Assembly: GCA_017411605.1 (NCBI GenBank)
Contig: JAFQPR010000086.1
Coordinates: forward strand, 1 to 63,991
Source of the DNA: Clostridia bacterium
GTDB taxonomy: Bacteria; Bacillota; Clostridia; Oscillospirales; CAG-272
Direction: 5' to 3'
Length of the DNA stretch: 63,991 nt
Notes under the pieces: model-generated
Database searches by the model: none
What the model was told of the DNA's origin: nothing
The model's input: only the letters and a program-made list of their open reading frames with translations
Part shown: positions 1 through 63,991 of the stretch, piece after piece
Position numbering within the stretch: position 1 is the first letter of the stretch
Layout: each line of letters begins with the position of its first letter
Translations under genes and position numbers: made by a program

Positions 1-5
1 AAATT

Positions 6-32
6 AAAAAGTGCGTGACCGAAGCCACGCAC
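6..32 (-). terminator. Intrinsic terminator of the left-edge small RNA
   Basis: GTGCGTG (11-17) pairs with CACGCAC (26-32) around a short loop. Read on the minus strand the stem is followed by a T-run (the A-run at 6-10). It lies at the 3' end of the minus-strand small RNA that starts near 202. An A-run also follows on the other side, so it could work in both directions. Confidence 0.7.
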
Positions 33-53
33 AAAAAACGCAAACTCCGAGTC

Positions 54-202
54 GCTAAACTAACCTTACATAGAAAAACATCACTGTATATCCTATCAAG
101 TGGAATTTGCATTTTTATCAAATTCTGACGATAGGAATATACAAAAGGGTATAATACCCCCTTGGATATCAAATAATCGTTTTTCTATTTAGTTAGTTTA
201 GC
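54..202 (-). ncRNA. Rod-shaped structured small RNA, 6S-RNA-like
   Basis: A minus-strand transcript starting about 7 nt after the -10 box at 209-214 would begin exactly at a long closing stem. P1 is 11 bp (192-202 with 54-64). After a 3/5-nt internal loop, P2 is 10 bp (ATAGAAAAAC with GTTTTTCTAT). An asymmetric bubble then holds a small hairpin, GGGTA-TTA-TACCC. The RNA ends in a long hairpin made of CCTATC/GATAGG flanked by GTATAT/ATATAC, with GAATTT/AAATTC inside. A terminator follows at 6-32, giving a primary transcript of about 200 nt. Closing stem, central bubble and terminal stem with this length match 6S RNA, which binds sigma-A polymerase by mimicking an open promoter. The 6S identity is inference: the bubble hairpin is on the 5' strand, which is not the usual Firmicutes arrangement. 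No ORF of note lies here. Confidence 0.5.
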
Positions 203-208
203 AAGGGT

Positions 209-237
209 ATTATACAACAGAAATGCAAATAAGTCAA
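209..237 (-). promoter_or_regulatory. Sigma-A promoter of the small RNA
   Basis: On the minus strand -35 TTGACT (237-232) and -10 TATAAT (214-209) are separated by exactly 17 nt. This predicts a start at about 202-203, the first base of the P1 stem of the small RNA. Confidence 0.75.
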
Positions 238-286
238 GTTTTTTTGAATGATTTGTAACAGTTGATTTTAAAACGAATAATAAAGT

Positions 287-325
287 AAGCGGATGCTCAA
301 TACTTTCGTTAAAGAACGTCCGCTT
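287..325 (-). terminator. Possible terminator after the fucosidase gene
   Basis: AAGCGGA (287-293) pairs with TCCGCTT (319-325) around a 25-nt loop, just past the fucosidase stop codon. The T-tract after it is poor, so it is only a weak intrinsic terminator. Confidence 0.35.
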
Positions 326-372
326 TCTCTTTATATGTTTTTAAACTGATATTTTTTAAATACTTTTCTGTA

Positions 373-1569
373 TTACCACTCAATTTCAATTACGATTGCT
401 TCATTTGAGAGATCATCCGTCGGAATACCCCTGATATGAAGATAAGAAATAGCTATTCCGCTTTCAGTGAAGTATTCGGGAAGCCTTTCTACCAAGTATG
501 GAAGATCATTGCCCGTATTAAGCAGGCGAACGCTCTTCGGCATAGAAGGGAAGTATTTGATAGCTATTGATGTTGAACGTATTCCGTCGGGGAAGTGGAA
601 ATAAGACTTTCCGTTCTTGGTCGTAACGATAGCTTTGTTGTTTCTTATAGCGTAATTGAACGTATCCTCTTCGTGGCAAACGAGAGCGCCGTTCATACGG
701 AGATACCAGTCACCGACCTTTCTTATACGCGAAGCGTATGCTTCGGTTATCTCTCCGTTTGCATCGGGACCAACGTTAAGAATGTAGCTGCCGCCCATTG
801 CCATAATTCTGTCTATCGACGAGGTGAGGTGACGGAGTGAGTAGAAGTCCTCTTCCTTGCGGTAGCCCCAGCTCTGCTCACCTACGGAATTGCAGGCCTC
901 GGTCATTCTCGTAAAGCGCTGTCCTTCCTGCGCGCGGTATTCACGCTCGGGGGTAGAGAAGTCACCGACGTCATATCCTCTGTCGTTTATAAAAATACCG
1001 GGCTGAAGCTCTCTTATCATTTCATTGAATGAAGGATCCTTGATACGCGGGGGGATATCCCAATAGAAGGTGTAAAGCGGACCGTAATTTGTGCAAAGCT
1101 CGCGTACCTGACGTCTTACGAATTCGAGATACTTCTTGGTATCGATACCGTTCTCGGTCTTAGCCTTCCACTGATGCGTTGAGGCGGGATTGAATCCGTT
1201 TTCGTGATGCCAGTCGGGGCAGGAATAGTAAAGCGAAAGCTTCATTCCATGCTTTTGACAAGCATCAGCAAGCATTTTCAACGTATCCTTGCCGTAAGGA
1301 GTATTCATTATGTTGTAATCGGTTTCCTTTGTATCCCACATGCAGAAGCCGTCGTGATGCTTTGTTGTAAAGCAAATGAATTCCATTCCCGCGCTTTTTG
1401 CGAGTAAGACCCACTTTTCGGGATCGTATTTTACGGGATTGAACTTATGCATAAGTGCTTCGTATTCTTCTCTTGGCATATCCATTCTCGCAAATGCCTG
1501 ATCCTGTATCTCGGTGAGAGCGTATATACCCCAATGGACGAACATACCAAACTTGTTTTCGTGTGTCAT
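373..1569 (-). CDS. Alpha-L-fucosidase, GH29
   Basis: A GH29 hydrolase of 398 residues, which releases alpha-linked fucose from glycans with a retaining mechanism. No signal peptide is visible, so it should act in the cytoplasm on imported oligosaccharides. The N-terminal FGMFVHWGIY segment, the KHHDGFCMWD segment and the WD at residues 170-171 are hallmarks of the GH29 TIM barrel; D171 is the expected nucleophile. A C-terminal beta-sandwich-like tail follows the catalytic part. The start at 1569 (MTHENK) was chosen over the upstream ATG at 1590 because an AAGGAG site sits 7 nt before it. The gene is divergent from an AraC regulator at 1721, which probably controls it. GH29 is clear; the exact linkage specificity is not. 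Confidence 0.88.
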   Translation of the reverse strand: MTHENKFGMFVHWGIYALTEIQDQAFARMDMPREEYEALMHKFNPVKYDPEKWVLLAKSAGMEFICFTTKHHDGFCMWDTKETDYNIMNTPYGKDTLKMLADACQKHGMKLSLYYSCPDWHHENGFNPASTHQWKAKTENGIDTKKYLEFVRRQVRELCTNYGPLYTFYWDIPPRIKDPSFNEMIRELQPGIFINDRGYDVGDFSTPEREYRAQEGQRFTRMTEACNSVGEQSWGYRKEEDFYSLRHLTSSIDRIMAMGGSYILNVGPDANGEITEAYASRIRKVGDWYLRMNGALVCHEEDTFNYAIRNNKAIVTTKNGKSYFHFPDGIRSTSIAIKYFPSMPKSVRLLNTGNDLPYLVERLPEYFTESGIAISYLHIRGIPTDDLSNEAIVIEIEW

Positions 1570-1720
1570 AATATAACTCCTTATAAGCATTTTTATTAAA
1601 CCGCATCAAATCGGAACGGCTTGCACTAATATTTTACAACAAAAGCTTGACAATGTCTTTGCATTATGTTACTATTGTTTTGAACTATTTGCACAATCTT
1701 ACTGTGATTGAGGTTAATAT

Positions 1721-2482
1721 ATGTTGAGAAATTGCCTTTGCGGAACCAATACGGGGCACGCTGTGGGATTTATTCATAAAACTCTTTCCGCGCCCCACCA
1801 CGTTATTCTTCATTTTAAAACTCCGTTTTTCTGTATAATTAACGGTAAACGCATAGAAGGAATGCCCGGAGATTGCCTTATTCAGCAAAAAGGGGACACT
1901 GTAATTCACGGACCGTTATCCGAAAACGAGCAGTTTATCAATGACTGGATCTATTTTGACTCGGATGAGGAGTTGCACAATCTGCCTATAAACACGATTA
2001 TTAATACTGAAAACGGCGGTGAGATAGGGGACCTTATTGAGTATATAATCCGCGAGGAAAATGCCCGTGACGAGCACCCTAAACGCTTGATATCGGATAG
2101 CATTTATAAAATGCTTGTTATTCTGATGCGCGCTGCCGATAAAAGCGTGGAAGAAATCTCACCCGAAAAACTTCGCTTTGCAGAAGCGCGCTCGTATATT
2201 CTGGCTCACAGCACGGAGCGCTGGACGCTTGCGAAAATGGCGGAATATGCGGGTTATTCGGTCAGCCGCTTCTGCGCGATTTACAATGATTATTTTAATA
2301 AAAGTCCTATGGATGAGCTGCTTGATAAAAGGCTTGACATTGCAAAGCGTCTGTTATCTCTTAACGTAGACAAGATAGGAGATGTTGCGGCAATGTGCGG
2401 TTTTTCGTCCGTTCACTATTTTTCGCGCTTTTTCAAAAACAGAACAGGCTTGTCACCGAGCAATTATAAAAGAAAAAATTAA
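1721..2482 (+). CDS. AraC-family transcriptional regulator
   Basis: A 253-residue regulator with an N-terminal cupin-like sensor part (about residues 20-110) and two helix-turn-helix motifs at the C terminus (about 155-250). The second motif carries the family signature around CGFSSVHYFSRFFKNRTGLSP. A GAGG site lies 7 nt before the ATG. It is transcribed away from the GH29 gene across a 130-bp spacer and is followed by a terminator and the promoter of the GH106-like gene. By position it is the likely local regulator of the two glycosidases, probably responding to a sugar; the ligand cannot be read from the sequence. Confidence 0.88.
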   Translation: MLRNCLCGTNTGHAVGFIHKTLSAPHHVILHFKTPFFCIINGKRIEGMPGDCLIQQKGDTVIHGPLSENEQFINDWIYFDSDEELHNLPINTIINTENGGEIGDLIEYIIREENARDEHPKRLISDSIYKMLVILMRAADKSVEEISPEKLRFAEARSYILAHSTERWTLAKMAEYAGYSVSRFCAIYNDYFNKSPMDELLDKRLDIAKRLLSLNVDKIGDVAAMCGFSSVHYFSRFFKNRTGLSPSNYKRKN

Positions 2483-2485
2483 AAC

Positions 2486-2519
2486 AGGACACTTTTTTAT
2501 TTAAATTGTGTCCTTGTTT
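2486..2519 (+). terminator. Terminator after the AraC gene
   Basis: AGGACAC (2486-2492) pairs with GTGTCCT (2508-2514) and is followed by TGTTT. It lies just after the AraC stop and overlaps the -35 box of the next promoter. Confidence 0.6.
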
Positions 2520-2542
2520 AAAATAAAATTATATGTTATACT
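2514..2542 (+). promoter_or_regulatory. Promoter of the GH106-like gene
   Basis: -35 TTGTTT (2514-2519) and -10 TATACT (2537-2542) with a 17-nt spacer, 40 nt before the start codon at 2582. Confidence 0.5.
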
Positions 2543-2581
2543 AGGTTATACCTAAAAATATAATCTTTAATGGAGGCTATT

Positions 2582-5500
2582 ATGCTTTACGATAAATGGA
2601 GTCGCGCGGAGTTTTCAGAGGAGTTATTTAAAAATCCGACGAGTGAATTCAGAGGCGCGCCATTTTGGGCATGGAACAGCGCGCTTGATCCCGAGGTGCT
2701 TCGCGCTCAAGTTGATATATTCAAGGAAATGGGCTTTGGAGGCTTTAATATGCATGTGCGCCAGGGTCTTGAAACAACGTATCTTGGCGAGGATTTCTTC
2801 AAAGCTATAAAGAAATGTGTTGAAAGAGCGGAAGAGAACGGTATGCTCGCTTGGCTCTATGATGAGGATAGATGGCCTTCGGGTGCTGCCGGCGGATTTG
2901 TTACAAAAACTATAAAAAACAGAGTAAAGGCGCTGACGCTTGAGGTTGCAAAGCGTAATAACGCCGTATATGATTATCACGAAGCGATAGAAACAGGCGC
3001 GCCCGTATTTGTTGCCGCTTTCTCTCTTAATATAAATGATGACGGAATACTCGAGTCATACAGACGGGTAGATGAGAACGAGGAATGCGAGAATAAACGT
3101 TATTTCTACTGCGTTACTGCAAAGGGTGGAGAACCTCGTTATAACTATCAGTCATACGTGGATTCTCTCTCGAAGGATGCGATAGATTGCTTCAAAGAGA
3201 TAACCTACGAGGCGTTCAGGAGGGAAGTAGGCGAAAAGTTCGGCAAATCCGTTCCGGCAATTTTTACGGATGAACCGCAGACATCGTCGGGAAAAAACCT
3301 CAAAAGCGGATTTGATACTAAGAGAATGGATAATCCGTGGACCTGGGATTTTGCGGATACCTTCAAAACGTCATATGGCTTTGATATTGTGGATAGACTT
3401 CCCGAAATATTCTATAAGTGCGCCGACGAGTCGGATATTTCACCGAGATACTATTATTTCCGTCATCTTGCTGAAAGATTTGCCGAGGCTTTTATGGATA
3501 ATCTCGGTAATTGGTGCGGTGAGAACAATCTTATGTTCACAGGTCACCTTATGCAAGAGGATAACCTTATCTACATAACAAACAGATGTTTTGACCCAAT
3601 GCGTATGTATAAGAATATGCAGCTGCCGGGAATTGACGTTCTCTTCGACAGACGTCTTTTCGTAACCGCAAAGCAGTGCGAATCAGTTGTCCGTCAGATG
3701 GGTAAGGTTGGAATGCTCTCCGAAATGTACGGTGTAACCAACTGGGACTACGATTTCAGAGGTCATAAGTCGCAGGGGGATTGGCAAGCGTGCCTTGGTG
3801 TTACCGTGCGAGTTCCTCACCTCTCTTGGCAGACGATGAAGGGTGAGGGAAAAAGAGATTATCCCGCAAGTATATTCTATCAGTCCCCATGGTATAAGGA
3901 ATATAAAATAATTGAAGACCACTACGCGAGAGTGAATACCGCCCTGACGCGCGGAAAAGCAGTATCCAACGTTGCCGTGCTTCATCCTATCGAAAGCTTT
4001 TATATGCGTTACGCATCGGAAGCAGAGACTTCTATGGACTACAATGAGCTCAATTCTCAATTTCTTGAGCTTTGCGATTGGCTTCTTCTCGGCTCTGTGA
4101 ACTTTGATTATATTGCCGAGTCACTTATGGAGGAGCTTTGCAAAAATCCTACCTGTCCGCTTCGTGTGGGCGAAATGGAGTATGATACGGTAATTCTTGA
4201 TAACTGTGAAAACTTAAGACCGTACACGATATCTGCGCTTATGGCGTTCGCAAAGGCGGGCGGAAAGCTTATCATATCGGGTAGAGCACCTTATATGAGC
4301 TTAGCAAAGCTTTCCGATGAAGCAAGCTCGCTTACCTCTTACGCAAAGGTTATACCTCATACGAGAAGCTCAATTCTAAAGGCAGTCGAGAGCTCGCGCG
4401 ACGTTGTTATCAGGTATCGCGGCGGCGCGCTCACCGAGGATCTTCTTTATACGAGAAGAACAGAAGGGAATGTAGATTGGCTCTTCATATGCAACGCATA
4501 TAAGCCCGAGCTTCTGCACGTCCCCAATAAGAAAATGATAGAGATTACCGTTAAAGGTCATTACAGAGCATCGCTTTACGATACCGTATCGGGCAAAGTT
4601 GAAAAAATATCTTACGTTGCAAAGGGCGGAAAAACCAAGATATATTCCGATATATTTGATTTTGACAGCTTGCTTATCAAGCTTGAAAAGATTGATGCGG
4701 AAGAGGACGGAATGCTTCCCGAATTGAAGATCGTCCGCTCGGATATAAATATTCCGACGAACGTAAGCTATAAGCTCTCCGAGCCGAATTCATTGCTTCT
4801 TGATATGCCCGAATGGAGCATTGACGGTGGCAGGCTTTATCCCAAGGAAGAGCTTATGCGTATTGACGAAAAGGTAAGAAATATTCTCGGTCTGCCCTCA
4901 AAGAGAACTAAAACCGTTCAGCCGTGGGCGGTAAAGGATGCTCCCGAGGCAAACGAGCTGTATCTCAGATTTACCTTTAATTCCGAGATCGAATATGAAG
5001 GCGCGTCGCTTGCTCTTGAAAATCTTCATAAATCAAAGGTCGTATTTAACGGAATAGAATGCGATACGGCAGCAAACGGTTACTTTGTTGACAGAGAAAT
5101 CCATACGTGCGCAATTTCAAAAATAAAGCGCGGCGAAAATATACTCGAGATAACCATGCCCTTCGGTATAAGAACGGATGCCGAAAACTGCTTCATCCTC
5201 GGCGAGTTCGGAACAGAGTACAGAGGAAGAGAAGCTTATATAACCGCGCTTCCCGAAAAGCTCAGCTTCGGCGATGCGGTTCATCAGGGACTTGCCTTCT
5301 ACGGCGCAAATATCACGTATGACACCGTCGTAAATCTTAACGAGAAAACTGCGCTTGAGTTCGAGATATCGTATTACAGAGGCGCGCTTATCCGTGTCGA
5401 TATTGACGGAAAGACGGCGGGTTATATCTGGAAATCACCATTCCGCCTCATAAGCGACGTATTGGACGAGGGTGAGCACCGTGTGAGCTTTACCGTGTTT

Positions 5501-5677
5501 GGTAACAGATATAACACGTTTGCCGCCTTGCATACTCTCTTAGCCGATAAGAAGGACGTATATACGGGTCCCGATTATTGGAGAAGCGCAGGATTTGCGT
5601 GGTCGTATGAGTACAATACAAGACCGTTCGGCATCCTTAAAACTCCTGTTGTCAGAAAATATCGAACAGAAGAATAA
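2582..5677 (+). CDS. Large glycoside hydrolase, GH106 (alpha-L-rhamnosidase)-like
   Basis: A 1031-residue protein without a signal peptide. The first half is a TIM-barrel-type catalytic region: a PFWAWN segment near residue 27, a GGFNMHVRQGL segment, LYDEDRWPSG, FTDEP near residue 225, and an EMYG..NWDY segment near residue 385 followed by GDWQACLGVTVRVPHLS. These resemble GH106 and related intracellular glycosidases of gut bacteria. The second half (from about residue 740) looks like beta-sandwich carbohydrate-binding domains. The ATG at 2582 is preferred to 2570 because the GGAGG is inside the longer version and 5 nt before the shorter one. With the GH29 fucosidase it suggests breakdown of deoxy-sugar-containing glycans. 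The family assignment is from memory and substrate is unproven. Confidence 0.65.
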   Translation: MLYDKWSRAEFSEELFKNPTSEFRGAPFWAWNSALDPEVLRAQVDIFKEMGFGGFNMHVRQGLETTYLGEDFFKAIKKCVERAEENGMLAWLYDEDRWPSGAAGGFVTKTIKNRVKALTLEVAKRNNAVYDYHEAIETGAPVFVAAFSLNINDDGILESYRRVDENEECENKRYFYCVTAKGGEPRYNYQSYVDSLSKDAIDCFKEITYEAFRREVGEKFGKSVPAIFTDEPQTSSGKNLKSGFDTKRMDNPWTWDFADTFKTSYGFDIVDRLPEIFYKCADESDISPRYYYFRHLAERFAEAFMDNLGNWCGENNLMFTGHLMQEDNLIYITNRCFDPMRMYKNMQLPGIDVLFDRRLFVTAKQCESVVRQMGKVGMLSEMYGVTNWDYDFRGHKSQGDWQACLGVTVRVPHLSWQTMKGEGKRDYPASIFYQSPWYKEYKIIEDHYARVNTALTRGKAVSNVAVLHPIESFYMRYASEAETSMDYNELNSQFLELCDWLLLGSVNFDYIAESLMEELCKNPTCPLRVGEMEYDTVILDNCENLRPYTISALMAFAKAGGKLIISGRAPYMSLAKLSDEASSLTSYAKVIPHTRSSILKAVESSRDVVIRYRGGALTEDLLYTRRTEGNVDWLFICNAYKPELLHVPNKKMIEITVKGHYRASLYDTVSGKVEKISYVAKGGKTKIYSDIFDFDSLLIKLEKIDAEEDGMLPELKIVRSDINIPTNVSYKLSEPNSLLLDMPEWSIDGGRLYPKEELMRIDEKVRNILGLPSKRTKTVQPWAVKDAPEANELYLRFTFNSEIEYEGASLALENLHKSKVVFNGIECDTAANGYFVDREIHTCAISKIKRGENILEITMPFGIRTDAENCFILGEFGTEYRGREAYITALPEKLSFGDAVHQGLAFYGANITYDTVVNLNEKTALEFEISYYRGALIRVDIDGKTAGYIWKSPFRLISDVLDEGEHRVSFTVFGNRYNTFAALHTLLADKKDVYTGPDYWRSAGFAWSYEYNTRPFGILKTPVVRKYRTEE

Positions 5678-5754
5678 AAAAACCAATTATCGCAGTATAA
5701 AATTAGGCAGAAACGATTGCTTGATAAAAATATTAATACAAAGTGAGGAAGAAA

Positions 5755-6462
5755 ATGTTTGTTGTTTATGCCCACAGAGGCGCAAGTGAATATTATCCGG
5801 AGAATACGGTAACCTCGTTTTCCGCAGGAGTTGATATGGGAGCGAACGGTATCGAAACCGACGTGCAGATATCAAAAGACGGAGTACTTATGATCTATCA
5901 CGATGACCTTATGAAGGATAAGACGGGATTCGAAGGAAGTATTGCCGACTATACCTATGAGGAGCTTCGCGCGGCAAGAGTAAAGAACGAGAAGTACGGA
6001 AGAGAAGATTGCCTTATGACGTTCGAGGATTTTCTTAAGTATTTCGGCTGGCGTGACCTCACGTTTGCTATTGAAATAAAGGTAAGCGGTATCGCGGAGA
6101 ATGTTATAGACATGATGAGAAAATATAACGTCATAGAGAAGTCTATCATAACCTCGTTTGATTATCAGGCGCTCGTCGATGCTTATAACTATGATAAAAC
6201 GGTACGCCTCGGCTGGCTCTACGTTCACCATAGACCCGATACACTTGAAAAGCTCAGAGCTATTGAGGCATATCAGGCTTGCCCAAAAGCCATAGATATC
6301 AAAAAAGAGCATCTTGACGCTCTCTACGGCGCGGGCTTCGGTTGCCGCGCGTGGGGCATTTCCGATACCGAGGTTATGCAGTATGCAGTCGAGATAGGCG
6401 TTGAGGGCGGGATGACCGTTAATTTCCCCGATAAGCTCGTTGAGTATATGAAGAATAGATAA
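5755..6462 (+). CDS. Glycerophosphodiester phosphodiesterase
   Basis: A 235-residue GDPD-family enzyme that hydrolyses glycerophosphodiesters to glycerol-3-phosphate and an alcohol. The start of the TIM barrel has the signature HRG at residues 7-9, then ENT, then E..D (IETDVQ), then HDD near residue 46, which are the metal and catalytic residues. EIKVSG is the later metal-site strand. It has no signal peptide, so it is cytoplasmic. A GTG at 5743 is also in frame, but GAGGAA lies just before the ATG at 5755. It follows the GH106-like gene by 77 nt without an obvious terminator, so the two may be cotranscribed. Confidence 0.88.
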   Translation: MFVVYAHRGASEYYPENTVTSFSAGVDMGANGIETDVQISKDGVLMIYHDDLMKDKTGFEGSIADYTYEELRAARVKNEKYGREDCLMTFEDFLKYFGWRDLTFAIEIKVSGIAENVIDMMRKYNVIEKSIITSFDYQALVDAYNYDKTVRLGWLYVHHRPDTLEKLRAIEAYQACPKAIDIKKEHLDALYGAGFGCRAWGISDTEVMQYAVEIGVEGGMTVNFPDKLVEYMKNR

Positions 6463-6488
6463 TTAACCCGGAATTTTGATAAATTCTC

Positions 6489-6517
6489 TTGACAGAATTT
6501 GCGAAGCATTATATAAT
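6489..6517 (+). promoter_or_regulatory. Consensus sigma-A promoter of the small membrane protein
   Basis: Perfect -35 TTGACA (6489-6494) and -10 TATAAT (6512-6517) with a 17-nt spacer, 38 nt before the ATG at 6555. Confidence 0.8.
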
Positions 6518-6554
6518 ATAATAGATAAATAAAAAACTCGAAAGAGGTAACGGT

Positions 6555-6872
6555 ATGTGGAACAAAATCAGAAAGCATTTTTATTCTATTAACGGCTGGG
6601 TGCGTTTTATCGCCTTGGTTGGCTTAGTGCTTGCTATTCTTCATAAATACGTGTTGACCGATGTTGCGGTTCTCGCAACCGTTGTGAGCATATATACTTA
6701 CGTTATGTACGTAGCCGCAGGCGCGTTTGTCTTGATCTCTGTTGCTATGATAATAAGAACGATAATCAAATTCAGACTTATCGGACTTTTGAGAGCATTA
6801 TTCAGAATCATTGTAACGTCGATACTGTTCCTTATGTACGCAAACCTTGTCGGAATAATTGCTTTATTCTAA
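6555..6872 (+). CDS. Small integral membrane protein, unknown
   Basis: A 105-residue protein I do not recognise. It has three hydrophobic stretches (about residues 16-35, 38-65 and 78-104) and a basic N terminus (MWNKIRKHF), so it is probably a membrane protein with a cytoplasmic N terminus. It is monocistronic: a perfect consensus promoter lies upstream, an AGAGG site 8 nt before the ATG, and a strong terminator immediately after the stop. Strong independent expression of such a short membrane protein is notable, but nothing in the sequence indicates a function. Confidence 0.75.
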   Translation: MWNKIRKHFYSINGWVRFIALVGLVLAILHKYVLTDVAVLATVVSIYTYVMYVAAGAFVLISVAMIIRTIIKFRLIGLLRALFRIIVTSILFLMYANLVGIIALF

Positions 6873-6875
6873 ATA

Positions 6876-6911
6876 AAAAATCACCACCGAACTGCAGGTG
6901 GTGATTTTTTT
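6876..6911. terminator. Bidirectional terminator
   Basis: AAAAATCACCACC pairs with GGTGGTGATTTTT around an 8-nt loop, with A-run and T-run on either side. It separates the convergent small membrane protein gene (+) and AraC gene (-). Confidence 0.85.
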
Positions 6912-6926
6912 GTTTGAGGGTGCATA

Positions 6927-7706
6927 TTATTTCTCCCTGTATTCTCCGGGAGTTATTCCGTATAATCCGCGAAAAGCGCGATTAAAGCTTCTTACGCTTC
7001 CGAATCCCGATTCATAGGCTATCTCCGTAAGACTCATAGACGTGTTCGTTATAAGCTCTGCGGCGTATACGCATCTGAGATATTGCACGTAATAATTAAA
7101 TCCGACTCCCGCATACTTTGAGAATGATTTGCTCACAGTAACGGGATGAATACCGAGCGCCTCGGCAACGGAAGAAAGACTTATCTCTTCCTTGAAATGA
7201 AGAAACATATATTCGAATATTTTAAATGCGGTATCAAAAGCTGTTATCGGTCTTTCTTCAAAGGAGCAGCCGCGATAGGCATCAAGGCAAAGAGGTGCGA
7301 GAATTGCTTCGGCGGTTATGGGATCCGTCTTGTTGCTCTCGTAGGGTAAAAGCCTGTTCACGATGGATAGTGCTTCGTCCGATATGGCAAAAATATGACT
7401 TGATATGCACTTTTTCTTTATATGATCGAAAAATGAGCCGACGAGCTCGGCGGAAAACATAAGTACGTGGCATTCGTTTTTTGTAATGCTTTTGAAGGTA
7501 TGAGGCTCGAATTGAGCTATAAAGGTTCCGCAACCGGCAGGAATCTTATAGCTTTTTCCCGAGATCGTCATATCGAGAACACCTTCCGTAACAAGGACTA
7601 TTTCAAGATGCGCGTGAAGATGAGTTATACATTCAACGTCTGTATGCCTTTTGGATTGGAATACGAGCGGATCGCGGACAAATTTTCTTTCTTCTTCGGA
7701 TTTCAT
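6927..7706 (-). CDS. AraC-family transcriptional regulator
   Basis: A 259-residue regulator. The N-terminal part (about residues 10-110) is a cupin-type sensor with the HLHAHLEIVLV pattern typical of AraC sugar sensors. Two helix-turn-helix motifs occupy about residues 160-256, ending in the signature GFGSVRSFNRAFRGLYGITPGEYR. It is divergent from the DMT transporter gene at 7830 and has a perfect consensus promoter at 7784-7812, so the transporter is a plausible target. The ligand is unknown. Confidence 0.88.
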   Translation of the reverse strand: MKSEEERKFVRDPLVFQSKRHTDVECITHLHAHLEIVLVTEGVLDMTISGKSYKIPAGCGTFIAQFEPHTFKSITKNECHVLMFSAELVGSFFDHIKKKCISSHIFAISDEALSIVNRLLPYESNKTDPITAEAILAPLCLDAYRGCSFEERPITAFDTAFKIFEYMFLHFKEEISLSSVAEALGIHPVTVSKSFSKYAGVGFNYYVQYLRCVYAAELITNTSMSLTEIAYESGFGSVRSFNRAFRGLYGITPGEYREK

Positions 7707-7783
7707 TTTTATACCTGCTAATTTTTGTCTATATATCGTATTATCAATGTCTTGTATTTTTTGATTATGTCTGTTACACTTCT

Positions 7784-7812
7784 ATTATAACATATGACAG
7801 CTTTGTTGTCAA
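7784..7812 (-). promoter_or_regulatory. Consensus promoter of the second AraC gene
   Basis: On the minus strand TTGACA (7812-7807) and TATAAT (7789-7784) are 17 nt apart. The predicted start leaves a leader of about 70 nt before the start codon at 7706. The whole spacer 7707-7829 is taken up by this divergent control region. Confidence 0.8.
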
Positions 7813-7829
7813 TAAAATGAGGTAAGTGT

Positions 7830-8732
7830 ATGGACGTAACACTTCTGTTTATGATCACTTCGTTGATCTCTCTCGGTATAAAAGTTTTTTCGAAGCTATC
7901 AAGCAATATCGTTGCGGGCGGTACGAAAACAAAATATATGATGTATTTTACCGTCAACGGCGTTGTTGCCTGCATATTTTTCCTGATATCGGGCGGCTTT
8001 AAGCTTTCGTTTAACGGAGCAACTCTTTTGTATTCCGTAGCATATGCGGCAATTGTAACTTTATCCTTAATTTCAAACGCCATAATATACAAGCTTGCTT
8101 CAATATCCGACGTTAATATAATCGTCAGCTCCTCGGGACTCATAGGAAGCGCGGTTATAGGTATGCTTGCTTTTGGCGAGAGACTGCCGTGGGACAGAAT
8201 ATTGAAAATATGTATTATGCTTGCTGCAGCAGTGCTGATATTTGTTGAAAAGAAGAAAAAGCAGAGTGGTGAAGAGGAAAAGCGAGAGAATAAACCATTC
8301 TTACGTATAGCGGTCATAGCGACCTTTGTTTTCGTTGCGCTTTCAAATACTTTTATAATCAAATCATTTTCTATGTCAGAGCGCGTCACGGACAGTAATT
8401 CATTTTTCTTTTTGACCAATTTGATTCTTGTTATAGGCTCAGCCTTGATATTGGCGTATCAAGCTTTTAAAAGTCCCAAGGAGTTCAGGGACTCCGTTGC
8501 GCTCCTCGAGCCGCGTACGCTTTGCTCGCTTGCGGGTAAGACTGTTCTTTCGAACGTTGAAGCGCTTATATCCGTACTGATATTAGCCGAGATACCGCTT
8601 TCGTTGTATTCGCCGATATCATCGGCTCTCGGCGTTTTGATAAGTCTTGTTGCTTCGCTCATCTTCCGCGAAAAGCTCAGCATATATTCTTACGCTGCGG
8701 TCGCGTTGGCGGTCGTGTCTGTAATTATTTAG
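7830..8732 (+). CDS. DMT-superfamily (EamA-like) transporter
   Basis: A 300-residue hydrophobic protein with about ten predicted membrane spans in two five-helix halves, separated by a charged cytoplasmic loop (EKKKKQSGEEEKRENK, about residues 139-154). The pattern and length fit the drug/metabolite transporter superfamily, which moves small metabolites across the inner membrane. A short TGAGG site precedes the ATG. It is divergent from the AraC gene at 6927-7706. The cargo cannot be inferred; a sugar or amino-acid-type metabolite is possible. Confidence 0.78.
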   Translation: MDVTLLFMITSLISLGIKVFSKLSSNIVAGGTKTKYMMYFTVNGVVACIFFLISGGFKLSFNGATLLYSVAYAAIVTLSLISNAIIYKLASISDVNIIVSSSGLIGSAVIGMLAFGERLPWDRILKICIMLAAAVLIFVEKKKKQSGEEEKRENKPFLRIAVIATFVFVALSNTFIIKSFSMSERVTDSNSFFFLTNLILVIGSALILAYQAFKSPKEFRDSVALLEPRTLCSLAGKTVLSNVEALISVLILAEIPLSLYSPISSALGVLISLVASLIFREKLSIYSYAAVALAVVSVII

Positions 8733-8783
8733 TCGTATGCCGCAAAATAAAACAAATATTTTATAAATTTAATGTTTAACGTA

Positions 8784-8812
8784 TTGCAAAAATATATAAA
8801 ATATGTTAAAAT
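8784..8812 (+). promoter_or_regulatory. Promoter of the metG operon
   Basis: -35 TTGCAA (8784-8789) and -10 TAAAAT (8807-8812), 17 nt apart. The start should be near 8819, leaving a leader of about 74 nt. Confidence 0.6.
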
Positions 8813-8833
8813 ACTAAATTGAACGAATATTTG

Positions 8834-8878
8834 CGCCCAATATCCGCGGCTCATTTGCCGAGAAGGCTCTTTTGGGTG
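8834..8878 (+). other. Hairpin in the metG leader
   Basis: CGCCCAA (8834-8840) pairs with TTGGGTG (8872-8878), one G-U pair included, and encloses a smaller hairpin CGGC/GCCG (8847-8860). It ends 3 nt before the AAGGAGG site of metG. No T-box or SAM-riboswitch sequence is visible, so its role, if any, is unknown. Confidence 0.35.
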
Positions 8879-8892
8879 ACAAGGAGGTAACA

Positions 8893-10833
8893 ATGGAGAA
8901 ATTTTATTTAACTACCGCGATAGCTTACGCGTCCCGCAAGCCACACTTTGGAAACACCTATGAGATAATCATGGCTGACGCCTTTGCGCGTTTCCAGCGC
9001 CAGATGGGAAAGGACGTTTTCCTTTGCACGGGAACCGATGAGCACGGTCAGAAGATCGAGGAGTATGCAAAGGCTGCGGGAACTACTCCCAAGGAGTATG
9101 TTGACAGAGTTGCAGGCGAGATAAAGGGCATATGGAATCTTATGGGCTCCAGCCACGATTACTTTATCAGAACAACCGATGATTATCACGAAAAGGCTGT
9201 CGCTAAAATATTCAAGAAGTTTTATGAAAAGGGCGATATATACAAAGGACACTACGAGGGCTGGTACTGCACGCCCTGCGAGTCCTTCTTTACCAATACT
9301 CAGGCAGAGGGCGGCAAATGCCCCGATTGCGGCAGAGAGGTCGTAAAGGCTAAGGAGGAGGCTTACTTCTTCAAGATGTCCAAATATGCTGACAGACTTA
9401 TGAAGCATATCGAGGATAATCCCGGCTTCATCGAGCCTGAGAGCCGTAAGAAGGAAATGGTAAATAACTTCCTCAAGGCAGGTCTTCAGGATCTTTGCGT
9501 ATCCCGTACCTCATTTACATGGGGAATACCCGTTGATTTCGACCCGAAGCACGTAGTGTACGTATGGCTTGACGCGCTCACGAACTATATAACTGCTATC
9601 GGTTACGATCCCGATAAGAGCTTTGAGGAGCAGAGTGAAAGCTTCAAGAAATATTGGCCCGCCGACGTGCATATCATAGGAAAGGATATTCTTCGTTTCC
9701 ATACGATATATTGGCCTATTTTCCTTATGGCGCTAGACCTTCCTTTGCCCAAAAAGGTATTTGGTCACCCCTGGTTCAACTCGGGTAATGACAAAATGTC
9801 GAAGTCCAAGGGGAACGTAATATATGCGGACGAGCTTTCCGAGTATTTCTCGGTTGACGGCGTTCGTTATTACGCTCTTGCCGAGATGCCCTATAACGCA
9901 GATGGAACTATCACGTATGAAAACGTTGTAACGAGATATAACAACGATCTTGCAAATAACCTCGGTAACCTCGTCAGCCGTACTCACGCTATGACGAAAA
10001 AGTATTTTGACGGTATAGTGCCTACTCCGGGTGAGGAAACCGACCTTGACCGCGATTTGAAGAACACCGTTATCGAAGCGGTAAATTCCGCCCGCGAGCT
10101 TATGTCGGGCTATCACGTTGCCGATTCTCTCGAGGTACTCTTCGCGGCGCTCAGACGCGCAAATAAATATATCGACGAAACAACTCCTTGGGTGCTTGCA
10201 AAGAACGAGGAAGAGAAGGGCAGACTTGCAACCGTTATATACAATCTTCTTGAAACGGTAAGAATCGCCGCAGTAGTTCTTACTCCGTATATCCCCGCAA
10301 CTGCAGAGAGAATATTCTCGCAGCTCGGCACTGATAAGTGCGAGTATTCCACTGTATCCGAGTTTGGCGCTCTCGAAGCGGGTAAACCGCTCGGCGAGGC
10401 ATCGACCCTCTTCGCAAGAGTAGACGAGAAGAAGCTCTTCGAGGAGATAGAAGCGAAGAGAGCTGCAGCAGAGGCTGCGGAAAAAGCTGCGGAGGCTCCT
10501 TCGGACAGAGAAGAAGAGATCGCATTTGAGGACTTCGGAAAGGTTGAGCTCAGAGTAGCAGAAATAGTTGAGTGCGAGCCTATCCCTAAGGCAAAGAAGC
10601 TCCTTAAGCTTCAGGTAGACCTCGGATTTGAAAAAAGGCAGGTAGTTTCCGGTATAGCTAAATTCTATAAGCCCGAGGAGCTTATCGGTAAAAAGGTCAT
10701 TCTCGTATGCAATCTCAAGCCGGCAAAGCTCTGTGGAGTTGATTCCTATGGAATGCTTCTCGCATCGGGTGAAGAGGATGTCAAGGTTGCGTTCCTTGAT
10801 CCCGCCGCAAAGAACGGTGACAGAGTACACTGA
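8893..10833 (+). CDS. metG: Methionyl-tRNA synthetase
   Basis: A 646-residue class I synthetase that charges tRNA-Met. The HIGH-like motif is HFGN near residue 17. A zinc-binding insert with four cysteines (CTPC...CPDC) lies at about 126-150, and KMSKSKGN near residue 300. A C-terminal Trbp111-type tRNA-binding domain fills the last 110 residues (from EIAFEDFGKVELRVAEI), used for dimerisation and tRNA binding. The start at 8893 has AAGGAGG 5 nt upstream; an in-frame GTG further up at 8872 lacks a site. It is the first gene of a metG-tatD-radical SAM operon, an arrangement often seen in Firmicutes. Confidence 0.96.
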   Translation: MEKFYLTTAIAYASRKPHFGNTYEIIMADAFARFQRQMGKDVFLCTGTDEHGQKIEEYAKAAGTTPKEYVDRVAGEIKGIWNLMGSSHDYFIRTTDDYHEKAVAKIFKKFYEKGDIYKGHYEGWYCTPCESFFTNTQAEGGKCPDCGREVVKAKEEAYFFKMSKYADRLMKHIEDNPGFIEPESRKKEMVNNFLKAGLQDLCVSRTSFTWGIPVDFDPKHVVYVWLDALTNYITAIGYDPDKSFEEQSESFKKYWPADVHIIGKDILRFHTIYWPIFLMALDLPLPKKVFGHPWFNSGNDKMSKSKGNVIYADELSEYFSVDGVRYYALAEMPYNADGTITYENVVTRYNNDLANNLGNLVSRTHAMTKKYFDGIVPTPGEETDLDRDLKNTVIEAVNSARELMSGYHVADSLEVLFAALRRANKYIDETTPWVLAKNEEEKGRLATVIYNLLETVRIAAVVLTPYIPATAERIFSQLGTDKCEYSTVSEFGALEAGKPLGEASTLFARVDEKKLFEEIEAKRAAAEAAEKAAEAPSDREEEIAFEDFGKVELRVAEIVECEPIPKAKKLLKLQVDLGFEKRQVVSGIAKFYKPEELIGKKVILVCNLKPAKLCGVDSYGMLLASGEEDVKVAFLDPAAKNGDRVH

Positions 10834-10835
10834 TT

Positions 10836-11615
10836 ATGAAATACTTTGATTCACACGCTCATTATTACGACGAGCGCTTTGACGAAGAATACGAGGGAGG
10901 AGCCGAAGTGCTCCTCCCGTCTTTGAATAACGTATCGTACATCGTAAATATCGGCACTGCTCCCGATACTTGCAAAAGAGCGATAGAGCAGGCAAAAAAA
11001 CACGAAAATATGTATACCGCGCTCGGTATTCATCCCTCGGACGCAAGACTTATAGACGATCTTGACGGCGCGCTTGCCGAGATTGAAGAGATGATACTCG
11101 ATAAGAGCAGCAAATGCGTGGCTCTTGGAGAGATAGGTCTTGATTATCATTATGAGGGTACAAATAAGGAAATGCAGATAGCTCTTTTCAGGCGTCAGAT
11201 GCAAATGGCTGAAAGGCTTGGACTTCCCGTGGTTATTCATGACAGGGAATCTCACGAGGACGTAATGACGGTAATACGTGAGTATCCGGGCGTTACGGGT
11301 GTTCTTCACAGCTTTTCGGGCTCGGCTGAAATGGCTCGTGAGCTCGTAAAGCTCGGATATGTGATATCCTTCTCGGGAACTGTCACCTTTACGAATGCGA
11401 AACGCCCCAAGGAAGCTTGCGCGGCGGTACCGCTTGATAAGATACTTATTGAAACGGATGCTCCGTATCTCGCGCCTCATCCAAAGAGAGGAACGCTCAA
11501 TCATTCGGGTAACCTCGAATATACAAACAGAGCGGTAGCTATGATAAAGGGTATTTCCGAGGAAGAGTGTGCCGCCAAAACCGAAGAAAACGCAAGGAGA
11601 TTTTTCGGAATATGA
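10836..11615 (+). CDS. tatD: TatD-family metal-dependent deoxyribonuclease
   Basis: A 259-residue TatD/YcfH hydrolase of the amidohydrolase fold. Metal ligands are visible in order: HAH near residue 7, GEIGLDYH (glutamate near residue 94), IHDRESHED, LHSFSG, and ETDAPYLAP. These enzymes cut DNA and are linked to DNA repair and quality control. The start codon lies 2 nt after the metG stop without a clear ribosome-binding site, so translation is probably coupled. The last codons overlap the next gene by ATGA. Confidence 0.94.
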   Translation: MKYFDSHAHYYDERFDEEYEGGAEVLLPSLNNVSYIVNIGTAPDTCKRAIEQAKKHENMYTALGIHPSDARLIDDLDGALAEIEEMILDKSSKCVALGEIGLDYHYEGTNKEMQIALFRRQMQMAERLGLPVVIHDRESHEDVMTVIREYPGVTGVLHSFSGSAEMARELVKLGYVISFSGTVTFTNAKRPKEACAAVPLDKILIETDAPYLAPHPKRGTLNHSGNLEYTNRAVAMIKGISEEECAAKTEENARRFFGI

Positions 11616-12247
11616 CAGAAGAAAAAAAGAAAGTCCGCGCCATGACGGTGACGTACACGGTTGACAGCGGACTTTACGTGAATATAACGAACAGATGCAC
11701 GAACAGATGCGATTTCTGTATAAGAAATAACGGTGACGGCGCGTACGGTTCCGAGAGCTTATGGCTCGACCATGAGCCGATCGAGGATGAAATATTGGCA
11801 TCCGCCCTCGCGCGTGATCTTACCGCGTTTTCGGAGATAGTATTCTGCGGCTACGGAGAGCCCGCAATTCGTCTTGACGTCGCGAGGAACGTGGCGCTCA
11901 AGATCAAAGAGCTCTATCCCAAAATGAAGATAAGAATAAATACAAACGGTCAGTCCGATCTTATTCTCGGATGCGATTCGGCGCCGATGTATAAGGATGC
12001 TTTTGATGAAGTATCGATAAGCCTTAATGCTGCCGATGCGAAAAGATATCAGGATATCTGCCATTCGGTATACGGTGAGAAGTCGTTTTGTGCAATTCTT
12101 GCGTTTGCGAAAAACGTAAGTAAATACGTGCCCTCTGTTAAATTTTCCGTAGTAAGAGAATCGCTTACCGAGGATGAGCTTGCCGAGTGCGCGAGAATCG
12201 CAGACGAATGCAACGTTACTCTTCGTATAAGAGATCTTATCTCTTAA
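11612..12247 (+). CDS. TatD-linked radical SAM protein
   Basis: A 211-residue radical SAM protein. The cluster-binding CxxxCxxC motif is CTNRCDFC at about residues 30-37, and GYGEPAIR is the SAM-binding GGE-like segment. It is shorter than most radical SAM enzymes and ends soon after the barrel, without an auxiliary cluster domain. Its ATG overlaps the tatD stop as ATGA, with AAGGAGA upstream, so the two are translationally coupled. A TatD-associated radical SAM family with this context is known but its reaction is not. Its stop codon overlaps that of the convergent LysM gene. Confidence 0.85.
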   Translation: MTEEKKKVRAMTVTYTVDSGLYVNITNRCTNRCDFCIRNNGDGAYGSESLWLDHEPIEDEILASALARDLTAFSEIVFCGYGEPAIRLDVARNVALKIKELYPKMKIRINTNGQSDLILGCDSAPMYKDAFDEVSISLNAADAKRYQDICHSVYGEKSFCAILAFAKNVSKYVPSVKFSVVRESLTEDELAECARIADECNVTLRIRDLIS

Positions 12248-13401
12248 AGCGCGTAATCAGCTCTTGCAAACAGAGCGTTAAATATTGTTAAATATGACGT
12301 AGGTCTTGTATCAACGTCAAAGGATATTCCTATAAAGCCAAGCTCGCATAATGCCTCGAGCTTTGCTTTTATATATTGCAATGAAGGAAATGCGATATTA
12401 TAGCGTTCACCTTTACCTGTTTTATATCTTGTATATTCAAATTCGGAAAGCATTGTGTCGTTGTTTGTTTTTAAAGATTTTCCGCTTCTGTAGCAAAGCT
12501 CCTTTGCTTCGTCTATGCTTATTTTTCCGTCACCCAGCTCGATAGACGAAGGAAGGGAAACGAAAACTTTTGAGCTTTCGGCAGAGCCCGCAAATTCACG
12601 TATCCTTTTTTTCGATTCATCTAAGGTGTGTATATTATCCAATGTGAGAATAGCGCCATCGGAGAGCTCGGATGCCTCGGCAAGCTCATATGAGGAAACG
12701 TCGGTAAAGAGCACCATATCGCAACCTATAAAGCATTTTCTTGCTTCAAGTAAAAATTCAGAAAAGCGTTCTTTTTCGCGGGCGTTGACATTGCAAGAAA
12801 TACGTATCCCCATAAATCCGTGCGCCTTGGAAATATCAATAAGAGAGTTTATAATAGCAGTGTAGCTTTCTCTTGAAGATAAAAAAACTCCGTCGCTTTC
12901 GTCCTTAACTCCAAGAATAACAATTTTTCCTTCGCTTTTTGCGAGATTCACCGCATATTCCGGGTTGAACGTCATATTTACGGTATCGGTAACCGTAGCG
13001 GCATCTATAACGGCATATGTCATATACGGCAAAGATTCGTAAAGCTTATCTCTGCTGCACCCCTTTTTTATTATACCGAGAGAAGATCCTGCTCCAATAA
13101 AGGTAGTATCTTGCTTTACGGTGAGTATTTGTCCGGGGCGAAGCTTATGCTTCCCGCAAAGCGAGGGATTCTGAGTCAGTAGAGTACGGGTCTTTATATT
13201 AAATCTTTTTGAGATGGATTCAAGTGTATCGCCGCCCCTCACGGTCACAGTTCTTGTAGGTGTCAGTATAAGCACTTCATCACCAACCGTCAACCTATCG
13301 CCGACAAAGCCATTATCCGATAAAATTTTCGTTGCGGGAACAGAATACCTTCTTGCAATGCTGTATAGGGTTTCTCCCGCATTTACTGTATGTATTTGCA
13401 T
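12244..13401 (-). CDS. LysM protein with degenerate YaaH/SleL-like (GH18) domain
   Basis: A 385-residue protein with two LysM domains (about residues 2-46 and 51-95), which bind peptidoglycan glycan chains, and a C-terminal region (about 110-385) like the YaaH/SleL cortex-lytic family of spore germination. No signal peptide is visible, as is usual for YaaH, which the mother cell puts on the spore coat. The catalytic DxxDxDxE strand of GH18 enzymes appears to be replaced by GIRISCNV, without the acidic residues, so it may bind without cutting. TTGGAG precedes the start. It fits a spore-former together with spoIIR at 25372. Convergent with the radical SAM gene; the two stop codons overlap. Confidence 0.72.
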   Translation of the reverse strand: MQIHTVNAGETLYSIARRYSVPATKILSDNGFVGDRLTVGDEVLILTPTRTVTVRGGDTLESISKRFNIKTRTLLTQNPSLCGKHKLRPGQILTVKQDTTFIGAGSSLGIIKKGCSRDKLYESLPYMTYAVIDAATVTDTVNMTFNPEYAVNLAKSEGKIVILGVKDESDGVFLSSRESYTAIINSLIDISKAHGFMGIRISCNVNAREKERFSEFLLEARKCFIGCDMVLFTDVSSYELAEASELSDGAILTLDNIHTLDESKKRIREFAGSAESSKVFVSLPSSIELGDGKISIDEAKELCYRSGKSLKTNNDTMLSEFEYTRYKTGKGERYNIAFPSLQYIKAKLEALCELGFIGISFDVDTRPTSYLTIFNALFARADYAL

Positions 13402-13495
13402 ATTTTCTCCAATCGTTTTTTATTTTTATTTTATGCGTCGGTGAATGCTTTGCCACGTTTATGGGAAAGATGAATTCAAGACTTTAAGACTTTTT

Positions 13496-13524
13496 TTGAC
13501 ATAAGTGTCAAACTTAATTACTTT
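13496..13524 (+). promoter_or_regulatory. Palindrome and possible promoter before enolase
   Basis: TTGACA-TAAG-TGTCAA (13496-13511) is a perfect 6-bp inverted repeat whose left arm is a consensus -35 box. The hexamer 17 nt on, TACTTT (13519-13524), is a poor -10. This could be an operator overlapping the -35. Confidence 0.35.
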
Positions 13525-13536
13525 TTCAACAAATAA

Positions 13537-14844
<1,308 letters not shown>

Positions 14845-14856
14845 TACGAAGAGTAC

Positions 14857-14885
14857 TTGAAAAAAAAGATAATATATGTTATACT
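14857..14885 (+). promoter_or_regulatory. Promoter of the PqqD-like/S26 pair
   Basis: -35 TTGAAA (14857-14862) and -10 TATACT (14880-14885) with a 17-nt spacer, 30 nt before the ATG at 14915. Confidence 0.65.
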
Positions 14886-14914
14886 TTAGGTACAAATGCT
14901 AAATGGAGGCTCAT

Positions 14915-15181
14915 ATGAAGATCAAAAAAGGATTTGTGCTTGAAAAAGTCGGAGAAAGTTATCTTGCATGCGCAACCGGCAAGCTTGCGCGTGAGTTTTC
15001 GGGACTGGTAAAGCTTAACGAGACGGGCGCGTTTATCTGGGGACTTTTTGCAAACGGGGATATTACCCTGGAAGTTGCCGCGGATAAAATGATAGCTGAA
15101 TACGATATTTCACGCGAGATAGCTCTTCGCGATATTGAGGCTTTCGCTGTCAATCTTAAGAAAAACGGTATATTAGAGTAA
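14915..15181 (+). CDS. PqqD-like peptide-binding protein
   Basis: An 88-residue protein of the PqqD fold, whose members act as winged-helix chaperones presenting a precursor peptide to a radical SAM enzyme. It shows the typical LNETGAFIWGLFANGDI core near residues 31-48 and a helical C-terminal half. The start at 14915 was chosen because GGAGG sits 5 nt before it; the ATG at 14903 would include that site. One base separates it from the S26-type peptidase gene, so they form a two-gene operon. Neither a precursor peptide nor a dedicated radical SAM gene is adjacent, so its client is unknown. Confidence 0.8.
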   Translation: MKIKKGFVLEKVGESYLACATGKLAREFSGLVKLNETGAFIWGLFANGDITLEVAADKMIAEYDISREIALRDIEAFAVNLKKNGILE

Positions 15182-15182
15182 T

Positions 15183-15659
15183 ATGAGCGAGATTGCCGTA
15201 ACAGAGAATAATAATATTGAAGAGATTCTTGAGCGTGACGGTGTGTATGCATCCGTAACGAACGGTTGCAGTATGCGTCCTCTTTTCAAAACTCACCGCG
15301 ATATGATAGTTGTTACAAAGCCAACGAAAAAACTATCTAAGTATGACGTTGCTCTTTATAGAGTAAGCGGTAAATATATTCTTCACAGAGTTATAGGTAT
15401 AGATGAAGGGCGCGGTGTTTATATAATCCGCGGCGATAATACCTATTCAAAGGAGTATATTCCGTTTAAAAAGGTTATAGGTGTTCTTGTTTCCTTCAAC
15501 CGTAAGGGAAAGCGCCATGACGTAACGGAAAGAGGTTACCGTATCTATTCGGTGATGTGGAACGCTATCTATCCATTAAGATATCTTGCCCGAGCGTTTC
15601 TTTCTGTTCCCAAAAGATTATTACGCAAAATATTCAGAAAAAGATCCAAAGAAACCTGA
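15183..15659 (+). CDS. S24/S26-type peptidase, signal-peptidase-like
   Basis: A 158-residue protein with the core of signal-peptidase-like S24/S26 peptidases: a serine motif NGCSMRPLF near residues 27-35 (nucleophile expected at S30), then KYDVALYR and KYILHRVIG. The last segment keeps a histidine (HRV) where bacterial type I signal peptidases usually have the catalytic lysine region. The very basic C terminus (KRLLRKIFRKRSK) may bind membrane or nucleic acid. There is no strong N-terminal anchor. Together with the PqqD-like gene it suggests maturation of a peptide, but no substrate gene is evident nearby. Confidence 0.72.
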   Translation: MSEIAVTENNNIEEILERDGVYASVTNGCSMRPLFKTHRDMIVVTKPTKKLSKYDVALYRVSGKYILHRVIGIDEGRGVYIIRGDNTYSKEYIPFKKVIGVLVSFNRKGKRHDVTERGYRIYSVMWNAIYPLRYLARAFLSVPKRLLRKIFRKRSKET

Positions 15660-15718
15660 TATGGATTCCGCATTAATAGGCGGAGCAGCATATTCCATAG
15701 GCTTCTTTGGATTTTTTC
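15644..15718. terminator. Long hairpin terminator after the S26 peptidase gene
   Basis: ATCCAAAGAA (15644-15653) pairs with TTCTTTGGAT (15703-15712), with further pairing inside (ATGGA/TCCAT, CCGC/GCGG), followed by a run of six T. It starts inside the last codons of the peptidase gene. An A-run on the left allows it to serve the convergent gene too. A 28-codon ORF starting at 15661 lies inside the hairpin and is probably not a gene. Confidence 0.7.
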
Positions 15719-15743
15719 TATCATTTAATTGTATATCCTTTGA

Positions 15744-16037
15744 TTAAAAGGTTATTTTGTCTTCTATTATGTATGGCAGATCGATAGGTGTCGCGAGATT
15801 GTCTGCTAGTTTTTCAAAGAATGAAATGGCCTTGCCTACGTCTGCAAAAAGCTCTTTTGCGGTATTTCTCGTCACTTCACCGTCCTTCGTCATAATTATT
15901 TCGATAGAATATAGCGGCATATTAAAGCTGGCTACTTGTTCAGATCTTGCAGCGTGGAGAACGTATCTGTAAATAATACCGTTTTCAATTTTCGTTATAT
16001 CCTTTATGATCTTACTTTCTCTGTTTCTGTTTTTCAT
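15744..16037 (-). CDS. DUF6514-like small protein
   Basis: A 97-residue protein resembling the small DUF6514 family of Firmicutes. Visible features are a beta-rich N-terminal half (GIIYRYVLHAA, YSIEIIMTKDGEV) and a helical C-terminal half with FADVGKAISFFEKLADN and a conserved-looking PIDLPYIIEDKI end. These match the family pattern of an aspartate/valine turn, a helix, then a PxxLxxxxED terminus. No signal peptide or membrane segment. A CGGAG site precedes the start. The function of the family is unknown. It is convergent with the S26 peptidase gene across the shared terminator. Confidence 0.62.
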   Translation of the reverse strand: MKNRNRESKIIKDITKIENGIIYRYVLHAARSEQVASFNMPLYSIEIIMTKDGEVTRNTAKELFADVGKAISFFEKLADNLATPIDLPYIIEDKITF

Positions 16038-16216
16038 AGTAATTACTCCGTATTTATTTGTTGTAATTATTCTAACATAAACGGATGGGCCTTGTCGTAA
16101 AGAAAAACGTCGTTTTTTTGGGGATAAATAAATCGCAATTTTCGAACTTTTGCGATAATTGGCGGAATCTTGACATAAATACCTTCAGTTTTAAAAAAAT
16201 GCGTTAAGAAAAAGCA

Positions 16217-16246
16217 AAAAAAGACCGAAAAATGACGGTCTTTTTC
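16217..16246. terminator. Terminator in the 16038-16323 spacer
   Basis: AAAAAGACCG pairs with CGGTCTTTTT around an 8-nt loop. It lies past the stop of the acyl-ACP thioesterase gene (16324, minus strand) and can terminate in both directions. I see nothing else in this 286-bp spacer; a 70-codon ORF there is low-complexity and has no ribosome-binding site. Confidence 0.75.
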
Positions 16247-16323
16247 TGAAAAAATATTAAAAATTAGCATCCGTTGCAACTTTGAAAGAGAAAAGCAATT
16301 ATTGCAATGTCAAATAAAAAGTT

Positions 16324-17037
16324 TTAAATTCCGCAAAGATGAATTTCTGCTTCGGAATTGACTCTTCCGTCCGGAAGAACGGTTCTTATATAGTAATATC
16401 CGTTAGATTCTTCAACGTATACGTCAAGCGTGTCCTTGTATTTTGCTTCATTCATATAGTTTATACTCATTGAATCTATGCGTTTTTTGTCCAGCGGAAG
16501 GAAATTTGAGAAAATATCTGCGTATTTTGTGTTATTGATATGTTTGTTTTGGTCAAGATCTGCATACGTGACAGTATAAGTGCCGACCTTTTTCATAGCT
16601 GAGGGGAGTCTTATCGGGCTTATGGCAATATTATCCCAAGGCTCGTACGTCGGGAGATTGAGTTCAAAATCGGCAACCTTAACAAGGCTTCGGCTTGTAG
16701 TATCTATTAGTGCCCATATTGATATAGCTCTGCCTATAATCTCATCGTCGCGGTAAAGAGCGTAGCATCTGATAAAGCTGTATCCTCGAGATATGCACGG
16801 AAACGTATGCGCCACGAGCCTGTCATACGTATGCACCGATGAGTAGAATTCAAGCCTTATACGGCTTATAATAAAGGCTTTGCCCATTTCTTTGAGGTTT
16901 TCGTATGACATACCGTTTTCGGTAAGCTGAGTCTGCGCTGCAGACTGAATATATTTCATAAGTGATGACGCGCGGCAGACTCCGTTAAAATCCACATCGT
17001 GAACGTCAACCTCTATTTCTTTTTTAAATCCGATCAT
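16324..17037 (-). CDS. Acyl-ACP thioesterase
   Basis: A 237-residue double-hotdog protein of the FatA/FatB-like acyl-ACP thioesterase family, which releases free fatty acids from acyl carrier protein. The first hotdog begins with EVDVHDVDFNGVCRASSLMKYIQ. The second contains the family motif ADLDQNKHINNTKYADIF near residues 164-181, whose Asn and His are expected catalytic residues. Length is typical of bacterial members. It is monocistronic, divergent from trxA. A role in fatty acid release or lipid turnover is inferred from the family. Confidence 0.85.
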   Translation of the reverse strand: MIGFKKEIEVDVHDVDFNGVCRASSLMKYIQSAAQTQLTENGMSYENLKEMGKAFIISRIRLEFYSSVHTYDRLVAHTFPCISRGYSFIRCYALYRDDEIIGRAISIWALIDTTSRSLVKVADFELNLPTYEPWDNIAISPIRLPSAMKKVGTYTVTYADLDQNKHINNTKYADIFSNFLPLDKKRIDSMSINYMNEAKYKDTLDVYVEESNGYYYIRTVLPDGRVNSEAEIHLCGI

Positions 17038-17202
17038 AGCTTTTCCTTAAATCAATGTTTTTTTGTTTTATTGTATACCATTTTTGAAAAAAAGTCTATA
17101 TTTTTTGCAGAAGATTTAAAAAATATTAAAAAACTATAGAAAAATGCTAAAAAATGTGGTAAACTAAAAACAAAGCAATATCAGAAAGAAAGGAAATAAA
17201 AA

Positions 17203-17514
17203 ATGCTTGTAATTACAGAAAAGAATTTTGCGGAAGAAGTAGAAAAAAGCGATAAGCTTTGCGTCATAGACCTTTATGCGGATTGGTGCGGACCTTGCCG
17301 TATGCTTGCTCCCGTGCTTGCTGAGCTCGAGGGGGAATATTCCGACGTTAAATTCTGCAAGGTTAACGTAGATAACTCTCCCGAGCTTGCAAGAATGTTC
17401 AAGGTAGAGAGCATTCCGCTTGTTGCGTTCGTTAAAAATAATACCTATCTTGATATGTCCCTCGGCTACGTTCAGAAGGAGAAGCTTGCGGGAATGATAG
17501 AGCAGTATAAATAA
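17203..17514 (+). CDS. trxA: Thioredoxin
   Basis: A 103-residue thioredoxin, a cytoplasmic disulfide reductant. The active site is DWCGPC-type (ADWCGPCRM near residues 26-34), with the cis-proline at SIPLVAF. AAAGGAAA lies before the start. It is a single-gene unit ending at a strong terminator. The proline loop has IPL where many thioredoxins have IPT, a small variation. Confidence 0.93.
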   Translation: MLVITEKNFAEEVEKSDKLCVIDLYADWCGPCRMLAPVLAELEGEYSDVKFCKVNVDNSPELARMFKVESIPLVAFVKNNTYLDMSLGYVQKEKLAGMIEQYK

Positions 17515-17583
17515 TTATTTTACTGCAAAGCAAAATAGAGGTCAAAAATATTGTTTTAGAGTTACCTTAACTATAACTAAAAA

Positions 17584-17628
17584 CCGAGCCGAGCGTTTTT
17601 TTGCGCTCGGCTCGGGTATCTTTTTTAT
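17584..17628. terminator. Bidirectional terminator, trxA / glutaminase-like gene
   Basis: A perfect 12-bp stem, CCGAGCCGAGCG (17584-17595) with CGCTCGGCTCGG (17604-17615), is followed by a T-rich tract. An A-run on the left makes it usable from the minus strand too. Confidence 0.88.
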
Positions 17629-17633
17629 ATTAT

Positions 17634-19553
17634 TTATTTGTTGAGATTAAGCTTCTTGGATTCATCGAGCATCTTGATGAATAGACCGCCCTGAACCGTT
17701 CTGTGAATGAAGCCTATAAGAGTTCCTGCGACTGTGTCATACCAGTCCGTCATGGGAACTCTGTCGGGCGTTTCGTTATAGAAGTTCCAAAGGGGAGTAA
17801 TAAACTTCTTGAATTCCGCCTGATTTTTTGCCATAGTAGCGGTCCATACGAGCCAGTCGGATTTCGTTTGATCGCATCTTGAATCGAGGGGAAGACCGTA
17901 CTCGTTGAAGTGAGAAATATTCGAAGCTATTTCTTTCTTATACACCTTCTCGTCAAAGAGATTTGTGCCCCAAATCTTATCCCAAACCATGTTGTACTTC
18001 ATAGAATAAGAGCCTTCCTTGTCAAAGGCAAGCTTATAGGAACCGTCAGCATTTTCAGCGCGCTCGCACCAACTGTCAGCCTTTTCCTTTGCGATCTTAG
18101 CATACTTTTCGGCTTCGTTCTTCTCTCCGAGCATATCGCAGAGGATAGACATACCCATAATACCCATAATTGCCTTAAGAGTAAGGTTGCAGTTATGAGC
18201 AAGGTGGCCTGCAAAGTCATCGGTGCAAAGCTGATTTTCGGGATCATCTCCGTACTTGATGAGGTATTCGCACCATCCGCGGAGAACGTCCATATGGGGT
18301 TTTGCGAACTCTGCGGTACCGTCAGCGATCGCAACGTTTGTTTCCATTATAATCATATTGCCGCATTCTTCAACGGGCATCTGTTTTTCATATAGAAGCT
18401 CACCCGTTGCGCGGTCGAGACCGTAAACCTGACCGGTAACGAGAGGATACTGACCTACGTCGTGCGGAGCAAAGTCGTATTTCCAAGCATCTGTAGCGGC
18501 AAACTTATATACGGGACGAAGCATACCCTTGATAAGCTCGGGATTGTAATAAAGGTAAAGGGGAATAGAAGGATAGGAAACGTCAACCGTAGCGGCGCAG
18601 CCGTTAGAGAAGCATTCCTTTGAAATGTAGAGAATATCGCCGTTATCGTCAAGAACGAGCTTGTGAGCCGCGATAACCTGTCTGTATGCAAGTGAGAGTA
18701 TCTCCGCGTACTTTTCGCCGCCTGCGTTTTCCGCATCCTCAAACATCTTCTTTGCAAAGGCATCGCACTTCTTTGTGAGAGCAGAGTATTCCTTTGCAGC
18801 CTCTTCTATAGCCGCCTCTATAGTCTTTCCGTCCTTGTTCCAGTATGACTTGAGCTGCTTACCGAAATAGTTGATAGATGCGGCGCAGTCGTCATACGCA
18901 AACATAAAGAGTTTTTCTTCTCCGTTAGAAACAGGTGCGGTTACGGCTACGTGTTTTATCCAATGTATCTTTGTAACCTCCGTTTCGGCTTCGCCGCAAA
19001 CTGCGAGCCAAACGTAGCCCCAATCGATACGAAGATCATCGCCGCTTCTGTTGAGCAGATTCTGCTCCTCGTTACCCATTTTAATAGCGGTAATACCGTC
19101 GAGCTTAACCGATTCGGTAACAGTGGGCTTTTCATTTCTGCGGTTAAGGCAGAGCGAATCTCCAACTAATACCTTAACAGAAACATCCTTTACGGACTCG
19201 TCCTTTTTCTCGTATGAAACAGCCATATAAGAAACGGGACGTGTGAGAAGATCAAGATCATCGGGGAGAAGGGGAGTCATAAAGCGCACGGTGAGCTTTA
19301 TCTTATCGTTTTCAAATGTAGCTTTGGTTGAAAGCGCGTCGATTTCGAGAGAGGTCTGAGGGATTTTTTTAATGTTTCTGTAATAACCGAGGAAGCTGAG
19401 CTCTTCACCGTCGATAATAACGTATCCGTGAATATCGTTCTTTGCTCCTGTCCAATGCTGTGTTTCCTTGAAATTTAGTTTTTCGTTAGGCGCCCAAACG
19501 GAAAAATAAGGGTCAACCGTAATAAGGGGAATGGAAGGTGCTCTGAGTTTCAT
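17634..19553 (-). CDS. GtaA-like glutaminase-family protein (DUF4965/DUF5127 type)
   Basis: A 639-residue protein resembling the fungal/bacterial GtaA glutaminase family. It opens with LRAPSIPLITVDPYFSVW and HWTGAKNDIHG, typical of the DUF5127 N-terminal region, followed by a DUF4965-type part and an alpha/alpha-barrel-like C-terminal part with CAATVDVSYPSIPLYLYYNPEL and PHDVGQYP. Bacterial and fungal relatives are often secreted, but no signal peptide is seen after the chosen start. The start at 19553 has AGAGGA 7 nt upstream; the longer frame to 19655 runs through AT-rich promoter sequence. Glutaminase activity is inference; some relatives may act on glycans. Confidence 0.72.
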   Translation of the reverse strand: MKLRAPSIPLITVDPYFSVWAPNEKLNFKETQHWTGAKNDIHGYVIIDGEELSFLGYYRNIKKIPQTSLEIDALSTKATFENDKIKLTVRFMTPLLPDDLDLLTRPVSYMAVSYEKKDESVKDVSVKVLVGDSLCLNRRNEKPTVTESVKLDGITAIKMGNEEQNLLNRSGDDLRIDWGYVWLAVCGEAETEVTKIHWIKHVAVTAPVSNGEEKLFMFAYDDCAASINYFGKQLKSYWNKDGKTIEAAIEEAAKEYSALTKKCDAFAKKMFEDAENAGGEKYAEILSLAYRQVIAAHKLVLDDNGDILYISKECFSNGCAATVDVSYPSIPLYLYYNPELIKGMLRPVYKFAATDAWKYDFAPHDVGQYPLVTGQVYGLDRATGELLYEKQMPVEECGNMIIMETNVAIADGTAEFAKPHMDVLRGWCEYLIKYGDDPENQLCTDDFAGHLAHNCNLTLKAIMGIMGMSILCDMLGEKNEAEKYAKIAKEKADSWCERAENADGSYKLAFDKEGSYSMKYNMVWDKIWGTNLFDEKVYKKEIASNISHFNEYGLPLDSRCDQTKSDWLVWTATMAKNQAEFKKFITPLWNFYNETPDRVPMTDWYDTVAGTLIGFIHRTVQGGLFIKMLDESKKLNLNK

Positions 19554-19610
19554 AATATAATCCTCTTTCTTTTTTTGCATTTGTATTTTAATCAACAATA
19601 CACATTTTAT

Positions 19611-19639
19611 ATTATAATGCAAAATATAACATAAAACAA
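19611..19639 (-). promoter_or_regulatory. Promoter of the glutaminase-like gene
   Basis: On the minus strand -35 TTGTTT (19639-19634) and -10 TATAAT (19616-19611), 17 nt apart, about 50 nt before the start codon. Confidence 0.6.
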
Positions 19640-19758
19640 TGTAAAATATATTCAAAAAAGTGTAGAATATGAGCAGCTTATCAATTCAAAATGTTGTTGA
19701 AGGTGGATAGTAACATAAAGGTATATTGAAAATAGATTAAAGTAAACTTGAAGTGTCA

Positions 19759-20005
19759 GCTCCTGCGGAGAATTTGCGCCGAATGACTTCAAGAAAATTT
19801 GTTCCGTCGAGCAAAAAAGATAAGCGAATTTGTCTCGCTCTGCGAGACGGCGGCGCAACGATTCGAACTCCTTCGCTTTCGTTGTGTTTTTCGAGTTAAG
19901 ATAAGTATGTTGCAAACAAATAGGGATAAGAAGGCTGAAGTGGGAAAGCGAACGAAGTTCGCGACCGCAGGAGCATAAAAAATAGAAGCACCTTGAATGG
20001 TGCTT
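19759..20005. repeat. tRNA-Lys-derived repeat, copy 1
   Basis: First of two direct copies of a 241-bp unit, more than 90 percent identical by eye. It begins with GCTCCTGCGGAGAAT, identical to the complement of the 3' end of the tRNA-Lys gene at 20255. An 89-bp segment (19774-19862) with 7-bp terminal inverted repeats TTGCGCC/GGCGCAA follows, then TCGAACTCC, which continues the tRNA T-arm. The right part is unique to the repeat and ends with one arm of the tRNA terminator (ATAGAAGCACC). The minus-strand ORFs across it are low-complexity and vary between copies, so it is not a gene. Confidence 0.8.
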
Positions 20006-20254
20006 GCGGAGAATTTGCGCCGAATGACTTCAAGAAAATTTGTTCCGCCGAGCAAAAAAGAAAAGCGAATTTGTCTCGCTCTGCGAGACGGTGGCGCAAT
20101 GATTCGAAATCCTTCGCTTTCGTTGTGTTTTTTCGAGTCAAGATAAGTATGGTGCAAACAAATAGGGATAAGAAGAATGAAGTTTGAAAGCTAACGAAGT
20201 TCGCGACCGCAGGAGTATAAAAAATAGAAGCACCTTGAATGGTGCTTCTATTTT
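20006..20254. repeat. tRNA-Lys-derived repeat, copy 2
   Basis: Second copy of the unit. It starts at GCGGAGAAT after a truncated terminator arm, and its T-arm remnant is diverged (TCGAAATCC). The 89-bp inner segment is conserved with a few changes, including its inverted-repeat ends and the TCTCGC/GCGAGA hairpin. It runs directly into the terminator and 3' end of tRNA-Lys, which is where the next copy would begin. The arrangement suggests tandem duplication anchored in the tRNA gene. Confidence 0.8.
20217..20254 (-). terminator. Terminator of tRNA-Lys
   Basis: A perfect 10-bp stem, TAGAAGCACC (20225-20234) with GGTGCTTCTA (20241-20250), directly follows the tRNA CCA end on the minus strand and is followed there by a T-run. 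Half of this hairpin recurs at the end of repeat copy 1. Confidence 0.88.
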
Positions 20255-20330
20255 TGGTGCTCCTGCGGAGAATCGAACTCCGGACACCTTGATTAAAAGT
20301 CAAGTGCTCTACCAGCTGAGCTACAGGGGC
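20255..20330 (-). tRNA. tRNA-Lys (anticodon UUU)
   Basis: A 76-nt tRNA with encoded CCA. D-arm GCTCAGCTGGTAGAGC, anticodon stem CTTGA/TCAAG with loop CTTTTAA (anticodon TTT), T-arm CGGAG-TTCGATT-CTCCG. The acceptor stem is GCCCCTG with CAGGAGC, giving a C3-A70 mismatch where related tRNAs usually have U3-A70. It has its own promoter and terminator. Confidence 0.96.
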
Positions 20331-20388
20331 ATATTATTTTTGAATTAATTTATAGGATCTTAAGCAGTCTTGCGTAACACGCTTAAAT

Positions 20389-20417
20389 ATAATATCATAT
20401 TCATAAAGATTTGTCAA
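20389..20417 (-). promoter_or_regulatory. Promoter of tRNA-Lys
   Basis: On the minus strand TTGACA (20417-20412) and TATTAT (20394-20389) with a 17-nt spacer, about 50 nt before the tRNA 5' end. Confidence 0.7.
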
Positions 20418-20560
20418 TAGATTTTATAAGATTTTTTAAAACTTTTTACGAACTTTTTCGGTTAGGTTGTCAAAAGTAAAGATATTCGAATGTTAACTAT
20501 TTTGTGTTTTGGTTTTGAAAAAAACTCAAAAAAACCTATTTTTTTGCAAAAAATACATAG

Positions 20561-20597
20561 AGATGTCCAAATTATAGGACATCTTATGGTGTATAAT
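20561..20597 (+). promoter_or_regulatory. Operator-like palindrome and -10 box
   Basis: AGATGTCC (20561-20568) and GGACATCT (20577-20584) form a perfect 8-bp inverted repeat with an 8-nt spacer. It sits where the -35 region should be for a consensus -10 TATAAT (20592-20597), and no good -35 is present. This suggests control by a dimeric regulator. The 74-residue gene starts 47 nt on. Confidence 0.5.
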
Positions 20598-20643
20598 GAA
20601 AACACAAAGAGGGAAGCACCCCCGAAAATAAAGGAGAACAAAA

Positions 20644-20868
20644 ATGGAATTCAAATATGCAGTAGCACTTCTTAAGGGTGATGATGAAAAGATAATGGGT
20701 ATTTTTGATACAAAGGAAGAGGCTGATGCCTTTGGCTTCGGTAATACTGTATCTCACGATGAAGGCTTGCAGTATTGCTTTGCCTCTATGTTTCTTGCGG
20801 GAGTTCCGCAGGGGGATAACGTAAGAATTTACGATTATTATAACGTAAAGCCGGTTCAGCTTTGGTAA
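20644..20868 (+). CDS. Small unknown protein
   Basis: A 74-residue acidic, soluble-looking protein I do not recognise. It has no signal peptide or membrane segment and one phrase, FDTKEEADAFG, that looks like the sporulation-related-repeat or AP2-like 'ATKEEAEAF' turn seen in small binding domains. AAAGGAGA precedes the ATG. It is monocistronic, with an operator-like promoter upstream and a strong terminator at 20943. The control region suggests regulated expression. Function unknown. Confidence 0.75.
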   Translation: MEFKYAVALLKGDDEKIMGIFDTKEEADAFGFGNTVSHDEGLQYCFASMFLAGVPQGDNVRIYDYYNVKPVQLW

Positions 20869-20942
20869 TTAAGGGCTGTCGATATAGTGTTTCAGCCGGA
20901 TTAACTCACGGTCGGATGTTATTTACGGTTGATAAAAGAAAA

Positions 20943-20985
20943 AAGCGAGCGATTGCAGGGAAACTACGAATGCAATCGCTCGCTT
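20943..20985. terminator. Bidirectional terminator, small gene / tyrS
   Basis: A perfect 15-bp stem, AAGCGAGCGATTGCA (20943-20957) with TGCAATCGCTCGCTT (20971-20985), flanked by A- and T-rich sequence, between the convergent small gene and tyrS. Confidence 0.9.
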
Positions 20986-20998
20986 AATTTATTGAGTT

Positions 20999-22222
20999 TT
21001 ACGCCTTAAGAACAAACTTGTTAAAGCTCTTTTTACCTCTCTTGATAAGAACGCCGCCTTCAAGCTGCTCTTTAGTAACGGTTGCTTTAACATCGGTAAC
21101 CTTTTCACCTTCAACGGTAACACCGCCTTGCTCGATAGCGCGTCTTCCTTCGGAGCGCGAGGGAACCATCTTACCGAGGCAAAGAAGCGAGATCACGTCA
21201 ATTGCACCGTCTGCAAGAGAAGACTCTTCAACGTCAACGGAAGGAGTGAGAGCAGAGTCACCCGAAACGAAGAGCGCGCGGGATGCGTTCTGCGCCTTGG
21301 TAGCCTCTTCCTCGCCGTGAATAAGCTTTGTAAGCTCGAATGCGAGGATCTCCTTAGCGGTATTGAGCTGAGCGCCCTCCCAGGTATCCATCTTGTCAAT
21401 CTCTTCAAGAGGAAGGAATGTGAGCATTCTTATGCATTTAAGAACGTCCTTATCGCCAACGTTTCTCCAATACTGGTAGAAATCGTAGGGAGGAGTCTTG
21501 TTGGGGTCAAGCCATACTGCGCCGTTTGCGGTCTTACCCATCTTCTTGCCCTCGGAGTTGAGGAGAAGAGTGATAGTCATAGCGTAAGCATCCTTGCCGA
21601 GCTTCTTTCTGATGAGCTCGGTACCGTAGAGCATATTCGACCACTGATCGTCACCGCCGAACTGCATATTGCAGTTGTAGTTTTTGAAGAGGTGATAGAA
21701 GTCGTAGCTCTGCATTATCATATAATTAAATTCAAGGAAGGAAAGACCCTTTTCCATTCTCTGCTTATAGCATTCTGCGGTAAGCATTCTGTTAACCGAG
21801 AAGCAAGCTCCGACGTCGCGGAGAAGCTCGATGTAGTTAAGACCGAGGAGCCAATCCGCATTGTTTACCATAATTGCCTTGTCTTCGCCGAATTCGATGA
21901 ATTTCTCCATCTGAACTTTGAAGCAATCGCAGTTGTGCTGAATTGTTTCGGGGGTCATCATAGAACGCATATCGGTTCTTCCGGAGGGGTCGCCGATATA
22001 GCCTGTACCGCCGCCGATAAGAACTATCGGCTTGTTGCCCGCCATCTGAAGTCTTTTCATTAAGCAAAGCGCCATGAAATGACCAACGTGAAGGCTGTCC
22101 GCCGTCGGGTCAAATCCAATATAGAAGGTAGCTTTTCCGTTATTGACAAGCTCCTTTATTTCTTCTTCATCCGTTACCTGAGCTATAAGACCTCTGGCAA
22201 CGAGTTCGTCGTAAATTTTCAT
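20999..22222 (-). CDS. tyrS: Tyrosyl-tRNA synthetase
   Basis: A 407-residue class I synthetase that charges tRNA-Tyr. HIGH-like motif HVGH near residue 45, the [12 protein letters not shown] segment, tyrosine-binding region, KMGKT (KKMGKTANG) near residue 230, and a C-terminal S4-like RNA-binding domain in the last 60 residues. Start has GGAA(C) spacing upstream. It is 22 nt behind the MBL-fold gene, so galM, MBL and tyrS are probably cotranscribed. No T-box leader is visible. Confidence 0.96.
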
Positions 22223-22244
22223 TATTAGTTCCTTTCGATATCAC

Positions 22245-23018
22245 TTAAATTCCGAGGAAGTAACCGTCATATGCCACCTTGAACGGCGAATTAAGGGTTG
22301 CCTCGCATAGTTCGTCGTGAATAAAACGCTTTTTGGCTGTCGGAATATGCGATAAAATAAATTTTGTATTGTCATTTGCGGTGCCGCAAGATACGAAAAT
22401 GTTGTATATCGTGCGTACCATATCAAGATTATTGTGGTTTGCAGATCTTTCGGAATAAGGCTCATCTCCCAGGGCGCAGTCGAGGATGACAGCATCGAGC
22501 GTTACCTCGCGCAACAGCTCCATTGCCGCAGCGTTTATAAAAGCTCCGTCGAGCCCGTAAAACAAGCTTTTTCCATCGCATTCAATAAGATAGTTGAGTG
22601 TTGTTTCGAATGGAATATCCGTTCTGTGGTTTGCGGGAAGGGGAAGAACTGTATATTTCCCGATTTTTTGAATGGCAAACGGCGATATTTCAATGAAGTC
22701 AATATTATCAAGTGTTAAAAGCTCGTCCTTCATCGCGGAAGAAGCATAAACTCGTATTCTTCTTTCCGAAGCTAATCTTTCGATAGCGGTCAAGCTGAAG
22801 TGATCGAGGTGAGAATGGGTTATAAAAACGTCATAGACCTCGTCGAGCATACCTTGAAGCATAAAGCTTTCAACAAATTCGAAAATATCCTCCGAAGGGT
22901 CGATTATGATCTTTTCGTCGATAAGTAAGGTCGAAAACCTTCTGTATTCCTTGGAAAATTTATTCTTAACTCTTACCGAGCCAAGCCCTCCGGTTCCGAA
23001 GAATCTTAAGTTGATCAA
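22245..23018 (-). CDS. MBL-fold metallo-hydrolase
   Basis: A 257-residue metallo-beta-lactamase-fold protein. The metal-binding HxHxDH motif is THSHLDHF at about residues 88-95, followed by a histidine in PANHRTD and aspartates in GLDG and LDCALG, with a late histidine in LSHIP. This resembles the PhnP-like phosphodiesterase group; activity is not certain. Its start overlaps the galM stop by 4 nt (ATGA), so the two are translationally coupled, and tyrS follows. The combination with galM is not an obvious pathway. Confidence 0.85.
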   Translation of the reverse strand: MINLRFFGTGGLGSVRVKNKFSKEYRRFSTLLIDEKIIIDPSEDIFEFVESFMLQGMLDEVYDVFITHSHLDHFSLTAIERLASERRIRVYASSAMKDELLTLDNIDFIEISPFAIQKIGKYTVLPLPANHRTDIPFETTLNYLIECDGKSLFYGLDGAFINAAAMELLREVTLDAVILDCALGDEPYSERSANHNNLDMVRTIYNIFVSCGTANDNTKFILSHIPTAKKRFIHDELCEATLNSPFKVAYDGYFLGI

Positions 23019-24016
23019 AGCTTTTCTACCGCGTAAACCACAGTGTGGGTATATACGTCGCCCTTGTCATAGAATCCGATGCCGTGATTGATGCAGTCGG
23101 GCTCGGTCTGAGTTTCAAGGCAGAATGCGCCGTGGAATACCTGCTTTGTGTTGTTTCTGAAGTCGGGACCTTTACCAAGGAAGTTACCGATATAGAACTG
23201 TACGCCGGGCTGATCGGTGTAAACCTTCATACCGAGATTGTCACCCTTAACCTCTGCGATAAGAGGAAGCTCCTTGCCGAAAACAACGTCGCTCTTTACG
23301 GGAGAAAGAATGAAGTTGTGGTCGTAACCGATGAAATCTGCGCCGCAACGCTCACCGATCTTGTGAGGAGTCTTGAAATCAAAGGGAGTACCCTCAACTG
23401 CGGGGCGATTTCCGTTGGGAATCAGGTTTTCGTTAACGTCGGTATATCTGTCAGCATAAATAACAGCGATGTGATCTTCGATAGTGCCGCCGAAGCCGTT
23501 GAGATTGAAATATGCGTGGTTTGTAAGAGCAATGGGGGTCTTTCCTTCGGGGATAGCAACGTAGTCGATAAGGAGAGATGCGCCCTCAAGCTTATATGTA
23601 ACTTTAACGGCAAGTCCGGAGGGGAAGCCCTCTTCGCCGTCCTTGGAATAATATTCAAGTGTGATAGAATTCTCGGTATAATCCGTAACCGTCCAAAGCT
23701 TGTGGTCGAAGCCGTCGCCGCCGTGAAGGCAGTTTTCACCGTCATTCTTGGGGAGGTTATAGGTTACTCCGTCCATTGTGAACTTAGCATCACCGATTCT
23801 GTTTGCAACACGTCCGATAACAGCGCCCTGATGCGAGGTTTCCTGAAGATATGTTTCAAGCTTATCAAAGCCGCCTACAATATCGGTACCGAAAGCTTTG
23901 AAATTAACGATAGTAGCGCCTCTCGTCATAATGTTTACAAGAGCGGAATCGTTTTTGAGTGAATAAAGGTATACTTCTTCACCAGTGGGAAGTACGCCGT
24001 AAAGTTTCTTTTCCAT
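23015..24016 (-). CDS. galM: Aldose 1-epimerase
   Basis: A 333-residue galactose mutarotase that interconverts alpha and beta anomers of sugars. The N-terminal strands, GAVIGRVANRIGDAKF, CLHGGDGFDHKLW (histidine near 100), and LTNHAYFNLNG (catalytic histidine near 175) are family hallmarks; the catalytic glutamate is expected in CLETQTEPD near the C terminus. First gene of the galM-MBL-tyrS operon with a promoter at 24058-24086. It fits the sugar-using profile of the window. Confidence 0.94.
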   Translation of the reverse strand: MEKKLYGVLPTGEEVYLYSLKNDSALVNIMTRGATIVNFKAFGTDIVGGFDKLETYLQETSHQGAVIGRVANRIGDAKFTMDGVTYNLPKNDGENCLHGGDGFDHKLWTVTDYTENSITLEYYSKDGEEGFPSGLAVKVTYKLEGASLLIDYVAIPEGKTPIALTNHAYFNLNGFGGTIEDHIAVIYADRYTDVNENLIPNGNRPAVEGTPFDFKTPHKIGERCGADFIGYDHNFILSPVKSDVVFGKELPLIAEVKGDNLGMKVYTDQPGVQFYIGNFLGKGPDFRNNTKQVFHGAFCLETQTEPDCINHGIGFYDKGDVYTHTVVYAVEKL

Positions 24017-24057
24017 TTTATTTACCTCTCATAAGTATATTTTTTTCATACATAGTT

Positions 24058-24086
24058 ATTATATAATAAATTTTTGAAAAAGTAAA
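24058..24086 (-). promoter_or_regulatory. Promoter of the galM operon
   Basis: On the minus strand TTTACT (24086-24081) and TATAAT (24063-24058), 17 nt apart, about 42 nt before the galM start. It is back to back with the kinase promoter. Confidence 0.6.
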
Positions 24087-24104
24087 GAGAAAACAGTGAA
24101 GTTA

Positions 24105-24133
24105 TTGACAAAAAAATGATTTTATGTTAAAAT
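24105..24133 (+). promoter_or_regulatory. Promoter of the P-loop kinase gene
   Basis: -35 TTGACA (24105-24110) and -10 TAAAAT (24128-24133) with a 17-nt spacer; leader of about 60 nt. Confidence 0.72.
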
Positions 24134-24199
24134 AATTAGGTAAATATAGGCGATTTAGGTGTTTTACCGAAGAATTGCGCAGTTTTCACGGAGAAAAAA

Positions 24200-24727
24200 A
24201 TGAAAAAGGCTACGATAGTTATAAACGGTGCGGGCGGTGTCGGTAAGGATACTCTTTGCGATCTTGCCGCGAAGCACATTAAAATACGAAACATCTCAAC
24301 GATCACTCCCATAAAGGAGCTTGCCAGAATGGCAGATTGGGACGGAAGGAAGGACGATCGCTCAAGAAAGTTTCTTGCGGACTTAAAAGAGCTTTGCGTT
24401 AACTATAATGATTTTCCTACCAATTGGGCAAAGGCGCAGTACCTTGATTTTCTCACTACGGATGAAGAGATTCTGATAGTTCATATCAGAGAGCCGAAGG
24501 AGATAGCAAAATTTGTTAAGGCTACCGACGGTGTTGCGAAAACGCTTCTTGTCAGAGCAGTCAGCAGGCAGAGAAAAGCGGCGTACGGAAATGCAGCAGA
24601 CGACGGAGTGGAGAATTATTACTACGATTACTATTTTGATAACGATGCATCTCTCGAGGAAGCGGAAGTGAATTTTACGAAGCTTATGAGAGATATACTT
24701 GAGGGAAATGATCTCTCGGGCAACTGA
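24200..24727 (+). CDS. P-loop nucleotide kinase-like protein
   Basis: A 175-residue P-loop NTPase. Walker A is GAGGVGKDT at residues 10-18; the GKD(T/S) form is typical of dNMP kinase and dephospho-CoA-kinase-like families. A lid-like basic stretch AVSRQRKAAYG lies near 130, and a conserved-looking YYYDYYFDNDASLEE near 145. Length is short for a deoxynucleotide kinase. It is monocistronic with its own promoter and terminator. A nucleoside- or nucleotide-kinase role is inference; the substrate is unknown. Confidence 0.7.
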   Translation: MKKATIVINGAGGVGKDTLCDLAAKHIKIRNISTITPIKELARMADWDGRKDDRSRKFLADLKELCVNYNDFPTNWAKAQYLDFLTTDEEILIVHIREPKEIAKFVKATDGVAKTLLVRAVSRQRKAAYGNAADDGVENYYYDYYFDNDASLEEAEVNFTKLMRDILEGNDLSGN

Positions 24728-24730
24728 TAA

Positions 24731-24770
24731 AAAAACCGAAACGGAGCGATAAAGTTCCATTTCGGTTTTT
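24731..24770. terminator. Bidirectional terminator, kinase / smpB
   Basis: AAAAACCGAAA (24731-24741) pairs with TTTCGGTTTTT (24760-24770), four bases after the kinase stop, with T-rich sequence on both strands. Confidence 0.82.
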
Positions 24771-24828
24771 TTATTGAACGTGTGGGGAAAGTTTCCCAGG
24801 TTCCCGAAGCTTAAGTCTAAAGCGACGG

Positions 24829-25308
24829 TCAATCCTCGCCGTTTCCGCGTCTGTCCTTCATTCTTCTTTCGATAATTCTGTCGGCATCGCGTTTTGCCAT
24901 ATCGTCACGCTTATCGTAAAGCTTTTTACCCTTGCAAAGACCTATTGCCATTTTAACGTAAGAGCCCTTGAAGTAGAGAGATAAGGGAACTAAGGTATAA
25001 CCATCTCTTGAAACAAGACCTGCAAGACGCATTATCTCGCGCTTATGCATAAGAAGCTTTTTTGGACGCATGGGATCTTTATTGAAGATGTTTCCTTGCT
25101 CGTAAGGACTTATATGTACTCCGAGCGCGAATAACTCGCCTCGGTCGATATCGCAATAGGAGTCCTTGAGGTTGACGCCGCCGGCTCTCAATGATTTGAC
25201 CTCGGTACCGAAAAGCTCTATTCCCGCTTCGAAGGTTTCAATAACGAAATAGTCGTGCCTGGCTTTTCTGTTGTCGGCGATTATCTTTTCCGATTTCTTC
25301 TCGCTCAT
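24829..25308 (-). CDS. smpB: SsrA-binding protein
   Basis: A 159-residue SmpB, the partner of tmRNA in rescuing stalled ribosomes. The N-terminal [19 protein letters not shown] and [18 protein letters not shown], then [15 protein letters not shown] and the basic C-terminal tail ([17 protein letters not shown]) that enters the ribosome channel are all present. Length is typical. AAGGAG lies before the start. The tmRNA gene itself is not in this window. It lies 63 nt behind spoIIR on the same strand and may be cotranscribed. Confidence 0.96.
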
Positions 25309-25371
25309 AATAACTCCTTTCCTTTATTAAAAGATGTAGCGGAATTATTTTAACATATTTTAATTAGGAAA

Positions 25372-25977
25372 TCAACTGCTTTTTGGGAACTTTTTGTTTT
25401 CTTCATTAAAAATTGCAGAGGCAACCTCAAGCAGCTTGAATTTAATTCGGTAACCGCCCTTTGAAATAAGTCGAAGCTCGTCATCAGAATAAGTATCGGC
25501 GGTGTCCGATAAAGCCGCGTCGAGGCAAAGCGGTGGATACATAACGCACCACCAATTCTGTCCCTTACCTCCTCCGATAGTTACCGTGAGGGAGACGTAT
25601 CTGCCCGACGGTAGGGAAAAAACACTATAATCACGTGTGTTAAACCACTCCTCGCTTAGCTTAACGGTTACGGGATAACTGTATCCCGCGTCAACTATGA
25701 ACGCGCGGCAGTCTTCTTCAATCAAAGGCAAAAGCCTTAATAATTTTGACTCTGCCTCGGCGGGGGAACTTGAATCTGAAATTATTTTACCGTATTTATT
25801 CAGAATAAAATCCCTGAGTTCAAGTTTTAAATTTTGATCATCTACGGTGTCTGAAGGCGCAAGAATATGTAGCCTTACCGTATCCTCATAAATTTGAGCC
25901 TCGGCTTCCGTAGGTACAAAAAGTATACATAATGTACACAAAAGTATGCAAATTGCAGGTAAAATGACTTTTTTCAT
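25372..25977 (-). CDS. spoIIR: Stage II sporulation protein R
   Basis: A 201-residue secreted signalling protein, made in the forespore and needed to activate the SpoIIGA protease that processes pro-sigma-E in the mother cell. An N-terminal membrane/signal segment (residues 5-22) ends near EAEA. Family signatures are VRLHILAPSDTVDDQ...LKLELRD and GGGKGQNWWCVMYPPLC near residues 136-152. It shows that the organism can probably sporulate. No sigma-F promoter could be recognised with confidence in the AT-rich spacer upstream. Confidence 0.93.
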   Translation of the reverse strand: MKKVILPAICILLCTLCILFVPTEAEAQIYEDTVRLHILAPSDTVDDQNLKLELRDFILNKYGKIISDSSSPAEAESKLLRLLPLIEEDCRAFIVDAGYSYPVTVKLSEEWFNTRDYSVFSLPSGRYVSLTVTIGGGKGQNWWCVMYPPLCLDAALSDTADTYSDDELRLISKGGYRIKFKLLEVASAIFNEENKKFPKSS

Positions 25978-26074
25978 AGTAAAAACCTCGATAAATAAAA
26001 AATGATTGTTAATTTAAATCTTGACAGGAAAAAGGAAAAATATTCACATGCTTCAAAAAAAGTTTTTCCGGCTA

Positions 26075-26103
26075 TTGATTTTTGATTTTAAAGAGGTTAT
26101 AAT
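26075..26103 (+). promoter_or_regulatory. Promoter of ansA
   Basis: -35 TTGATT (26075-26080) and -10 TATAAT (26098-26103) with a 17-nt spacer, 28 nt before the ATG at 26131. Confidence 0.7.
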
Positions 26104-26130
26104 TAAATAAAAAACTAAATGAAGGTTTTT

Positions 26131-27144
26131 ATGGATAATAAAAAGATTTGTCTTGTTCATACGGGTGGCACTATCGGTATGACAAGAAGCGAAAGAGGTT
26201 ACGTGCCGAAAGAGGGATATCTTTCAACTCTGCTTGAGGAGATATCCGATCTTAAGGTTGACGGTATGCCCGAGTATGACCTATATGAGCTATCCCCATT
26301 GCTTGATTCTTCAAATATGGCTGTCACCGAGTGGAACAGAATAGGAGAAAAAATAGCATCACTTTATGATAAATATGATGGCTTTGTAATTTTGCACGGA
26401 ACCGATACGATGGCTTATACGGCATCATCTCTTTCGTTTATGCTCGAAAACGTGAAAAAGCCGATTATTCTAACGGGCTCTCAAATACCGCTTTGCGAAG
26501 TAAGAAGTGACGGCAGAGATAATCTCATAACGTCATTGCTGATTGCCGCATCGGGAGAGGTAAGAGAAGTATGCCTTTATTTCGGCGGTAAGCTCCTCCG
26601 CGGAAACAGATCGATGAAGGTTTCTGCTGACGGTTTGCTTGCATTCGATTCTCCAAATATGCAGCCGCTTGCCGAGGCGGGAATAAACATTCGTTATCTA
26701 CCTACCGTTCCGCCTCCCGAAACAGATCTACCTTTTGAATTTTGTCCCTTCTCGGAAGTTCCTATCGGAGTTCTGAAGGTCTTTCCGGGAATCAATTTCA
26801 GTCTCTTTAACGTTGTTATAGCAGAAAAGCTGAAGGGCGTAGTTCTTGAAACGTTCGGCTCGGGGAATATTCCGGGCGAGGGCAATGCGCTTCTTCCTAT
26901 CATTCGCTCCGCCTTTGCTGCGGGAGCTGTGATTACCGTCTGTTCTCAATGCCCCGAAGGAACCGTATCTCTCGGTGCGTATGCAGCGAGCTCGGAGCTC
27001 GTTTCTGCGGGCGCTGTCAGCGGATACGATATGACGACAGAAGCCGCCGTCGCTAAGCTTTATTACCTTTTCAGCAAGGGTTATTCGAAGGAAAAAATCA
27101 AAGAACTTATGGAAACAAATCTGCGCGGAGAGCTTACAAAGTAA
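26131..27144 (+). CDS. ansA: L-asparaginase, type I
   Basis: A 337-residue cytoplasmic asparaginase that hydrolyses asparagine to aspartate and ammonia. The two threonine active sites are HTGGTIGM near residues 8-15 and HGTDTMAYTA near residues 88-97; GSQIPL and RSDGRDNL are family segments. No signal peptide. The start at 26131 is preferred over 26119 because GAAGG lies 5 nt upstream of it. The sugar isomerase gene follows after 36 nt, so they are probably cotranscribed. Confidence 0.93.
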   Translation: MDNKKICLVHTGGTIGMTRSERGYVPKEGYLSTLLEEISDLKVDGMPEYDLYELSPLLDSSNMAVTEWNRIGEKIASLYDKYDGFVILHGTDTMAYTASSLSFMLENVKKPIILTGSQIPLCEVRSDGRDNLITSLLIAASGEVREVCLYFGGKLLRGNRSMKVSADGLLAFDSPNMQPLAEAGINIRYLPTVPPPETDLPFEFCPFSEVPIGVLKVFPGINFSLFNVVIAEKLKGVVLETFGSGNIPGEGNALLPIIRSAFAAGAVITVCSQCPEGTVSLGAYAASSELVSAGAVSGYDMTTEAAVAKLYYLFSKGYSKEKIKELMETNLRGELTK

Positions 27145-27180
27145 ACAACTGTTTGCAAAACGTGCTTTTTGAGGTGAAAT

Positions 27181-27927
27181 ATGAATAACGAATACGGAAT
27201 TCAATTGTACAGTATCAGAGATTTATCTTCTCAAAATTTAGATGCTGCGCTCGCAGCCGTTTCACGCATTGGATATAAATACGTTGAGTTTGCAGGCTTC
27301 TTTGGGCACACTGCCGACGAGGTTTTGACTATGCTCCGAAAGTACGGTCTTGAGGTTGCGGGCTCGCACGTAAGCTGGGGTGAGTTTACTCCCGAAAAAA
27401 TTGATGCTATGATAGAATACCATCGTGCTATCGGGTGCAAGAGCGTTGTTATTCCCGCATTTGACAATAAGGAAGAATCTCTTGAAAAATTGATCTGTTA
27501 TATAAATTCCGCCGAAGAAAAATTAAAAGCTCTCGGAATGTCGGTAGCTTATCATAATCACTCGGTAGAGTTTATCAGAACAGACTACGGAAAAGTAATT
27601 TTTGATGAAATCGTAAACCGAACGAACGCGCTAATTCAGCTTGACGTGTTCTGGGCGTATAATGCGGGTATGGATCCTTTGGAGATTATCGAGAAATATA
27701 GCCGCAGAATTAAAACTATTCATCTGAAGGACGGTATAGCAGCGAAAGAGAGCGAGTCGGGCAAGCCCGAGGGCAGATACGTCGGCAGCGGCAACGTTGC
27801 GATAAAGGATATTATCAAGCTTGCTTCCAAAAAAGGTATTCTTATGATAGTTGAGTCCGAGGACTTGAAACCGAGCGGTGAAATGGAGATCACGGCGTGT
27901 ATGGATTATCTTAGACGCGAGGGTTGA
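27181..27927 (+). CDS. Sugar phosphate isomerase/epimerase
   Basis: A 248-residue TIM-barrel protein of the AP-endonuclease-2-like isomerase superfamily (IolE/hydroxypyruvate isomerase group). It starts YGIQLYSIRD and has AYHNHSVEF with the metal-binding histidines near residue 121, LDVFWAYNAG, and HLKDG near residue 182, all standard for the fold. TGAGG precedes the ATG. It probably shares the ansA transcript. The actual sugar is not identifiable. Confidence 0.87.
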   Translation: MNNEYGIQLYSIRDLSSQNLDAALAAVSRIGYKYVEFAGFFGHTADEVLTMLRKYGLEVAGSHVSWGEFTPEKIDAMIEYHRAIGCKSVVIPAFDNKEESLEKLICYINSAEEKLKALGMSVAYHNHSVEFIRTDYGKVIFDEIVNRTNALIQLDVFWAYNAGMDPLEIIEKYSRRIKTIHLKDGIAAKESESGKPEGRYVGSGNVAIKDIIKLASKKGILMIVESEDLKPSGEMEITACMDYLRREG

Positions 27928-27959
27928 TACAAAATTCATATTAATTCAATAAACAATAA

Positions 27960-28006
27960 TCCCCCTATGGCATAAAATGATGAAAAAGCCAAAGGGGGAA
28001 TTTTTT
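27960..28006 (+). promoter_or_regulatory. Hairpin with T-run at the 5' end of ddh
   Basis: TCCCCCTATGGC (27960-27971) pairs with GCCAAAGGGGGA (27988-27999), one mismatch, followed by TTTTTT (28001-28006). It looks like the terminator of the ansA-isomerase operon, but it contains the only ATG codons of ddh in its loop and its right arm could serve as a Shine-Dalgarno site. It may be an attenuator or a mis-set start. Confidence 0.65.
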
Positions 28007-28951
28007 ATTAAGATTGCAGTTGCAGGATATGGAAATCTCGGAAAATCAATCATAGGCGCGGTTGCGAATTTTCCCGACATAGAGCTTACAGGGGTATTCA
28101 CGAGGCGCGATCCGAAAACAATAACCGATGCAAGATGCTCCGTATTCAGCTTTGATGATATACTTAACTATAAGAAACAAATAGACGTTTTGATAATTAC
28201 TTTCGGCTCATCGAACGATCTTGAAGAAAATACTATCCGTCTTGCCGAGCATTTTAATACGGTGGATAGCTTCGATATGCATAACCGAATAGGGAAATAT
28301 CGAGAAAGGCTGAATAATGTTGCCGGATGCGGGAATCACTTATCGTTGGTTTCGACGGGGTGGGACCCGGGGCTTATGTCTCTTGCCAGACTCTATTTTG
28401 CATCATTTATGCCCTACGCGAACGTTACTTCGATTTGGGGCGAGGGCGTAAGCCAGGGGCATAGCGAGGCTTTGCGTAATATAGACGGAGTCAAATATGC
28501 AATTCAATATACCGTTCCTCTTGCCGCGAGTAGAGAAGCTGCTTATCGCGGCGAATTCGTTTCTGCGGGAGAACTTCATAAGCGGGTCTGCTATGTCGTT
28601 TGCGAAAAAAATGACAGAAAGAGAATAGCGGAGCAAATCAAAAATACGGAAGGCTATTTCCGTGGATACGAAACCGAAATATACTTCATAACGGAGGATG
28701 AATTTTTTGAAAAACACACGAGGCTTTACCATAAAGGCGAAGTAATATCTGTGGGAAAAACGGGTGATAATACGCAGCTTGCGACGTTTTCGTTAAAGCT
28801 TGACTCTAACCCCGATTTCACCGCGAATATCCTTCTTGCGTCAGCAAGAGCTGTAGACCGATTGCATAAGGAAGGTGCCGTTGGTGCTATTAGCATCTTC
28901 GATATTCCGCCGCGATTTTTTATCCACGGCGAATATGGTGGGATGCTCTAG
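27977..28951 (+). CDS. ddh: meso-Diaminopimelate dehydrogenase
   Basis: An NADPH-dependent enzyme that makes meso-diaminopimelate directly from tetrahydrodipicolinate, for lysine and peptidoglycan. Hallmarks: the GYGNLGKS dinucleotide-binding loop, VDSFDMHNR, STGWDPGLMSLARLYF, WGEGVSQGHSEALR and a late NPDFTAN segment. The length (324) fits only if one of the ATGs at 27977 or 27980 is used. Both lie in the loop of a terminator-like hairpin without a ribosome-binding site. An in-frame ATT at 28007, 8 nt after GGGGG, would give a 314-residue protein starting KIAVAGYGNLG, exactly the usual N terminus. The true start is therefore uncertain. Confidence 0.92.
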   Translation: MMKKPKGEFFIKIAVAGYGNLGKSIIGAVANFPDIELTGVFTRRDPKTITDARCSVFSFDDILNYKKQIDVLIITFGSSNDLEENTIRLAEHFNTVDSFDMHNRIGKYRERLNNVAGCGNHLSLVSTGWDPGLMSLARLYFASFMPYANVTSIWGEGVSQGHSEALRNIDGVKYAIQYTVPLAASREAAYRGEFVSAGELHKRVCYVVCEKNDRKRIAEQIKNTEGYFRGYETEIYFITEDEFFEKHTRLYHKGEVISVGKTGDNTQLATFSLKLDSNPDFTANILLASARAVDRLHKEGAVGAISIFDIPPRFFIHGEYGGML

Positions 28952-29065
28952 TAAAAAGCTCGAAAAATGCTGAAAAATATAACTTTTTAAACATCACGGT
29001 ACACAAATACACGTTTCCGTGGTAGTATGCGTCAAAGCATAAAACGACTCTTTTGGCATTAGAAG

Positions 29066-29099
29066 CAAAAGAAAAGGGCTGCCTAAATGCGACAGCCCT
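29066..29099 (-). terminator. Terminator of fba
   Basis: AGGGCTG (29075-29081) pairs with CAGCCCT (29093-29099). On the minus strand the stem is followed by TTTTCTTTT, just past the fba stop. Confidence 0.78.
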
Positions 29100-29114
29100 A
29101 AAATCATATAAATG

Positions 29115-29981
29115 TTATGCTTTATTAGCAGAGCCGAAGAGCTCGATCTTCTCCTTAACGGTAGCCTTGATAGCCTCAACGCCGGGAGCGAGAACCTTTC
29201 TCGGGTCAAAGCCCTTACCTACGAGATCCTTGCCCTCTTCGATATACTGACGTGTTGCAGCAGCGAAAGCAAGCTGGCACTCGGTATTAACGTTGATTTT
29301 GGAAACGCCGAGAGAAATAGCCTTCTTTATCATATCTGCGGGGATACCCGTACCGCCGTGAAGAACGAGAGGCATTTCAGCTCCGACCTCATTCGAGATA
29401 GCCTCAAGAACGTCGAAACGAAGACCTGCCCAGTTTTCGGGATACTTGCCGTGGATATTACCGATACCTGCGGCGAGCATAGTAACGCCGAGATCGGCGA
29501 TCATCTTGCATTCCTTGGGATCTGCAACCTCACCGCCCCCAACAACGCCGTCCTCTTCACCGCCGATAGCGCCAACCTCTGCCTCGAGAGAAAGACCGAG
29601 CTTGTTGCAAACCTCAACGAGCTCCTTGGTTTTAGCAAGGTTTTCTTCGATGGGGTAGTGAGAACCGTCGAACATAACGGAAGAGAAGCCTGCCTCAATG
29701 CACTTGTATGCACCCTCATAGCTTCCGTGGTCGAGGTGGAGAGCAACGGGAACGGTGATACCGAGCCCCTTGATCATACCGTTGACCATACCTACGATAG
29801 TGTCATAACCGCACATATACTTACCTGCGCCCTCGGAAACACCGAGAATAACGGGAGACTTCATCTCCTCGGCGGTAAGAAGTATAGCCTTAGTCCACTC
29901 AAGGTTATTGATGTTGAACTGGCCTACTGCGTAATGACCTGCTCTTGCTTTGGTGAGCATTTCTTTAGCTGAAACTAACAT
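29115..29981 (-). CDS. fba: Fructose-bisphosphate aldolase, class II
   Basis: A 288-residue zinc-dependent aldolase that splits fructose-1,6-bisphosphate in glycolysis. Family segments: YAVGQFNINNLEW, LHLDHGS (zinc ligand His near 83), MFDGSHYP, LEAEVG, IGNIHGKYP (His near 180), PLVLHGGTG and KINVNTE. Length and the EAEVGAIGGEEDGVVG loop fit the FbaA/GatY-like group of Firmicutes. Single gene with its own promoter and terminator. Confidence 0.95.
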   Translation of the reverse strand: MLVSAKEMLTKARAGHYAVGQFNINNLEWTKAILLTAEEMKSPVILGVSEGAGKYMCGYDTIVGMVNGMIKGLGITVPVALHLDHGSYEGAYKCIEAGFSSVMFDGSHYPIEENLAKTKELVEVCNKLGLSLEAEVGAIGGEEDGVVGGGEVADPKECKMIADLGVTMLAAGIGNIHGKYPENWAGLRFDVLEAISNEVGAEMPLVLHGGTGIPADMIKKAISLGVSKINVNTECQLAFAAATRQYIEEGKDLVGKGFDPRKVLAPGVEAIKATVKEKIELFGSANKA

Positions 29982-30017
29982 TTTAAAACTCCTTAGATTA
30001 AATTTTCAACATTTGAT

Positions 30018-30046
30018 ATTGTACCACAAGATTCTATGAAAATCAA
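30018..30046 (-). promoter_or_regulatory. Promoter of fba
   Basis: On the minus strand TTGATT (30046-30041) and TACAAT (30023-30018) with a 17-nt spacer, just before the fba leader and close to the cupin stop codon. Confidence 0.65.
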
Positions 30047-30049
30047 TAG

Positions 30050-30373
30050 TTATTTCAAAAAATCACGTCTTTCGGGTGTGAAAATGTCGAGAAGCTTACC
30101 GGCCCTCCTGCAAACGACGCCGTGGGGGAGATCGGGGGTTGTATAATAAGTGTCACCTTTTCTGATTATTCGAGTCTCGTCACCGAGGGTTGCCTCGAAC
30201 TCTCCCTCAAGAACGTAGCTGATCTGAACGTGCGGGTGAGAGTGCATAGCGCCGACGGCGCCCTCCTCAAAAATGACTTCAACAGCCATCATATCCGAGT
30301 CATGGGCGAGTATCCTTCTGCTTACACCGCCGCCGACGTCTGTAAGCTCTGTTTCGGAATAAAATTTGAACAT
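30050..30373 (-). CDS. Small cupin-domain protein
   Basis: A 107-residue single-domain cupin. Metal-binding motif 1 is MHSHPHVQISYVLEGEFE near residues 43-60, with histidines and a glutamate, and motif 2 is YTTPDLPHGV near residue 85. Such proteins bind small metabolites or act as sugar isomerase/dioxygenase-like enzymes; the substrate is unknown. The start at 30373 has AAGGAGA 5 nt upstream; an upstream ATG at 30427 lies in AT-rich promoter sequence. It is divergent from serS. Confidence 0.82.
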   Translation of the reverse strand: MFKFYSETELTDVGGGVSRRILAHDSDMMAVEVIFEEGAVGAMHSHPHVQISYVLEGEFEATLGDETRIIRKGDTYYTTPDLPHGVVCRRAGKLLDIFTPERRDFLK

Positions 30374-30475
30374 ACCGTTCTCCTTATGTTTTTCTGTTAT
30401 TTTATCATAAAAAACGGTATAATACAAGTGAAAAACACAGAAAAAACGAAAAAATATCTATTTTTTGATAACCTC

Positions 30476-30504
30476 TTGAAATTCGTGCAAAATTGATATA
30501 TAAT
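30476..30504 (+). promoter_or_regulatory. Promoter of serS-gmk
   Basis: -35 TTGAAA (30476-30481) and -10 TATAAT (30499-30504) with a 17-nt spacer, 37 nt before the start. The leader is too short for a T-box. Confidence 0.75.
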
Positions 30505-30540
30505 ATAGGGTATAAAAAATTTATTATTGGAGAGTTTAAA

Positions 30541-31830
30541 ATGATAGACATCAAATTTTTGAGAGAAAATCCCGACGTTGTTCGTGAGAACATAAAAAAG
30601 AAGTTCCAGGATTCAAAGCTTCCCTTAGTTGACGAGGTTATAGCTCTTGACGAGGAGCTCCGCGCGTCGAAGAAGCGCGCTGACGATCTTCGAGCTAATA
30701 GAAACAAAGTTTCTAAATCCATAGGCGCGCTCATGGCTCAGAAGAAGTTCGAGGAAGCCGAGGAAGCGAAGAAGCTTGTTGCGGCTCAGGCAGCGGAGCT
30801 TGCGGAGCTTGAAGCTAAGGAAGGCGAGCTTAACGAGAAGGTTACCAAAATAATGATGACTATTCCCAATATTATCGACCCTACCGTTCCGAACGGAAAG
30901 GATGATTCCGAGAACGTTGAGGTGCAGCGTTACGGCGAGCCCGCGGTACCCGATTTTGAGATCCCTTATCACACCGAGATAATGGAGAGATTCTGCGGAA
31001 TAGATCTTGACAGTGCGCGCAGAGTAGCGGGTAACGGCTTCTACTACCTTATGGGTGACATTGCAAGACTTCATTCTGCGGTTATTTCTTACGCGAGAGA
31101 CTTTATGATCGACCGCGGATTTACCTACTGTATTCCTCCTTATATGATCAGAGCGGGCGTTGTAACGGGCGTTATGTCCTTTGCCGAGATGGATGCTATG
31201 ATGTATAAGATCGAGGGCGAAGACCTCTACCTTATCGGTACGTCGGAGCACTCTATGATAGGTAAGTTTATCGACCAGATAATCCCCGAAGCAGAGCTTC
31301 CTCAAACTCTTACTTCATATTCGCCTTGCTTCAGAAAAGAGAAGGGCGCTCACGGTATAGAGGAAAGAGGAGTATACAGAATTCATCAGTTTGAGAAGCA
31401 GGAAATGATAGTTGTATGTAAGCCCGAGGAGTCACCCGTATGGTTTGATAAGCTCTGGCAGAATACCGTTGATCTATTCAGAACTCTCGATATCCCCGTA
31501 AGAACTCTTGAGTGCTGCTCGGGAGACCTTGCAGATCTTAAGGTAAAGTCTATCGACGTTGAGGCGTGGTCGCCGAGGCAGAAGAAGTACTTCGAGGTAG
31601 GCTCTTGCTCCAATCTTGGCGATGCTCAGGCAAGACGTCTTAAGATCAGAGTTAAGGGTGAGGACGGTAAGAACTATCTTGCTCATACGCTTAACAATAC
31701 CGTTGTTGCGCCTCCCAGAATGCTTATCGCTTTCCTTGAGAATAACCTTAACGACGACGGAAGCGTTAATATACCCGTCGCTCTCCGTCCTTATATGGGC
31801 GGTAAGGAAAAAATCATTCCCAAGGCGTAA
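30541..31830 (+). CDS. serS: Seryl-tRNA synthetase
   Basis: A 429-residue class II synthetase. The N-terminal long antiparallel coiled coil (about residues 25-105) binds the tRNA-Ser arm. Motif 2 is SPCFRKEKGAHG...RGVYRIHQF near 265-285, and motif 3 is NTVVAPPRMLIAFLEN near 385-400. TTGGAG precedes the chosen ATG at 30541; an in-frame upstream ATG at 30493 lies over the -10 box. gmk follows after 5 nt. Confidence 0.96.
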   Translation: MIDIKFLRENPDVVRENIKKKFQDSKLPLVDEVIALDEELRASKKRADDLRANRNKVSKSIGALMAQKKFEEAEEAKKLVAAQAAELAELEAKEGELNEKVTKIMMTIPNIIDPTVPNGKDDSENVEVQRYGEPAVPDFEIPYHTEIMERFCGIDLDSARRVAGNGFYYLMGDIARLHSAVISYARDFMIDRGFTYCIPPYMIRAGVVTGVMSFAEMDAMMYKIEGEDLYLIGTSEHSMIGKFIDQIIPEAELPQTLTSYSPCFRKEKGAHGIEERGVYRIHQFEKQEMIVVCKPEESPVWFDKLWQNTVDLFRTLDIPVRTLECCSGDLADLKVKSIDVEAWSPRQKKYFEVGSCSNLGDAQARRLKIRVKGEDGKNYLAHTLNNTVVAPPRMLIAFLENNLNDDGSVNIPVALRPYMGGKEKIIPKA

Positions 31831-31835
31831 ATTAT

Positions 31836-32498
31836 ATGGACAAATATGCTATAATTGTTGCCGGCCCTTCCGGTGCCGGCAAAACTACCGTTGCCGAAGG
31901 CCTGATAGCTTCTCTCGGTACTCTCGAGATGAGCCGTTCCGCAACTACGAGGGCAAAGCGCGGTGACGGCAAAGATGACGAGTATGTTTACCTTTCGGTA
32001 GAAGAATTTGAGAATTCTATAGCAAAAGGCGAGGTTCTTGAATATACGAATTACAGCGGTAACTATTACGGTACGAGAAAATGCGAGCTTGACCGCATTT
32101 GGGATATGGACAAAAATCCTATCCTCGTTCTTGATTACAACGGTGTGAAATCTCTGAAGGAAAAGCTTGATTGTCCTGTTTATGCTATATATGTCTATAC
32201 TTCGCTTGAAGAAGCAAAGCGCAGACTTTGCAAAAGGGACGAGATAAGCGGGCCGACCGAAAAATCGCGTGAAACTATAGTGAAGCGAGTAAAGGAAAAC
32301 GTGGCGGATTATAAAAAGCTTTATACTATGGCGGAGCTTTTTGATTACTATGCGGAGAATAAAAACGTTACCTCCTGCATCGAGGACGTGAAGCGAGCGG
32401 TCGATAAGCTTGCGGGCGGCAGAGAACCGATGGAGCTGGTTGAAAAGCTTAAGATAACTAATACCTTCAGATCTATGGCGGCGAATTTTGCCGAATAA
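31836..32498 (+). CDS. gmk: Guanylate kinase-like protein
   Basis: A 220-residue P-loop kinase of the guanylate kinase family, which phosphorylates GMP to GDP. Walker A is GPSGAGKTT at residues 10-18; SRSATTRAKRGD (GMP-binding) follows near 33, then YGTRKCELD and LVLDYNGVKSLK. The usual gene has about 200 residues; this one has a C-terminal extension of about 20. The spacing of 5 nt to serS indicates an operon. It is somewhat divergent, so a related nucleotide kinase cannot be excluded. Confidence 0.85.
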   Translation: MDKYAIIVAGPSGAGKTTVAEGLIASLGTLEMSRSATTRAKRGDGKDDEYVYLSVEEFENSIAKGEVLEYTNYSGNYYGTRKCELDRIWDMDKNPILVLDYNGVKSLKEKLDCPVYAIYVYTSLEEAKRRLCKRDEISGPTEKSRETIVKRVKENVADYKKLYTMAELFDYYAENKNVTSCIEDVKRAVDKLAGGREPMELVEKLKITNTFRSMAANFAE

Positions 32499-32541
32499 AT
32501 TGTTAATTTATTGCAAATAAATTCTTCAAAATACAGAAAAC

Positions 32542-32605
32542 CGATACGCGCTTTCGAAATTTTTTTGCAAAAAAATGCGGAAAAACAGAAGCGCGTATCG
32601 TTTTC
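32542..32605 (+). terminator. Terminator of serS-gmk
   Basis: A perfect 12-bp stem, CGATACGCGCTT (32542-32553) with AAGCGCGTATCG (32589-32600), followed by TTTTC. The 35-nt loop is A/T-rich. Confidence 0.8.
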
Positions 32606-32676
32606 TTATATTTTAAATATTTAAATTTGTATAAGATTACTAATTCAATCCAATAAAATTAGTTAAAAATGTTGAA

Positions 32677-32705
32677 TTGACTATTTTAATGCGTTAGTGT
32701 AAAAT
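32677..32705 (+). promoter_or_regulatory. Promoter of giant protein gene 1
   Basis: -35 TTGACT (32677-32682) and -10 TAAAAT (32700-32705) with a 17-nt spacer. The leader of about 117 nt can form CTTCAGCG/CGCTGAGG and GGCTTT/AAAGCC stems; I recognise no known riboswitch in it. Confidence 0.65.
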
Positions 32706-32828
32706 ATATACAGCATAACTATACAATTCCGTTCTCCGCAGCTTCAGCGAGGGATTTACGGGGAAGGAAGTGTGATGCGAGGCTTTGAAAAAGCCGCTGA
32801 GGAAAAATATTTTTTAAGGAGAAAATAT

Positions 32829-35800
32829 ATGAAGAAACTTAGCAAAGTATTGATTCTTGTGCTTTCTTTGGCTGTTGTTCTTACGACGCTTGTAATTGTT
32901 GCGAGCGCTGATACGGGCAATGTAGCTAAGGTTGGTACCAAGGAGTACGCTACTATCGATGAGGCGCTTGAAGCAGTGAGTGCAGGCGGTGGTGAGATCG
33001 TGCTTCTTGATGATGCTTCTATGGATAATTCCGTGAGCATCGCAAAATCTGTAACAATTAATCTCGCGGGTAATACGCTTACCGCGTGCTCGGATGCATT
33101 TGCCGTAGCGCCGGGCGGTACCCTTACCGTAACGGGCGAGGGAACTGTTGTTGCTGATACTAATTTCGTAACTACTGCCGTGACCGATGAAAAAACTCAG
33201 TCTGTAAAGATCATCGGTACGGATAGCGGTATTGATATCGTTGTATCGGGCGTGCTTGTAAAAGCGGGCTCGGGAACGTTCAATTTCAAGAATCTTAACG
33301 TAGTTGACGACGTTGTAACGGGAAACCACGGTATTTTCGAGACCGTTGATAAGGCTGATGCGAAATTAAATTTCACAGCGGTTGAAGCGACTCTTACCGA
33401 GGGTGTCAACAACTACAGTTCAATAGTAAGACTCTTGGGAACTGCATCTGTAAAGACGAATTATTGTACCTTTACTTCAAACAGAGTGGTATTTGGCTTT
33501 GGCGCGTATGATGGCAAGGACGTTGCTATTGAAGCTGATAATTCATATTTCTCGAGCCGTACGCCCGCAGCAAGCGGCAATAAAAATCACGAGCTTGGAG
33601 TTATAGGAACGTATGCAACCGTTTCTTGCCAAATGATATTCAACAACTCTGTTATTGAGAGCTCGTTCAGACCCATCTGCCTTAATGCCACGAGCGAGGC
33701 AATGGTAGTGCTTAATAACTCGGCTATCAGGCAAAACGGTATTACGAACGGAATGATAGCGCGTACCTGCTCTATCACGGTAAATTCCGGTTCATCTCTT
33801 ACGTCGTCAGCCGTTCTTTCAACAATGCAGCACGAAAATTGCGAGGCTGACGGTACGTACATAATCCTTATGCCGGGCGCGCGAATGAATAAAGGTGTTT
33901 ACGATACTATCTTCGAATCCGGTCATACGGAAGGCATGAGATACGGTGAGCTTGTTACTCTTGAGGACGAGACCACTTCTCTTGAGCTTTCTCTCATTCC
34001 CGAAAATGAGAAATTCACCGTTATTTACGATCCCGTAGGAAGCAGGGAAGCTCCCTACGTCGTTGTAAAGAGAACGTATGAAACCGATGCAGGCGGAAAT
34101 ACGGTTGAGACCACCCCGTCGGGCGCATCGATACCCGAGAATATTTATTATCAGGACTTCAACGATATTCCAGGCGGAGTAATATGGGATAACGGTCAAA
34201 ACGGCCCCTCTTATTCAGCTGCTTTTCTACCTGTAAAAGCCTTCCTCGGATGGAACCCAAACGGCATTATTTCGGGCGTTCATTATGCGGATAACGGCGC
34301 TATAAGACTTGAAAACGATGAGCCTAACGCATCGAAGAATAATACCACGTTGGTATTCGGTGACGGCAAGGGTTATGCTCATAACGAGTATCAGGTATTT
34401 GTAGCCGAGGCAGATATTGCCTTTGATTCTCCTTTGGGTATCCTCGCGAGTACGATGGCAATTTGCGCGCGAGGAGAGAACAACGGCGGTGACTACGCAA
34501 GCACGAAGCTCAGCTTTACCACTGACGGTAAGGCTACCGTGGGTTCAACCTCCGCAGACGTTTCGACTACGGGATGGAACCACCTGACCGTCGTAGTTTA
34601 CTCCGATAAGGGTGTGACGGGTACGTCCTGCAAGGGCGTAGCTCATTACTATTTCAACGGTGAGTATCTCGGAAAAAGCAATGCTTATAATATAACGGGA
34701 AAGAACGGTAACGTTGCGTATCTTTGGGGACTTCGTTGCGATATTAACGCTTCTACGTCTGTGATTGGTTCATCGGTAGTATTTGATAACGTACGCTATG
34801 CGACTTATACGGACTATATCGGCAGCGAGGCTGACGATCCCATTATCTATTCCGAAAATGCGGGTATGCCCGTGAACGTCGGTGTGCCAACCAATGCGAT
34901 CACCATAGGCGGAAGAAGCTTTAACAGTATAAACGAAGCGATTGAAGCGGGCAAAGATCTTGGTGTTTCTCCTATACTTAAGGGCTCTGTTTCGAACCAG
35001 CTTGTAACCGTGGACGGAACAGTTTATACCAAGGGTAATAGCATTGGTATTACGGAAGGCTCGAACAGTGCTATGATCAAGTACTACGATGACGGTCAGC
35101 TGAAGAGCTACACCTTCAATGCAGGCTACAATGATCTTTATGCCACCTATAAGTGGTTTGTTGGAAACAAAAATAACAAAGACGAGCTTTGGGATGACTC
35201 GAAGTACGTTGAAACGCAGGTTCCGCTCGGCTACGTTCCCGAATATGATGGCGAAGCTCTTCCTGTATTGACCGAGCATATCGGTCAGAAGATATTCGTT
35301 ACGGAGCACATAGGTTGGTCTTCGGATCCGTTTGCTGAGACTCCCGAAAATCTCAATGCGTTATCGCTCAGTGATGCGATAAACCTTGCAGGCTCTTCGG
35401 TGAAGCTCTTCCCCGTATATACGAAGAAGGAAGTAACCGGATACAGTGTTATCGTTCTTGATGAAAACGGAAACTTCAAGAGAGGAGTAAATCCTCCCTC
35501 GAATGTTTACGGCTCCGACTGGTACAGAGCGGATAAGCCCCAGGGCATCTGGCTTGAGTACGGTGAGACCTTCGTGCTTATGACGAGTAATATCACCTGG
35601 GTTGGCTCATTCCAATCTCCGAGAGCCGCAACGGGCGTTGATAAGGTATTCAGCTTTGACCTTAACGGTTATGAAATGAAGATAGACGGCGCGAAGAATT
35701 CGGGCGGTAAATCTCCGAACTTCTTCCAGGCGTACAAGGGCGAAACTATAAACTTCTACTCATCCGTTCCCGGAGCTAAGGTTATCGCTCAGGGCACGAA

Positions 35801-37766
35801 CGAAGCTGCTACCTCTCCTGTGGGAAGCAATATCTTCCAGATGTACGGATGTTCATCTTCTTCGTCGGGACACACTCATACAATTGCGGAAAATACGGGA
35901 GATACAGCTCAGAACACGAATATAAATATCGGAACGGTTACCCGCTTCGGTAAGACCTACGACGGCTCGAATCTCACGTTTGAGGGTGACTGTCTCGTTG
36001 ATATGCCGTCGGGCGATGCTACCTGTAAGGTCAACGTTGACGGTATAACCTTCATTAAGTCCTTTACGGGCAGAGGCCACGTATTTGCAAGCAGCTATTA
36101 TAACGGCTCGCTTGACGTTAAGAACTGCAATTTCTTCTTCCCGAATGGCAAACAGCTTATTACGGGATACAACTCCGGTCTGTCCGACTATAACGGAGAC
36201 GGAAGCAAAAACGAAAAGGACGTTCAGAAGGCTGAGTCCGAAGGTGCTGTGGGATACAGAACCGCAGCGAAATGCGCTTTCGACGGCTGCTATATATTCT
36301 ATAAGACGAACAGCACGACCAGCGCTGAAAGCCTTGTCGGTAACGACTATACCTTGAAGAGCGTTATCTTCACGAACTGCGTAACCAACGCGAGAATAAA
36401 TCCCTCGAATACAGGTATGGCAGTAAGGATCGGTGACGGATGTCTTGTATATAACCCCTCGGCAACGAAGCTTGACGGAATAACAGGTTATAGCTACAAT
36501 CGCGATATGACCTTCGGTACGTATACCGATGCGGAAACTGTGACCGTAAGATACGTAACGGGCGTATCGATGATCAACAACAATAAAACGAACGTTACCT
36601 ACAGTTACGATGAGTTCACGTTTGCGCTTCCGGGCTCGAACGCGGCTGCGGACTTAGTTCTTCCTTTCTTCGCAATTAAGTTTGTCTCCGCCGATAATAC
36701 GCACACCGTAACCTACGTTGATGAAAACGGCAGCGAGCTTGCAAAGCAGACCTATGCGGACGGCGCAAAGATAATAGCTCCCGAGTTTGAACCTGCTTTG
36801 AGCGGTAACGTAGTCTCTCTTGTATTTGACGGCAAGTTTACCACGGAAGCTCCCGAGAGTGTTGAAGAGGATATAACTCTTACTCCTGTATACGTTACGG
36901 TAGCGAACGTAACGGGACTCAAGTCAAATCTCTCGCTTCACGCTGATTTCATTCTTAACCTTATGCTCCCCGCTGAGTATAAGAATTACGTTGTATCCAT
37001 AGTGAGCGGCGGCGAAGAGCTTGAGATTAAGGATACGGCGGTTGAAGGCGTAAGCTACGTAGTCGTATCGGTTCCCGTATTCGCAAAGGACGCGGGCAAG
37101 GACGTTGTCTTTGATATCGCGCTTTCCGAGAACGGACTCGATTATACCAAGACAGTAACCTACAGTGTTGTAGGCTACGCTGAAGAGCTTCTCGGCGGTG
37201 GGGATTACGTTTACACCGAGGAAGATGAAACTCTTCTTTGGTACGCAATGAATTATGCAAACGAAGCGGCTCTTTACTTTAACGGTGAAGAGGATGAAAA
37301 GCTTGCAGCTTTCCTTGATGCACATTCGTATATGACAGACGTCATACCGGAGCTTGAATATGAAAACGTTATTGAATCCACAGGACTTTCATCGGTATTC
37401 GGTATGGTAAATATGAAGCTCGACGAAACTCCGAAATTCGTATTCACCGTTAAGGCGGGCTTTGCAGGCACCGTAACGGTAACCACGAGCAAGGGCGACT
37501 ATACCTTCACTGTTGAAGCATCCGATGCTGATACAAAGCTCATAGTCGAAGGACTTAAGGCTTACGAGCTTGCAGAAACCTTAAATATTAAGGTAGCAGG
37601 CACGCTTGGTGAAGAGCAGATAGCGATTGAAAACGGTCAGATGAACCTTGCAACGTTTGCAAATTATCATAGCGTAAACGCGGAAACGAGCGAAGCGTCT
37701 GCGGCAGTATGTGATCTTTTGTATGCTCTTTACGGCTACGTTTCTTATTCCGTGAACTTCAAGTAA
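32829..37766 (+). CDS. Giant secreted beta-helix protein, paralog 1
   Basis: A 1645-residue secreted protein. A signal peptide with cleavage expected after residue 27 (VASA-D) is followed by a first region of beta-helix-like strands (about 40-390), a conserved YDPVGSREAPYVVVK linker (400), a LamG-like beta-sandwich (about 440-660, with GWNHLTVVVYSD), a short YKWFVGN segment (about 778), a second beta-helix-like region from FDLNGYEMK (about 940), and a C-terminal domain (about 1358-1645) with LKSNLSLHADFILNLMLP. It holds one EF-hand/dockerin-like loop, DYNGDGSKNEKD, near residue 1120. It is the most divergent of four tandem paralogs. AAGGAG precedes the start; an upstream frame from 32772 is leader. 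No anchor motif. Function unknown; surface adhesion or glycan binding is inference. Confidence 0.85.
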   Translation: MKKLSKVLILVLSLAVVLTTLVIVASADTGNVAKVGTKEYATIDEALEAVSAGGGEIVLLDDASMDNSVSIAKSVTINLAGNTLTACSDAFAVAPGGTLTVTGEGTVVADTNFVTTAVTDEKTQSVKIIGTDSGIDIVVSGVLVKAGSGTFNFKNLNVVDDVVTGNHGIFETVDKADAKLNFTAVEATLTEGVNNYSSIVRLLGTASVKTNYCTFTSNRVVFGFGAYDGKDVAIEADNSYFSSRTPAASGNKNHELGVIGTYATVSCQMIFNNSVIESSFRPICLNATSEAMVVLNNSAIRQNGITNGMIARTCSITVNSGSSLTSSAVLSTMQHENCEADGTYIILMPGARMNKGVYDTIFESGHTEGMRYGELVTLEDETTSLELSLIPENEKFTVIYDPVGSREAPYVVVKRTYETDAGGNTVETTPSGASIPENIYYQDFNDIPGGVIWDNGQNGPSYSAAFLPVKAFLGWNPNGIISGVHYADNGAIRLENDEPNASKNNTTLVFGDGKGYAHNEYQVFVAEADIAFDSPLGILASTMAICARGENNGGDYASTKLSFTTDGKATVGSTSADVSTTGWNHLTVVVYSDKGVTGTSCKGVAHYYFNGEYLGKSNAYNITGKNGNVAYLWGLRCDINASTSVIGSSVVFDNVRYATYTDYIGSEADDPIIYSENAGMPVNVGVPTNAITIGGRSFNSINEAIEAGKDLGVSPILKGSVSNQLVTVDGTVYTKGNSIGITEGSNSAMIKYYDDGQLKSYTFNAGYNDLYATYKWFVGNKNNKDELWDDSKYVETQVPLGYVPEYDGEALPVLTEHIGQKIFVTEHIGWSSDPFAETPENLNALSLSDAINLAGSSVKLFPVYTKKEVTGYSVIVLDENGNFKRGVNPPSNVYGSDWYRADKPQGIWLEYGETFVLMTSNITWVGSFQSPRAATGVDKVFSFDLNGYEMKIDGAKNSGGKSPNFFQAYKGETINFYSSVPGAKVIAQGTNEAATSPVGSNIFQMYGCSSSSSGHTHTIAENTGDTAQNTNINIGTVTRFGKTYDGSNLTFEGDCLVDMPSGDATCKVNVDGITFIKSFTGRGHVFASSYYNGSLDVKNCNFFFPNGKQLITGYNSGLSDYNGDGSKNEKDVQKAESEGAVGYRTAAKCAFDGCYIFYKTNSTTSAESLVGNDYTLKSVIFTNCVTNARINPSNTGMAVRIGDGCLVYNPSATKLDGITGYSYNRDMTFGTYTDAETVTVRYVTGVSMINNNKTNVTYSYDEFTFALPGSNAAADLVLPFFAIKFVSADNTHTVTYVDENGSELAKQTYADGAKIIAPEFEPALSGNVVSLVFDGKFTTEAPESVEEDITLTPVYVTVANVTGLKSNLSLHADFILNLMLPAEYKNYVVSIVSGGEELEIKDTAVEGVSYVVVSVPVFAKDAGKDVVFDIALSENGLDYTKTVTYSVVGYAEELLGGGDYVYTEEDETLLWYAMNYANEAALYFNGEEDEKLAAFLDAHSYMTDVIPELEYENVIESTGLSSVFGMVNMKLDETPKFVFTVKAGFAGTVTVTTSKGDYTFTVEASDADTKLIVEGLKAYELAETLNIKVAGTLGEEQIAIENGQMNLATFANYHSVNAETSEASAAVCDLLYALYGYVSYSVNFK

Positions 37767-37993
37767 TTTTGCAGGGCAAAATTGCAATGAATTGCCTATC
37801 GTCTTTTCTTAATGCGGTTTACCGCAATTTGTGACACATAGTGTCAATTCATGCCGATAGGCAATTCATTAAATGATACGAAAACATCAATTTATGGCGG
37901 CAGAGCCGTCAATTCATGAAATCTTTGATTTCAATTCATTTTTCTGATTTATTAGCAAATGCTTATAAATAAATTAAAAAGGAGAAATCCAAA
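37767..37993 (+). repeat. Hairpin array between paralogs 1 and 2
   Basis: A 227-bp spacer built of short palindromes spaced by CAATTCAT: AATTTTGC/GCAAAATT (37765-37783), a 14-bp perfect stem TGAATTGCCTATCG/CGATAGGCAATTCA (37788-37801 with 37855-37868) enclosing TGCGG/CCGCA and TGACAC/GTGTCA hairpins, then GCGGC/GCCGT and TGAAATC/GATTTCA (37917-37933). The last is followed by a T-rich stretch and could be a weak terminator. No convincing promoter is seen for gene 2. Confidence 0.75.
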
Positions 37994-40900
37994 ATGAAAA
38001 AGTACAGCAAAATCTTGGTTTTGATTCTGTCGCTTGCGATTATATGCACGGGACTTATACTCGCAGTCAGCGCAGAAGACGAAACCCCGACCTTCGATCT
38101 TGTATCGGCGATCCAAAGCGCAAAAGACGGCGATACGATCGTAATGACGGGTAATGCGGAAATAACCGCTTCCCACGGTGACCAATGGGGTGCGGTTGCC
38201 ATTAATAAGAACCTGACAATTGATCTCAACGGTTATACTATTACGACGTCGCATTCAAACCGCGCGTTCAACGTTCAGACCGTTGGAAAGCTCTTCACTA
38301 TCACTGGTAGCGGAACTATTAACGCCACCGCAGGTGATTTGTTTAAAACCGGTGGAAATAACACTGCCGGAATTCAGATGAACGTTATAGGCACAGGTAA
38401 AGGTATAACGATCAATCACAGCGCTGCCTCGAATGTTCTTGAAGCGGCTGGCGGAGCCTTCAGATTTGAGAACGTTACCGTAAATTCGTCTTCGACGACT
38501 GCGGTTTTCAATGCGTCTGCCGATGCATCTATGGCTTTCGATAATGTCACCGTTGATCATACCGGAACGTCGTATTTGATTCAATTTGCCAATGGAAGCG
38601 TCGACGTCAAAAACTCAACGATTAAAACAGCCACGGCGGCTGACGTTTTCTATACCGGTGGAACCGGCGCGATGTCCTTCGTAGGCGTAAACGTAACTAC
38701 GTCAAAACTGATTAATGGTCAAAAAGCTGTGTTCAACCCGGGAACCAAAGCTACCGTTAGCCTTGATTACTGCCGAGTTGAAACAAAAGGCCATTCTATC
38801 TTCGCGACTCCTACTGCCACTGAAAAAGTAGAGAATTACATCGTAGTTGATCACTCGTACCTTATGGCAGCATACGGTAACGGTGGTTTTACGTCATTGC
38901 TTTATAACAGTTATGGAAATCTTGGAAGTGACGTTGTTATCAGTAACTCCTTCGTTTCCTGGAACTCGAGAATCCTTGTAAAGCATAGTGTTAATAACAC
39001 TGCTTTGATATTCAAGAATACCGAGATTCTCTTTAACGGTAAGCAGGGTAACTTCTTCCGTTCCTTGAACGTTAAGCTTGAGGAAGGCTCCTGGATGCAC
39101 GGTAACCACAGCTACTATCCCACCGATACGACCTTCTATTCAAACTATGATAATAGCGGTCCGATGACGGTCGGAGATAATACCTCTGTTTACTTGCTTA
39201 TCTCCGAGGGCGCTCGCTTTGATGAAGCTACCTATAATAAACTCATCAAGCGCACCGGACTTTCTAAAGATCCCAAAACAGAAAAAGATTCATCCGGTAA
39301 CACGGTAACTGTTACAGATGAAAACGGAAATCCTGTTTACAATACTATTACTTTCTATAATGAAGGCTACGTAGCTTATCCCGATGGCTCATCGCCCACG
39401 TCCAGCACGACTTATAAGATGGTCTTTGATCCCATAGGCAATCCCGATGCTCCTTACGTAGTTGTTAAGGCGGATGCGGCTGATACTGTAGCAAACGTTC
39501 TTCATTTTAGCGATAATCCTCAGCTTATAACGAGCTATCACGAAACGGGTACCGCAAAAAATGTTTATTTTGACTCCAAGAATTTCTATAGCTTCACTTC
39601 TAACGGTAAGCTTAATTCCGATGGCAAAGCACCCAACTATATGTGGGGCATAAAGCACGGAAACGGTATTGCTGCGAAGGATCACGGCGTATTCGTATTT
39701 GAGTTTGATCTTGCAACCGATAGCGAGGTTGGCTTCACCGAAACTCTCGTAAATATTCACGCGAGAGATGACGCGGCAGGTAGTAATAACAAAGCAACCG
39801 TGGGCTCGCTCTTCAAAATCAAGAAGGACGGTACTGTTTATAAGACCGCATGGACTCTTAATGAAGAAACGGGCGAGTATGCTGACGTTGAGACCAAGAC
39901 CGACGTTAAGCTTTCTCTCAACTCTTGGAACCACGTAACTATCGTAGTTGATACGTCGGTAGAGGGAGGCGTTGCTTACGCTTATGTAAATGGTGTTCTT
40001 GTAAATACTCACGTAGCCTACGAGGAAGAGGCATATCTCTTCGGTCCGAGATTCAATCCCACTAACGCGGGCGCTAAAGATACAGGCTCTAACTTCATCG
40101 TAGATAATATTATGATAAGAACGGGTGAGGACGCTGTTACAGATAACGGTCTCAGCTATCTCGTTAACGGTGGCAAGACCTGGAACTCGAACTATGTATA
40201 CAGCAATGCTGCCACCGTAGGTGGCGTTAATATCAAGCCCGACGTTGAAAGCATTCTTACTCTTCAGAATGAGCTCGGCGTAGTAGCTAAGCTTAATAAG
40301 GACATTATTGAGCCTCAGACGGTAGTAACAGAGGGTACTATCTTCGCAAACGGACATACTATCAACGTAGCTGACGGCTCTGTTGCTTACGCTGTCGAAA
40401 ACGGTGCAGACGGCTCCGATTACGGATACTACGTATTCGACGATGCATTTGCAGAGCTTGTTGCAAAGTATCAGTTCTATACGTCTCTTAATACCGATGC
40501 TGAGTCCCTCGCAGATCCCAACAACTGGACTGCGGTAGGAGAGACCGACATTAATACGCCTCTTTCGACTCTTTATGCGGGCGCAGCTCTTCCTATCATC
40601 GGTAAGTATTCCGATACGGGTTATCTTACTTCTGCTCATATAGGCTGGGCAACTACTCCCGACGCGAGCGAGCCCAGAACCTCTCCCGCAACCGAGGATG
40701 AGGCAAAATCGGGCGAAGTAATCAAGCTTTATCCCGTTTTGAATTATAAAAAGGCATATAGCATCGTTATTCTCGATGCAAACGGCAACTTCAACAGAGG
40801 CTTTACAGGCAATGTGTTCTGGGGATCGGGTCTCAGAAAGTTTGAGATGAAGTACGGTGAGACTCTCGTGCTTAACGCAAACGTAACCTCTCAGGCAAGC

Positions 40901-43057
40901 ATAGCTCAGGTATTTGGTAACTCAGCGGATCCCTCAAATGCAAACTGCTTCAAGACTGCTGCGGGCGCAACAGAAGAGAAGTATAACGGCTTTGACTTCA
41001 ACGGCTTTACCTGGACGGTAGATACAAACTATCAGCAGAACGGAGCAAAGGGTAAGGCAACCTCCTTTGCGGTTTATCCCGGTGAGACCTTGAATATCTA
41101 TTCATCCCGTCCCGGCGGCGCATACGTAGCTTACGGTAACGCAACGGATACGAAAGGCGCGTTCACTGCATCGGGCGGTGTATTCCTTGGCTTCAGCGGA
41201 AACTCCGGTGCTGAGGATACGATAGCGGCTAACGCAAACGGCGAGGTTACTCAGAACAATGCAAAAGCTAACGTTGGTACTGTAACGATGGGCGGTAAGA
41301 CCATCCCCGGCTCTAACCTTTCTATCTACACCGCGGTTATTGCCGATATCTTTAGCGGCGATAATACATGCGAAGTAAACTTTGACGGTGTTACTGCAGT
41401 TAAGAACTCCCCGGATTACAGCGGAATGTTCATCATAAGAAAGTACTTCGGTAAGCTTAATATTACGAATGCGACTATTATCAACGCGTTAAACGATAGC
41501 GTATTCCACGGTCACGAGCAGGGCTACGTTGCGGCAACAGAAACTACTCCCGCAGAGAGAGCTCTCGCTGACGTAACCGTTGATAACTGCCTCATTCTTA
41601 CTCACGCAAACGGCGGTGACGTTATCAATAAGGATTATTCCTTCAATACCATCAAGTTCACTAACTGTGTAACGAACGGTAAGCTTATTAAGGATGACTT
41701 TGGTGCTCTTGTTCTCGGCGAGGGTAACAAAGCGACCGAGATGAGCGGTGATGCTCTTGCAGAAGGCGTAGTTCGCGCTAAGTGGAACAATGCAATGCCT
41801 CTTTCGGCTGACGTTTCTGCTCCTTACTTCACGCTCGTTGACCAGACCTTCACTTCTGCGGATAAGGACTATAACGATCTTACTTACGTATTCTCTGTTG
41901 GCGCATACGAGGGTGAGGACGGTATTGCTCTTCCTATTCTCGGCTATACAACCGTTGCAGCAGAGGATGCGCTTGACGTAACCTATACCGACGTTGGAAC
42001 GGGTAAAACGGTTACCGAATATTACGCAAAGGGCGCGAACGTCGTTCTTGCAAAACCCGAGAATTATGAGGGTACTCTTCTTACCGTAACCTACAAGGAT
42101 ACCTGGACGGTTAACGGCGCAGAAGGCTCAGTACTTCCCACTAACATTCAGGAGAATGTAACTATTCTTTCCGAATGTGACGTTGTAAATAAGATTGAAG
42201 GCCTTAAGGCTAACCTTTCTCTCTACTCCGACTTTGTAATCAACGTATATATCCCCGCAGATTACGCGCAGTACATCACAAGCGTTAACGGCGCAGCTCT
42301 TGCAGGCGAAACCGTAACTATCGGTGAAAATAACTATTACAAGGTAACCGCATCTAAGGTTGCTAAGGAAGCATCCGATGCAGCAGTATTCGAGATCGCG
42401 CTCGCAGAGGGCGGCTACGTTGCAGCGAAGACTGTAAGCATAAGCATTACCGATTACGCTTCTACTATCCTTGCAGGTGAGTTCACCGATGCGGATAAGA
42501 TACTTATGTATAATATGCTTAGCTTCGTAGGCGCGGCATCCGAGCACTTCGAGGGCAAAGAGGACGCTGCTATCGCAGCTCTCCTTGAAACCTACGCCGC
42601 TTGGAACAAGGTATCCGTAGATAAGTCCTATAGCAATGCTCTTGCTGATACGGGACTTGGCGATGTATTCGCATCTGCAGGTATCGTACTTGGCGATGCT
42701 CCCGCATTCACTCTCGTTCCTAACGGAAACTTCGCCGGAACCGTAACCGTAACCTACGGCGACGGCAACGTAAGAAACTATACTGTCAATGCAGGCTCTG
42801 TTGAGGCAATCAAGATCGAAGGAATGAAGATCTTCAACTTTGGTGTAAACGTAAGTATCACCGCAGTTGGAACGGTTGCAGGCGTTGAGCAGACCGTATC
42901 GGGAACACTCAACCTTGATACTTATGCTAAGTACCAGACTGCAAACGCAGAAGCAAGCGTTGTAGCAGTAGTCGAAGCGCTTTACAACTACGTAAAGATA
43001 GCAGAGCAGTACAAGGCTGGCACTCTCGTGCTTCCCGAGGAAGCTCCCGCGGAATAA
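37994..43057 (+). CDS. Giant secreted beta-helix protein, paralog 2
   Basis: A 1687-residue paralog. Signal peptide to residue 27 (AVSA-ED), first beta-helix-like region (about 35-330) rich in NxT/LT strands such as TIDLNGYTITTS and VTVDHTG, FDPIGNPDAPYVVVK linker (477), LamG-like region (about 570-715) with VFEFDLATDSEVGF and SWNHVTIVVD, a KYQFYTSLNTD segment (824), a second beta-helix-like region from FDFNGFTW (about 1000), and the C-terminal domain (1401-1687) with LKANLSLYSDFVINVYIP, FAGTVTVTYGDGNVR and VLPEEAPAE at the end. AAAAGGAGAAATCC precedes the start. Closest to paralog 3 at the C terminus. No LPXTG or SLH. Confidence 0.87.
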   Translation: MKKYSKILVLILSLAIICTGLILAVSAEDETPTFDLVSAIQSAKDGDTIVMTGNAEITASHGDQWGAVAINKNLTIDLNGYTITTSHSNRAFNVQTVGKLFTITGSGTINATAGDLFKTGGNNTAGIQMNVIGTGKGITINHSAASNVLEAAGGAFRFENVTVNSSSTTAVFNASADASMAFDNVTVDHTGTSYLIQFANGSVDVKNSTIKTATAADVFYTGGTGAMSFVGVNVTTSKLINGQKAVFNPGTKATVSLDYCRVETKGHSIFATPTATEKVENYIVVDHSYLMAAYGNGGFTSLLYNSYGNLGSDVVISNSFVSWNSRILVKHSVNNTALIFKNTEILFNGKQGNFFRSLNVKLEEGSWMHGNHSYYPTDTTFYSNYDNSGPMTVGDNTSVYLLISEGARFDEATYNKLIKRTGLSKDPKTEKDSSGNTVTVTDENGNPVYNTITFYNEGYVAYPDGSSPTSSTTYKMVFDPIGNPDAPYVVVKADAADTVANVLHFSDNPQLITSYHETGTAKNVYFDSKNFYSFTSNGKLNSDGKAPNYMWGIKHGNGIAAKDHGVFVFEFDLATDSEVGFTETLVNIHARDDAAGSNNKATVGSLFKIKKDGTVYKTAWTLNEETGEYADVETKTDVKLSLNSWNHVTIVVDTSVEGGVAYAYVNGVLVNTHVAYEEEAYLFGPRFNPTNAGAKDTGSNFIVDNIMIRTGEDAVTDNGLSYLVNGGKTWNSNYVYSNAATVGGVNIKPDVESILTLQNELGVVAKLNKDIIEPQTVVTEGTIFANGHTINVADGSVAYAVENGADGSDYGYYVFDDAFAELVAKYQFYTSLNTDAESLADPNNWTAVGETDINTPLSTLYAGAALPIIGKYSDTGYLTSAHIGWATTPDASEPRTSPATEDEAKSGEVIKLYPVLNYKKAYSIVILDANGNFNRGFTGNVFWGSGLRKFEMKYGETLVLNANVTSQASIAQVFGNSADPSNANCFKTAAGATEEKYNGFDFNGFTWTVDTNYQQNGAKGKATSFAVYPGETLNIYSSRPGGAYVAYGNATDTKGAFTASGGVFLGFSGNSGAEDTIAANANGEVTQNNAKANVGTVTMGGKTIPGSNLSIYTAVIADIFSGDNTCEVNFDGVTAVKNSPDYSGMFIIRKYFGKLNITNATIINALNDSVFHGHEQGYVAATETTPAERALADVTVDNCLILTHANGGDVINKDYSFNTIKFTNCVTNGKLIKDDFGALVLGEGNKATEMSGDALAEGVVRAKWNNAMPLSADVSAPYFTLVDQTFTSADKDYNDLTYVFSVGAYEGEDGIALPILGYTTVAAEDALDVTYTDVGTGKTVTEYYAKGANVVLAKPENYEGTLLTVTYKDTWTVNGAEGSVLPTNIQENVTILSECDVVNKIEGLKANLSLYSDFVINVYIPADYAQYITSVNGAALAGETVTIGENNYYKVTASKVAKEASDAAVFEIALAEGGYVAAKTVSISITDYASTILAGEFTDADKILMYNMLSFVGAASEHFEGKEDAAIAALLETYAAWNKVSVDKSYSNALADTGLGDVFASAGIVLGDAPAFTLVPNGNFAGTVTVTYGDGNVRNYTVNAGSVEAIKIEGMKIFNFGVNVSITAVGTVAGVEQTVSGTLNLDTYAKYQTANAEASVVAVVEALYNYVKIAEQYKAGTLVLPEEAPAE

Positions 43058-43464
43058 AAAACGTTCACGCAGTGAACATATCTTGCTCGCAAGCGAGCAT
43101 ATCGCGTCACTGTACGGTGATATATCGCATTTGCGAAGCAAATATATCGCTCTCGCTTAGCGAGACTCTTTCAGCCCGACTAGCTGAAGGAAAAAAGTTA
43201 CCTCGGCTTGACTATCCGAAGTAACTTAACCGTTTGACTGCAAACAATAATTAGCAAAATCCTTCATTTAATATATATTACGCGCGGTAGAAGGGAACTG
43301 ACTACTCCCTTTTACCGTCAGCGTAGTGTATATGTTTTTTCAACTTTTGGAAAACCGTATTTGGATTAAACCGTAAACTCTCATTGTTTAATCCAAACAC
43401 TGTCTTTCAAAGCAAGACAAGACTATTAATCAAAGCTACAAAAAAATAAAAAGGAGAAACGCAA
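43058..43464 (+). repeat. Hairpin array between paralogs 2 and 3
   Basis: A 407-bp spacer. Its first part is an array of palindromes spaced by ATATCG: GTTCAC-GCA-GTGAAC (43063-43077), TGCTCGC/GCGAGCA, ATTTGC/GCAAAT, TCTCGC-TTA-GCGAGA (43151-43165), and TTCAGC/GCTGAA (43170-43188). Then come three larger hairpins: 43195-43227, CGGTA-AAGGGA with TCCCTT-TACCG (43285-43317), and a 12-bp perfect inverted repeat TTTGGATTAAAC/GTTTAATCCAAA (43360-43397). No clear promoter was found. The start of the array resembles that after paralog 3. Confidence 0.75.
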
Positions 43465-46400
43465 ATGAAAAAACTCAGCAAAATCCTATGTTTGGTTTTA
43501 GCTGTTGCTCTCATCTGCACAGGACTTATTCTCGCGGTCAGCGCAGATGATTCTATCGAATATACGTTCGATCTTGCTACTGCAATTACAGAAGCGGTCG
43601 CGGATGAAAACGGTATGACAACAGTAAAGCTGACAGGTAACGCACAGGTCACAGAACCCTATGCGATTACCAAAGACGTAACTATCGATCTTAACGGCTA
43701 TACGCTGGATTCCACAGCGCATGAAGCATTCACCGTTAATGACTCGGTTAATTTCTCCATCGTTGGTGACGGTAACATTACTCTTGCGAGTATGCTTATC
43801 CAGTCAACGACTACGGAAGCGACCCCAAATGTAACTGTAAAGGGCTCGTTTGGCGGTATCAATATTACCCATACCGCAGCTCAGTCTAAATCTATCCTTC
43901 AGGCAGTCGCAGGTACCTATACCTTTGTAAACTGCGACGTTGCGGCAGTATGTGACACCGCGAGCTCCGCGGTATTTGCTATGACGGGTTCTCCCACCGC
44001 AACCTTTAACTTTATTGATGTAGATATAAACGTTACGGGCGCGGTAACAAGCAGCACCTCTTGCGAGGCTGTAATTTCCGCAACGGGCGCAGGTCACGTT
44101 AATATCACGTCCTCGACTATTATGACGGACGGTGTAGGCGTAAGAGTAAACGGTTCTTCCGCAACCGATGAGTTTTTAGTAATTAAAGACTCCTATCTCT
44201 GCGCAAGAAACGGTACTTCTAGCTTTGAGAACGCAGCTATTGGTATGTACGGAGTTATTCAAGGTGTTATCAAGATTGAGAATTCAACTGTTGAATCCTC
44301 ATATAGAGTCATAGCTATTAATCTTGAAAACCAGTCTCCCAATGCGGAGGTTGATGAGAACGGTGTAATTTCCACGACCACGGGCGGTAGAGTCCTCGTT
44401 TACGACTCTATTCTTTACCATAACGGTTTAAGACTCGGTCAGATAGCGAGAGCTGTTCCTACCTTCCTCTACGGAAACTCAAAGATCCTCATTGCTCATT
44501 CTAACGCAACAAGTGTTACGAGTATAGTAAACTTTGATACCGACGCGGCAGATTACGCAAAAACTAACAAATACGTAAACATTTATATGGCAGAGGGAAC
44601 GAGAGTTGCAAGAGAGAGCTTAACTACTAAAACAACTCAGGGTGTTAAATTCCCCGACGGCTCCTCTCCCGTAACGAGCGAGACGTATAAGTTCGTTTAC
44701 GATCCCGTAGGCGATCCCGATGCTCCCTACGTAGTTGCGAAGATAGACGATACTAGAGCGGACGCGTATTCCGACGCTGCAATTCATTGGTTTGCAAGCG
44801 GTAATGCGATGTACTCTGCTACAGCAGACCGTGAGGTAGTTTTTCAGAATGATGCAAGGGTTTCCGGCACTATAGCTTCCGATTTTGACATATTCCCGAC
44901 AAACAATCTCAGATGGAACAAGAGCGGTATCTATTCTATCAAGAATTACGACGGCAACCTAATGTTCGGTTATGAAACCTACGTAAAAGAAGGTAAATCT
45001 CCCGTTCTTAACTTTGGTAACCGTACTTACGTTTCCACTGCTGATTATGCTGTCTCGGGTGTTATGGTATTCGAGCTTGATCTCGCTACCAACTCCAATA
45101 TGGGCTTCCCCGCGATGTCATATAAGCTTGCAGCGAGAAAAACTAATACTAATAGTGGTGACTATTCAGGCGCGTCCACTATTTCTATCGCGAATAACGG
45201 CGCTCTCACCTTCAATTCCGCAACTGTACATAATCAGGTAAGCCTTAGCACCGAGTCGTGGAACAGAATATCTATTGTTGTTGACGTAGCTAATAGAACT
45301 GCGGAGTATTTCGTTAACGGTGTTCACGCTGCAACGGCAACCGATCCTTATGATGCGAATGCTTTCATTTACGGTATGCGTTTTGACGTTACCGCTAATC
45401 AGAATCCCGGTTATGGCTTCGTAGTTGATAATGCATTAATGGCAGTTTACTCCGCACCCAAGACAAAGACGGTTGACGGTGAAACTGTAAATTATGCTGC
45501 AGCCGATTATCTTTCTGCTATGGCGCTCAACGACGAGATAGTAAAGCGCAATATAACTGTTGGAGCGCAGGCTTATTCCGATCTTGCATCCGCTATGGTT
45601 GCTGCTGAGGCTCTCGGTACGGTTCCTCAGGTAAATGCCGATATCTCCGGTCAGACCGTAAAGGTAAACGGCTTCGTTTCCGCAAACGGACACACGATTG
45701 ATACGACCGACGGTTCTTACGGCGCGAACGTCGTATATGATGCAAACGGAAACGCGGTTTCTTATGAATTTAACATTACATACGATGCCGAAGTAACATA
45801 TAAGTGGTACGAAGGTGAGCTCGGTAATGCTGAGCAGCTCGCAGATCCCAATAACTATTTCGAAACTATTGTTGCGTTCGGTGATGTTCCTACCTATAAC
45901 GGAACTGTTGTTGGCGATATAGTTGATGAAGCAAACGGAAAGTATAACCCGATTGCTGGATGGTCGGAGAGCGCAGCAGCAACCGTTCCCGATGATTTAA
46001 CTGCGGTCAACACCGAGCTTCTCGAATCTCTCGGCGACGATCTCACCGTAACTCTTTATCCCGTTTATTCGGAGGATAAGACTCTTACCGTATCTGTTAA
46101 GGATAATGCAACCGGAAAGTATGTTTATATTACAGATACAACATCTCTCGACTCTTCCGTTTGGTCTAACTTCAAGGCTAATACCACCTTCAAGCTCTAC
46201 CGTGACTTCGATGTAAGCACTTCCAGCGGCTTCACCGCAAGTGAAAACGGTGCTACATATAACCTTGACTTTAACGGTCATACCATTTATTCCAAGGTCA
46301 AGAATACTTATATGTTTGTTAAAAACGGTGCAATTCTTAATATTTACTCTTCCGTACCCGGCGGTATGTTCTACGCTTTAGAGAACGTAGAGGGCGGTGA

Positions 46401-48381
46401 TAAATCGAATAAGGTTGGCGCAGGCGTATTCGTTCATATGAATGAAGGCGGTGGAGAGAATCTTGAAAATGCTAAGTCCAAGACTCAGGCTACCACTGTT
46501 AATATAGGTAAGGTAACCGTAGGTGATACTACTTATGACGGCTCTAACCTCACCCTCGCGGGTGACTGCGTCCTTGAGCCTCGTGTTGCAGGCTACAATG
46601 CAAGCTTTAATATTGACGGTGCGACTATGATTCGTCCCGGCTCAGACTACGGCGCGATGATCTTCAGCCGTTACTATTACGGAAGCATCAACGTAAAGAA
46701 TACTAACTTTATCGTTTATTCTAAGAACAGCTCTACCGGCGCAGGCAGTGCTATACTCGGTAACCATAATAACGGAAACGGCGCTGAGTGTCAGGCTACG
46801 TTTGAAAACTGCGTATTCCTCTTCGACACCAACGGCTCGACAAACGCTGTTCTTTCGGGCGGTAAGGGCTTTAAGTCCATCAGCTTCACAAACTGCGTAT
46901 CTAACGGAAGCTTCAATCCCGCTAATACGACCGCAGATGTTCTTAAGTTCGGCGAAGGCAACCTTTCTTCGAACATTACCGCAGGTAATGATTATATGGC
47001 GGAAGGTATCAAGAAGGTATATGCCAATATAGCAATGCAGATGCCCGACGTAACCCTTAACGGTTATAAAGGCTTTGTAAGCCAGGATGCAAACGGCGTT
47101 CTTAAGCTTAAGAGATGGGTATTCTCTAACGATACTTCGATCGGCGCGAATGGCGGAGCTGCCGATAACGGTTATCTCTACATCGTACCTAACGGATACG
47201 AGGGAACCGTTGATGCGACCGATGCAGACGTAGTAATCGAGCTTCCCGTTCTCACTCATAAAACAACGGCAAATACCGTTAACGTAACCTTCAAGGGACT
47301 TGGCGAAAACGAGAACAAGACCTATACTTACGCTGTAGGCGGTAACGTTGTAGCAGGTCAGGTATTCGTTCCCGAGTATCTTAAAAATGCTACTAAGTTA
47401 GTTGCTGACGGTAACTTTGTTGAAGAGCTCGCAACTAACCTTGCTGCAGACGGTGAATACGTATATACTCCTACCTACAAGGTAGAGGAAAACGTAACGG
47501 GTCTTAAGGCAAACCTTTCACTTTATTCAGACTTCGTAATCAACCTTTATATCCCCGCAAATATTGCTGACTTCGTGGCTACCGTAAACGGTGTTGCTCT
47601 TACCGAGGACGTGGTTGTTATTAACGGTGAGTCTTACGTAAAGGTAACTGTTTCCAAGGTTGCTAAGCTTGCATCTGAGGATGCGGTATTTGAGTTCGTG
47701 ATCGTCGAAGACGGCGAGACCGTATCTAAGACCGTTTCTATCAGCATAGTAGATTATGCATCCACCATTCTTGCAGGCGAATTTACCGATGCGGATAAGA
47801 TACTTATGTACTATATGCTGAACTACGTAAACGAAGCGGCAAAATACTTCGAGAATTCCGCAGATGCAACCGAAATCGCAAAGCTTCTTGCAGATAACGA
47901 GGAAAAATATGCAACCCAGACTATCTCTCACGAGTATGCAAATGCTCTTGAAGATACAGGTCTTGGTAAGATATTCGCATCCGCAGGTATTGAGCTTGGT
48001 GAAGCTCCCGCGTTTACTCTCGTTTCGAATGGTAAGTTTGCAGGAAAGGTAACCGTAACCTACGGTGACGGAAACGTAAGAGAGTTTAACGTTCCCGAGG
48101 ACTCAACGGGTACTTATGCTGTAACCGGTATGAAGATATTCAACTTCGGCGTTAATATCAATATCACCGCGGTTGGAACACTTGAAGGCGAAGAGGGCGA
48201 GCAGACCATAACGGGAACACTCAACCTTGATACTTACGCAAGCTATCACGCGGCGAATACCGAAAACGAAGCGTCCGCTAAGGTGCTTCCTCTCATCGAA
48301 GCTCTTTACGATTACGTAAAGGTAGCAGAGCAGTATAAAGCAGGCACTCTCGTGCTTCCCGAAGAAACTCCCGCAGAGTAA
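43465..48381 (+). CDS. Giant secreted beta-helix protein, paralog 3
   Basis: A 1638-residue paralog. Signal peptide to residue 27 (AVSA-DD), first beta-helix-like region (about 35-400) opening TFDLATAITEAVADENGMTTV, YDPVGDPDAPYVVAK linker (412), LamG-like region (about 530-665) with VFELDLATNSNMGF and SWNRISIVVD, TYKWYEGELGN segment (778), second beta-helix-like region from LDFNGHTIYSK (932), and C-terminal domain (1344-1638) ending VLPEETPAE. The ADENGMTTV phrase is shared with paralog 4 and the VLPEE end with paralog 2, so the copies are related in order along the array. AAAAAGGAGAAACGC precedes the start. No cell-wall anchor visible. Confidence 0.87.
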   Translation: MKKLSKILCLVLAVALICTGLILAVSADDSIEYTFDLATAITEAVADENGMTTVKLTGNAQVTEPYAITKDVTIDLNGYTLDSTAHEAFTVNDSVNFSIVGDGNITLASMLIQSTTTEATPNVTVKGSFGGINITHTAAQSKSILQAVAGTYTFVNCDVAAVCDTASSAVFAMTGSPTATFNFIDVDINVTGAVTSSTSCEAVISATGAGHVNITSSTIMTDGVGVRVNGSSATDEFLVIKDSYLCARNGTSSFENAAIGMYGVIQGVIKIENSTVESSYRVIAINLENQSPNAEVDENGVISTTTGGRVLVYDSILYHNGLRLGQIARAVPTFLYGNSKILIAHSNATSVTSIVNFDTDAADYAKTNKYVNIYMAEGTRVARESLTTKTTQGVKFPDGSSPVTSETYKFVYDPVGDPDAPYVVAKIDDTRADAYSDAAIHWFASGNAMYSATADREVVFQNDARVSGTIASDFDIFPTNNLRWNKSGIYSIKNYDGNLMFGYETYVKEGKSPVLNFGNRTYVSTADYAVSGVMVFELDLATNSNMGFPAMSYKLAARKTNTNSGDYSGASTISIANNGALTFNSATVHNQVSLSTESWNRISIVVDVANRTAEYFVNGVHAATATDPYDANAFIYGMRFDVTANQNPGYGFVVDNALMAVYSAPKTKTVDGETVNYAAADYLSAMALNDEIVKRNITVGAQAYSDLASAMVAAEALGTVPQVNADISGQTVKVNGFVSANGHTIDTTDGSYGANVVYDANGNAVSYEFNITYDAEVTYKWYEGELGNAEQLADPNNYFETIVAFGDVPTYNGTVVGDIVDEANGKYNPIAGWSESAAATVPDDLTAVNTELLESLGDDLTVTLYPVYSEDKTLTVSVKDNATGKYVYITDTTSLDSSVWSNFKANTTFKLYRDFDVSTSSGFTASENGATYNLDFNGHTIYSKVKNTYMFVKNGAILNIYSSVPGGMFYALENVEGGDKSNKVGAGVFVHMNEGGGENLENAKSKTQATTVNIGKVTVGDTTYDGSNLTLAGDCVLEPRVAGYNASFNIDGATMIRPGSDYGAMIFSRYYYGSINVKNTNFIVYSKNSSTGAGSAILGNHNNGNGAECQATFENCVFLFDTNGSTNAVLSGGKGFKSISFTNCVSNGSFNPANTTADVLKFGEGNLSSNITAGNDYMAEGIKKVYANIAMQMPDVTLNGYKGFVSQDANGVLKLKRWVFSNDTSIGANGGAADNGYLYIVPNGYEGTVDATDADVVIELPVLTHKTTANTVNVTFKGLGENENKTYTYAVGGNVVAGQVFVPEYLKNATKLVADGNFVEELATNLAADGEYVYTPTYKVEENVTGLKANLSLYSDFVINLYIPANIADFVATVNGVALTEDVVVINGESYVKVTVSKVAKLASEDAVFEFVIVEDGETVSKTVSISIVDYASTILAGEFTDADKILMYYMLNYVNEAAKYFENSADATEIAKLLADNEEKYATQTISHEYANALEDTGLGKIFASAGIELGEAPAFTLVSNGKFAGKVTVTYGDGNVREFNVPEDSTGTYAVTGMKIFNFGVNINITAVGTLEGEEGEQTITGTLNLDTYASYHAANTENEASAKVLPLIEALYDYVKVAEQYKAGTLVLPEETPAE

Positions 48382-48632
48382 TTTAAAATTTTTACCACGT
48401 TCGAAAAGTGAACGTATCTCATTCGCAAAAGCGAGTAAGTCTCCCCCCCGCAAGGAACCCGAAAAGTATTCGAATCTCCAAGCCTCCCTCCGGGAGGGAG
48501 GGGGACCGTCCGTGACGGTGGAAGGAGAGCGCGTAAAGCACTCAAGATCCCCAAGTTTCCCATCAAAGGAGCTTTAAAATACTCTCGCGAAAGCGAAAAT
48601 AATAACGGTCTAAATAACCGTAATTGACTGCA
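48382..48632 (+). repeat. Hairpin-rich spacer after paralog 3, MITE-like
   Basis: ACGTTC/GAACGT (48398-48416) and TCGC/GCGA hairpins at the start resemble a decayed copy of the array after paralog 2. Then a C-rich run, a 19-nt palindrome CCTCCCTCCGGGAGGGAGG (48483-48501) and ACCGTC-CGT-GACGGT (48505-48519), enclosed by CTCC/GGAG. The last block has the folded, cloverleaf-like appearance of small MITE-like elements of Clostridia. No ORF with features of a gene is present. Confidence 0.65.
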
Positions 48633-48634
48633 GA

Positions 48635-48673
48635 AGACCTCCTGTCTGACTAACGGGAGGTCTTTATTTTTTT
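48635..48673 (+). terminator. Terminator before giant gene 4
   Basis: AGACCTCC (48635-48642) pairs with GGAGGTCT (48656-48663) and is followed by TTATTTTTTT. It cuts off readthrough from the upstream genes. Confidence 0.85.
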
Positions 48674-48712
48674 ATTTTTATTTGTATAATAACACAAAAT
48701 ATAGTATTTTTA

Positions 48713-48741
48713 TTGACAAAAATATATAAATATTGTATAAT
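48713..48741 (+). promoter_or_regulatory. Perfect consensus promoter of giant gene 4
   Basis: TTGACA (48713-48718) and TATAAT (48736-48741) with a 17-nt spacer, both full consensus. The leader is about 136 nt, closed by GTACCGAAT pairing with ATTCGTGTAC (one bulge). AAAGGAGAGAATCC precedes the ATG. Confidence 0.85.
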
Positions 48742-48883
48742 TATGGTGTACCGAATTCTTGATTGGTAATTTTGCTTAAAACTGCGTTTTGCATTTATGT
48801 AAAGTGCCTAAAAGATTTTAAAAGTGATTCGTGTACAAAAATTTTAGATAAAAAGTAAAATAATAAAAAGGAGAGAATCCAAA

Positions 48884-51800
48884 ATGAAAAAACTCGGCAA
48901 AATTTTGAGTTTAGTTTTGGCTGTTGCCCTTATTTGCACGGGTCTTATCCTCGCGGTAAGCGCAGATGATACCAGCTTTGATCTCGCGGCTGCAATAGAT
49001 ACTGCAGTAGCAGATGAAAACGGTATGACAACAGTTACGCTTGATGGTAACGCTACGCTTGATACAGCGTATACGGTTGCCAAAGATCTCACTATCGACC
49101 TTAACGGTTATACTCTTACGAGTAGCGCAACAGATGCGTTCGTAATTGAATCTGCCGTTACCGTTAAAATTATCGGCGATGGTACGATAAATCTCGCCGG
49201 AAGACTCGTTAAGAGCTCCACCGCGGGCGCAGGTTATACTTTCACGATGAAAGGTACCACCGGCATAGAAATGAATCATATTGGCGCTGCAGCTCCTCAC
49301 ATCGTTCTTGCTGCAGGCGGAACGCACACCTTCGAGAAGGTTAACGTTCTTTCTACCAGAACAGGCGGTAATGAATTTGATGCATTCTTCAGAGGTACTC
49401 TTGACGCTGAAAGCAAGACAGGTAACGGTACAGCTGAAAATCTCAAATTCTACTTTAATACCTTCTCTTTCTATTCCGATGTAATTCCTGCGAAGCAGAA
49501 TGACCAGACATTTGTTATGCCTACCGGTACCGGTTCTTACGTCGAGTTCAATGATTCTACAGTCCTCAACGGCGGTACTCTCCTTTACTTTGGATATACC
49601 ACCGAGGATTCGGTTGAAGACGTTCTTTGTAACGTTTATGACTCAAATCTTCAGATAATCTCTACGGATAACAGACAGAGAAGCTGTCTCATATGGGGAC
49701 ATAAGAGCGACGGATCGGGTACCTTTGTTCTCTACGGAAGCGTAAACTTCTATGATTCCTACATAGGCGGTAACGCATACAGAGCAATTCACTTTGGTCA
49801 GGCGCTTTCCGGCAAGTTCCAGATAAACTTTGATCATACTGTAGTAGCTCATAATGGTGCAAACGATGCAACTAATAACAATGCGGACGATTCTATAATA
49901 GTTCGCGGCGCTTCGTTGCTCTTCAAGAATAATTCGACGCTCATAGGCATGGATGGCAGTCTCGGAATGAGCTCCGCCGTTATAAAGGCTGAGGTTGGAA
50001 CTCGTTTCAATAATGCGTTGGTTGGTGGTAGCTCGCATATCACTTGGATAGATTCGGATGGCGCTGCAGTTTCGAACGTGCAGATCGTGCTTGATCCCGT
50101 TGGAAATCTTCAGCATCCTTACATTGGTGTCACGGATTCTTCGGCAGCATATCTTCCTGCAGGTGCTTCCGCCATGACCTTCTATGCAATGGAATCTATG
50201 AGAGGTATCAATTCTCAGTCTCCTTACGGTATTATAGTTGACGGAGTAGGATCTTTTGCTAAGGTTGGCTGGGCTGAAGGTTGGCAGGCTGGATTTGCGC
50301 TTGAAGCAGGTGCTGCTACTACCGTAAGCTATGGAAATAATACATCCTTCAAGTATTGGATCAACCCCACTACCGCTTCTCCCAACTACGGTGATTCGAG
50401 AATTATCCCTAATAACGAAAAGGATTCTGCGGGCAATGTTACCGTTAAGCATGATAGCTTTATGATTTTCGGTACAGCTCATAACCTTGATTACTCTAAG
50501 CAGATCGCAAAGCTTGCAAGCACTAAGGTTGCAGTTTTTGAAATGGATATTGCAACGGATTCCGACTACGGATTCCCGAGAGCAGCTTTAAAGAGCCAGG
50601 CAAGAGCAGAATATACGGGAACCGGCGGCGGTGGAGATGCTTCGGGTGACCAGCAGTTCTATCTTAATAATGATGGTTCCTTCAGTAATGGAAACCTTGT
50701 TAATTTTAATGGTAACATTAAACTTAGCCACGAAAAATGGAACCACATCACCTGTGTTATGTATACCGACTCTGTTCTTAATGAGGACGGAAGTGATACT
50801 AAGATCGGTCAGAACTTCGTTTATGTAAACGGCGAGCTTCTTGGATACAGTAACTATGCATTCAAGAACAGTGCAGGATACGTTATGGGACTTCGCTTCA
50901 ATATCTCTCAGGGCGTAGATCAGATTGTTGGTGCGTCTATGCTAGTAGATAACGTTTCGCTCAGAGCCTATGGTGATTACCTTGGCGAAAACGAAGCGGA
51001 CGGAGCAGTAAAATCCCCCGATCTTTATCTTCTTAACGACGTATTTTACAAGAATAACACACCTGTCAACAATGATATAACTGCGGCAGGTAGAGCATAT
51101 TCCAATGTGAACGATGCAATAGAGGCATCTAATACTCTTGGCGTTAACGTAGAGCTCCATGATGATATCAACGAGGCTCGTGTAATAACCGAAAACGGTA
51201 CTATTGATACTAATGGATATAAGCTTGCTGTAGATCCCGCATCCTACGGCTTTGCAGTTGACGGTGATAAGTACACCTTTAACGAAGATTACTGGTACAA
51301 TGCATACTGGTACAACGGAGCGCTCAAGGATGAGGCTCAGATGGCAGATGACGCTAACTACGTTAAGACTGTTGTCAAGCTTGGATTTGAGGCAGACTAT
51401 GAAAACCTCTTCACAGAGGGCACGCCCGATTATACTCTCTTGCAGATTGTAACCCAGGATGGATGGGCATACGATGCTGATGCTACAGAGAAGGTAACGT
51501 CCTTCGTTCCTACTCTCGAGAACCTTGAAGCTGCTAAGGCGAAAGAGAACAGAATAGTCAAGTTCTATCCTGTTATTACCGCTGTTGATATGATCTATTG
51601 TATCAAGAATGCAGAGGGAACTATCTATGACGGCGGTGTTAATGCAGAGTCCGCTATTGCCGACCTTAAGGCTCTTCCCGGCGGAGAAACCTTCATTCTT
51701 CTTGAAGACGTAGTATTTAGCGAGGCTAACGTTTACCTTGTATCCACTGCAGAAACTCCCAGAACCATTAATATTGACCTTAACGGTAATACTCTCGCAA

Positions 51801-53926
51801 AGAGCGTAGCAGGCTCAATATTTGAGATTGGCGCTTACACGACTCTTAACGTTTATTCTTCCGTAGCAGGCGGTCTGCTTGTTGCAACCGTGACTAACGC
51901 AAGCGGAACAATCACCGATGGCGGTATCGCGTTTACCATAACCGATGGAACTAAAACGAGCGATGGTGCTTATGGATTTGCAAACGCTGATATTTATGCA
52001 AATCTCGGTGCAACCAGAGCAAACGTTGCAGAGGCTTACGTTAATGTTGGTAAGTTTGGCGATATCCCCGGCTCAAATATGGTAATAGTTGCCGAGAGAG
52101 CCCTCTACGGTCACAAGGGCGGCGAGAATTGCGCTATGACTGCTGACGGTGTAACCGTTATCTCAGCTACGTCTAACAATACCGCGCCCTTTGACGCTTA
52201 TGTTTATGACGGAGATATTTACGTAAAGAACTGTATCGTCTTCGCTCCTTACAAGCAGAATATAGTTAATGCTACAGGATTCTCCTCAAACAGTAAGTTA
52301 AGCGGAACAAGATTTGCAGGCTTTGAGGATGTTGTTATCACGTCTAATATCTGGCTCGAAAACGTTATTATAGTAAACAAAGTTGCAGGTATCGGCGATT
52401 CCGCCAACGATAACGTAGTATCTAATAACGGTGACCATGATCACGTGGCAATAACCTTCAAGAATGTTGTCTCTACAGGACGTCTTAACCCCTCTAACGA
52501 AGCAAGAAACTCTATGGACGGCTTCGTAGCAGCAGAGAAGCACGATTGTAAGAGCGCTAATCCTACAGCGGGTACTGTATCTGCAGTATGTAATGTTCCT
52601 ATGACGTGGCAGAGCATCGATCTCGGTATCACCGAGTCCGTGCTTGAGTTCAATATCCCCGTATATAATTCCGAAAGCGATGAAGTTACGAACTACGCAA
52701 CCTTCAATATCGCGAATAACGGCGAATCTATTGACGGACTTTCAAACGCATATAACCTTCCTATCCTCACAGGCGCAACAATTTACGCTGACGATGCTGT
52801 AAAGGTTAATTGGAAGGGACTTGGAACAAACGCTAATGTTAAGACTGAGTATTACGTACCCGGCACGCCTTACGTTTCTATAACTGCTCCTACCAATGTT
52901 GCAGAGTATAAGCTTAACGCGACTAAGTACGTATTCGACGGCAACTGGACGGGAATTCCCGAGGCGGGCACAGTTCTGACCTCAAGCGTTGACGTTATCC
53001 CCAGCCAGAAAGTAGTAGCAAACCTTCCCAGTCTTAAGGTTAACCTTTCGCTTTATTCCGACTTCCTTATGAACTTCTATATCCCTGTAAGCTACAAGGA
53101 TTATATTGTAAGCGTTAACGACGAGGAGCTCGGTGGCGACATCGTAACTCTTGGCGAAGGCGAAAATGCAGCTGAGTATTATAAGTTAACGGTTAAAATA
53201 CTTACAAATAATATTAATAAATCCGCTCGCCTTGAAATCAAGGTTAAGGAAGGCGAACATACTGTAACGAAGTCTGTAATTATGACAGTGTTCGGATATG
53301 TAACATCAATACTTGAAGACTTTAATAATGACTATAGCGACGCCGATGAAATTCTTGCTTACTACGTGCTTAATTATATAAGCGCTGCATATACGTATTT
53401 CAATGGCTCGGAATTCAGCGGTATGCTTGAGATCATTGATCGCCATGCAAGCAGATTTAGCAGTATAGTTGTAGATCATTCTTATGCTAACGCTCTTGAG
53501 AACACAGGTCTTGGCGGCGTATTCACTGAGGCAGGTATTAAGCTTGGTGAAGCTCCCGCATTCACGCTCGTACCTAACGGCAACTTTGCAGGAACCGTAA
53601 CCGTAACCTACGGCAACGGCAACGTAAGAACCTTCAAAGTACCCGAAGGCTCGACAGCTAAGATAGTAATCGAAGGAATGAAGATCTATAACTTCGGCGG
53701 CGACATAAACGTAACTGCAACCGCAGAAGATGGCACGATAGTTGCTGAAGGCAAGATCAATCTTGATACTTACGCTAAGTATCACAAAGAGAATGCTATG
53801 GATGCCACTTCCGCAACTCAGGCAGAATCGGAGCGTGCGCTTGAACTCATAAATGCTCTTTACGATTATGTAAAGATAGCTGAGCAGTTTAAGGCAGGTA
53901 CTCTTCAGTTTCCCGCTGCTGAGTAG
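48884..53926 (+). CDS. Giant secreted beta-helix protein, paralog 4
   Basis: A 1680-residue paralog. Signal peptide to residue 27 (AVSA-DD), first beta-helix-like region (about 35-390) with VADENGMTTVTLDGNATL, LDPVGNLQHPYIGVT linker (403), LamG-like region (about 549-690) with VFEMDIATDSDYGF and HEKWNHITCVMYTDS, a WYNAYWYNGALKDE segment (804), second beta-helix-like region from IDLNGNTLAKS (962), and C-terminal domain (1380-1680) with LKVNLSLYSDFLMNFYIP and a tail ending AEQFKAGTLQFPAAE. It is the only paralog with a perfect promoter, and a strong terminator follows. No anchor, so release or non-covalent retention is likely. Confidence 0.87.
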   Translation: MKKLGKILSLVLAVALICTGLILAVSADDTSFDLAAAIDTAVADENGMTTVTLDGNATLDTAYTVAKDLTIDLNGYTLTSSATDAFVIESAVTVKIIGDGTINLAGRLVKSSTAGAGYTFTMKGTTGIEMNHIGAAAPHIVLAAGGTHTFEKVNVLSTRTGGNEFDAFFRGTLDAESKTGNGTAENLKFYFNTFSFYSDVIPAKQNDQTFVMPTGTGSYVEFNDSTVLNGGTLLYFGYTTEDSVEDVLCNVYDSNLQIISTDNRQRSCLIWGHKSDGSGTFVLYGSVNFYDSYIGGNAYRAIHFGQALSGKFQINFDHTVVAHNGANDATNNNADDSIIVRGASLLFKNNSTLIGMDGSLGMSSAVIKAEVGTRFNNALVGGSSHITWIDSDGAAVSNVQIVLDPVGNLQHPYIGVTDSSAAYLPAGASAMTFYAMESMRGINSQSPYGIIVDGVGSFAKVGWAEGWQAGFALEAGAATTVSYGNNTSFKYWINPTTASPNYGDSRIIPNNEKDSAGNVTVKHDSFMIFGTAHNLDYSKQIAKLASTKVAVFEMDIATDSDYGFPRAALKSQARAEYTGTGGGGDASGDQQFYLNNDGSFSNGNLVNFNGNIKLSHEKWNHITCVMYTDSVLNEDGSDTKIGQNFVYVNGELLGYSNYAFKNSAGYVMGLRFNISQGVDQIVGASMLVDNVSLRAYGDYLGENEADGAVKSPDLYLLNDVFYKNNTPVNNDITAAGRAYSNVNDAIEASNTLGVNVELHDDINEARVITENGTIDTNGYKLAVDPASYGFAVDGDKYTFNEDYWYNAYWYNGALKDEAQMADDANYVKTVVKLGFEADYENLFTEGTPDYTLLQIVTQDGWAYDADATEKVTSFVPTLENLEAAKAKENRIVKFYPVITAVDMIYCIKNAEGTIYDGGVNAESAIADLKALPGGETFILLEDVVFSEANVYLVSTAETPRTINIDLNGNTLAKSVAGSIFEIGAYTTLNVYSSVAGGLLVATVTNASGTITDGGIAFTITDGTKTSDGAYGFANADIYANLGATRANVAEAYVNVGKFGDIPGSNMVIVAERALYGHKGGENCAMTADGVTVISATSNNTAPFDAYVYDGDIYVKNCIVFAPYKQNIVNATGFSSNSKLSGTRFAGFEDVVITSNIWLENVIIVNKVAGIGDSANDNVVSNNGDHDHVAITFKNVVSTGRLNPSNEARNSMDGFVAAEKHDCKSANPTAGTVSAVCNVPMTWQSIDLGITESVLEFNIPVYNSESDEVTNYATFNIANNGESIDGLSNAYNLPILTGATIYADDAVKVNWKGLGTNANVKTEYYVPGTPYVSITAPTNVAEYKLNATKYVFDGNWTGIPEAGTVLTSSVDVIPSQKVVANLPSLKVNLSLYSDFLMNFYIPVSYKDYIVSVNDEELGGDIVTLGEGENAAEYYKLTVKILTNNINKSARLEIKVKEGEHTVTKSVIMTVFGYVTSILEDFNNDYSDADEILAYYVLNYISAAYTYFNGSEFSGMLEIIDRHASRFSSIVVDHSYANALENTGLGGVFTEAGIKLGEAPAFTLVPNGNFAGTVTVTYGNGNVRTFKVPEGSTAKIVIEGMKIYNFGGDINVTATAEDGTIVAEGKINLDTYAKYHKENAMDATSATQAESERALELINALYDYVKIAEQFKAGTLQFPAAE

Positions 53927-54029
53927 TTTTCAGCTATAGGCAAAGATTTAAATCTATAATCAAATAAGGCTTATAGGGGAGGGAGAGCCCCTCTCCAAAA
54001 AGCTATGAATTGTGGCTTGTATTCACAAT

Positions 54030-54063
54030 AAAAGACCTCACGGCAATTGCCGTGAGGTCTTTT
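54030..54063. terminator. Bidirectional terminator
   Basis: A perfect 34-bp palindrome AAAAGACCTCACGGCAA / TTGCCGTGAGGTCTTTT between giant gene 4 and the convergent membrane-protein gene. It can work on both strands. Confidence 0.92.
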
Positions 54064-54077
54064 GCTATTAAAAATAA

Positions 54078-55541
54078 TTATAGCTCCATTTCATCCTTTA
54101 TGAAACTGAAATAGTAGACCGAGTAAAATACGTAAGCTATACCTACTATGGTAACAACAAGGCCAAACCACGGAACGGAAGAGACGACGAGAGTCGGCAT
54201 TGTAATATCGTTCGCGTTAGTGAACATAAGCTGAACGCTACCGTTAACAAAAACGTTAATAAGGCTCATAATGCCAAGAAGAATACCGAGCACTGAGAGG
54301 ATTATAGTTCTTCTGTCAATATCCATATAGTATTCAGCTTTTATTTTTGGATTACTCTCGGAGTTGAAATTACCGAGATTTTCGCGTGTATACTGCCGCA
54401 TCGTAAAGAAGAAAAGGACAATAAGTCCAACGTGAAATACCGTTTCCGCTACGGCAAGTATCTCGATCCTTTTGTAAAGAATAAGTGCTTCTGTAGTGCT
54501 TGAGTTGAGAAGTGTGGCATAACCAAAATCCGTAAGGAATTTGATATCGAACACGTTTTTAACAATTGCGCAAATATTGAATAGAGCAGAAACTGCGATG
54601 ACCGCTTTTGAAAGTATAGTTTTCTTTTTGAGCATCTTTGCAAGGAAAAAGAGCGCAAATGAGAAAACTGTGCCGAAAATAAAGCTCGGTAAAAGATTTA
54701 TATCGTTTAAGTTCGAGAACGTAAGATCTATAGAGAGAACGGCAGCAATTATAAAGCCTAAAAATACTCGGTTTCTGCGTCTGAAATCGACCTTTTTCTC
54801 ATATTCCTCATACGAGCTCTCGGAGGCAAGCTTTTCAAGAGAAGCAAAGAAATTGCCCTCTTTTTTGACCATCTTAACGTAACGGATACTTCTGTTAAGC
54901 CAGACTCCGCCAAAAACAAATCCGAGTATAAGCGATGCCGTAACAGCCCAAGGATAATAGCGCGAGCCCGTGAGCATAGACGTAGTGCTGCCAATTTCAA
55001 CGCTTCTGGTGAGCTTCAAAAACTCGGGAAGAGTATAAAGCAGACACTTCATTATTACAAAAGCAAAGGTGAACGAGCGCAGCGTATCCGTTGAAACGAG
55101 CGTCCCGTTTGATATCAGAGCTCTTGCTTCGCTTCTTTCGCCAAGATAAGTTAAAGCATCAAAAATGTTCTTAATAGCCGGTATAATATAGATAAGCTCA
55201 AGCACCGCAAAAATAAGCGTCATAAGCGCGACTATATCGTTATCTAAAAGATTTCCTGAGCGCACTGCAAGAATAATTAGGAGCGCGGGGATTTTAGATA
55301 GACTGATGAAACCGAGCTTCATAAAAGCGCTTCTTGCCTCCTCAAAGTATGGAGCAGCATCCGATGCTTTTTCAAAGAATTTGGCAAGTATAAAGAATCC
55401 AATGAAATCGGGAAAAATATCGATTAGCTGTATGTTGGGATTGAATAACATAACAAGCGCAAATACGAGCCATCCCGTTTTGATCGTTCTCATTGATTTT
55501 TTAGGCTTACTAGCGTCTGATATAATATCCTTTTGGGACAT
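54078..55541 (-). CDS. Large integral membrane protein, unknown
   Basis: A 487-residue protein I do not recognise, with ten or more hydrophobic stretches. The N-terminal segment VMLFNPNIQLIDIFPDFIGFFILAKFF (split here as NPNIQLIDIFPDFIGFF) is conserved-looking and resembles a short motif in clostridial membrane proteins of unknown function. A charged cytoplasmic loop near 235-255 (SYEEYEKKVDFRRR) separates two halves. It starts 2 nt after the 225-residue gene ends, so it belongs to the secA-led transcript. The neighbouring membrane protein has the same style of hydrophobic half. Role unknown. Confidence 0.75.
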   Translation of the reverse strand: MSQKDIISDASKPKKSMRTIKTGWLVFALVMLFNPNIQLIDIFPDFIGFFILAKFFEKASDAAPYFEEARSAFMKLGFISLSKIPALLIILAVRSGNLLDNDIVALMTLIFAVLELIYIIPAIKNIFDALTYLGERSEARALISNGTLVSTDTLRSFTFAFVIMKCLLYTLPEFLKLTRSVEIGSTTSMLTGSRYYPWAVTASLILGFVFGGVWLNRSIRYVKMVKKEGNFFASLEKLASESSYEEYEKKVDFRRRNRVFLGFIIAAVLSIDLTFSNLNDINLLPSFIFGTVFSFALFFLAKMLKKKTILSKAVIAVSALFNICAIVKNVFDIKFLTDFGYATLLNSSTTEALILYKRIEILAVAETVFHVGLIVLFFFTMRQYTRENLGNFNSESNPKIKAEYYMDIDRRTIILSVLGILLGIMSLINVFVNGSVQLMFTNANDITMPTLVVSSVPWFGLVVTIVGIAYVFYSVYYFSFIKDEMEL

Positions 55542-55542
55542 A

Positions 55543-56220
55543 TTATTTTTTACCTTTCTTTGATTTTGATTGCTTTTTCTTTATCTTATATTCGGCATAC
55601 TCGCGTCCGCTTTTCTCCATTGAATCATAGAATTTGTTCATAAATTCAAAGCGGGATTTTTTAGGCGGCTTTTTTTCCTCCTCGGGCATGCATATTTGCA
55701 TATATGCCTTGTATATAGTAAGGAGATTTGAAAGCACGCTTACGACCACTGCAAGCAATATAGCGAAATATATATATGCTATATAAGCGCCGAATATCTT
55801 TGCAAATGCTGATACTTCAAAAATGCTTGCTATCGCAAATATGAGAGACAGTGGAACAGATGCCTTAGCGTTTTTTGCAAGAGCATAAGCTTCTACCTCT
55901 GTTGCAACGTCTGAAATAGCGCGCATAATAAATAAAGTCAGAATAAAAATGAACAGATATCTTGCAGCTCCGAGATAAGATAATACCGACGTAAGCCACG
56001 AGGGGGACGTGAAAAGCCCGATTATGGCGAAAACAAGCTCCGTGAGCGAAAATCCGACGAATACGCCTGCGGATATCATAGCAGATTTGAAATTCTTATT
56101 TATTCCGCTGAGCTTATACAGTCCCATCAGCATAACCATAGCGCTGATAATATCGGTATACGCAAAGTAGCTTATATTTATAAGGAAAAAGTAGCCTATA
56201 AAAAGTGTGCCGAATCCCAT
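55543..56220 (-). CDS. Membrane protein with basic tail, unknown
   Basis: A 225-residue protein with five or six membrane segments (from about residue 5 to 170) and a long basic, lysine-rich C-terminal tail (KKPPKKSRF...KIKKKQSKSKKGKK) that is probably cytoplasmic. No family recognised. It lies between secA (11 nt upstream) and the 487-residue gene (1 nt downstream). Coupling to secA invites the idea of a role at the translocon, but this is inference. The tail could bind nucleic acid, ribosomes or acidic lipid. Confidence 0.75.
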   Translation of the reverse strand: MGFGTLFIGYFFLINISYFAYTDIISAMVMLMGLYKLSGINKNFKSAMISAGVFVGFSLTELVFAIIGLFTSPSWLTSVLSYLGAARYLFIFILTLFIMRAISDVATEVEAYALAKNAKASVPLSLIFAIASIFEVSAFAKIFGAYIAYIYFAILLAVVVSVLSNLLTIYKAYMQICMPEEEKKPPKKSRFEFMNKFYDSMEKSGREYAEYKIKKKQSKSKKGKK

Positions 56221-56231
56221 ATTATAATCCT

Positions 56232-58988
56232 TTAATTTGCTAACTTATCTTTCTGTTCGCAGCAGTATTTGTATTTTTTGCCGCTTCCGCAATGGCAGGG
56301 CTCGTTTCTTCCGGGGAGCTTTGCCTTTTTGACAACGGGCTTCTTCTTCGGAAGCTCACCGTTACTGCCTGTACCCGTCTCTCTTGCAACCTGCTCTCTT
56401 TCTGTTGCCTGACGCTTCGGAACTGCGGAGAGAACGCGTCTTACGGTATTCTCGCGTATCTCGTGAGACATCTTGTCAAACATCTCCGCCGCCTCAAGGC
56501 GGTATATGGCAACGGGATCTCTCTGCGCGTAAGCGTTCAGACCAACGTAGCTCTTAAGATCGTCCATTGCCTCAAGATGCTCCATCCAGCTCATATCAAC
56601 GCTGGTAAGAAGGGCTCTCTTCTCAACCTCTCGCATCGAAATTGGGCACTGCGCCTCGATGAAAAGCTGATCCTTGCCGCGATAAACTGCAATTGCCTTA
56701 TCGATAAACTCCTGGCGCTTCTGCTCTTTATCAAAGTTGTCAAGAGCCTCACCCTCGTAGTCAAGTATCTCTCCGTCGGTAAGGTTACCGTTATAATACT
56801 GAGAGAAGTCCTCGGGCTTGTATTCTTCCTTGTCATCACCCGCAAAGTAATAATCGAAGTTTTCACCAACGGATGCGATTATCATCTGCTCGATCTTTTC
56901 GCTGATATCGTCAAGGTGAAGTATCTCGTTTCTCTGAGAATAAATAACGTTTCTCTGCTGATTCATAACGTCGTCATACGTGAGAACGTTCTTTCTCCTT
57001 GAGAAGTTCATAGCCTCGATTCTTGCCTGAGCGCGCTCAACCGTGGAAGAGAATATCTTCATATCAATAGCCATATCCTCGGGAATCTTGAGAGCCGCAG
57101 CCATAGCCGAAACTCTGTCACTGCCGAAGAGTCGGAGAAGATCGTCCTCGAAGGATAAGTAGAAGCGTGATTCACCGGGGTCACCCTGTCTACCGCTTCG
57201 GCCTCTGAGCTGATTGTCGATACGGCGGCTCTCGTGCCTTTCCGTACCGATTATAAACAGACCGCCCGCTGCGCGGACCTTTTCAGCCTCGGGCTGTATT
57301 TTTTCTTTAAATTCGTCATAATACGTCTTGAAAACGCGGCGCGCTTCGATTATCTCGGGCTTATCCGTATCGTTCGTACCCGTTGCCTCAAGAATTATCT
57401 CTTCCTCAAAGCCTTCGTTCTTCATGCGTGCCTTAGCGAGATACTCGGGGTTACCGCCGAGCATAATATCGGTACCTCTACCTGCCATATTGGTAGATAT
57501 TGTAACGTTTCCGAACGTACCCGCTTGAGCGACTATCTCCGCCTCTTCCTCGTGCTTCTTCGCGTTAAGAACGCGGTGGGGAATACCTTCCTTTTTGAGA
57601 AGATGGGAGAGCTCCTCGGATTTGTCTATGGATACGGTACCGACAAGAACGGGCTGACCCTTTTCGTGGCATTCCTTGATCTGGTTGATTATAGCTTTGA
57701 GCTTCGCGTTTTTCGTGCGGTAAAGCGCATCGTTGTAATCGTGTCTTATCATAGGCTTGTTCGTTGGAACTTCAACGACGTCAAGCGAATAAATATCTCT
57801 GAATTCGTTTTCCTCGGTAAGAGCAGTACCTGTCATACCCGAGAGCTTTTTATACATACGGAAGTAGTTCTGGAAGGTGATCGTAGCAATAGTCGTGGAT
57901 TCCTTCTGTATATCAACGCCTTCCTTTGCCTCGATCGCCTGATGAAGTCCGTCGTTATAACGTCTTCCGGGCATAAGACGGCCTGTAAAGCTGTCAACTA
58001 TAACTACGGAATCATCCTGAACGATATAGTCAACGTCGCGCTTCATAACGCCGTGCGCTCGGATAGCAATATTACAGTGGTGGTAGATCTCGCTATTTTC
58101 GGCATCCGAAAGGTTTTCGATACCGAAGAACTTTTCCGCTTTATCTATACCGTGCTGGGTAAGCACCGCGGTACGCGCCTTTTCATCGACTATAAAGTCC
58201 TCTTCGTAAAGATCGTTATCCTTCTTGGTGTCCATTTCCTTTATAACGTGACGGCTCATTCGGCGCACGAGCTCATCAGCTCTGTTATAAAGCTCGGTGG
58301 ACTTTGTTCCTTCACCCGATATGATGAGAGGAGTTCTCGCCTCGTCTATAAGTATCGAGTCAACCTCGTCGACGATAGCGAAGTTATGACCTCTCTGCAC
58401 GAGGTTTTCTTTATAAACTACCATATTATCTCTGAGGTAGTCAAAGCCAAGCTCGTTGTTTGTACCGTAGGTGATATCTGCAGCGTAAGCGCGGCGCTTT
58501 TCGGCTCTGTTCTGACCGTGAACGATAAGACCTGTGGTAAGGCCGAGGAAGGCGTAAACTCTACCCATCTCCTCGCTGTCACGCTCTGCAAGGTAATCGT
58601 TAACGGTAACTATATGAACGCCTTTTCCCGTCAGCGCGTTAAGGTAAGCGGGAAGGGTAGCGACGAGTGTTTTACCTTCACCCGTCTTCATTTCTGCGAT
58701 TCTGCCCTGGTGAAGAAGAATACCACCCATAAGCTGAACGCGGAAGGGACGCTTACCGAGCACTCTCCAGTCAGCCTCTCTGACGAGCGCAAAGGCATCC
58801 GGAAGAATGTCATCAAGCGTTTCGCCATCGTTAAGGCGTGCTTTGAGTATGGCGGTAGTAGCCGATAACTCTTCATCCGTCATACTTTCGTATTTATCTG
58901 AAAGCGCTTCTATTTTGTCAACAGTAGCGGTTATTTTTTTTATCTGCTTTTCGCTGTAGCTTGCGAAAAGGGAAGAAAACAAACCCAT
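56232..58988 (-). CDS. secA: Preprotein translocase subunit SecA
   Basis: A 918-residue ATPase that drives secreted proteins through SecYEG. Walker A is MKTGEGKT near residue 100, the DEAD-type box DEVDSILIDEARTPL near 207, followed by NBD2 motifs (GTDIMLGGNPEY, QLRGRSGRQGDPG), and a C-terminal zinc-binding SEC-C motif CHCGSGKKYKYCC. The start at 58988 (MGLFSS) has GGAGG at 9 nt; the longer frame to 59144 runs through promoter sequence, with hydrophobic nonsense. It is the export motor that would serve the four giant proteins. Leads an operon with two unknown membrane proteins. Confidence 0.96.
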   Translation of the reverse strand: MGLFSSLFASYSEKQIKKITATVDKIEALSDKYESMTDEELSATTAILKARLNDGETLDDILPDAFALVREADWRVLGKRPFRVQLMGGILLHQGRIAEMKTGEGKTLVATLPAYLNALTGKGVHIVTVNDYLAERDSEEMGRVYAFLGLTTGLIVHGQNRAEKRRAYAADITYGTNNELGFDYLRDNMVVYKENLVQRGHNFAIVDEVDSILIDEARTPLIISGEGTKSTELYNRADELVRRMSRHVIKEMDTKKDNDLYEEDFIVDEKARTAVLTQHGIDKAEKFFGIENLSDAENSEIYHHCNIAIRAHGVMKRDVDYIVQDDSVVIVDSFTGRLMPGRRYNDGLHQAIEAKEGVDIQKESTTIATITFQNYFRMYKKLSGMTGTALTEENEFRDIYSLDVVEVPTNKPMIRHDYNDALYRTKNAKLKAIINQIKECHEKGQPVLVGTVSIDKSEELSHLLKKEGIPHRVLNAKKHEEEAEIVAQAGTFGNVTISTNMAGRGTDIMLGGNPEYLAKARMKNEGFEEEIILEATGTNDTDKPEIIEARRVFKTYYDEFKEKIQPEAEKVRAAGGLFIIGTERHESRRIDNQLRGRSGRQGDPGESRFYLSFEDDLLRLFGSDRVSAMAAALKIPEDMAIDMKIFSSTVERAQARIEAMNFSRRKNVLTYDDVMNQQRNVIYSQRNEILHLDDISEKIEQMIIASVGENFDYYFAGDDKEEYKPEDFSQYYNGNLTDGEILDYEGEALDNFDKEQKRQEFIDKAIAVYRGKDQLFIEAQCPISMREVEKRALLTSVDMSWMEHLEAMDDLKSYVGLNAYAQRDPVAIYRLEAAEMFDKMSHEIRENTVRRVLSAVPKRQATEREQVARETGTGSNGELPKKKPVVKKAKLPGRNEPCHCGSGKKYKYCCEQKDKLAN

Positions 58989-59097
58989 TTTAAGTTCCTC
59001 CAAAATATTCATCCTTTCTATTGTAACACATATCTCAAAAAAAATAAAGGAATAAATGTAAATTATTTTAAAAATAAAAAAATATTTTAAATAAACC

Positions 59098-59126
59098 TTG
59101 ACCTTTGAGCGCGGGAAATGTAAAAT
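59098..59126 (+). promoter_or_regulatory. Promoter of trmL
   Basis: -35 TTGACC (59098-59103) and -10 TAAAAT (59121-59126), 17 nt apart, 37 nt before the start at 59164. Confidence 0.65.
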
Positions 59127-59163
59127 AGTATACATAACAAGCAAAATTCAGGGGAAAATGCTG

Positions 59164-59649
59164 ATGAAACGAAAAATTAATATTGTACTTTACTGCCCCG
59201 AAATACCGGGAAATACGGGCAATATCGCGCGTACGTGCTCGGTGACTGGAGCGGCTCTCCATATAATAAAGCCCATAGGCTTTGAGATTTCGGATAAAAC
59301 TTTAAAACGCGCAGGACTTGATTATTGGCATACGCTTGAGATATATTATTACGAGAATTACGAGGAATTTGAAAAACTTCACGGTGATAAGCAGATATAT
59401 TATTTCTCGGCTCATGCAAGAAAAGTCTACAGTGAAGTGGATTACGATGGCGATGTTTATCTGATGTTCGGACCCGAAACGCGTGGACTGCCTAAGGAGC
59501 TCGTATTAAAGAACGAGGAGAATGCCTTGAGAATACCGATGCTTGAGAATAGGAGATGTCTGAATCTCTCAAATTGCGCTGCAATAGCCGTATATGAGGT
59601 GCTGAGGCATTGGAATTTTGAAGGATTTTTGAGTGAGGGCAGCTTTTAG
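59164..59649 (+). CDS. trmL: tRNA (cytidine(34)-2'-O)-methyltransferase
   Basis: A 161-residue SPOUT methyltransferase that methylates the 2'-OH of position 34 in tRNA-Leu. Opening NIVLYCPEIPGNTGNIARTC, then GFEISDKTLKRAGLDYW, LMFGPETRGLPKE and IPMLENRRCLNLSNCAAIAVYEV are the knot signatures. Length is typical. The ATG at 59164 has AGGGGAA 8 nt upstream; the ATG two codons earlier is too close to it. It heads a run of three plus-strand genes. Confidence 0.95.
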   Translation: MKRKINIVLYCPEIPGNTGNIARTCSVTGAALHIIKPIGFEISDKTLKRAGLDYWHTLEIYYYENYEEFEKLHGDKQIYYFSAHARKVYSEVDYDGDVYLMFGPETRGLPKELVLKNEENALRIPMLENRRCLNLSNCAAIAVYEVLRHWNFEGFLSEGSF

Positions 59650-59690
59650 TTATTGCGGATTAGCTTCTGTAAAGTACAGAGAGGCTGTAT

Positions 59691-60929
59691 ATGAATAAAA
59701 TTTATGAAAAGGTTACACCCGTCCTGCTTGGCGGCGATCTGAATGCCTATACTATGGCAGCATCATTCGCAGAAGCCGAGGGGCTTATTTCCGTGTGTTT
59801 TGCGCGGGATAACTTAGCGGTATGTAACCTTTCTTCTTTTGTAGAATTACACGTAGTACCGAATCTGGATGACGTAAACGTTGCCGTTCCCGAGCTTGTC
59901 CGTTTTGCCGAAGGGAGAAGAGAGGAGAAGCTTTTTCTTATACCTTGCGCTGATTGGTACGTGGAAATGCTCGAATACGCAAGGGATAAGCTTGAGGATT
60001 ATTATTTTTTTCATATTCCGGGCTTTGAGGTATGGCGTGCAACCTCGGATAAGGCATCGTTTATTTCAATTCTTGATAAATACGGAATAGAGCATCCAAA
60101 GACCGAAATTTTAGATTTTGAGTTAAAAGAGCTTGAGCACAGAGGCGGTAAGCTGAAGCCCCCCTTCGTTCTTAAGCCTGCCGATAGCACGGAATATTGG
60201 AGGAATCCTTTCGACGGAATGCAAAAGGTATATTTCCCGGATTCTCTCGGTGAGGTAAGAGAGGTGGCGAAAAGAATCTTTTTATCGGGATATTCGGGCA
60301 AGCTTTTGCTTCAGGAATACGTAAAAGGCGGAGGAGGAAGAATATGCGCTGACGCATCGGTTCTAACGGTTTTTATGAGCAGTGACGGCAAAGCAATTAA
60401 AGCTGTACTCGGTGACGTTTTACTCGAAGAGCTTGGTAAAACCTCCAGAGGAAATTATTCCGTCATCGTAACAAGAGAGCTCGATGCATTATCGGTCAAG
60501 CTGATAGAAATGCTTGAAGAGATAGGTTATACAGGCATAGCGAATTTTGATATTTTAAGAGAAGGAGACAAGTCGTACTGCCTTGAGCTGAATCCAAGGC
60601 AGGGAAGAAGCTTTGATTATTTACGAGCATCGGGAGTTAATCTCGCTAAGCTTTTATTATCCGAGCTGCGGGGTGAAACCGGGCTTTCAGATTTTGAATA
60701 TCCTTCGGGAGTATGGCGAACAGTCAGCAGGAAAACGATGATAAAGTATTCGACCGACAAGGGACTTTTGAATAGAGCGCTGCTGCTTGAAAAAAGAGGA
60801 AGACTAAGGACACCGTATGATTATATTGAAGAAAAAAAGATATCAAGAAAGCTTTACGTGCTGACTCATCTTCTGAGAGAGGGGAGAAGATACAAAGCAA
60901 TAATGAAATCAGGTGCTGTAAAAGAATAG
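59691..60929 (+). CDS. ATP-grasp ligase, D-aspartate-ligase-like
   Basis: A 412-residue ATP-grasp enzyme. ATP-binding loop and metal ligands: KPADSTEYW near 162-170, LLQEYVKGGGGR near 202-213 and the ELNPRQGRSFDYLRASG segment near 301-317. The NPRQGRS end is shared with D-aspartate ligases that attach amino acids to peptidoglycan side chains. It starts 41 nt after trmL and lies 37 nt before a MurE-like gene. ATP-grasp ligases join a carboxylate to an amine; here a cell-wall substrate is inferred from family and neighbour. Confidence 0.78.
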   Translation: MNKIYEKVTPVLLGGDLNAYTMAASFAEAEGLISVCFARDNLAVCNLSSFVELHVVPNLDDVNVAVPELVRFAEGRREEKLFLIPCADWYVEMLEYARDKLEDYYFFHIPGFEVWRATSDKASFISILDKYGIEHPKTEILDFELKELEHRGGKLKPPFVLKPADSTEYWRNPFDGMQKVYFPDSLGEVREVAKRIFLSGYSGKLLLQEYVKGGGGRICADASVLTVFMSSDGKAIKAVLGDVLLEELGKTSRGNYSVIVTRELDALSVKLIEMLEEIGYTGIANFDILREGDKSYCLELNPRQGRSFDYLRASGVNLAKLLLSELRGETGLSDFEYPSGVWRTVSRKTMIKYSTDKGLLNRALLLEKRGRLRTPYDYIEEKKISRKLYVLTHLLREGRRYKAIMKSGAVKE

Positions 60930-60966
60930 AGATATGGCAACGTAATTGTCAGCATAGGAGGTATAA

Positions 60967-62418
60967 ATGCAGTTGTCGGAGATAATAGCAAAACTTCGCG
61001 ACGTGAAGGTCGAATCCTTTATTGAGCGGGATATTTTTTTAGTGACTGAGGATTCAAGGTGCGCCTGCCGTGACTCCATCTACGTTGCGATTAAGGGCTC
61101 GAAGTATAACGGTGCGGATTTTATAAATGATGCCAGAGCGCGCGGCGCAAAGGTTTTCGTTTGCGAGGGAAATTATTTCGTATCAAATGGAGAAACGTTA
61201 ATAATATCCAAAAACGCGAGAAAAACATTGGCAGAAATATCAAAAATAATATTTGGCGATTATGTAGAAAGAATGCAAATAATCGGTATAACCGGTACGA
61301 AGGGCAAAACGACGACCGCGAAAATACTATCGGAGTGTATTGCGTCATCGGGCGAAAAGCTTGTTTCTGTCGGAACCCTCGGCATTGAATTTTACGGCGT
61401 AAACGTAAAGGCAGATACGTCAAAAAACACCACGCCGAGCGCTCCGATATTATATAAAACGTTGGACCGCGCCTATAAAATGGGTATAAGGATAGCTGTA
61501 ATAGAGGTATCAAGTCAAGCGCTTGCGGAGTACAGAGTTTTTGGTATCCCATTTACCGTGTGTATATTTACAAACATTTCGGAAGATCACGTGGGCGTAT
61601 ATGAGCATAGGAGCTTCGAAGAATATCTTGACGCTAAGCGTATGCTTTTTTCATTATACAAGCCAAAGTGCGCGATAGTAAACGCGCTTGACCCGTTATG
61701 GGAAAAAATCACGGAAGGATGCAATCGCGTCATAAAAGTAGGCGGTAACGGCGCTGACTGTCCGTATCGTCTGCTATCCGACGATGATACGCGCGTTGAT
61801 TTTTCGGTCGACGGTGAAAGCTTCTCATTGTCATTTGGCGGCGGTTATAACGGATTGAATGCCGCTCTGGCTATCATAACGGCATCTGCCGTTACAGAGC
61901 GAAGCATTGCGTATTTTAAGGATACTGTTTCGAAAATAAAGGTCTCGGGCAGATACGAGGCTTATTTGCTGAACGGGATTAAAATCATAATCGATTTTGC
62001 TCACAATAAAAAGAGCTTTTCTGCAATATGCGAAAATGCGAGGAAAAATTCACAAGGAAAGCTCATAGTGCTTTTCGGGTCGGTTGGCGAGCGCTCGCAG
62101 TCAAGGCGCGGTGAGCTTGCAGCGGTTGCGGAAAAATATGCGGATTTATCGGTTATAACCTCTGATAACCCGGGGCGTGAATCTGCGGAGCGGATCGCCC
62201 TTGAAATATATTCGCATTACAGTGACAAATCAAAGGCTAAGATAATTACCGACAGGGAACGTGCTGTTTATTATTCCTTAAGTGTCGCGAAGAGCGGAGA
62301 TTCTATTTTGCTTCTCGGAAAGGGACAGGAGAGCTATCAGCTTGTAGGAAATGAAAAAATACCGTTTTCCGAGCGGGAAATAATAAAAAAACTCGGCGCG
62401 AAAGCTTTAACCACTTAA
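60967..62418 (+). CDS. MurE-like Mur ligase
   Basis: A 483-residue Mur ligase like MurE, which adds the third amino acid to UDP-MurNAc-dipeptide. N-terminal uracil-binding domain (about 1-95), P-loop GTKGKTTT near 113, TTPSAPILYKTL near 155, the carbamylated-lysine region LDAKRMLFSLYKP near 220, and C-terminal domain with SDNPGRES near 398. MurE enzymes for diaminopimelate carry DNPR at the last position; here it reads DNPGR. AGGAGG precedes the ATG. It follows the ATP-grasp gene and may be a specialised paralog; the standard murE is not in this window. Substrate unproven. Confidence 0.8.
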   Translation: MQLSEIIAKLRDVKVESFIERDIFLVTEDSRCACRDSIYVAIKGSKYNGADFINDARARGAKVFVCEGNYFVSNGETLIISKNARKTLAEISKIIFGDYVERMQIIGITGTKGKTTTAKILSECIASSGEKLVSVGTLGIEFYGVNVKADTSKNTTPSAPILYKTLDRAYKMGIRIAVIEVSSQALAEYRVFGIPFTVCIFTNISEDHVGVYEHRSFEEYLDAKRMLFSLYKPKCAIVNALDPLWEKITEGCNRVIKVGGNGADCPYRLLSDDDTRVDFSVDGESFSLSFGGGYNGLNAALAIITASAVTERSIAYFKDTVSKIKVSGRYEAYLLNGIKIIIDFAHNKKSFSAICENARKNSQGKLIVLFGSVGERSQSRRGELAAVAEKYADLSVITSDNPGRESAERIALEIYSHYSDKSKAKIITDRERAVYYSLSVAKSGDSILLLGKGQESYQLVGNEKIPFSEREIIKKLGAKALTT

Positions 62419-62472
62419 CAAAATCAAATAATTATGAACATCATAGCCACATATTCAATGCTATTATTTGAT

Positions 62473-62515
62473 AGAGGCTGTCTGAATACTCGGTGAATTA
62501 AGGACAGCCTCTTTG
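62473..62515. terminator. Terminator, MurE-like / reductase
   Basis: AGAGGCTGTC (62473-62482) pairs with GACAGCCTCT (62503-62512), a perfect 10-bp stem with a 20-nt loop. The T-run is short, but position between convergent genes supports it. Confidence 0.7.
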
Positions 62516-62520
62516 GGCGG

Positions 62521-63144
62521 TTAAAGTAAAGACGGTATGTCGGTTTTGATTTTCGGCTCGGAGATAGGATGGCTGATCCCGTTTTTTTCCGCAAGCTCAA
62601 GAGCTGACAGTATCCAGTACATATTTTCCGCTACCGACCTCATATTCTGAAGTCCCTCTGCGTCAAATCCCGCGCTTTCGTAGTCAGACCCGTAGATCAG
62701 AGCGGGATAAACTCCCGAAATAATAGGGCAAGAGGCAAATTCAAAGAATTTTTGCACGTCCCCTATCGCGCCTGTAATACATCCGCGTCGTCCTGAGCCT
62801 ATAACTGCTATCGGCTTGTATTCAACGCATTGTTTTCGGCTGAATAACAGCCTTGAAAGCGCTGAGAGAATATTTCCGGGTGCGCCGGCATAATGCGTCG
62901 GGACTCCGATTATTATACCATCAGCTCCCGTAAAAGCATCTGCGAGCGCGTCGATATCTCCGAAAACGCAAGTACCGCTGCCCTTGCAGCCTCCGCAGCC
63001 CGTGCACGAATTTCTTGCGGCGTTACCTAAATGGTAATATTCAGTCACCGCTCCCAATTCTTTTAATTTTGCTCGGCATTCGTCGAGAGCGCGTGCCGTT
63101 GAGCCTTTTTTGTGCGGTGAAGCGTTAACCAATAGTAATTTCAT
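62521..63144 (-). CDS. Flavodoxin-like NAD(P)H-dependent reductase
   Basis: A 207-residue flavoprotein of the iron-sulfur-flavoprotein/NADPH-dependent FMN reductase group. NASPHKKGSTARAL near residues 7-20 is the FMN phosphate loop, and a cysteine cluster CTGCGGCKGSGTC near 47-59 may bind a 4Fe-4S cluster. VPTHYAGAPGN near 82 is the flavin ring loop. AAGGGGG lies before the start. It is monocistronic and convergent with the MurE-like gene. It probably transfers electrons to an unknown acceptor in an anaerobic cytoplasm. Confidence 0.85.
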   Translation of the reverse strand: MKLLLVNASPHKKGSTARALDECRAKLKELGAVTEYYHLGNAARNSCTGCGGCKGSGTCVFGDIDALADAFTGADGIIIGVPTHYAGAPGNILSALSRLLFSRKQCVEYKPIAVIGSGRRGCITGAIGDVQKFFEFASCPIISGVYPALIYGSDYESAGFDAEGLQNMRSVAENMYWILSALELAEKNGISHPISEPKIKTDIPSLL

Positions 63145-63218
63145 ATTTTACCCCCTTTTTTATGGCTTTTACTATGATATGCGAAAACAATAAAAATGTA
63201 AAAATAACTTTTATTTTA

Positions 63219-63252
63219 TTGACTTTTATATAAGTTTAAGTTATAATAAACT
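63219..63252 (+). promoter_or_regulatory. Promoter and palindrome of the CobW-like gene
   Basis: -35 TTGACT (63219-63224) and -10 TATAAT (63242-63247), 17 nt apart. AGTTTA (63233-63238) and TAAACT (63247-63252) form a 6-bp inverted repeat with 8-nt spacer over the -10, so a repressor could sit here. Confidence 0.68.
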
Positions 63253-63278
63253 GTAAAAATAATTCAGAGGTAAACAAA

Positions 63279-63991
63279 ATGACGAAAATTGATATTTTTT
63301 CAGGTTTTCTTGGAGCAGGAAAAACTACTTTGATAAAAAAGCTTTTAAAAGAGGCTTATAATGCTGAAAAGGTCGTTCTGATTGAGAATGAATTCGGAGA
63401 GATCGGTATTGACGGCGGATTCCTTCAGGATGCGGGTATTGAGATAACCGAGATGAACTCGGGATGTATCTGCTGCTCGCTTGTCGGAGATTTTACGAAG
63501 GCGCTTGAAAAGGTGCTTGACGAGTATAAGCCCGATAGAATAATTATCGAGCCCTCGGGAGTGGGTAAGCTTTCGGATATTATCAAGGCTGTGCAGAAGA
63601 TTGACTCGCCTAACGCGGAGCTTAACTGCTTTACCGCTGTTGCCGATGCGGGTAAATGCAAAATGTATATGAAAAACTTCGGCGAGTTCTATAACGATCA
63701 GATAGCAAACGCATCTGCGATAGTTCTTTCTCATACCGACGTTGCCAAGCCTTCAAAGATAGAAGAAGCCGTTAGCCTTATCAGAGAGCATAATCATGAT
63801 GCGGTTATTATAACAACACCCTGGGATAAGCTCTCGGGTAAAGAGATTCTTGATGCAATAGAGCATAAAAATACTCTTGAGGATGAGCTAAAGGCTCTTG
63901 AGTGCGAGACTCACGAGCATCACCATCATCACGAGCATCACCATCACGACCACGACGAAGAGTGCGAGTGCGGCTGCCACGGACACGAGCA
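63279..63991 (+). CDS. CobW/COG0523-family GTPase, 3' end missing
   Basis: An open frame of 237 codons running off the right edge. Walker A is GFLGAGKTT near residues 10-18, then ENEFGEIGIDGGF, the family CxCC motif in MNSGCICCS near 63-69, and PSGVGKLS near 91. This is the GTP-driven metal chaperone family, often for zinc or cobalt. From residue 212 on there is a stretch rich in His, Glu and Asp (HEHHHHHEHHHHDHD) and then cysteines, as in zinc-handling members. CAGAGG precedes the start. The C-terminal domain lies outside the window. Confidence 0.9.
   Translation, partial: MTKIDIFSGFLGAGKTTLIKKLLKEAYNAEKVVLIENEFGEIGIDGGFLQDAGIEITEMNSGCICCSLVGDFTKALEKVLDEYKPDRIIIEPSGVGKLSDIIKAVQKIDSPNAELNCFTAVADAGKCKMYMKNFGEFYNDQIANASAIVLSHTDVAKPSKIEEAVSLIREHNHDAVIITTPWDKLSGKEILDAIEHKNTLEDELKALECETHEHHHHHEHHHHDHDEECECGCHGHE

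Follow-up and report, generated by a model that had tools for sequence, protein, structure and literature searches.

In Gram-positive bacteria, large enzymes and adhesins at the cell surface are usually accounted for by routes that involve sortase, an S-layer or cohesin. In Methanobrevibacter smithii and Methanosphaera stadtmanae, adhesin-like proteins are described as having right-handed β-helical domains, membrane-anchoring helices and archaeal Big domains (PMC11532034). The multimodular secreted glycan degraders of Clostridium perfringens contain accessory modules, and some of them have been proposed to form complexes or to attach to the cell surface (PMC11525138). Described here is a row of four genes encoding giant secreted proteins, positions 32829-53926 of a 63,991-nucleotide stretch of DNA (the window) from an uncultured, Oscillospiraceae-related bacterium. 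The unclassified C-terminal domain (CTD) with which these proteins end is the real point of interest beyond the four-gene array.

The features of the locus are listed in Table 1. A preliminary description of the window had reported four same-strand genes of 1638-1687 codons, and indeed four plus-strand open reading frames (ORFs) are observed, all of them intact with zero internal stops. The length of 1645 residues for giant 1 is counted from an ATG; the mechanical ORF caller begins at a GTG at position 32772. The gaps in the array measure 227, 407 and 502 bp. That nothing lies between the giants holds as well, in that no ORF of at least 150 residues on the ORF list is contained in the gaps; one opposite-strand shadow ORF (42128-43141) extends into the second. 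The housekeeping neighbors noted earlier comprise, on the left, seryl-tRNA synthetase and guanylate kinase and, on the right beyond two unassigned ORFs, SecA. Between giants 2 and 3, at 43060-43165, approximately five short hairpins separated by ATATCGC-like spacers can be discerned by eye, and this is the sole cluster of such spacer words across the 26 own-genome stretches scanned. An Rfam search of the window returned one tRNA and nothing else. Several other explanations were considered: no sign was seen of a mobile element, a phage tail or split genes, and none of the 25 longest of 40 inverted repeat pairs would flip an intergenic region as expected of invertible promoters.

Table 1. Features of the giant-gene array and its surroundings (positions within the window).
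Feature	Positions	Strand	Remarks
Guanylate kinase	31836..32498	+	adjoins the array on the left in four genomes
Promoter-like site upstream of giant 1	32677..32705	+	10/12 consensus positions
Giant 1	32829..37766	+	1645 aa: leader, β-rich region 1, LamG-like region, linker, β-rich region 2, CTD
CTD of giant 1	36873..37763	+	
Giant 2	37994..43057	+	1687 aa, architecture as giant 1
CTD of giant 2	42161..43054	+	
Giant 3	43465..48381	+	1638 aa, architecture as giant 1
CTD of giant 3	47458..48378	+	
Terminator-like hairpin between giants 3 and 4	48633..48665	+	13 pairs and a T-run
Promoter-like site between the 48633 hairpin and giant 4	48713..48741	+	12/12 consensus positions
Giant 4	48884..53926	+	1680 aa, architecture as giant 1
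CTD of giant 4	52988..53923	+	
Right neighbor ORF	54078..55541	-	DUF6442 match under the cut-off; similar ORFs (by eye) on the right-hand side in G063 and L053
SecA	56232..59144	-	SecA-like ORF (by eye), same side in L053

The overall architecture of the giants follows closely what had been read from the sequence beforehand. All four begin with MKK[LY].K and a hydrophobic stretch ending in ASA or VSA at residue 27, as expected for the 27-residue signal peptide proposed; both this leader and the absence of a lipobox were judged by eye. There follow β-rich region 1, a DP[VI]G linker (DPVG or DPIG in all four proteins), a LamG-like region, a second linker, β-rich region 2 and the CTD. The strand originally termed SWNH-type reads GWNH, SWNH, SWNR and KWNH, and its tryptophan and asparagine are invariant in 14/14 aligned relatives. 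Full-length pairwise identity among the four giants is 27-37%. By region it amounts to 52-93% in the leader, 22-29% in β-rich region 1, 25-34% in the LamG region, 25-37% in the linker, 22-30% in β-rich region 2 and 34-64% in the CTD. Thus the CTD, which has the expected length of about 300 residues, is on average the best-conserved part of the giants after the leader, and the N-terminal two thirds have diverged further. None of the four proteins gave a Pfam or NCBIfam hit above the cut-off. Searches of PDB sequences with protein P0002, the CTD, three domain profiles and two outside relatives gave a best E of 0.079, and P0002 itself gave no PDB hit at E up to 1 and no PHROGs hit. The suggestion that these might be undescribed secreted proteins therefore stands for the Pfam, NCBIfam and PDB sequence searches, and a literature search with few terms and partial coverage returned no description of either the CTD or the array.

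The preliminary description had proposed looking for tandem arrays in relatives, and the same site does recur: guanylate kinase is adjoined by giant genes in each of four genomes, the copy numbers being 4, 3, at least 2 and 1. In G063, three giant ORFs of 1764, 1695 and 1602 residues (L094, L128 and L093) lie next to guanylate kinase. At least two are present in G065, in which the locus (L095) runs to a contig end, and one in L053, from the Oscillospiraceae bacterium MAG SIG656. L053 and G029 were counted as one genome because the giant ORF shares its length and ends. For G063 and L053, the correspondence of the right-hand neighbors was judged by eye. Proteins containing all four N-terminal parts number 14, namely five in the own genome (G000), six in G063, two in G065 and one in G029; one of these is truncated at a contig end, and in the first giant of G065 the CTD is too divergent for the profile. 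These four genomes were chosen for matches to the CTD or to guanylate kinase. In a search of 59 relatives, a set outside of which G063 and G065 lie, near-full-length matches occurred in G000 and G029 only, and the full architecture thus seems to be rare. In an unrooted tree of the giants, which displays several long end branches, giants 2-4 group together (98/98) and giant 1 groups with a member of the G063 array (96/94). This arrangement suggests that at least two types of giant predate the split and that the copies multiplied separately.

A search for other proteins ending in the same domain had also been proposed, and it is here that the locus opens outward. A profile built from 16 CTDs matched 34 times in the own genome, which is 2.8 Mb in size and 81.8% complete; some of the matches are contig-end pieces, and most lie on giant secreted proteins. 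The CTD is not private to the four giants; across the genome it labels a set of giant secreted proteins that includes many carbohydrate-active enzymes, and the system therefore extends far beyond the array. Among the 27 own-genome CTD ORFs that were scanned against Pfam, 14 contain a catalytic domain over the cut-off, the overlapping counts being five for GH95, one for GH29, four for the SASA acetylesterase and seven for the metallophosphatase. F5/8C, LamG, Big_5, MucBP and LRR_5 domains were also found, and no known wall-anchor domain was detected by Pfam in the 27. The element shared by the giants and these enzymes is the CTD, for which searches revealed no significant match to any Pfam family or PDB chain. 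Two further ORFs were observed near CTD-GH95 genes. At L028 11680-14756 an ORF that, judging by its motifs, may be glycyl-radical-activase-like and a 719-residue ORF lie between two such genes, and in L026 a 719-residue ORF with a similar start occupies the same stretch as another.

Within the genus, 32 of 69 genomes, counting the own, contain CTD matches, and one relative has as many as 31. The other 37 have none, and among the most complete genomes the domain is present in 7/22 and absent from 15/22, so it is not essential to the genus. Beyond the genus the CTD appears to be present weakly, with matches in 19 of 394 genomes in an even sample of the order (best other E 1.0e-17) and in 2 of 398 in a sample of the phylum, each count including the own genome. 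One ORF (L059) from the Oscillospiraceae bacterium U.4_5 MAG ends in a CTD with E 9.2e-15.

The usual routes of anchoring were searched for by profile. Sortase (PF04203) was found in neither the own genome (0/1) nor eight congeners (0/8), of which three reach a completeness of 90% or better with no more than 5% contamination; the controls were positive in 3/14. In the own genome, at 81.8% completeness, there were likewise no matches for the SLH domain (PF00395; controls positive in 4/14) or cohesin (PF00963; 1/14), and none for Omp85 (PF01103; 7/14), which served as a proxy for an outer membrane and hence for type 9 secretion CTD proteins. On the basis of the absence of sortase from 9/9 genomes and of SLH, cohesin and Omp85 from the own genome, the organism is probably a monoderm. 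Note that, since congeners without a CTD fall outside of the nine genomes searched, the missing sortase and the CTD may be unrelated.

The reading that we favor, and to which we would give an even chance, is that the giants are constitutive, secreted, non-catalytic proteins that bind or capture glycans as part of a CTD-tagged surface apparatus. They would be exported by virtue of the leader observed in their sequences and would be produced constitutively. The N-terminal two thirds, in which two related β-rich regions flank the LamG-like region, would provide the glycan-binding part, and the tandem copies would serve to diversify it. The CTD, in turn, might keep the giants at the cell surface or gather them into a single surface complex, together with some 30 further giant proteins of the bacterium, among them acetylesterases and fucosidase-family enzymes. 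No observation made here points to a host surface rather than to glycans of plant or other origin.

The expectation of constitutive expression derives largely from the DNA upstream of the genes. An AraC-like ORF lies within 500 bp upstream in 0/13 giants versus 26/38 other CTD ORFs with enough flanking DNA, as counted with a profile of our own making on ORFs from G000, G063, G029, G031 and G065; since five of the 13 giants sit behind another giant, eight are informative. Many of the enzyme-type CTD genes may thus be inducible and the giants constitutive. Against this, a short relative in G063 (L116 647-3202; 851 residues comprising β-rich region 2 and the CTD) does have an AraC-like ORF upstream. 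The promoter-like and terminator-like sites of Table 1 belong to scans that yielded, respectively, 27 sites versus a shuffle mean of 28.0, which is no excess, and 21 sites versus a shuffle mean of 16.1. Directly upstream of giants 2 and 3, nothing promoter-like scored above 9/12. By codon adaptation the five own-genome giants fall in the 79th-93rd percentile of 107 non-CTD ORFs. This measure was dropped as a proxy for expression when one of two reference genes, which from its sequence we take to be enolase, scored 0.715, below all five giants.

The uniform lack of an upstream AraC-like ORF in 13/13 giants would also suit a structural coat, in which the giants would assemble side by side as a sheath, an S-layer-like coat or a matrix, with the CTD as the assembly unit and glycan binding as a secondary property. 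Several co-linear copies of nearly equal size, the housekeeping surroundings and a genome in which no SLH domain was found are in keeping with such an arrangement. We regard it as unlikely, however, given that the copies are just 27-37% identical, unlike the subunits of one lattice, that a single giant occupies the site in L053, and that the CTD is common to enzymes that cut glycans.

The CTD itself is an internal duplication. In an alignment of 51 rows, its two halves align over 106 columns with a probability of 70 and E 4e-5 at the middle cut; E is at most 1e-4 at 8/10 cuts, and five shuffled controls gave E 0.044 or worse. The same comparison with 16 rows had earlier given E 0.065, which is not significant, one of three shuffles being better. 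The domain lies within 45 residues of the C-terminus in 42/53 ORFs and is internal in 11/53, a few of the ORFs being cut at locus ends. It is consequently no simple sorting tag. The fifth own-genome paralogue (L022), located at another site, and one giant of G063 (L117) bear an additional tail after the CTD, one also found in a non-giant CTD protein (L120), with phmmer E values of 8e-47 to 4e-105 among 11 tails. By its motifs this tail presumably represents an SGNH-type esterase, and in L022 it gave no Pfam hit at E 0.01.

These features bring to mind a docking function, whereby the CTD would be a protein-protein module analogous in function to cohesin and dockerin, and the giants and enzymes would form one extracellular complex that is not necessarily fixed to the cell. 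The duplication itself, the same CTD on enzymes and giants, the catalytic-looking tails behind some internal CTDs and the lack of cohesin in the own genome all accord with this idea. No partner module was found, however, and one domain carried by all members would need to self-associate; we consider such docking rather unlikely.

With respect to the N-terminal regions, the preliminary description had called them LamG-like and β-helix-like. The LamG assignment stands at the level of the family, inasmuch as PF13385 matches 9/14 members at E up to 1 with a best value of 1.8e-9. It does not stand for the four full-length window proteins, for which PF13385 is absent from the matches at E up to 1; the LamG region of giant 3 alone matches it with E 0.0099, under the cut-off. 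One member of the LamG set matches PF20585, a pectate-lyase-like adhesive domain, with E 0.075. As for the β-rich regions, that there are two of a kind is borne out by hhalign (probability 93.9, E 1.6e-7, versus E 0.24 or worse in five column-shuffled controls). The β-helix label is unconfirmed, as neither profile matched a PDB sequence and the rung periodicity is not significant: it was equaled by 160/300 shuffles for region 1 and 62/300 for region 2. By comparison, 7/300 shuffles were as high for the CTD, which outscored both β-rich regions, and 42/300 for the LamG region. That the regions are β-helices is suspected from strand-turn motifs such as TIDLNG. A motif of this type, picked after the sequences had been read, occurs 15 times in region 1 versus at most 4 in 200 shuffles, and 7 times in region 2 versus at most 5. 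Comparison with two own-genome ORFs, which we assume from a start motif to be pectin-lyase-like, gave no match.

Both β-rich regions have relatives elsewhere. The start of region 1 (the KDxTIDLNG motif) recurs in ORFs L055, L056, L057, L060 and L062 of MAGs labeled Prevotella, Eubacterium, Clostridia, Coprobacillus and Lachnospiraceae, with multiple occurrences per ORF in four of the five. We know of no name for this widespread module. Two small own-genome ORFs of 574 and 565 residues with leader-like starts (L032 4569-8017) match region 2 with E 6.8e-25 and 2e-18, respectively, and the LamG and CTD profiles recover neither of them.

The β-helix is a common fold among glycan lyases and hydrolases, and the giants might accordingly be undescribed enzymes in which one β-rich region is catalytic; no family match places these regions elsewhere. 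Columns with a charged residue or histidine conserved in at least 13/14 giants, however, number one in region 1, three in the LamG region and one in region 2, and the invariant columns of region 2 are mainly N, G, S, Y and P, plus one D. Within the limits of these loop-rich alignments, such a near absence of conserved charged residues speaks against catalysis and renders an enzymatic role quite improbable. Least probable is that the giants merely represent a common type of adhesin family, specific to the lineage and unconnected with any special system, for although large β-helical adhesin-like families exist in methanogens (PMC11532034) and relatives of β-rich region 1 occur in several clostridial and other MAGs, a CTD carried by both enzymes and giants and the lack of a known anchor domain in 27 ORFs do not fit.

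The favored reading, that of glycan-capturing proteins within a surface apparatus, can be extended into a bolder and more doubtful proposal. In part of a clostridial genus, the CTD could be the signature of an undescribed system for surface assembly that depends on neither sortase nor SLH nor cohesin. Dozens of giants, both AraC-linked enzymes and apparently constitutive binders, would plug into it via the duplicated domain, and the array beside guanylate kinase would supply variable glycan-capturing arms. The contrast underlying this proposal is that a genome of 2.8 Mb contains 34 matches to one unclassified domain yet yielded no SLH or cohesin match, with no sortase found in nine genomes. 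If the CTD does anchor or assemble its proteins, it would account for the retention of glycan-degrading tools by such bacteria and could serve as a sequence tag with which to locate the machinery in uncultured genomes.

How does the locus compare with known systems? None of the features searched for as marks of the sortase, SLH, cohesin and type 9 secretion systems was found here. PF20585 and surface adhesins of the PfbA type resemble the giants by analogy only, as β-helix-like surface adhesins of Gram-positive organisms; PfbA is attached to the cell wall, whereas there is no significant sequence relation to it and no sortase in 9/9 genomes here. Like the methanogen adhesin-like proteins (PMC11532034), the giants are very long, extracellular and present in multiple copies with a presumed binding role, although a β-helix is only suspected in them. 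They differ in that they combine a leader peptide and a LamG-like region with a CTD that enzymes also carry; no Big domain was found over the cut-off in the four giants, and other membrane helices were sought by eye only. As with the C. perfringens degraders (PMC11525138), large secreted enzymes with accessory modules are found among the CTD proteins. Those degraders employ cohesin and FN3, whereas no cohesin was found in the own genome and the shared module is the Pfam-less CTD, which occurs also on proteins without a recognized catalytic domain. In their workings the giants would resemble both large adhesin-like families and multimodular clostridial glycan degraders, and their shared end domain may point to a new way of building a glycan-gathering cell surface.
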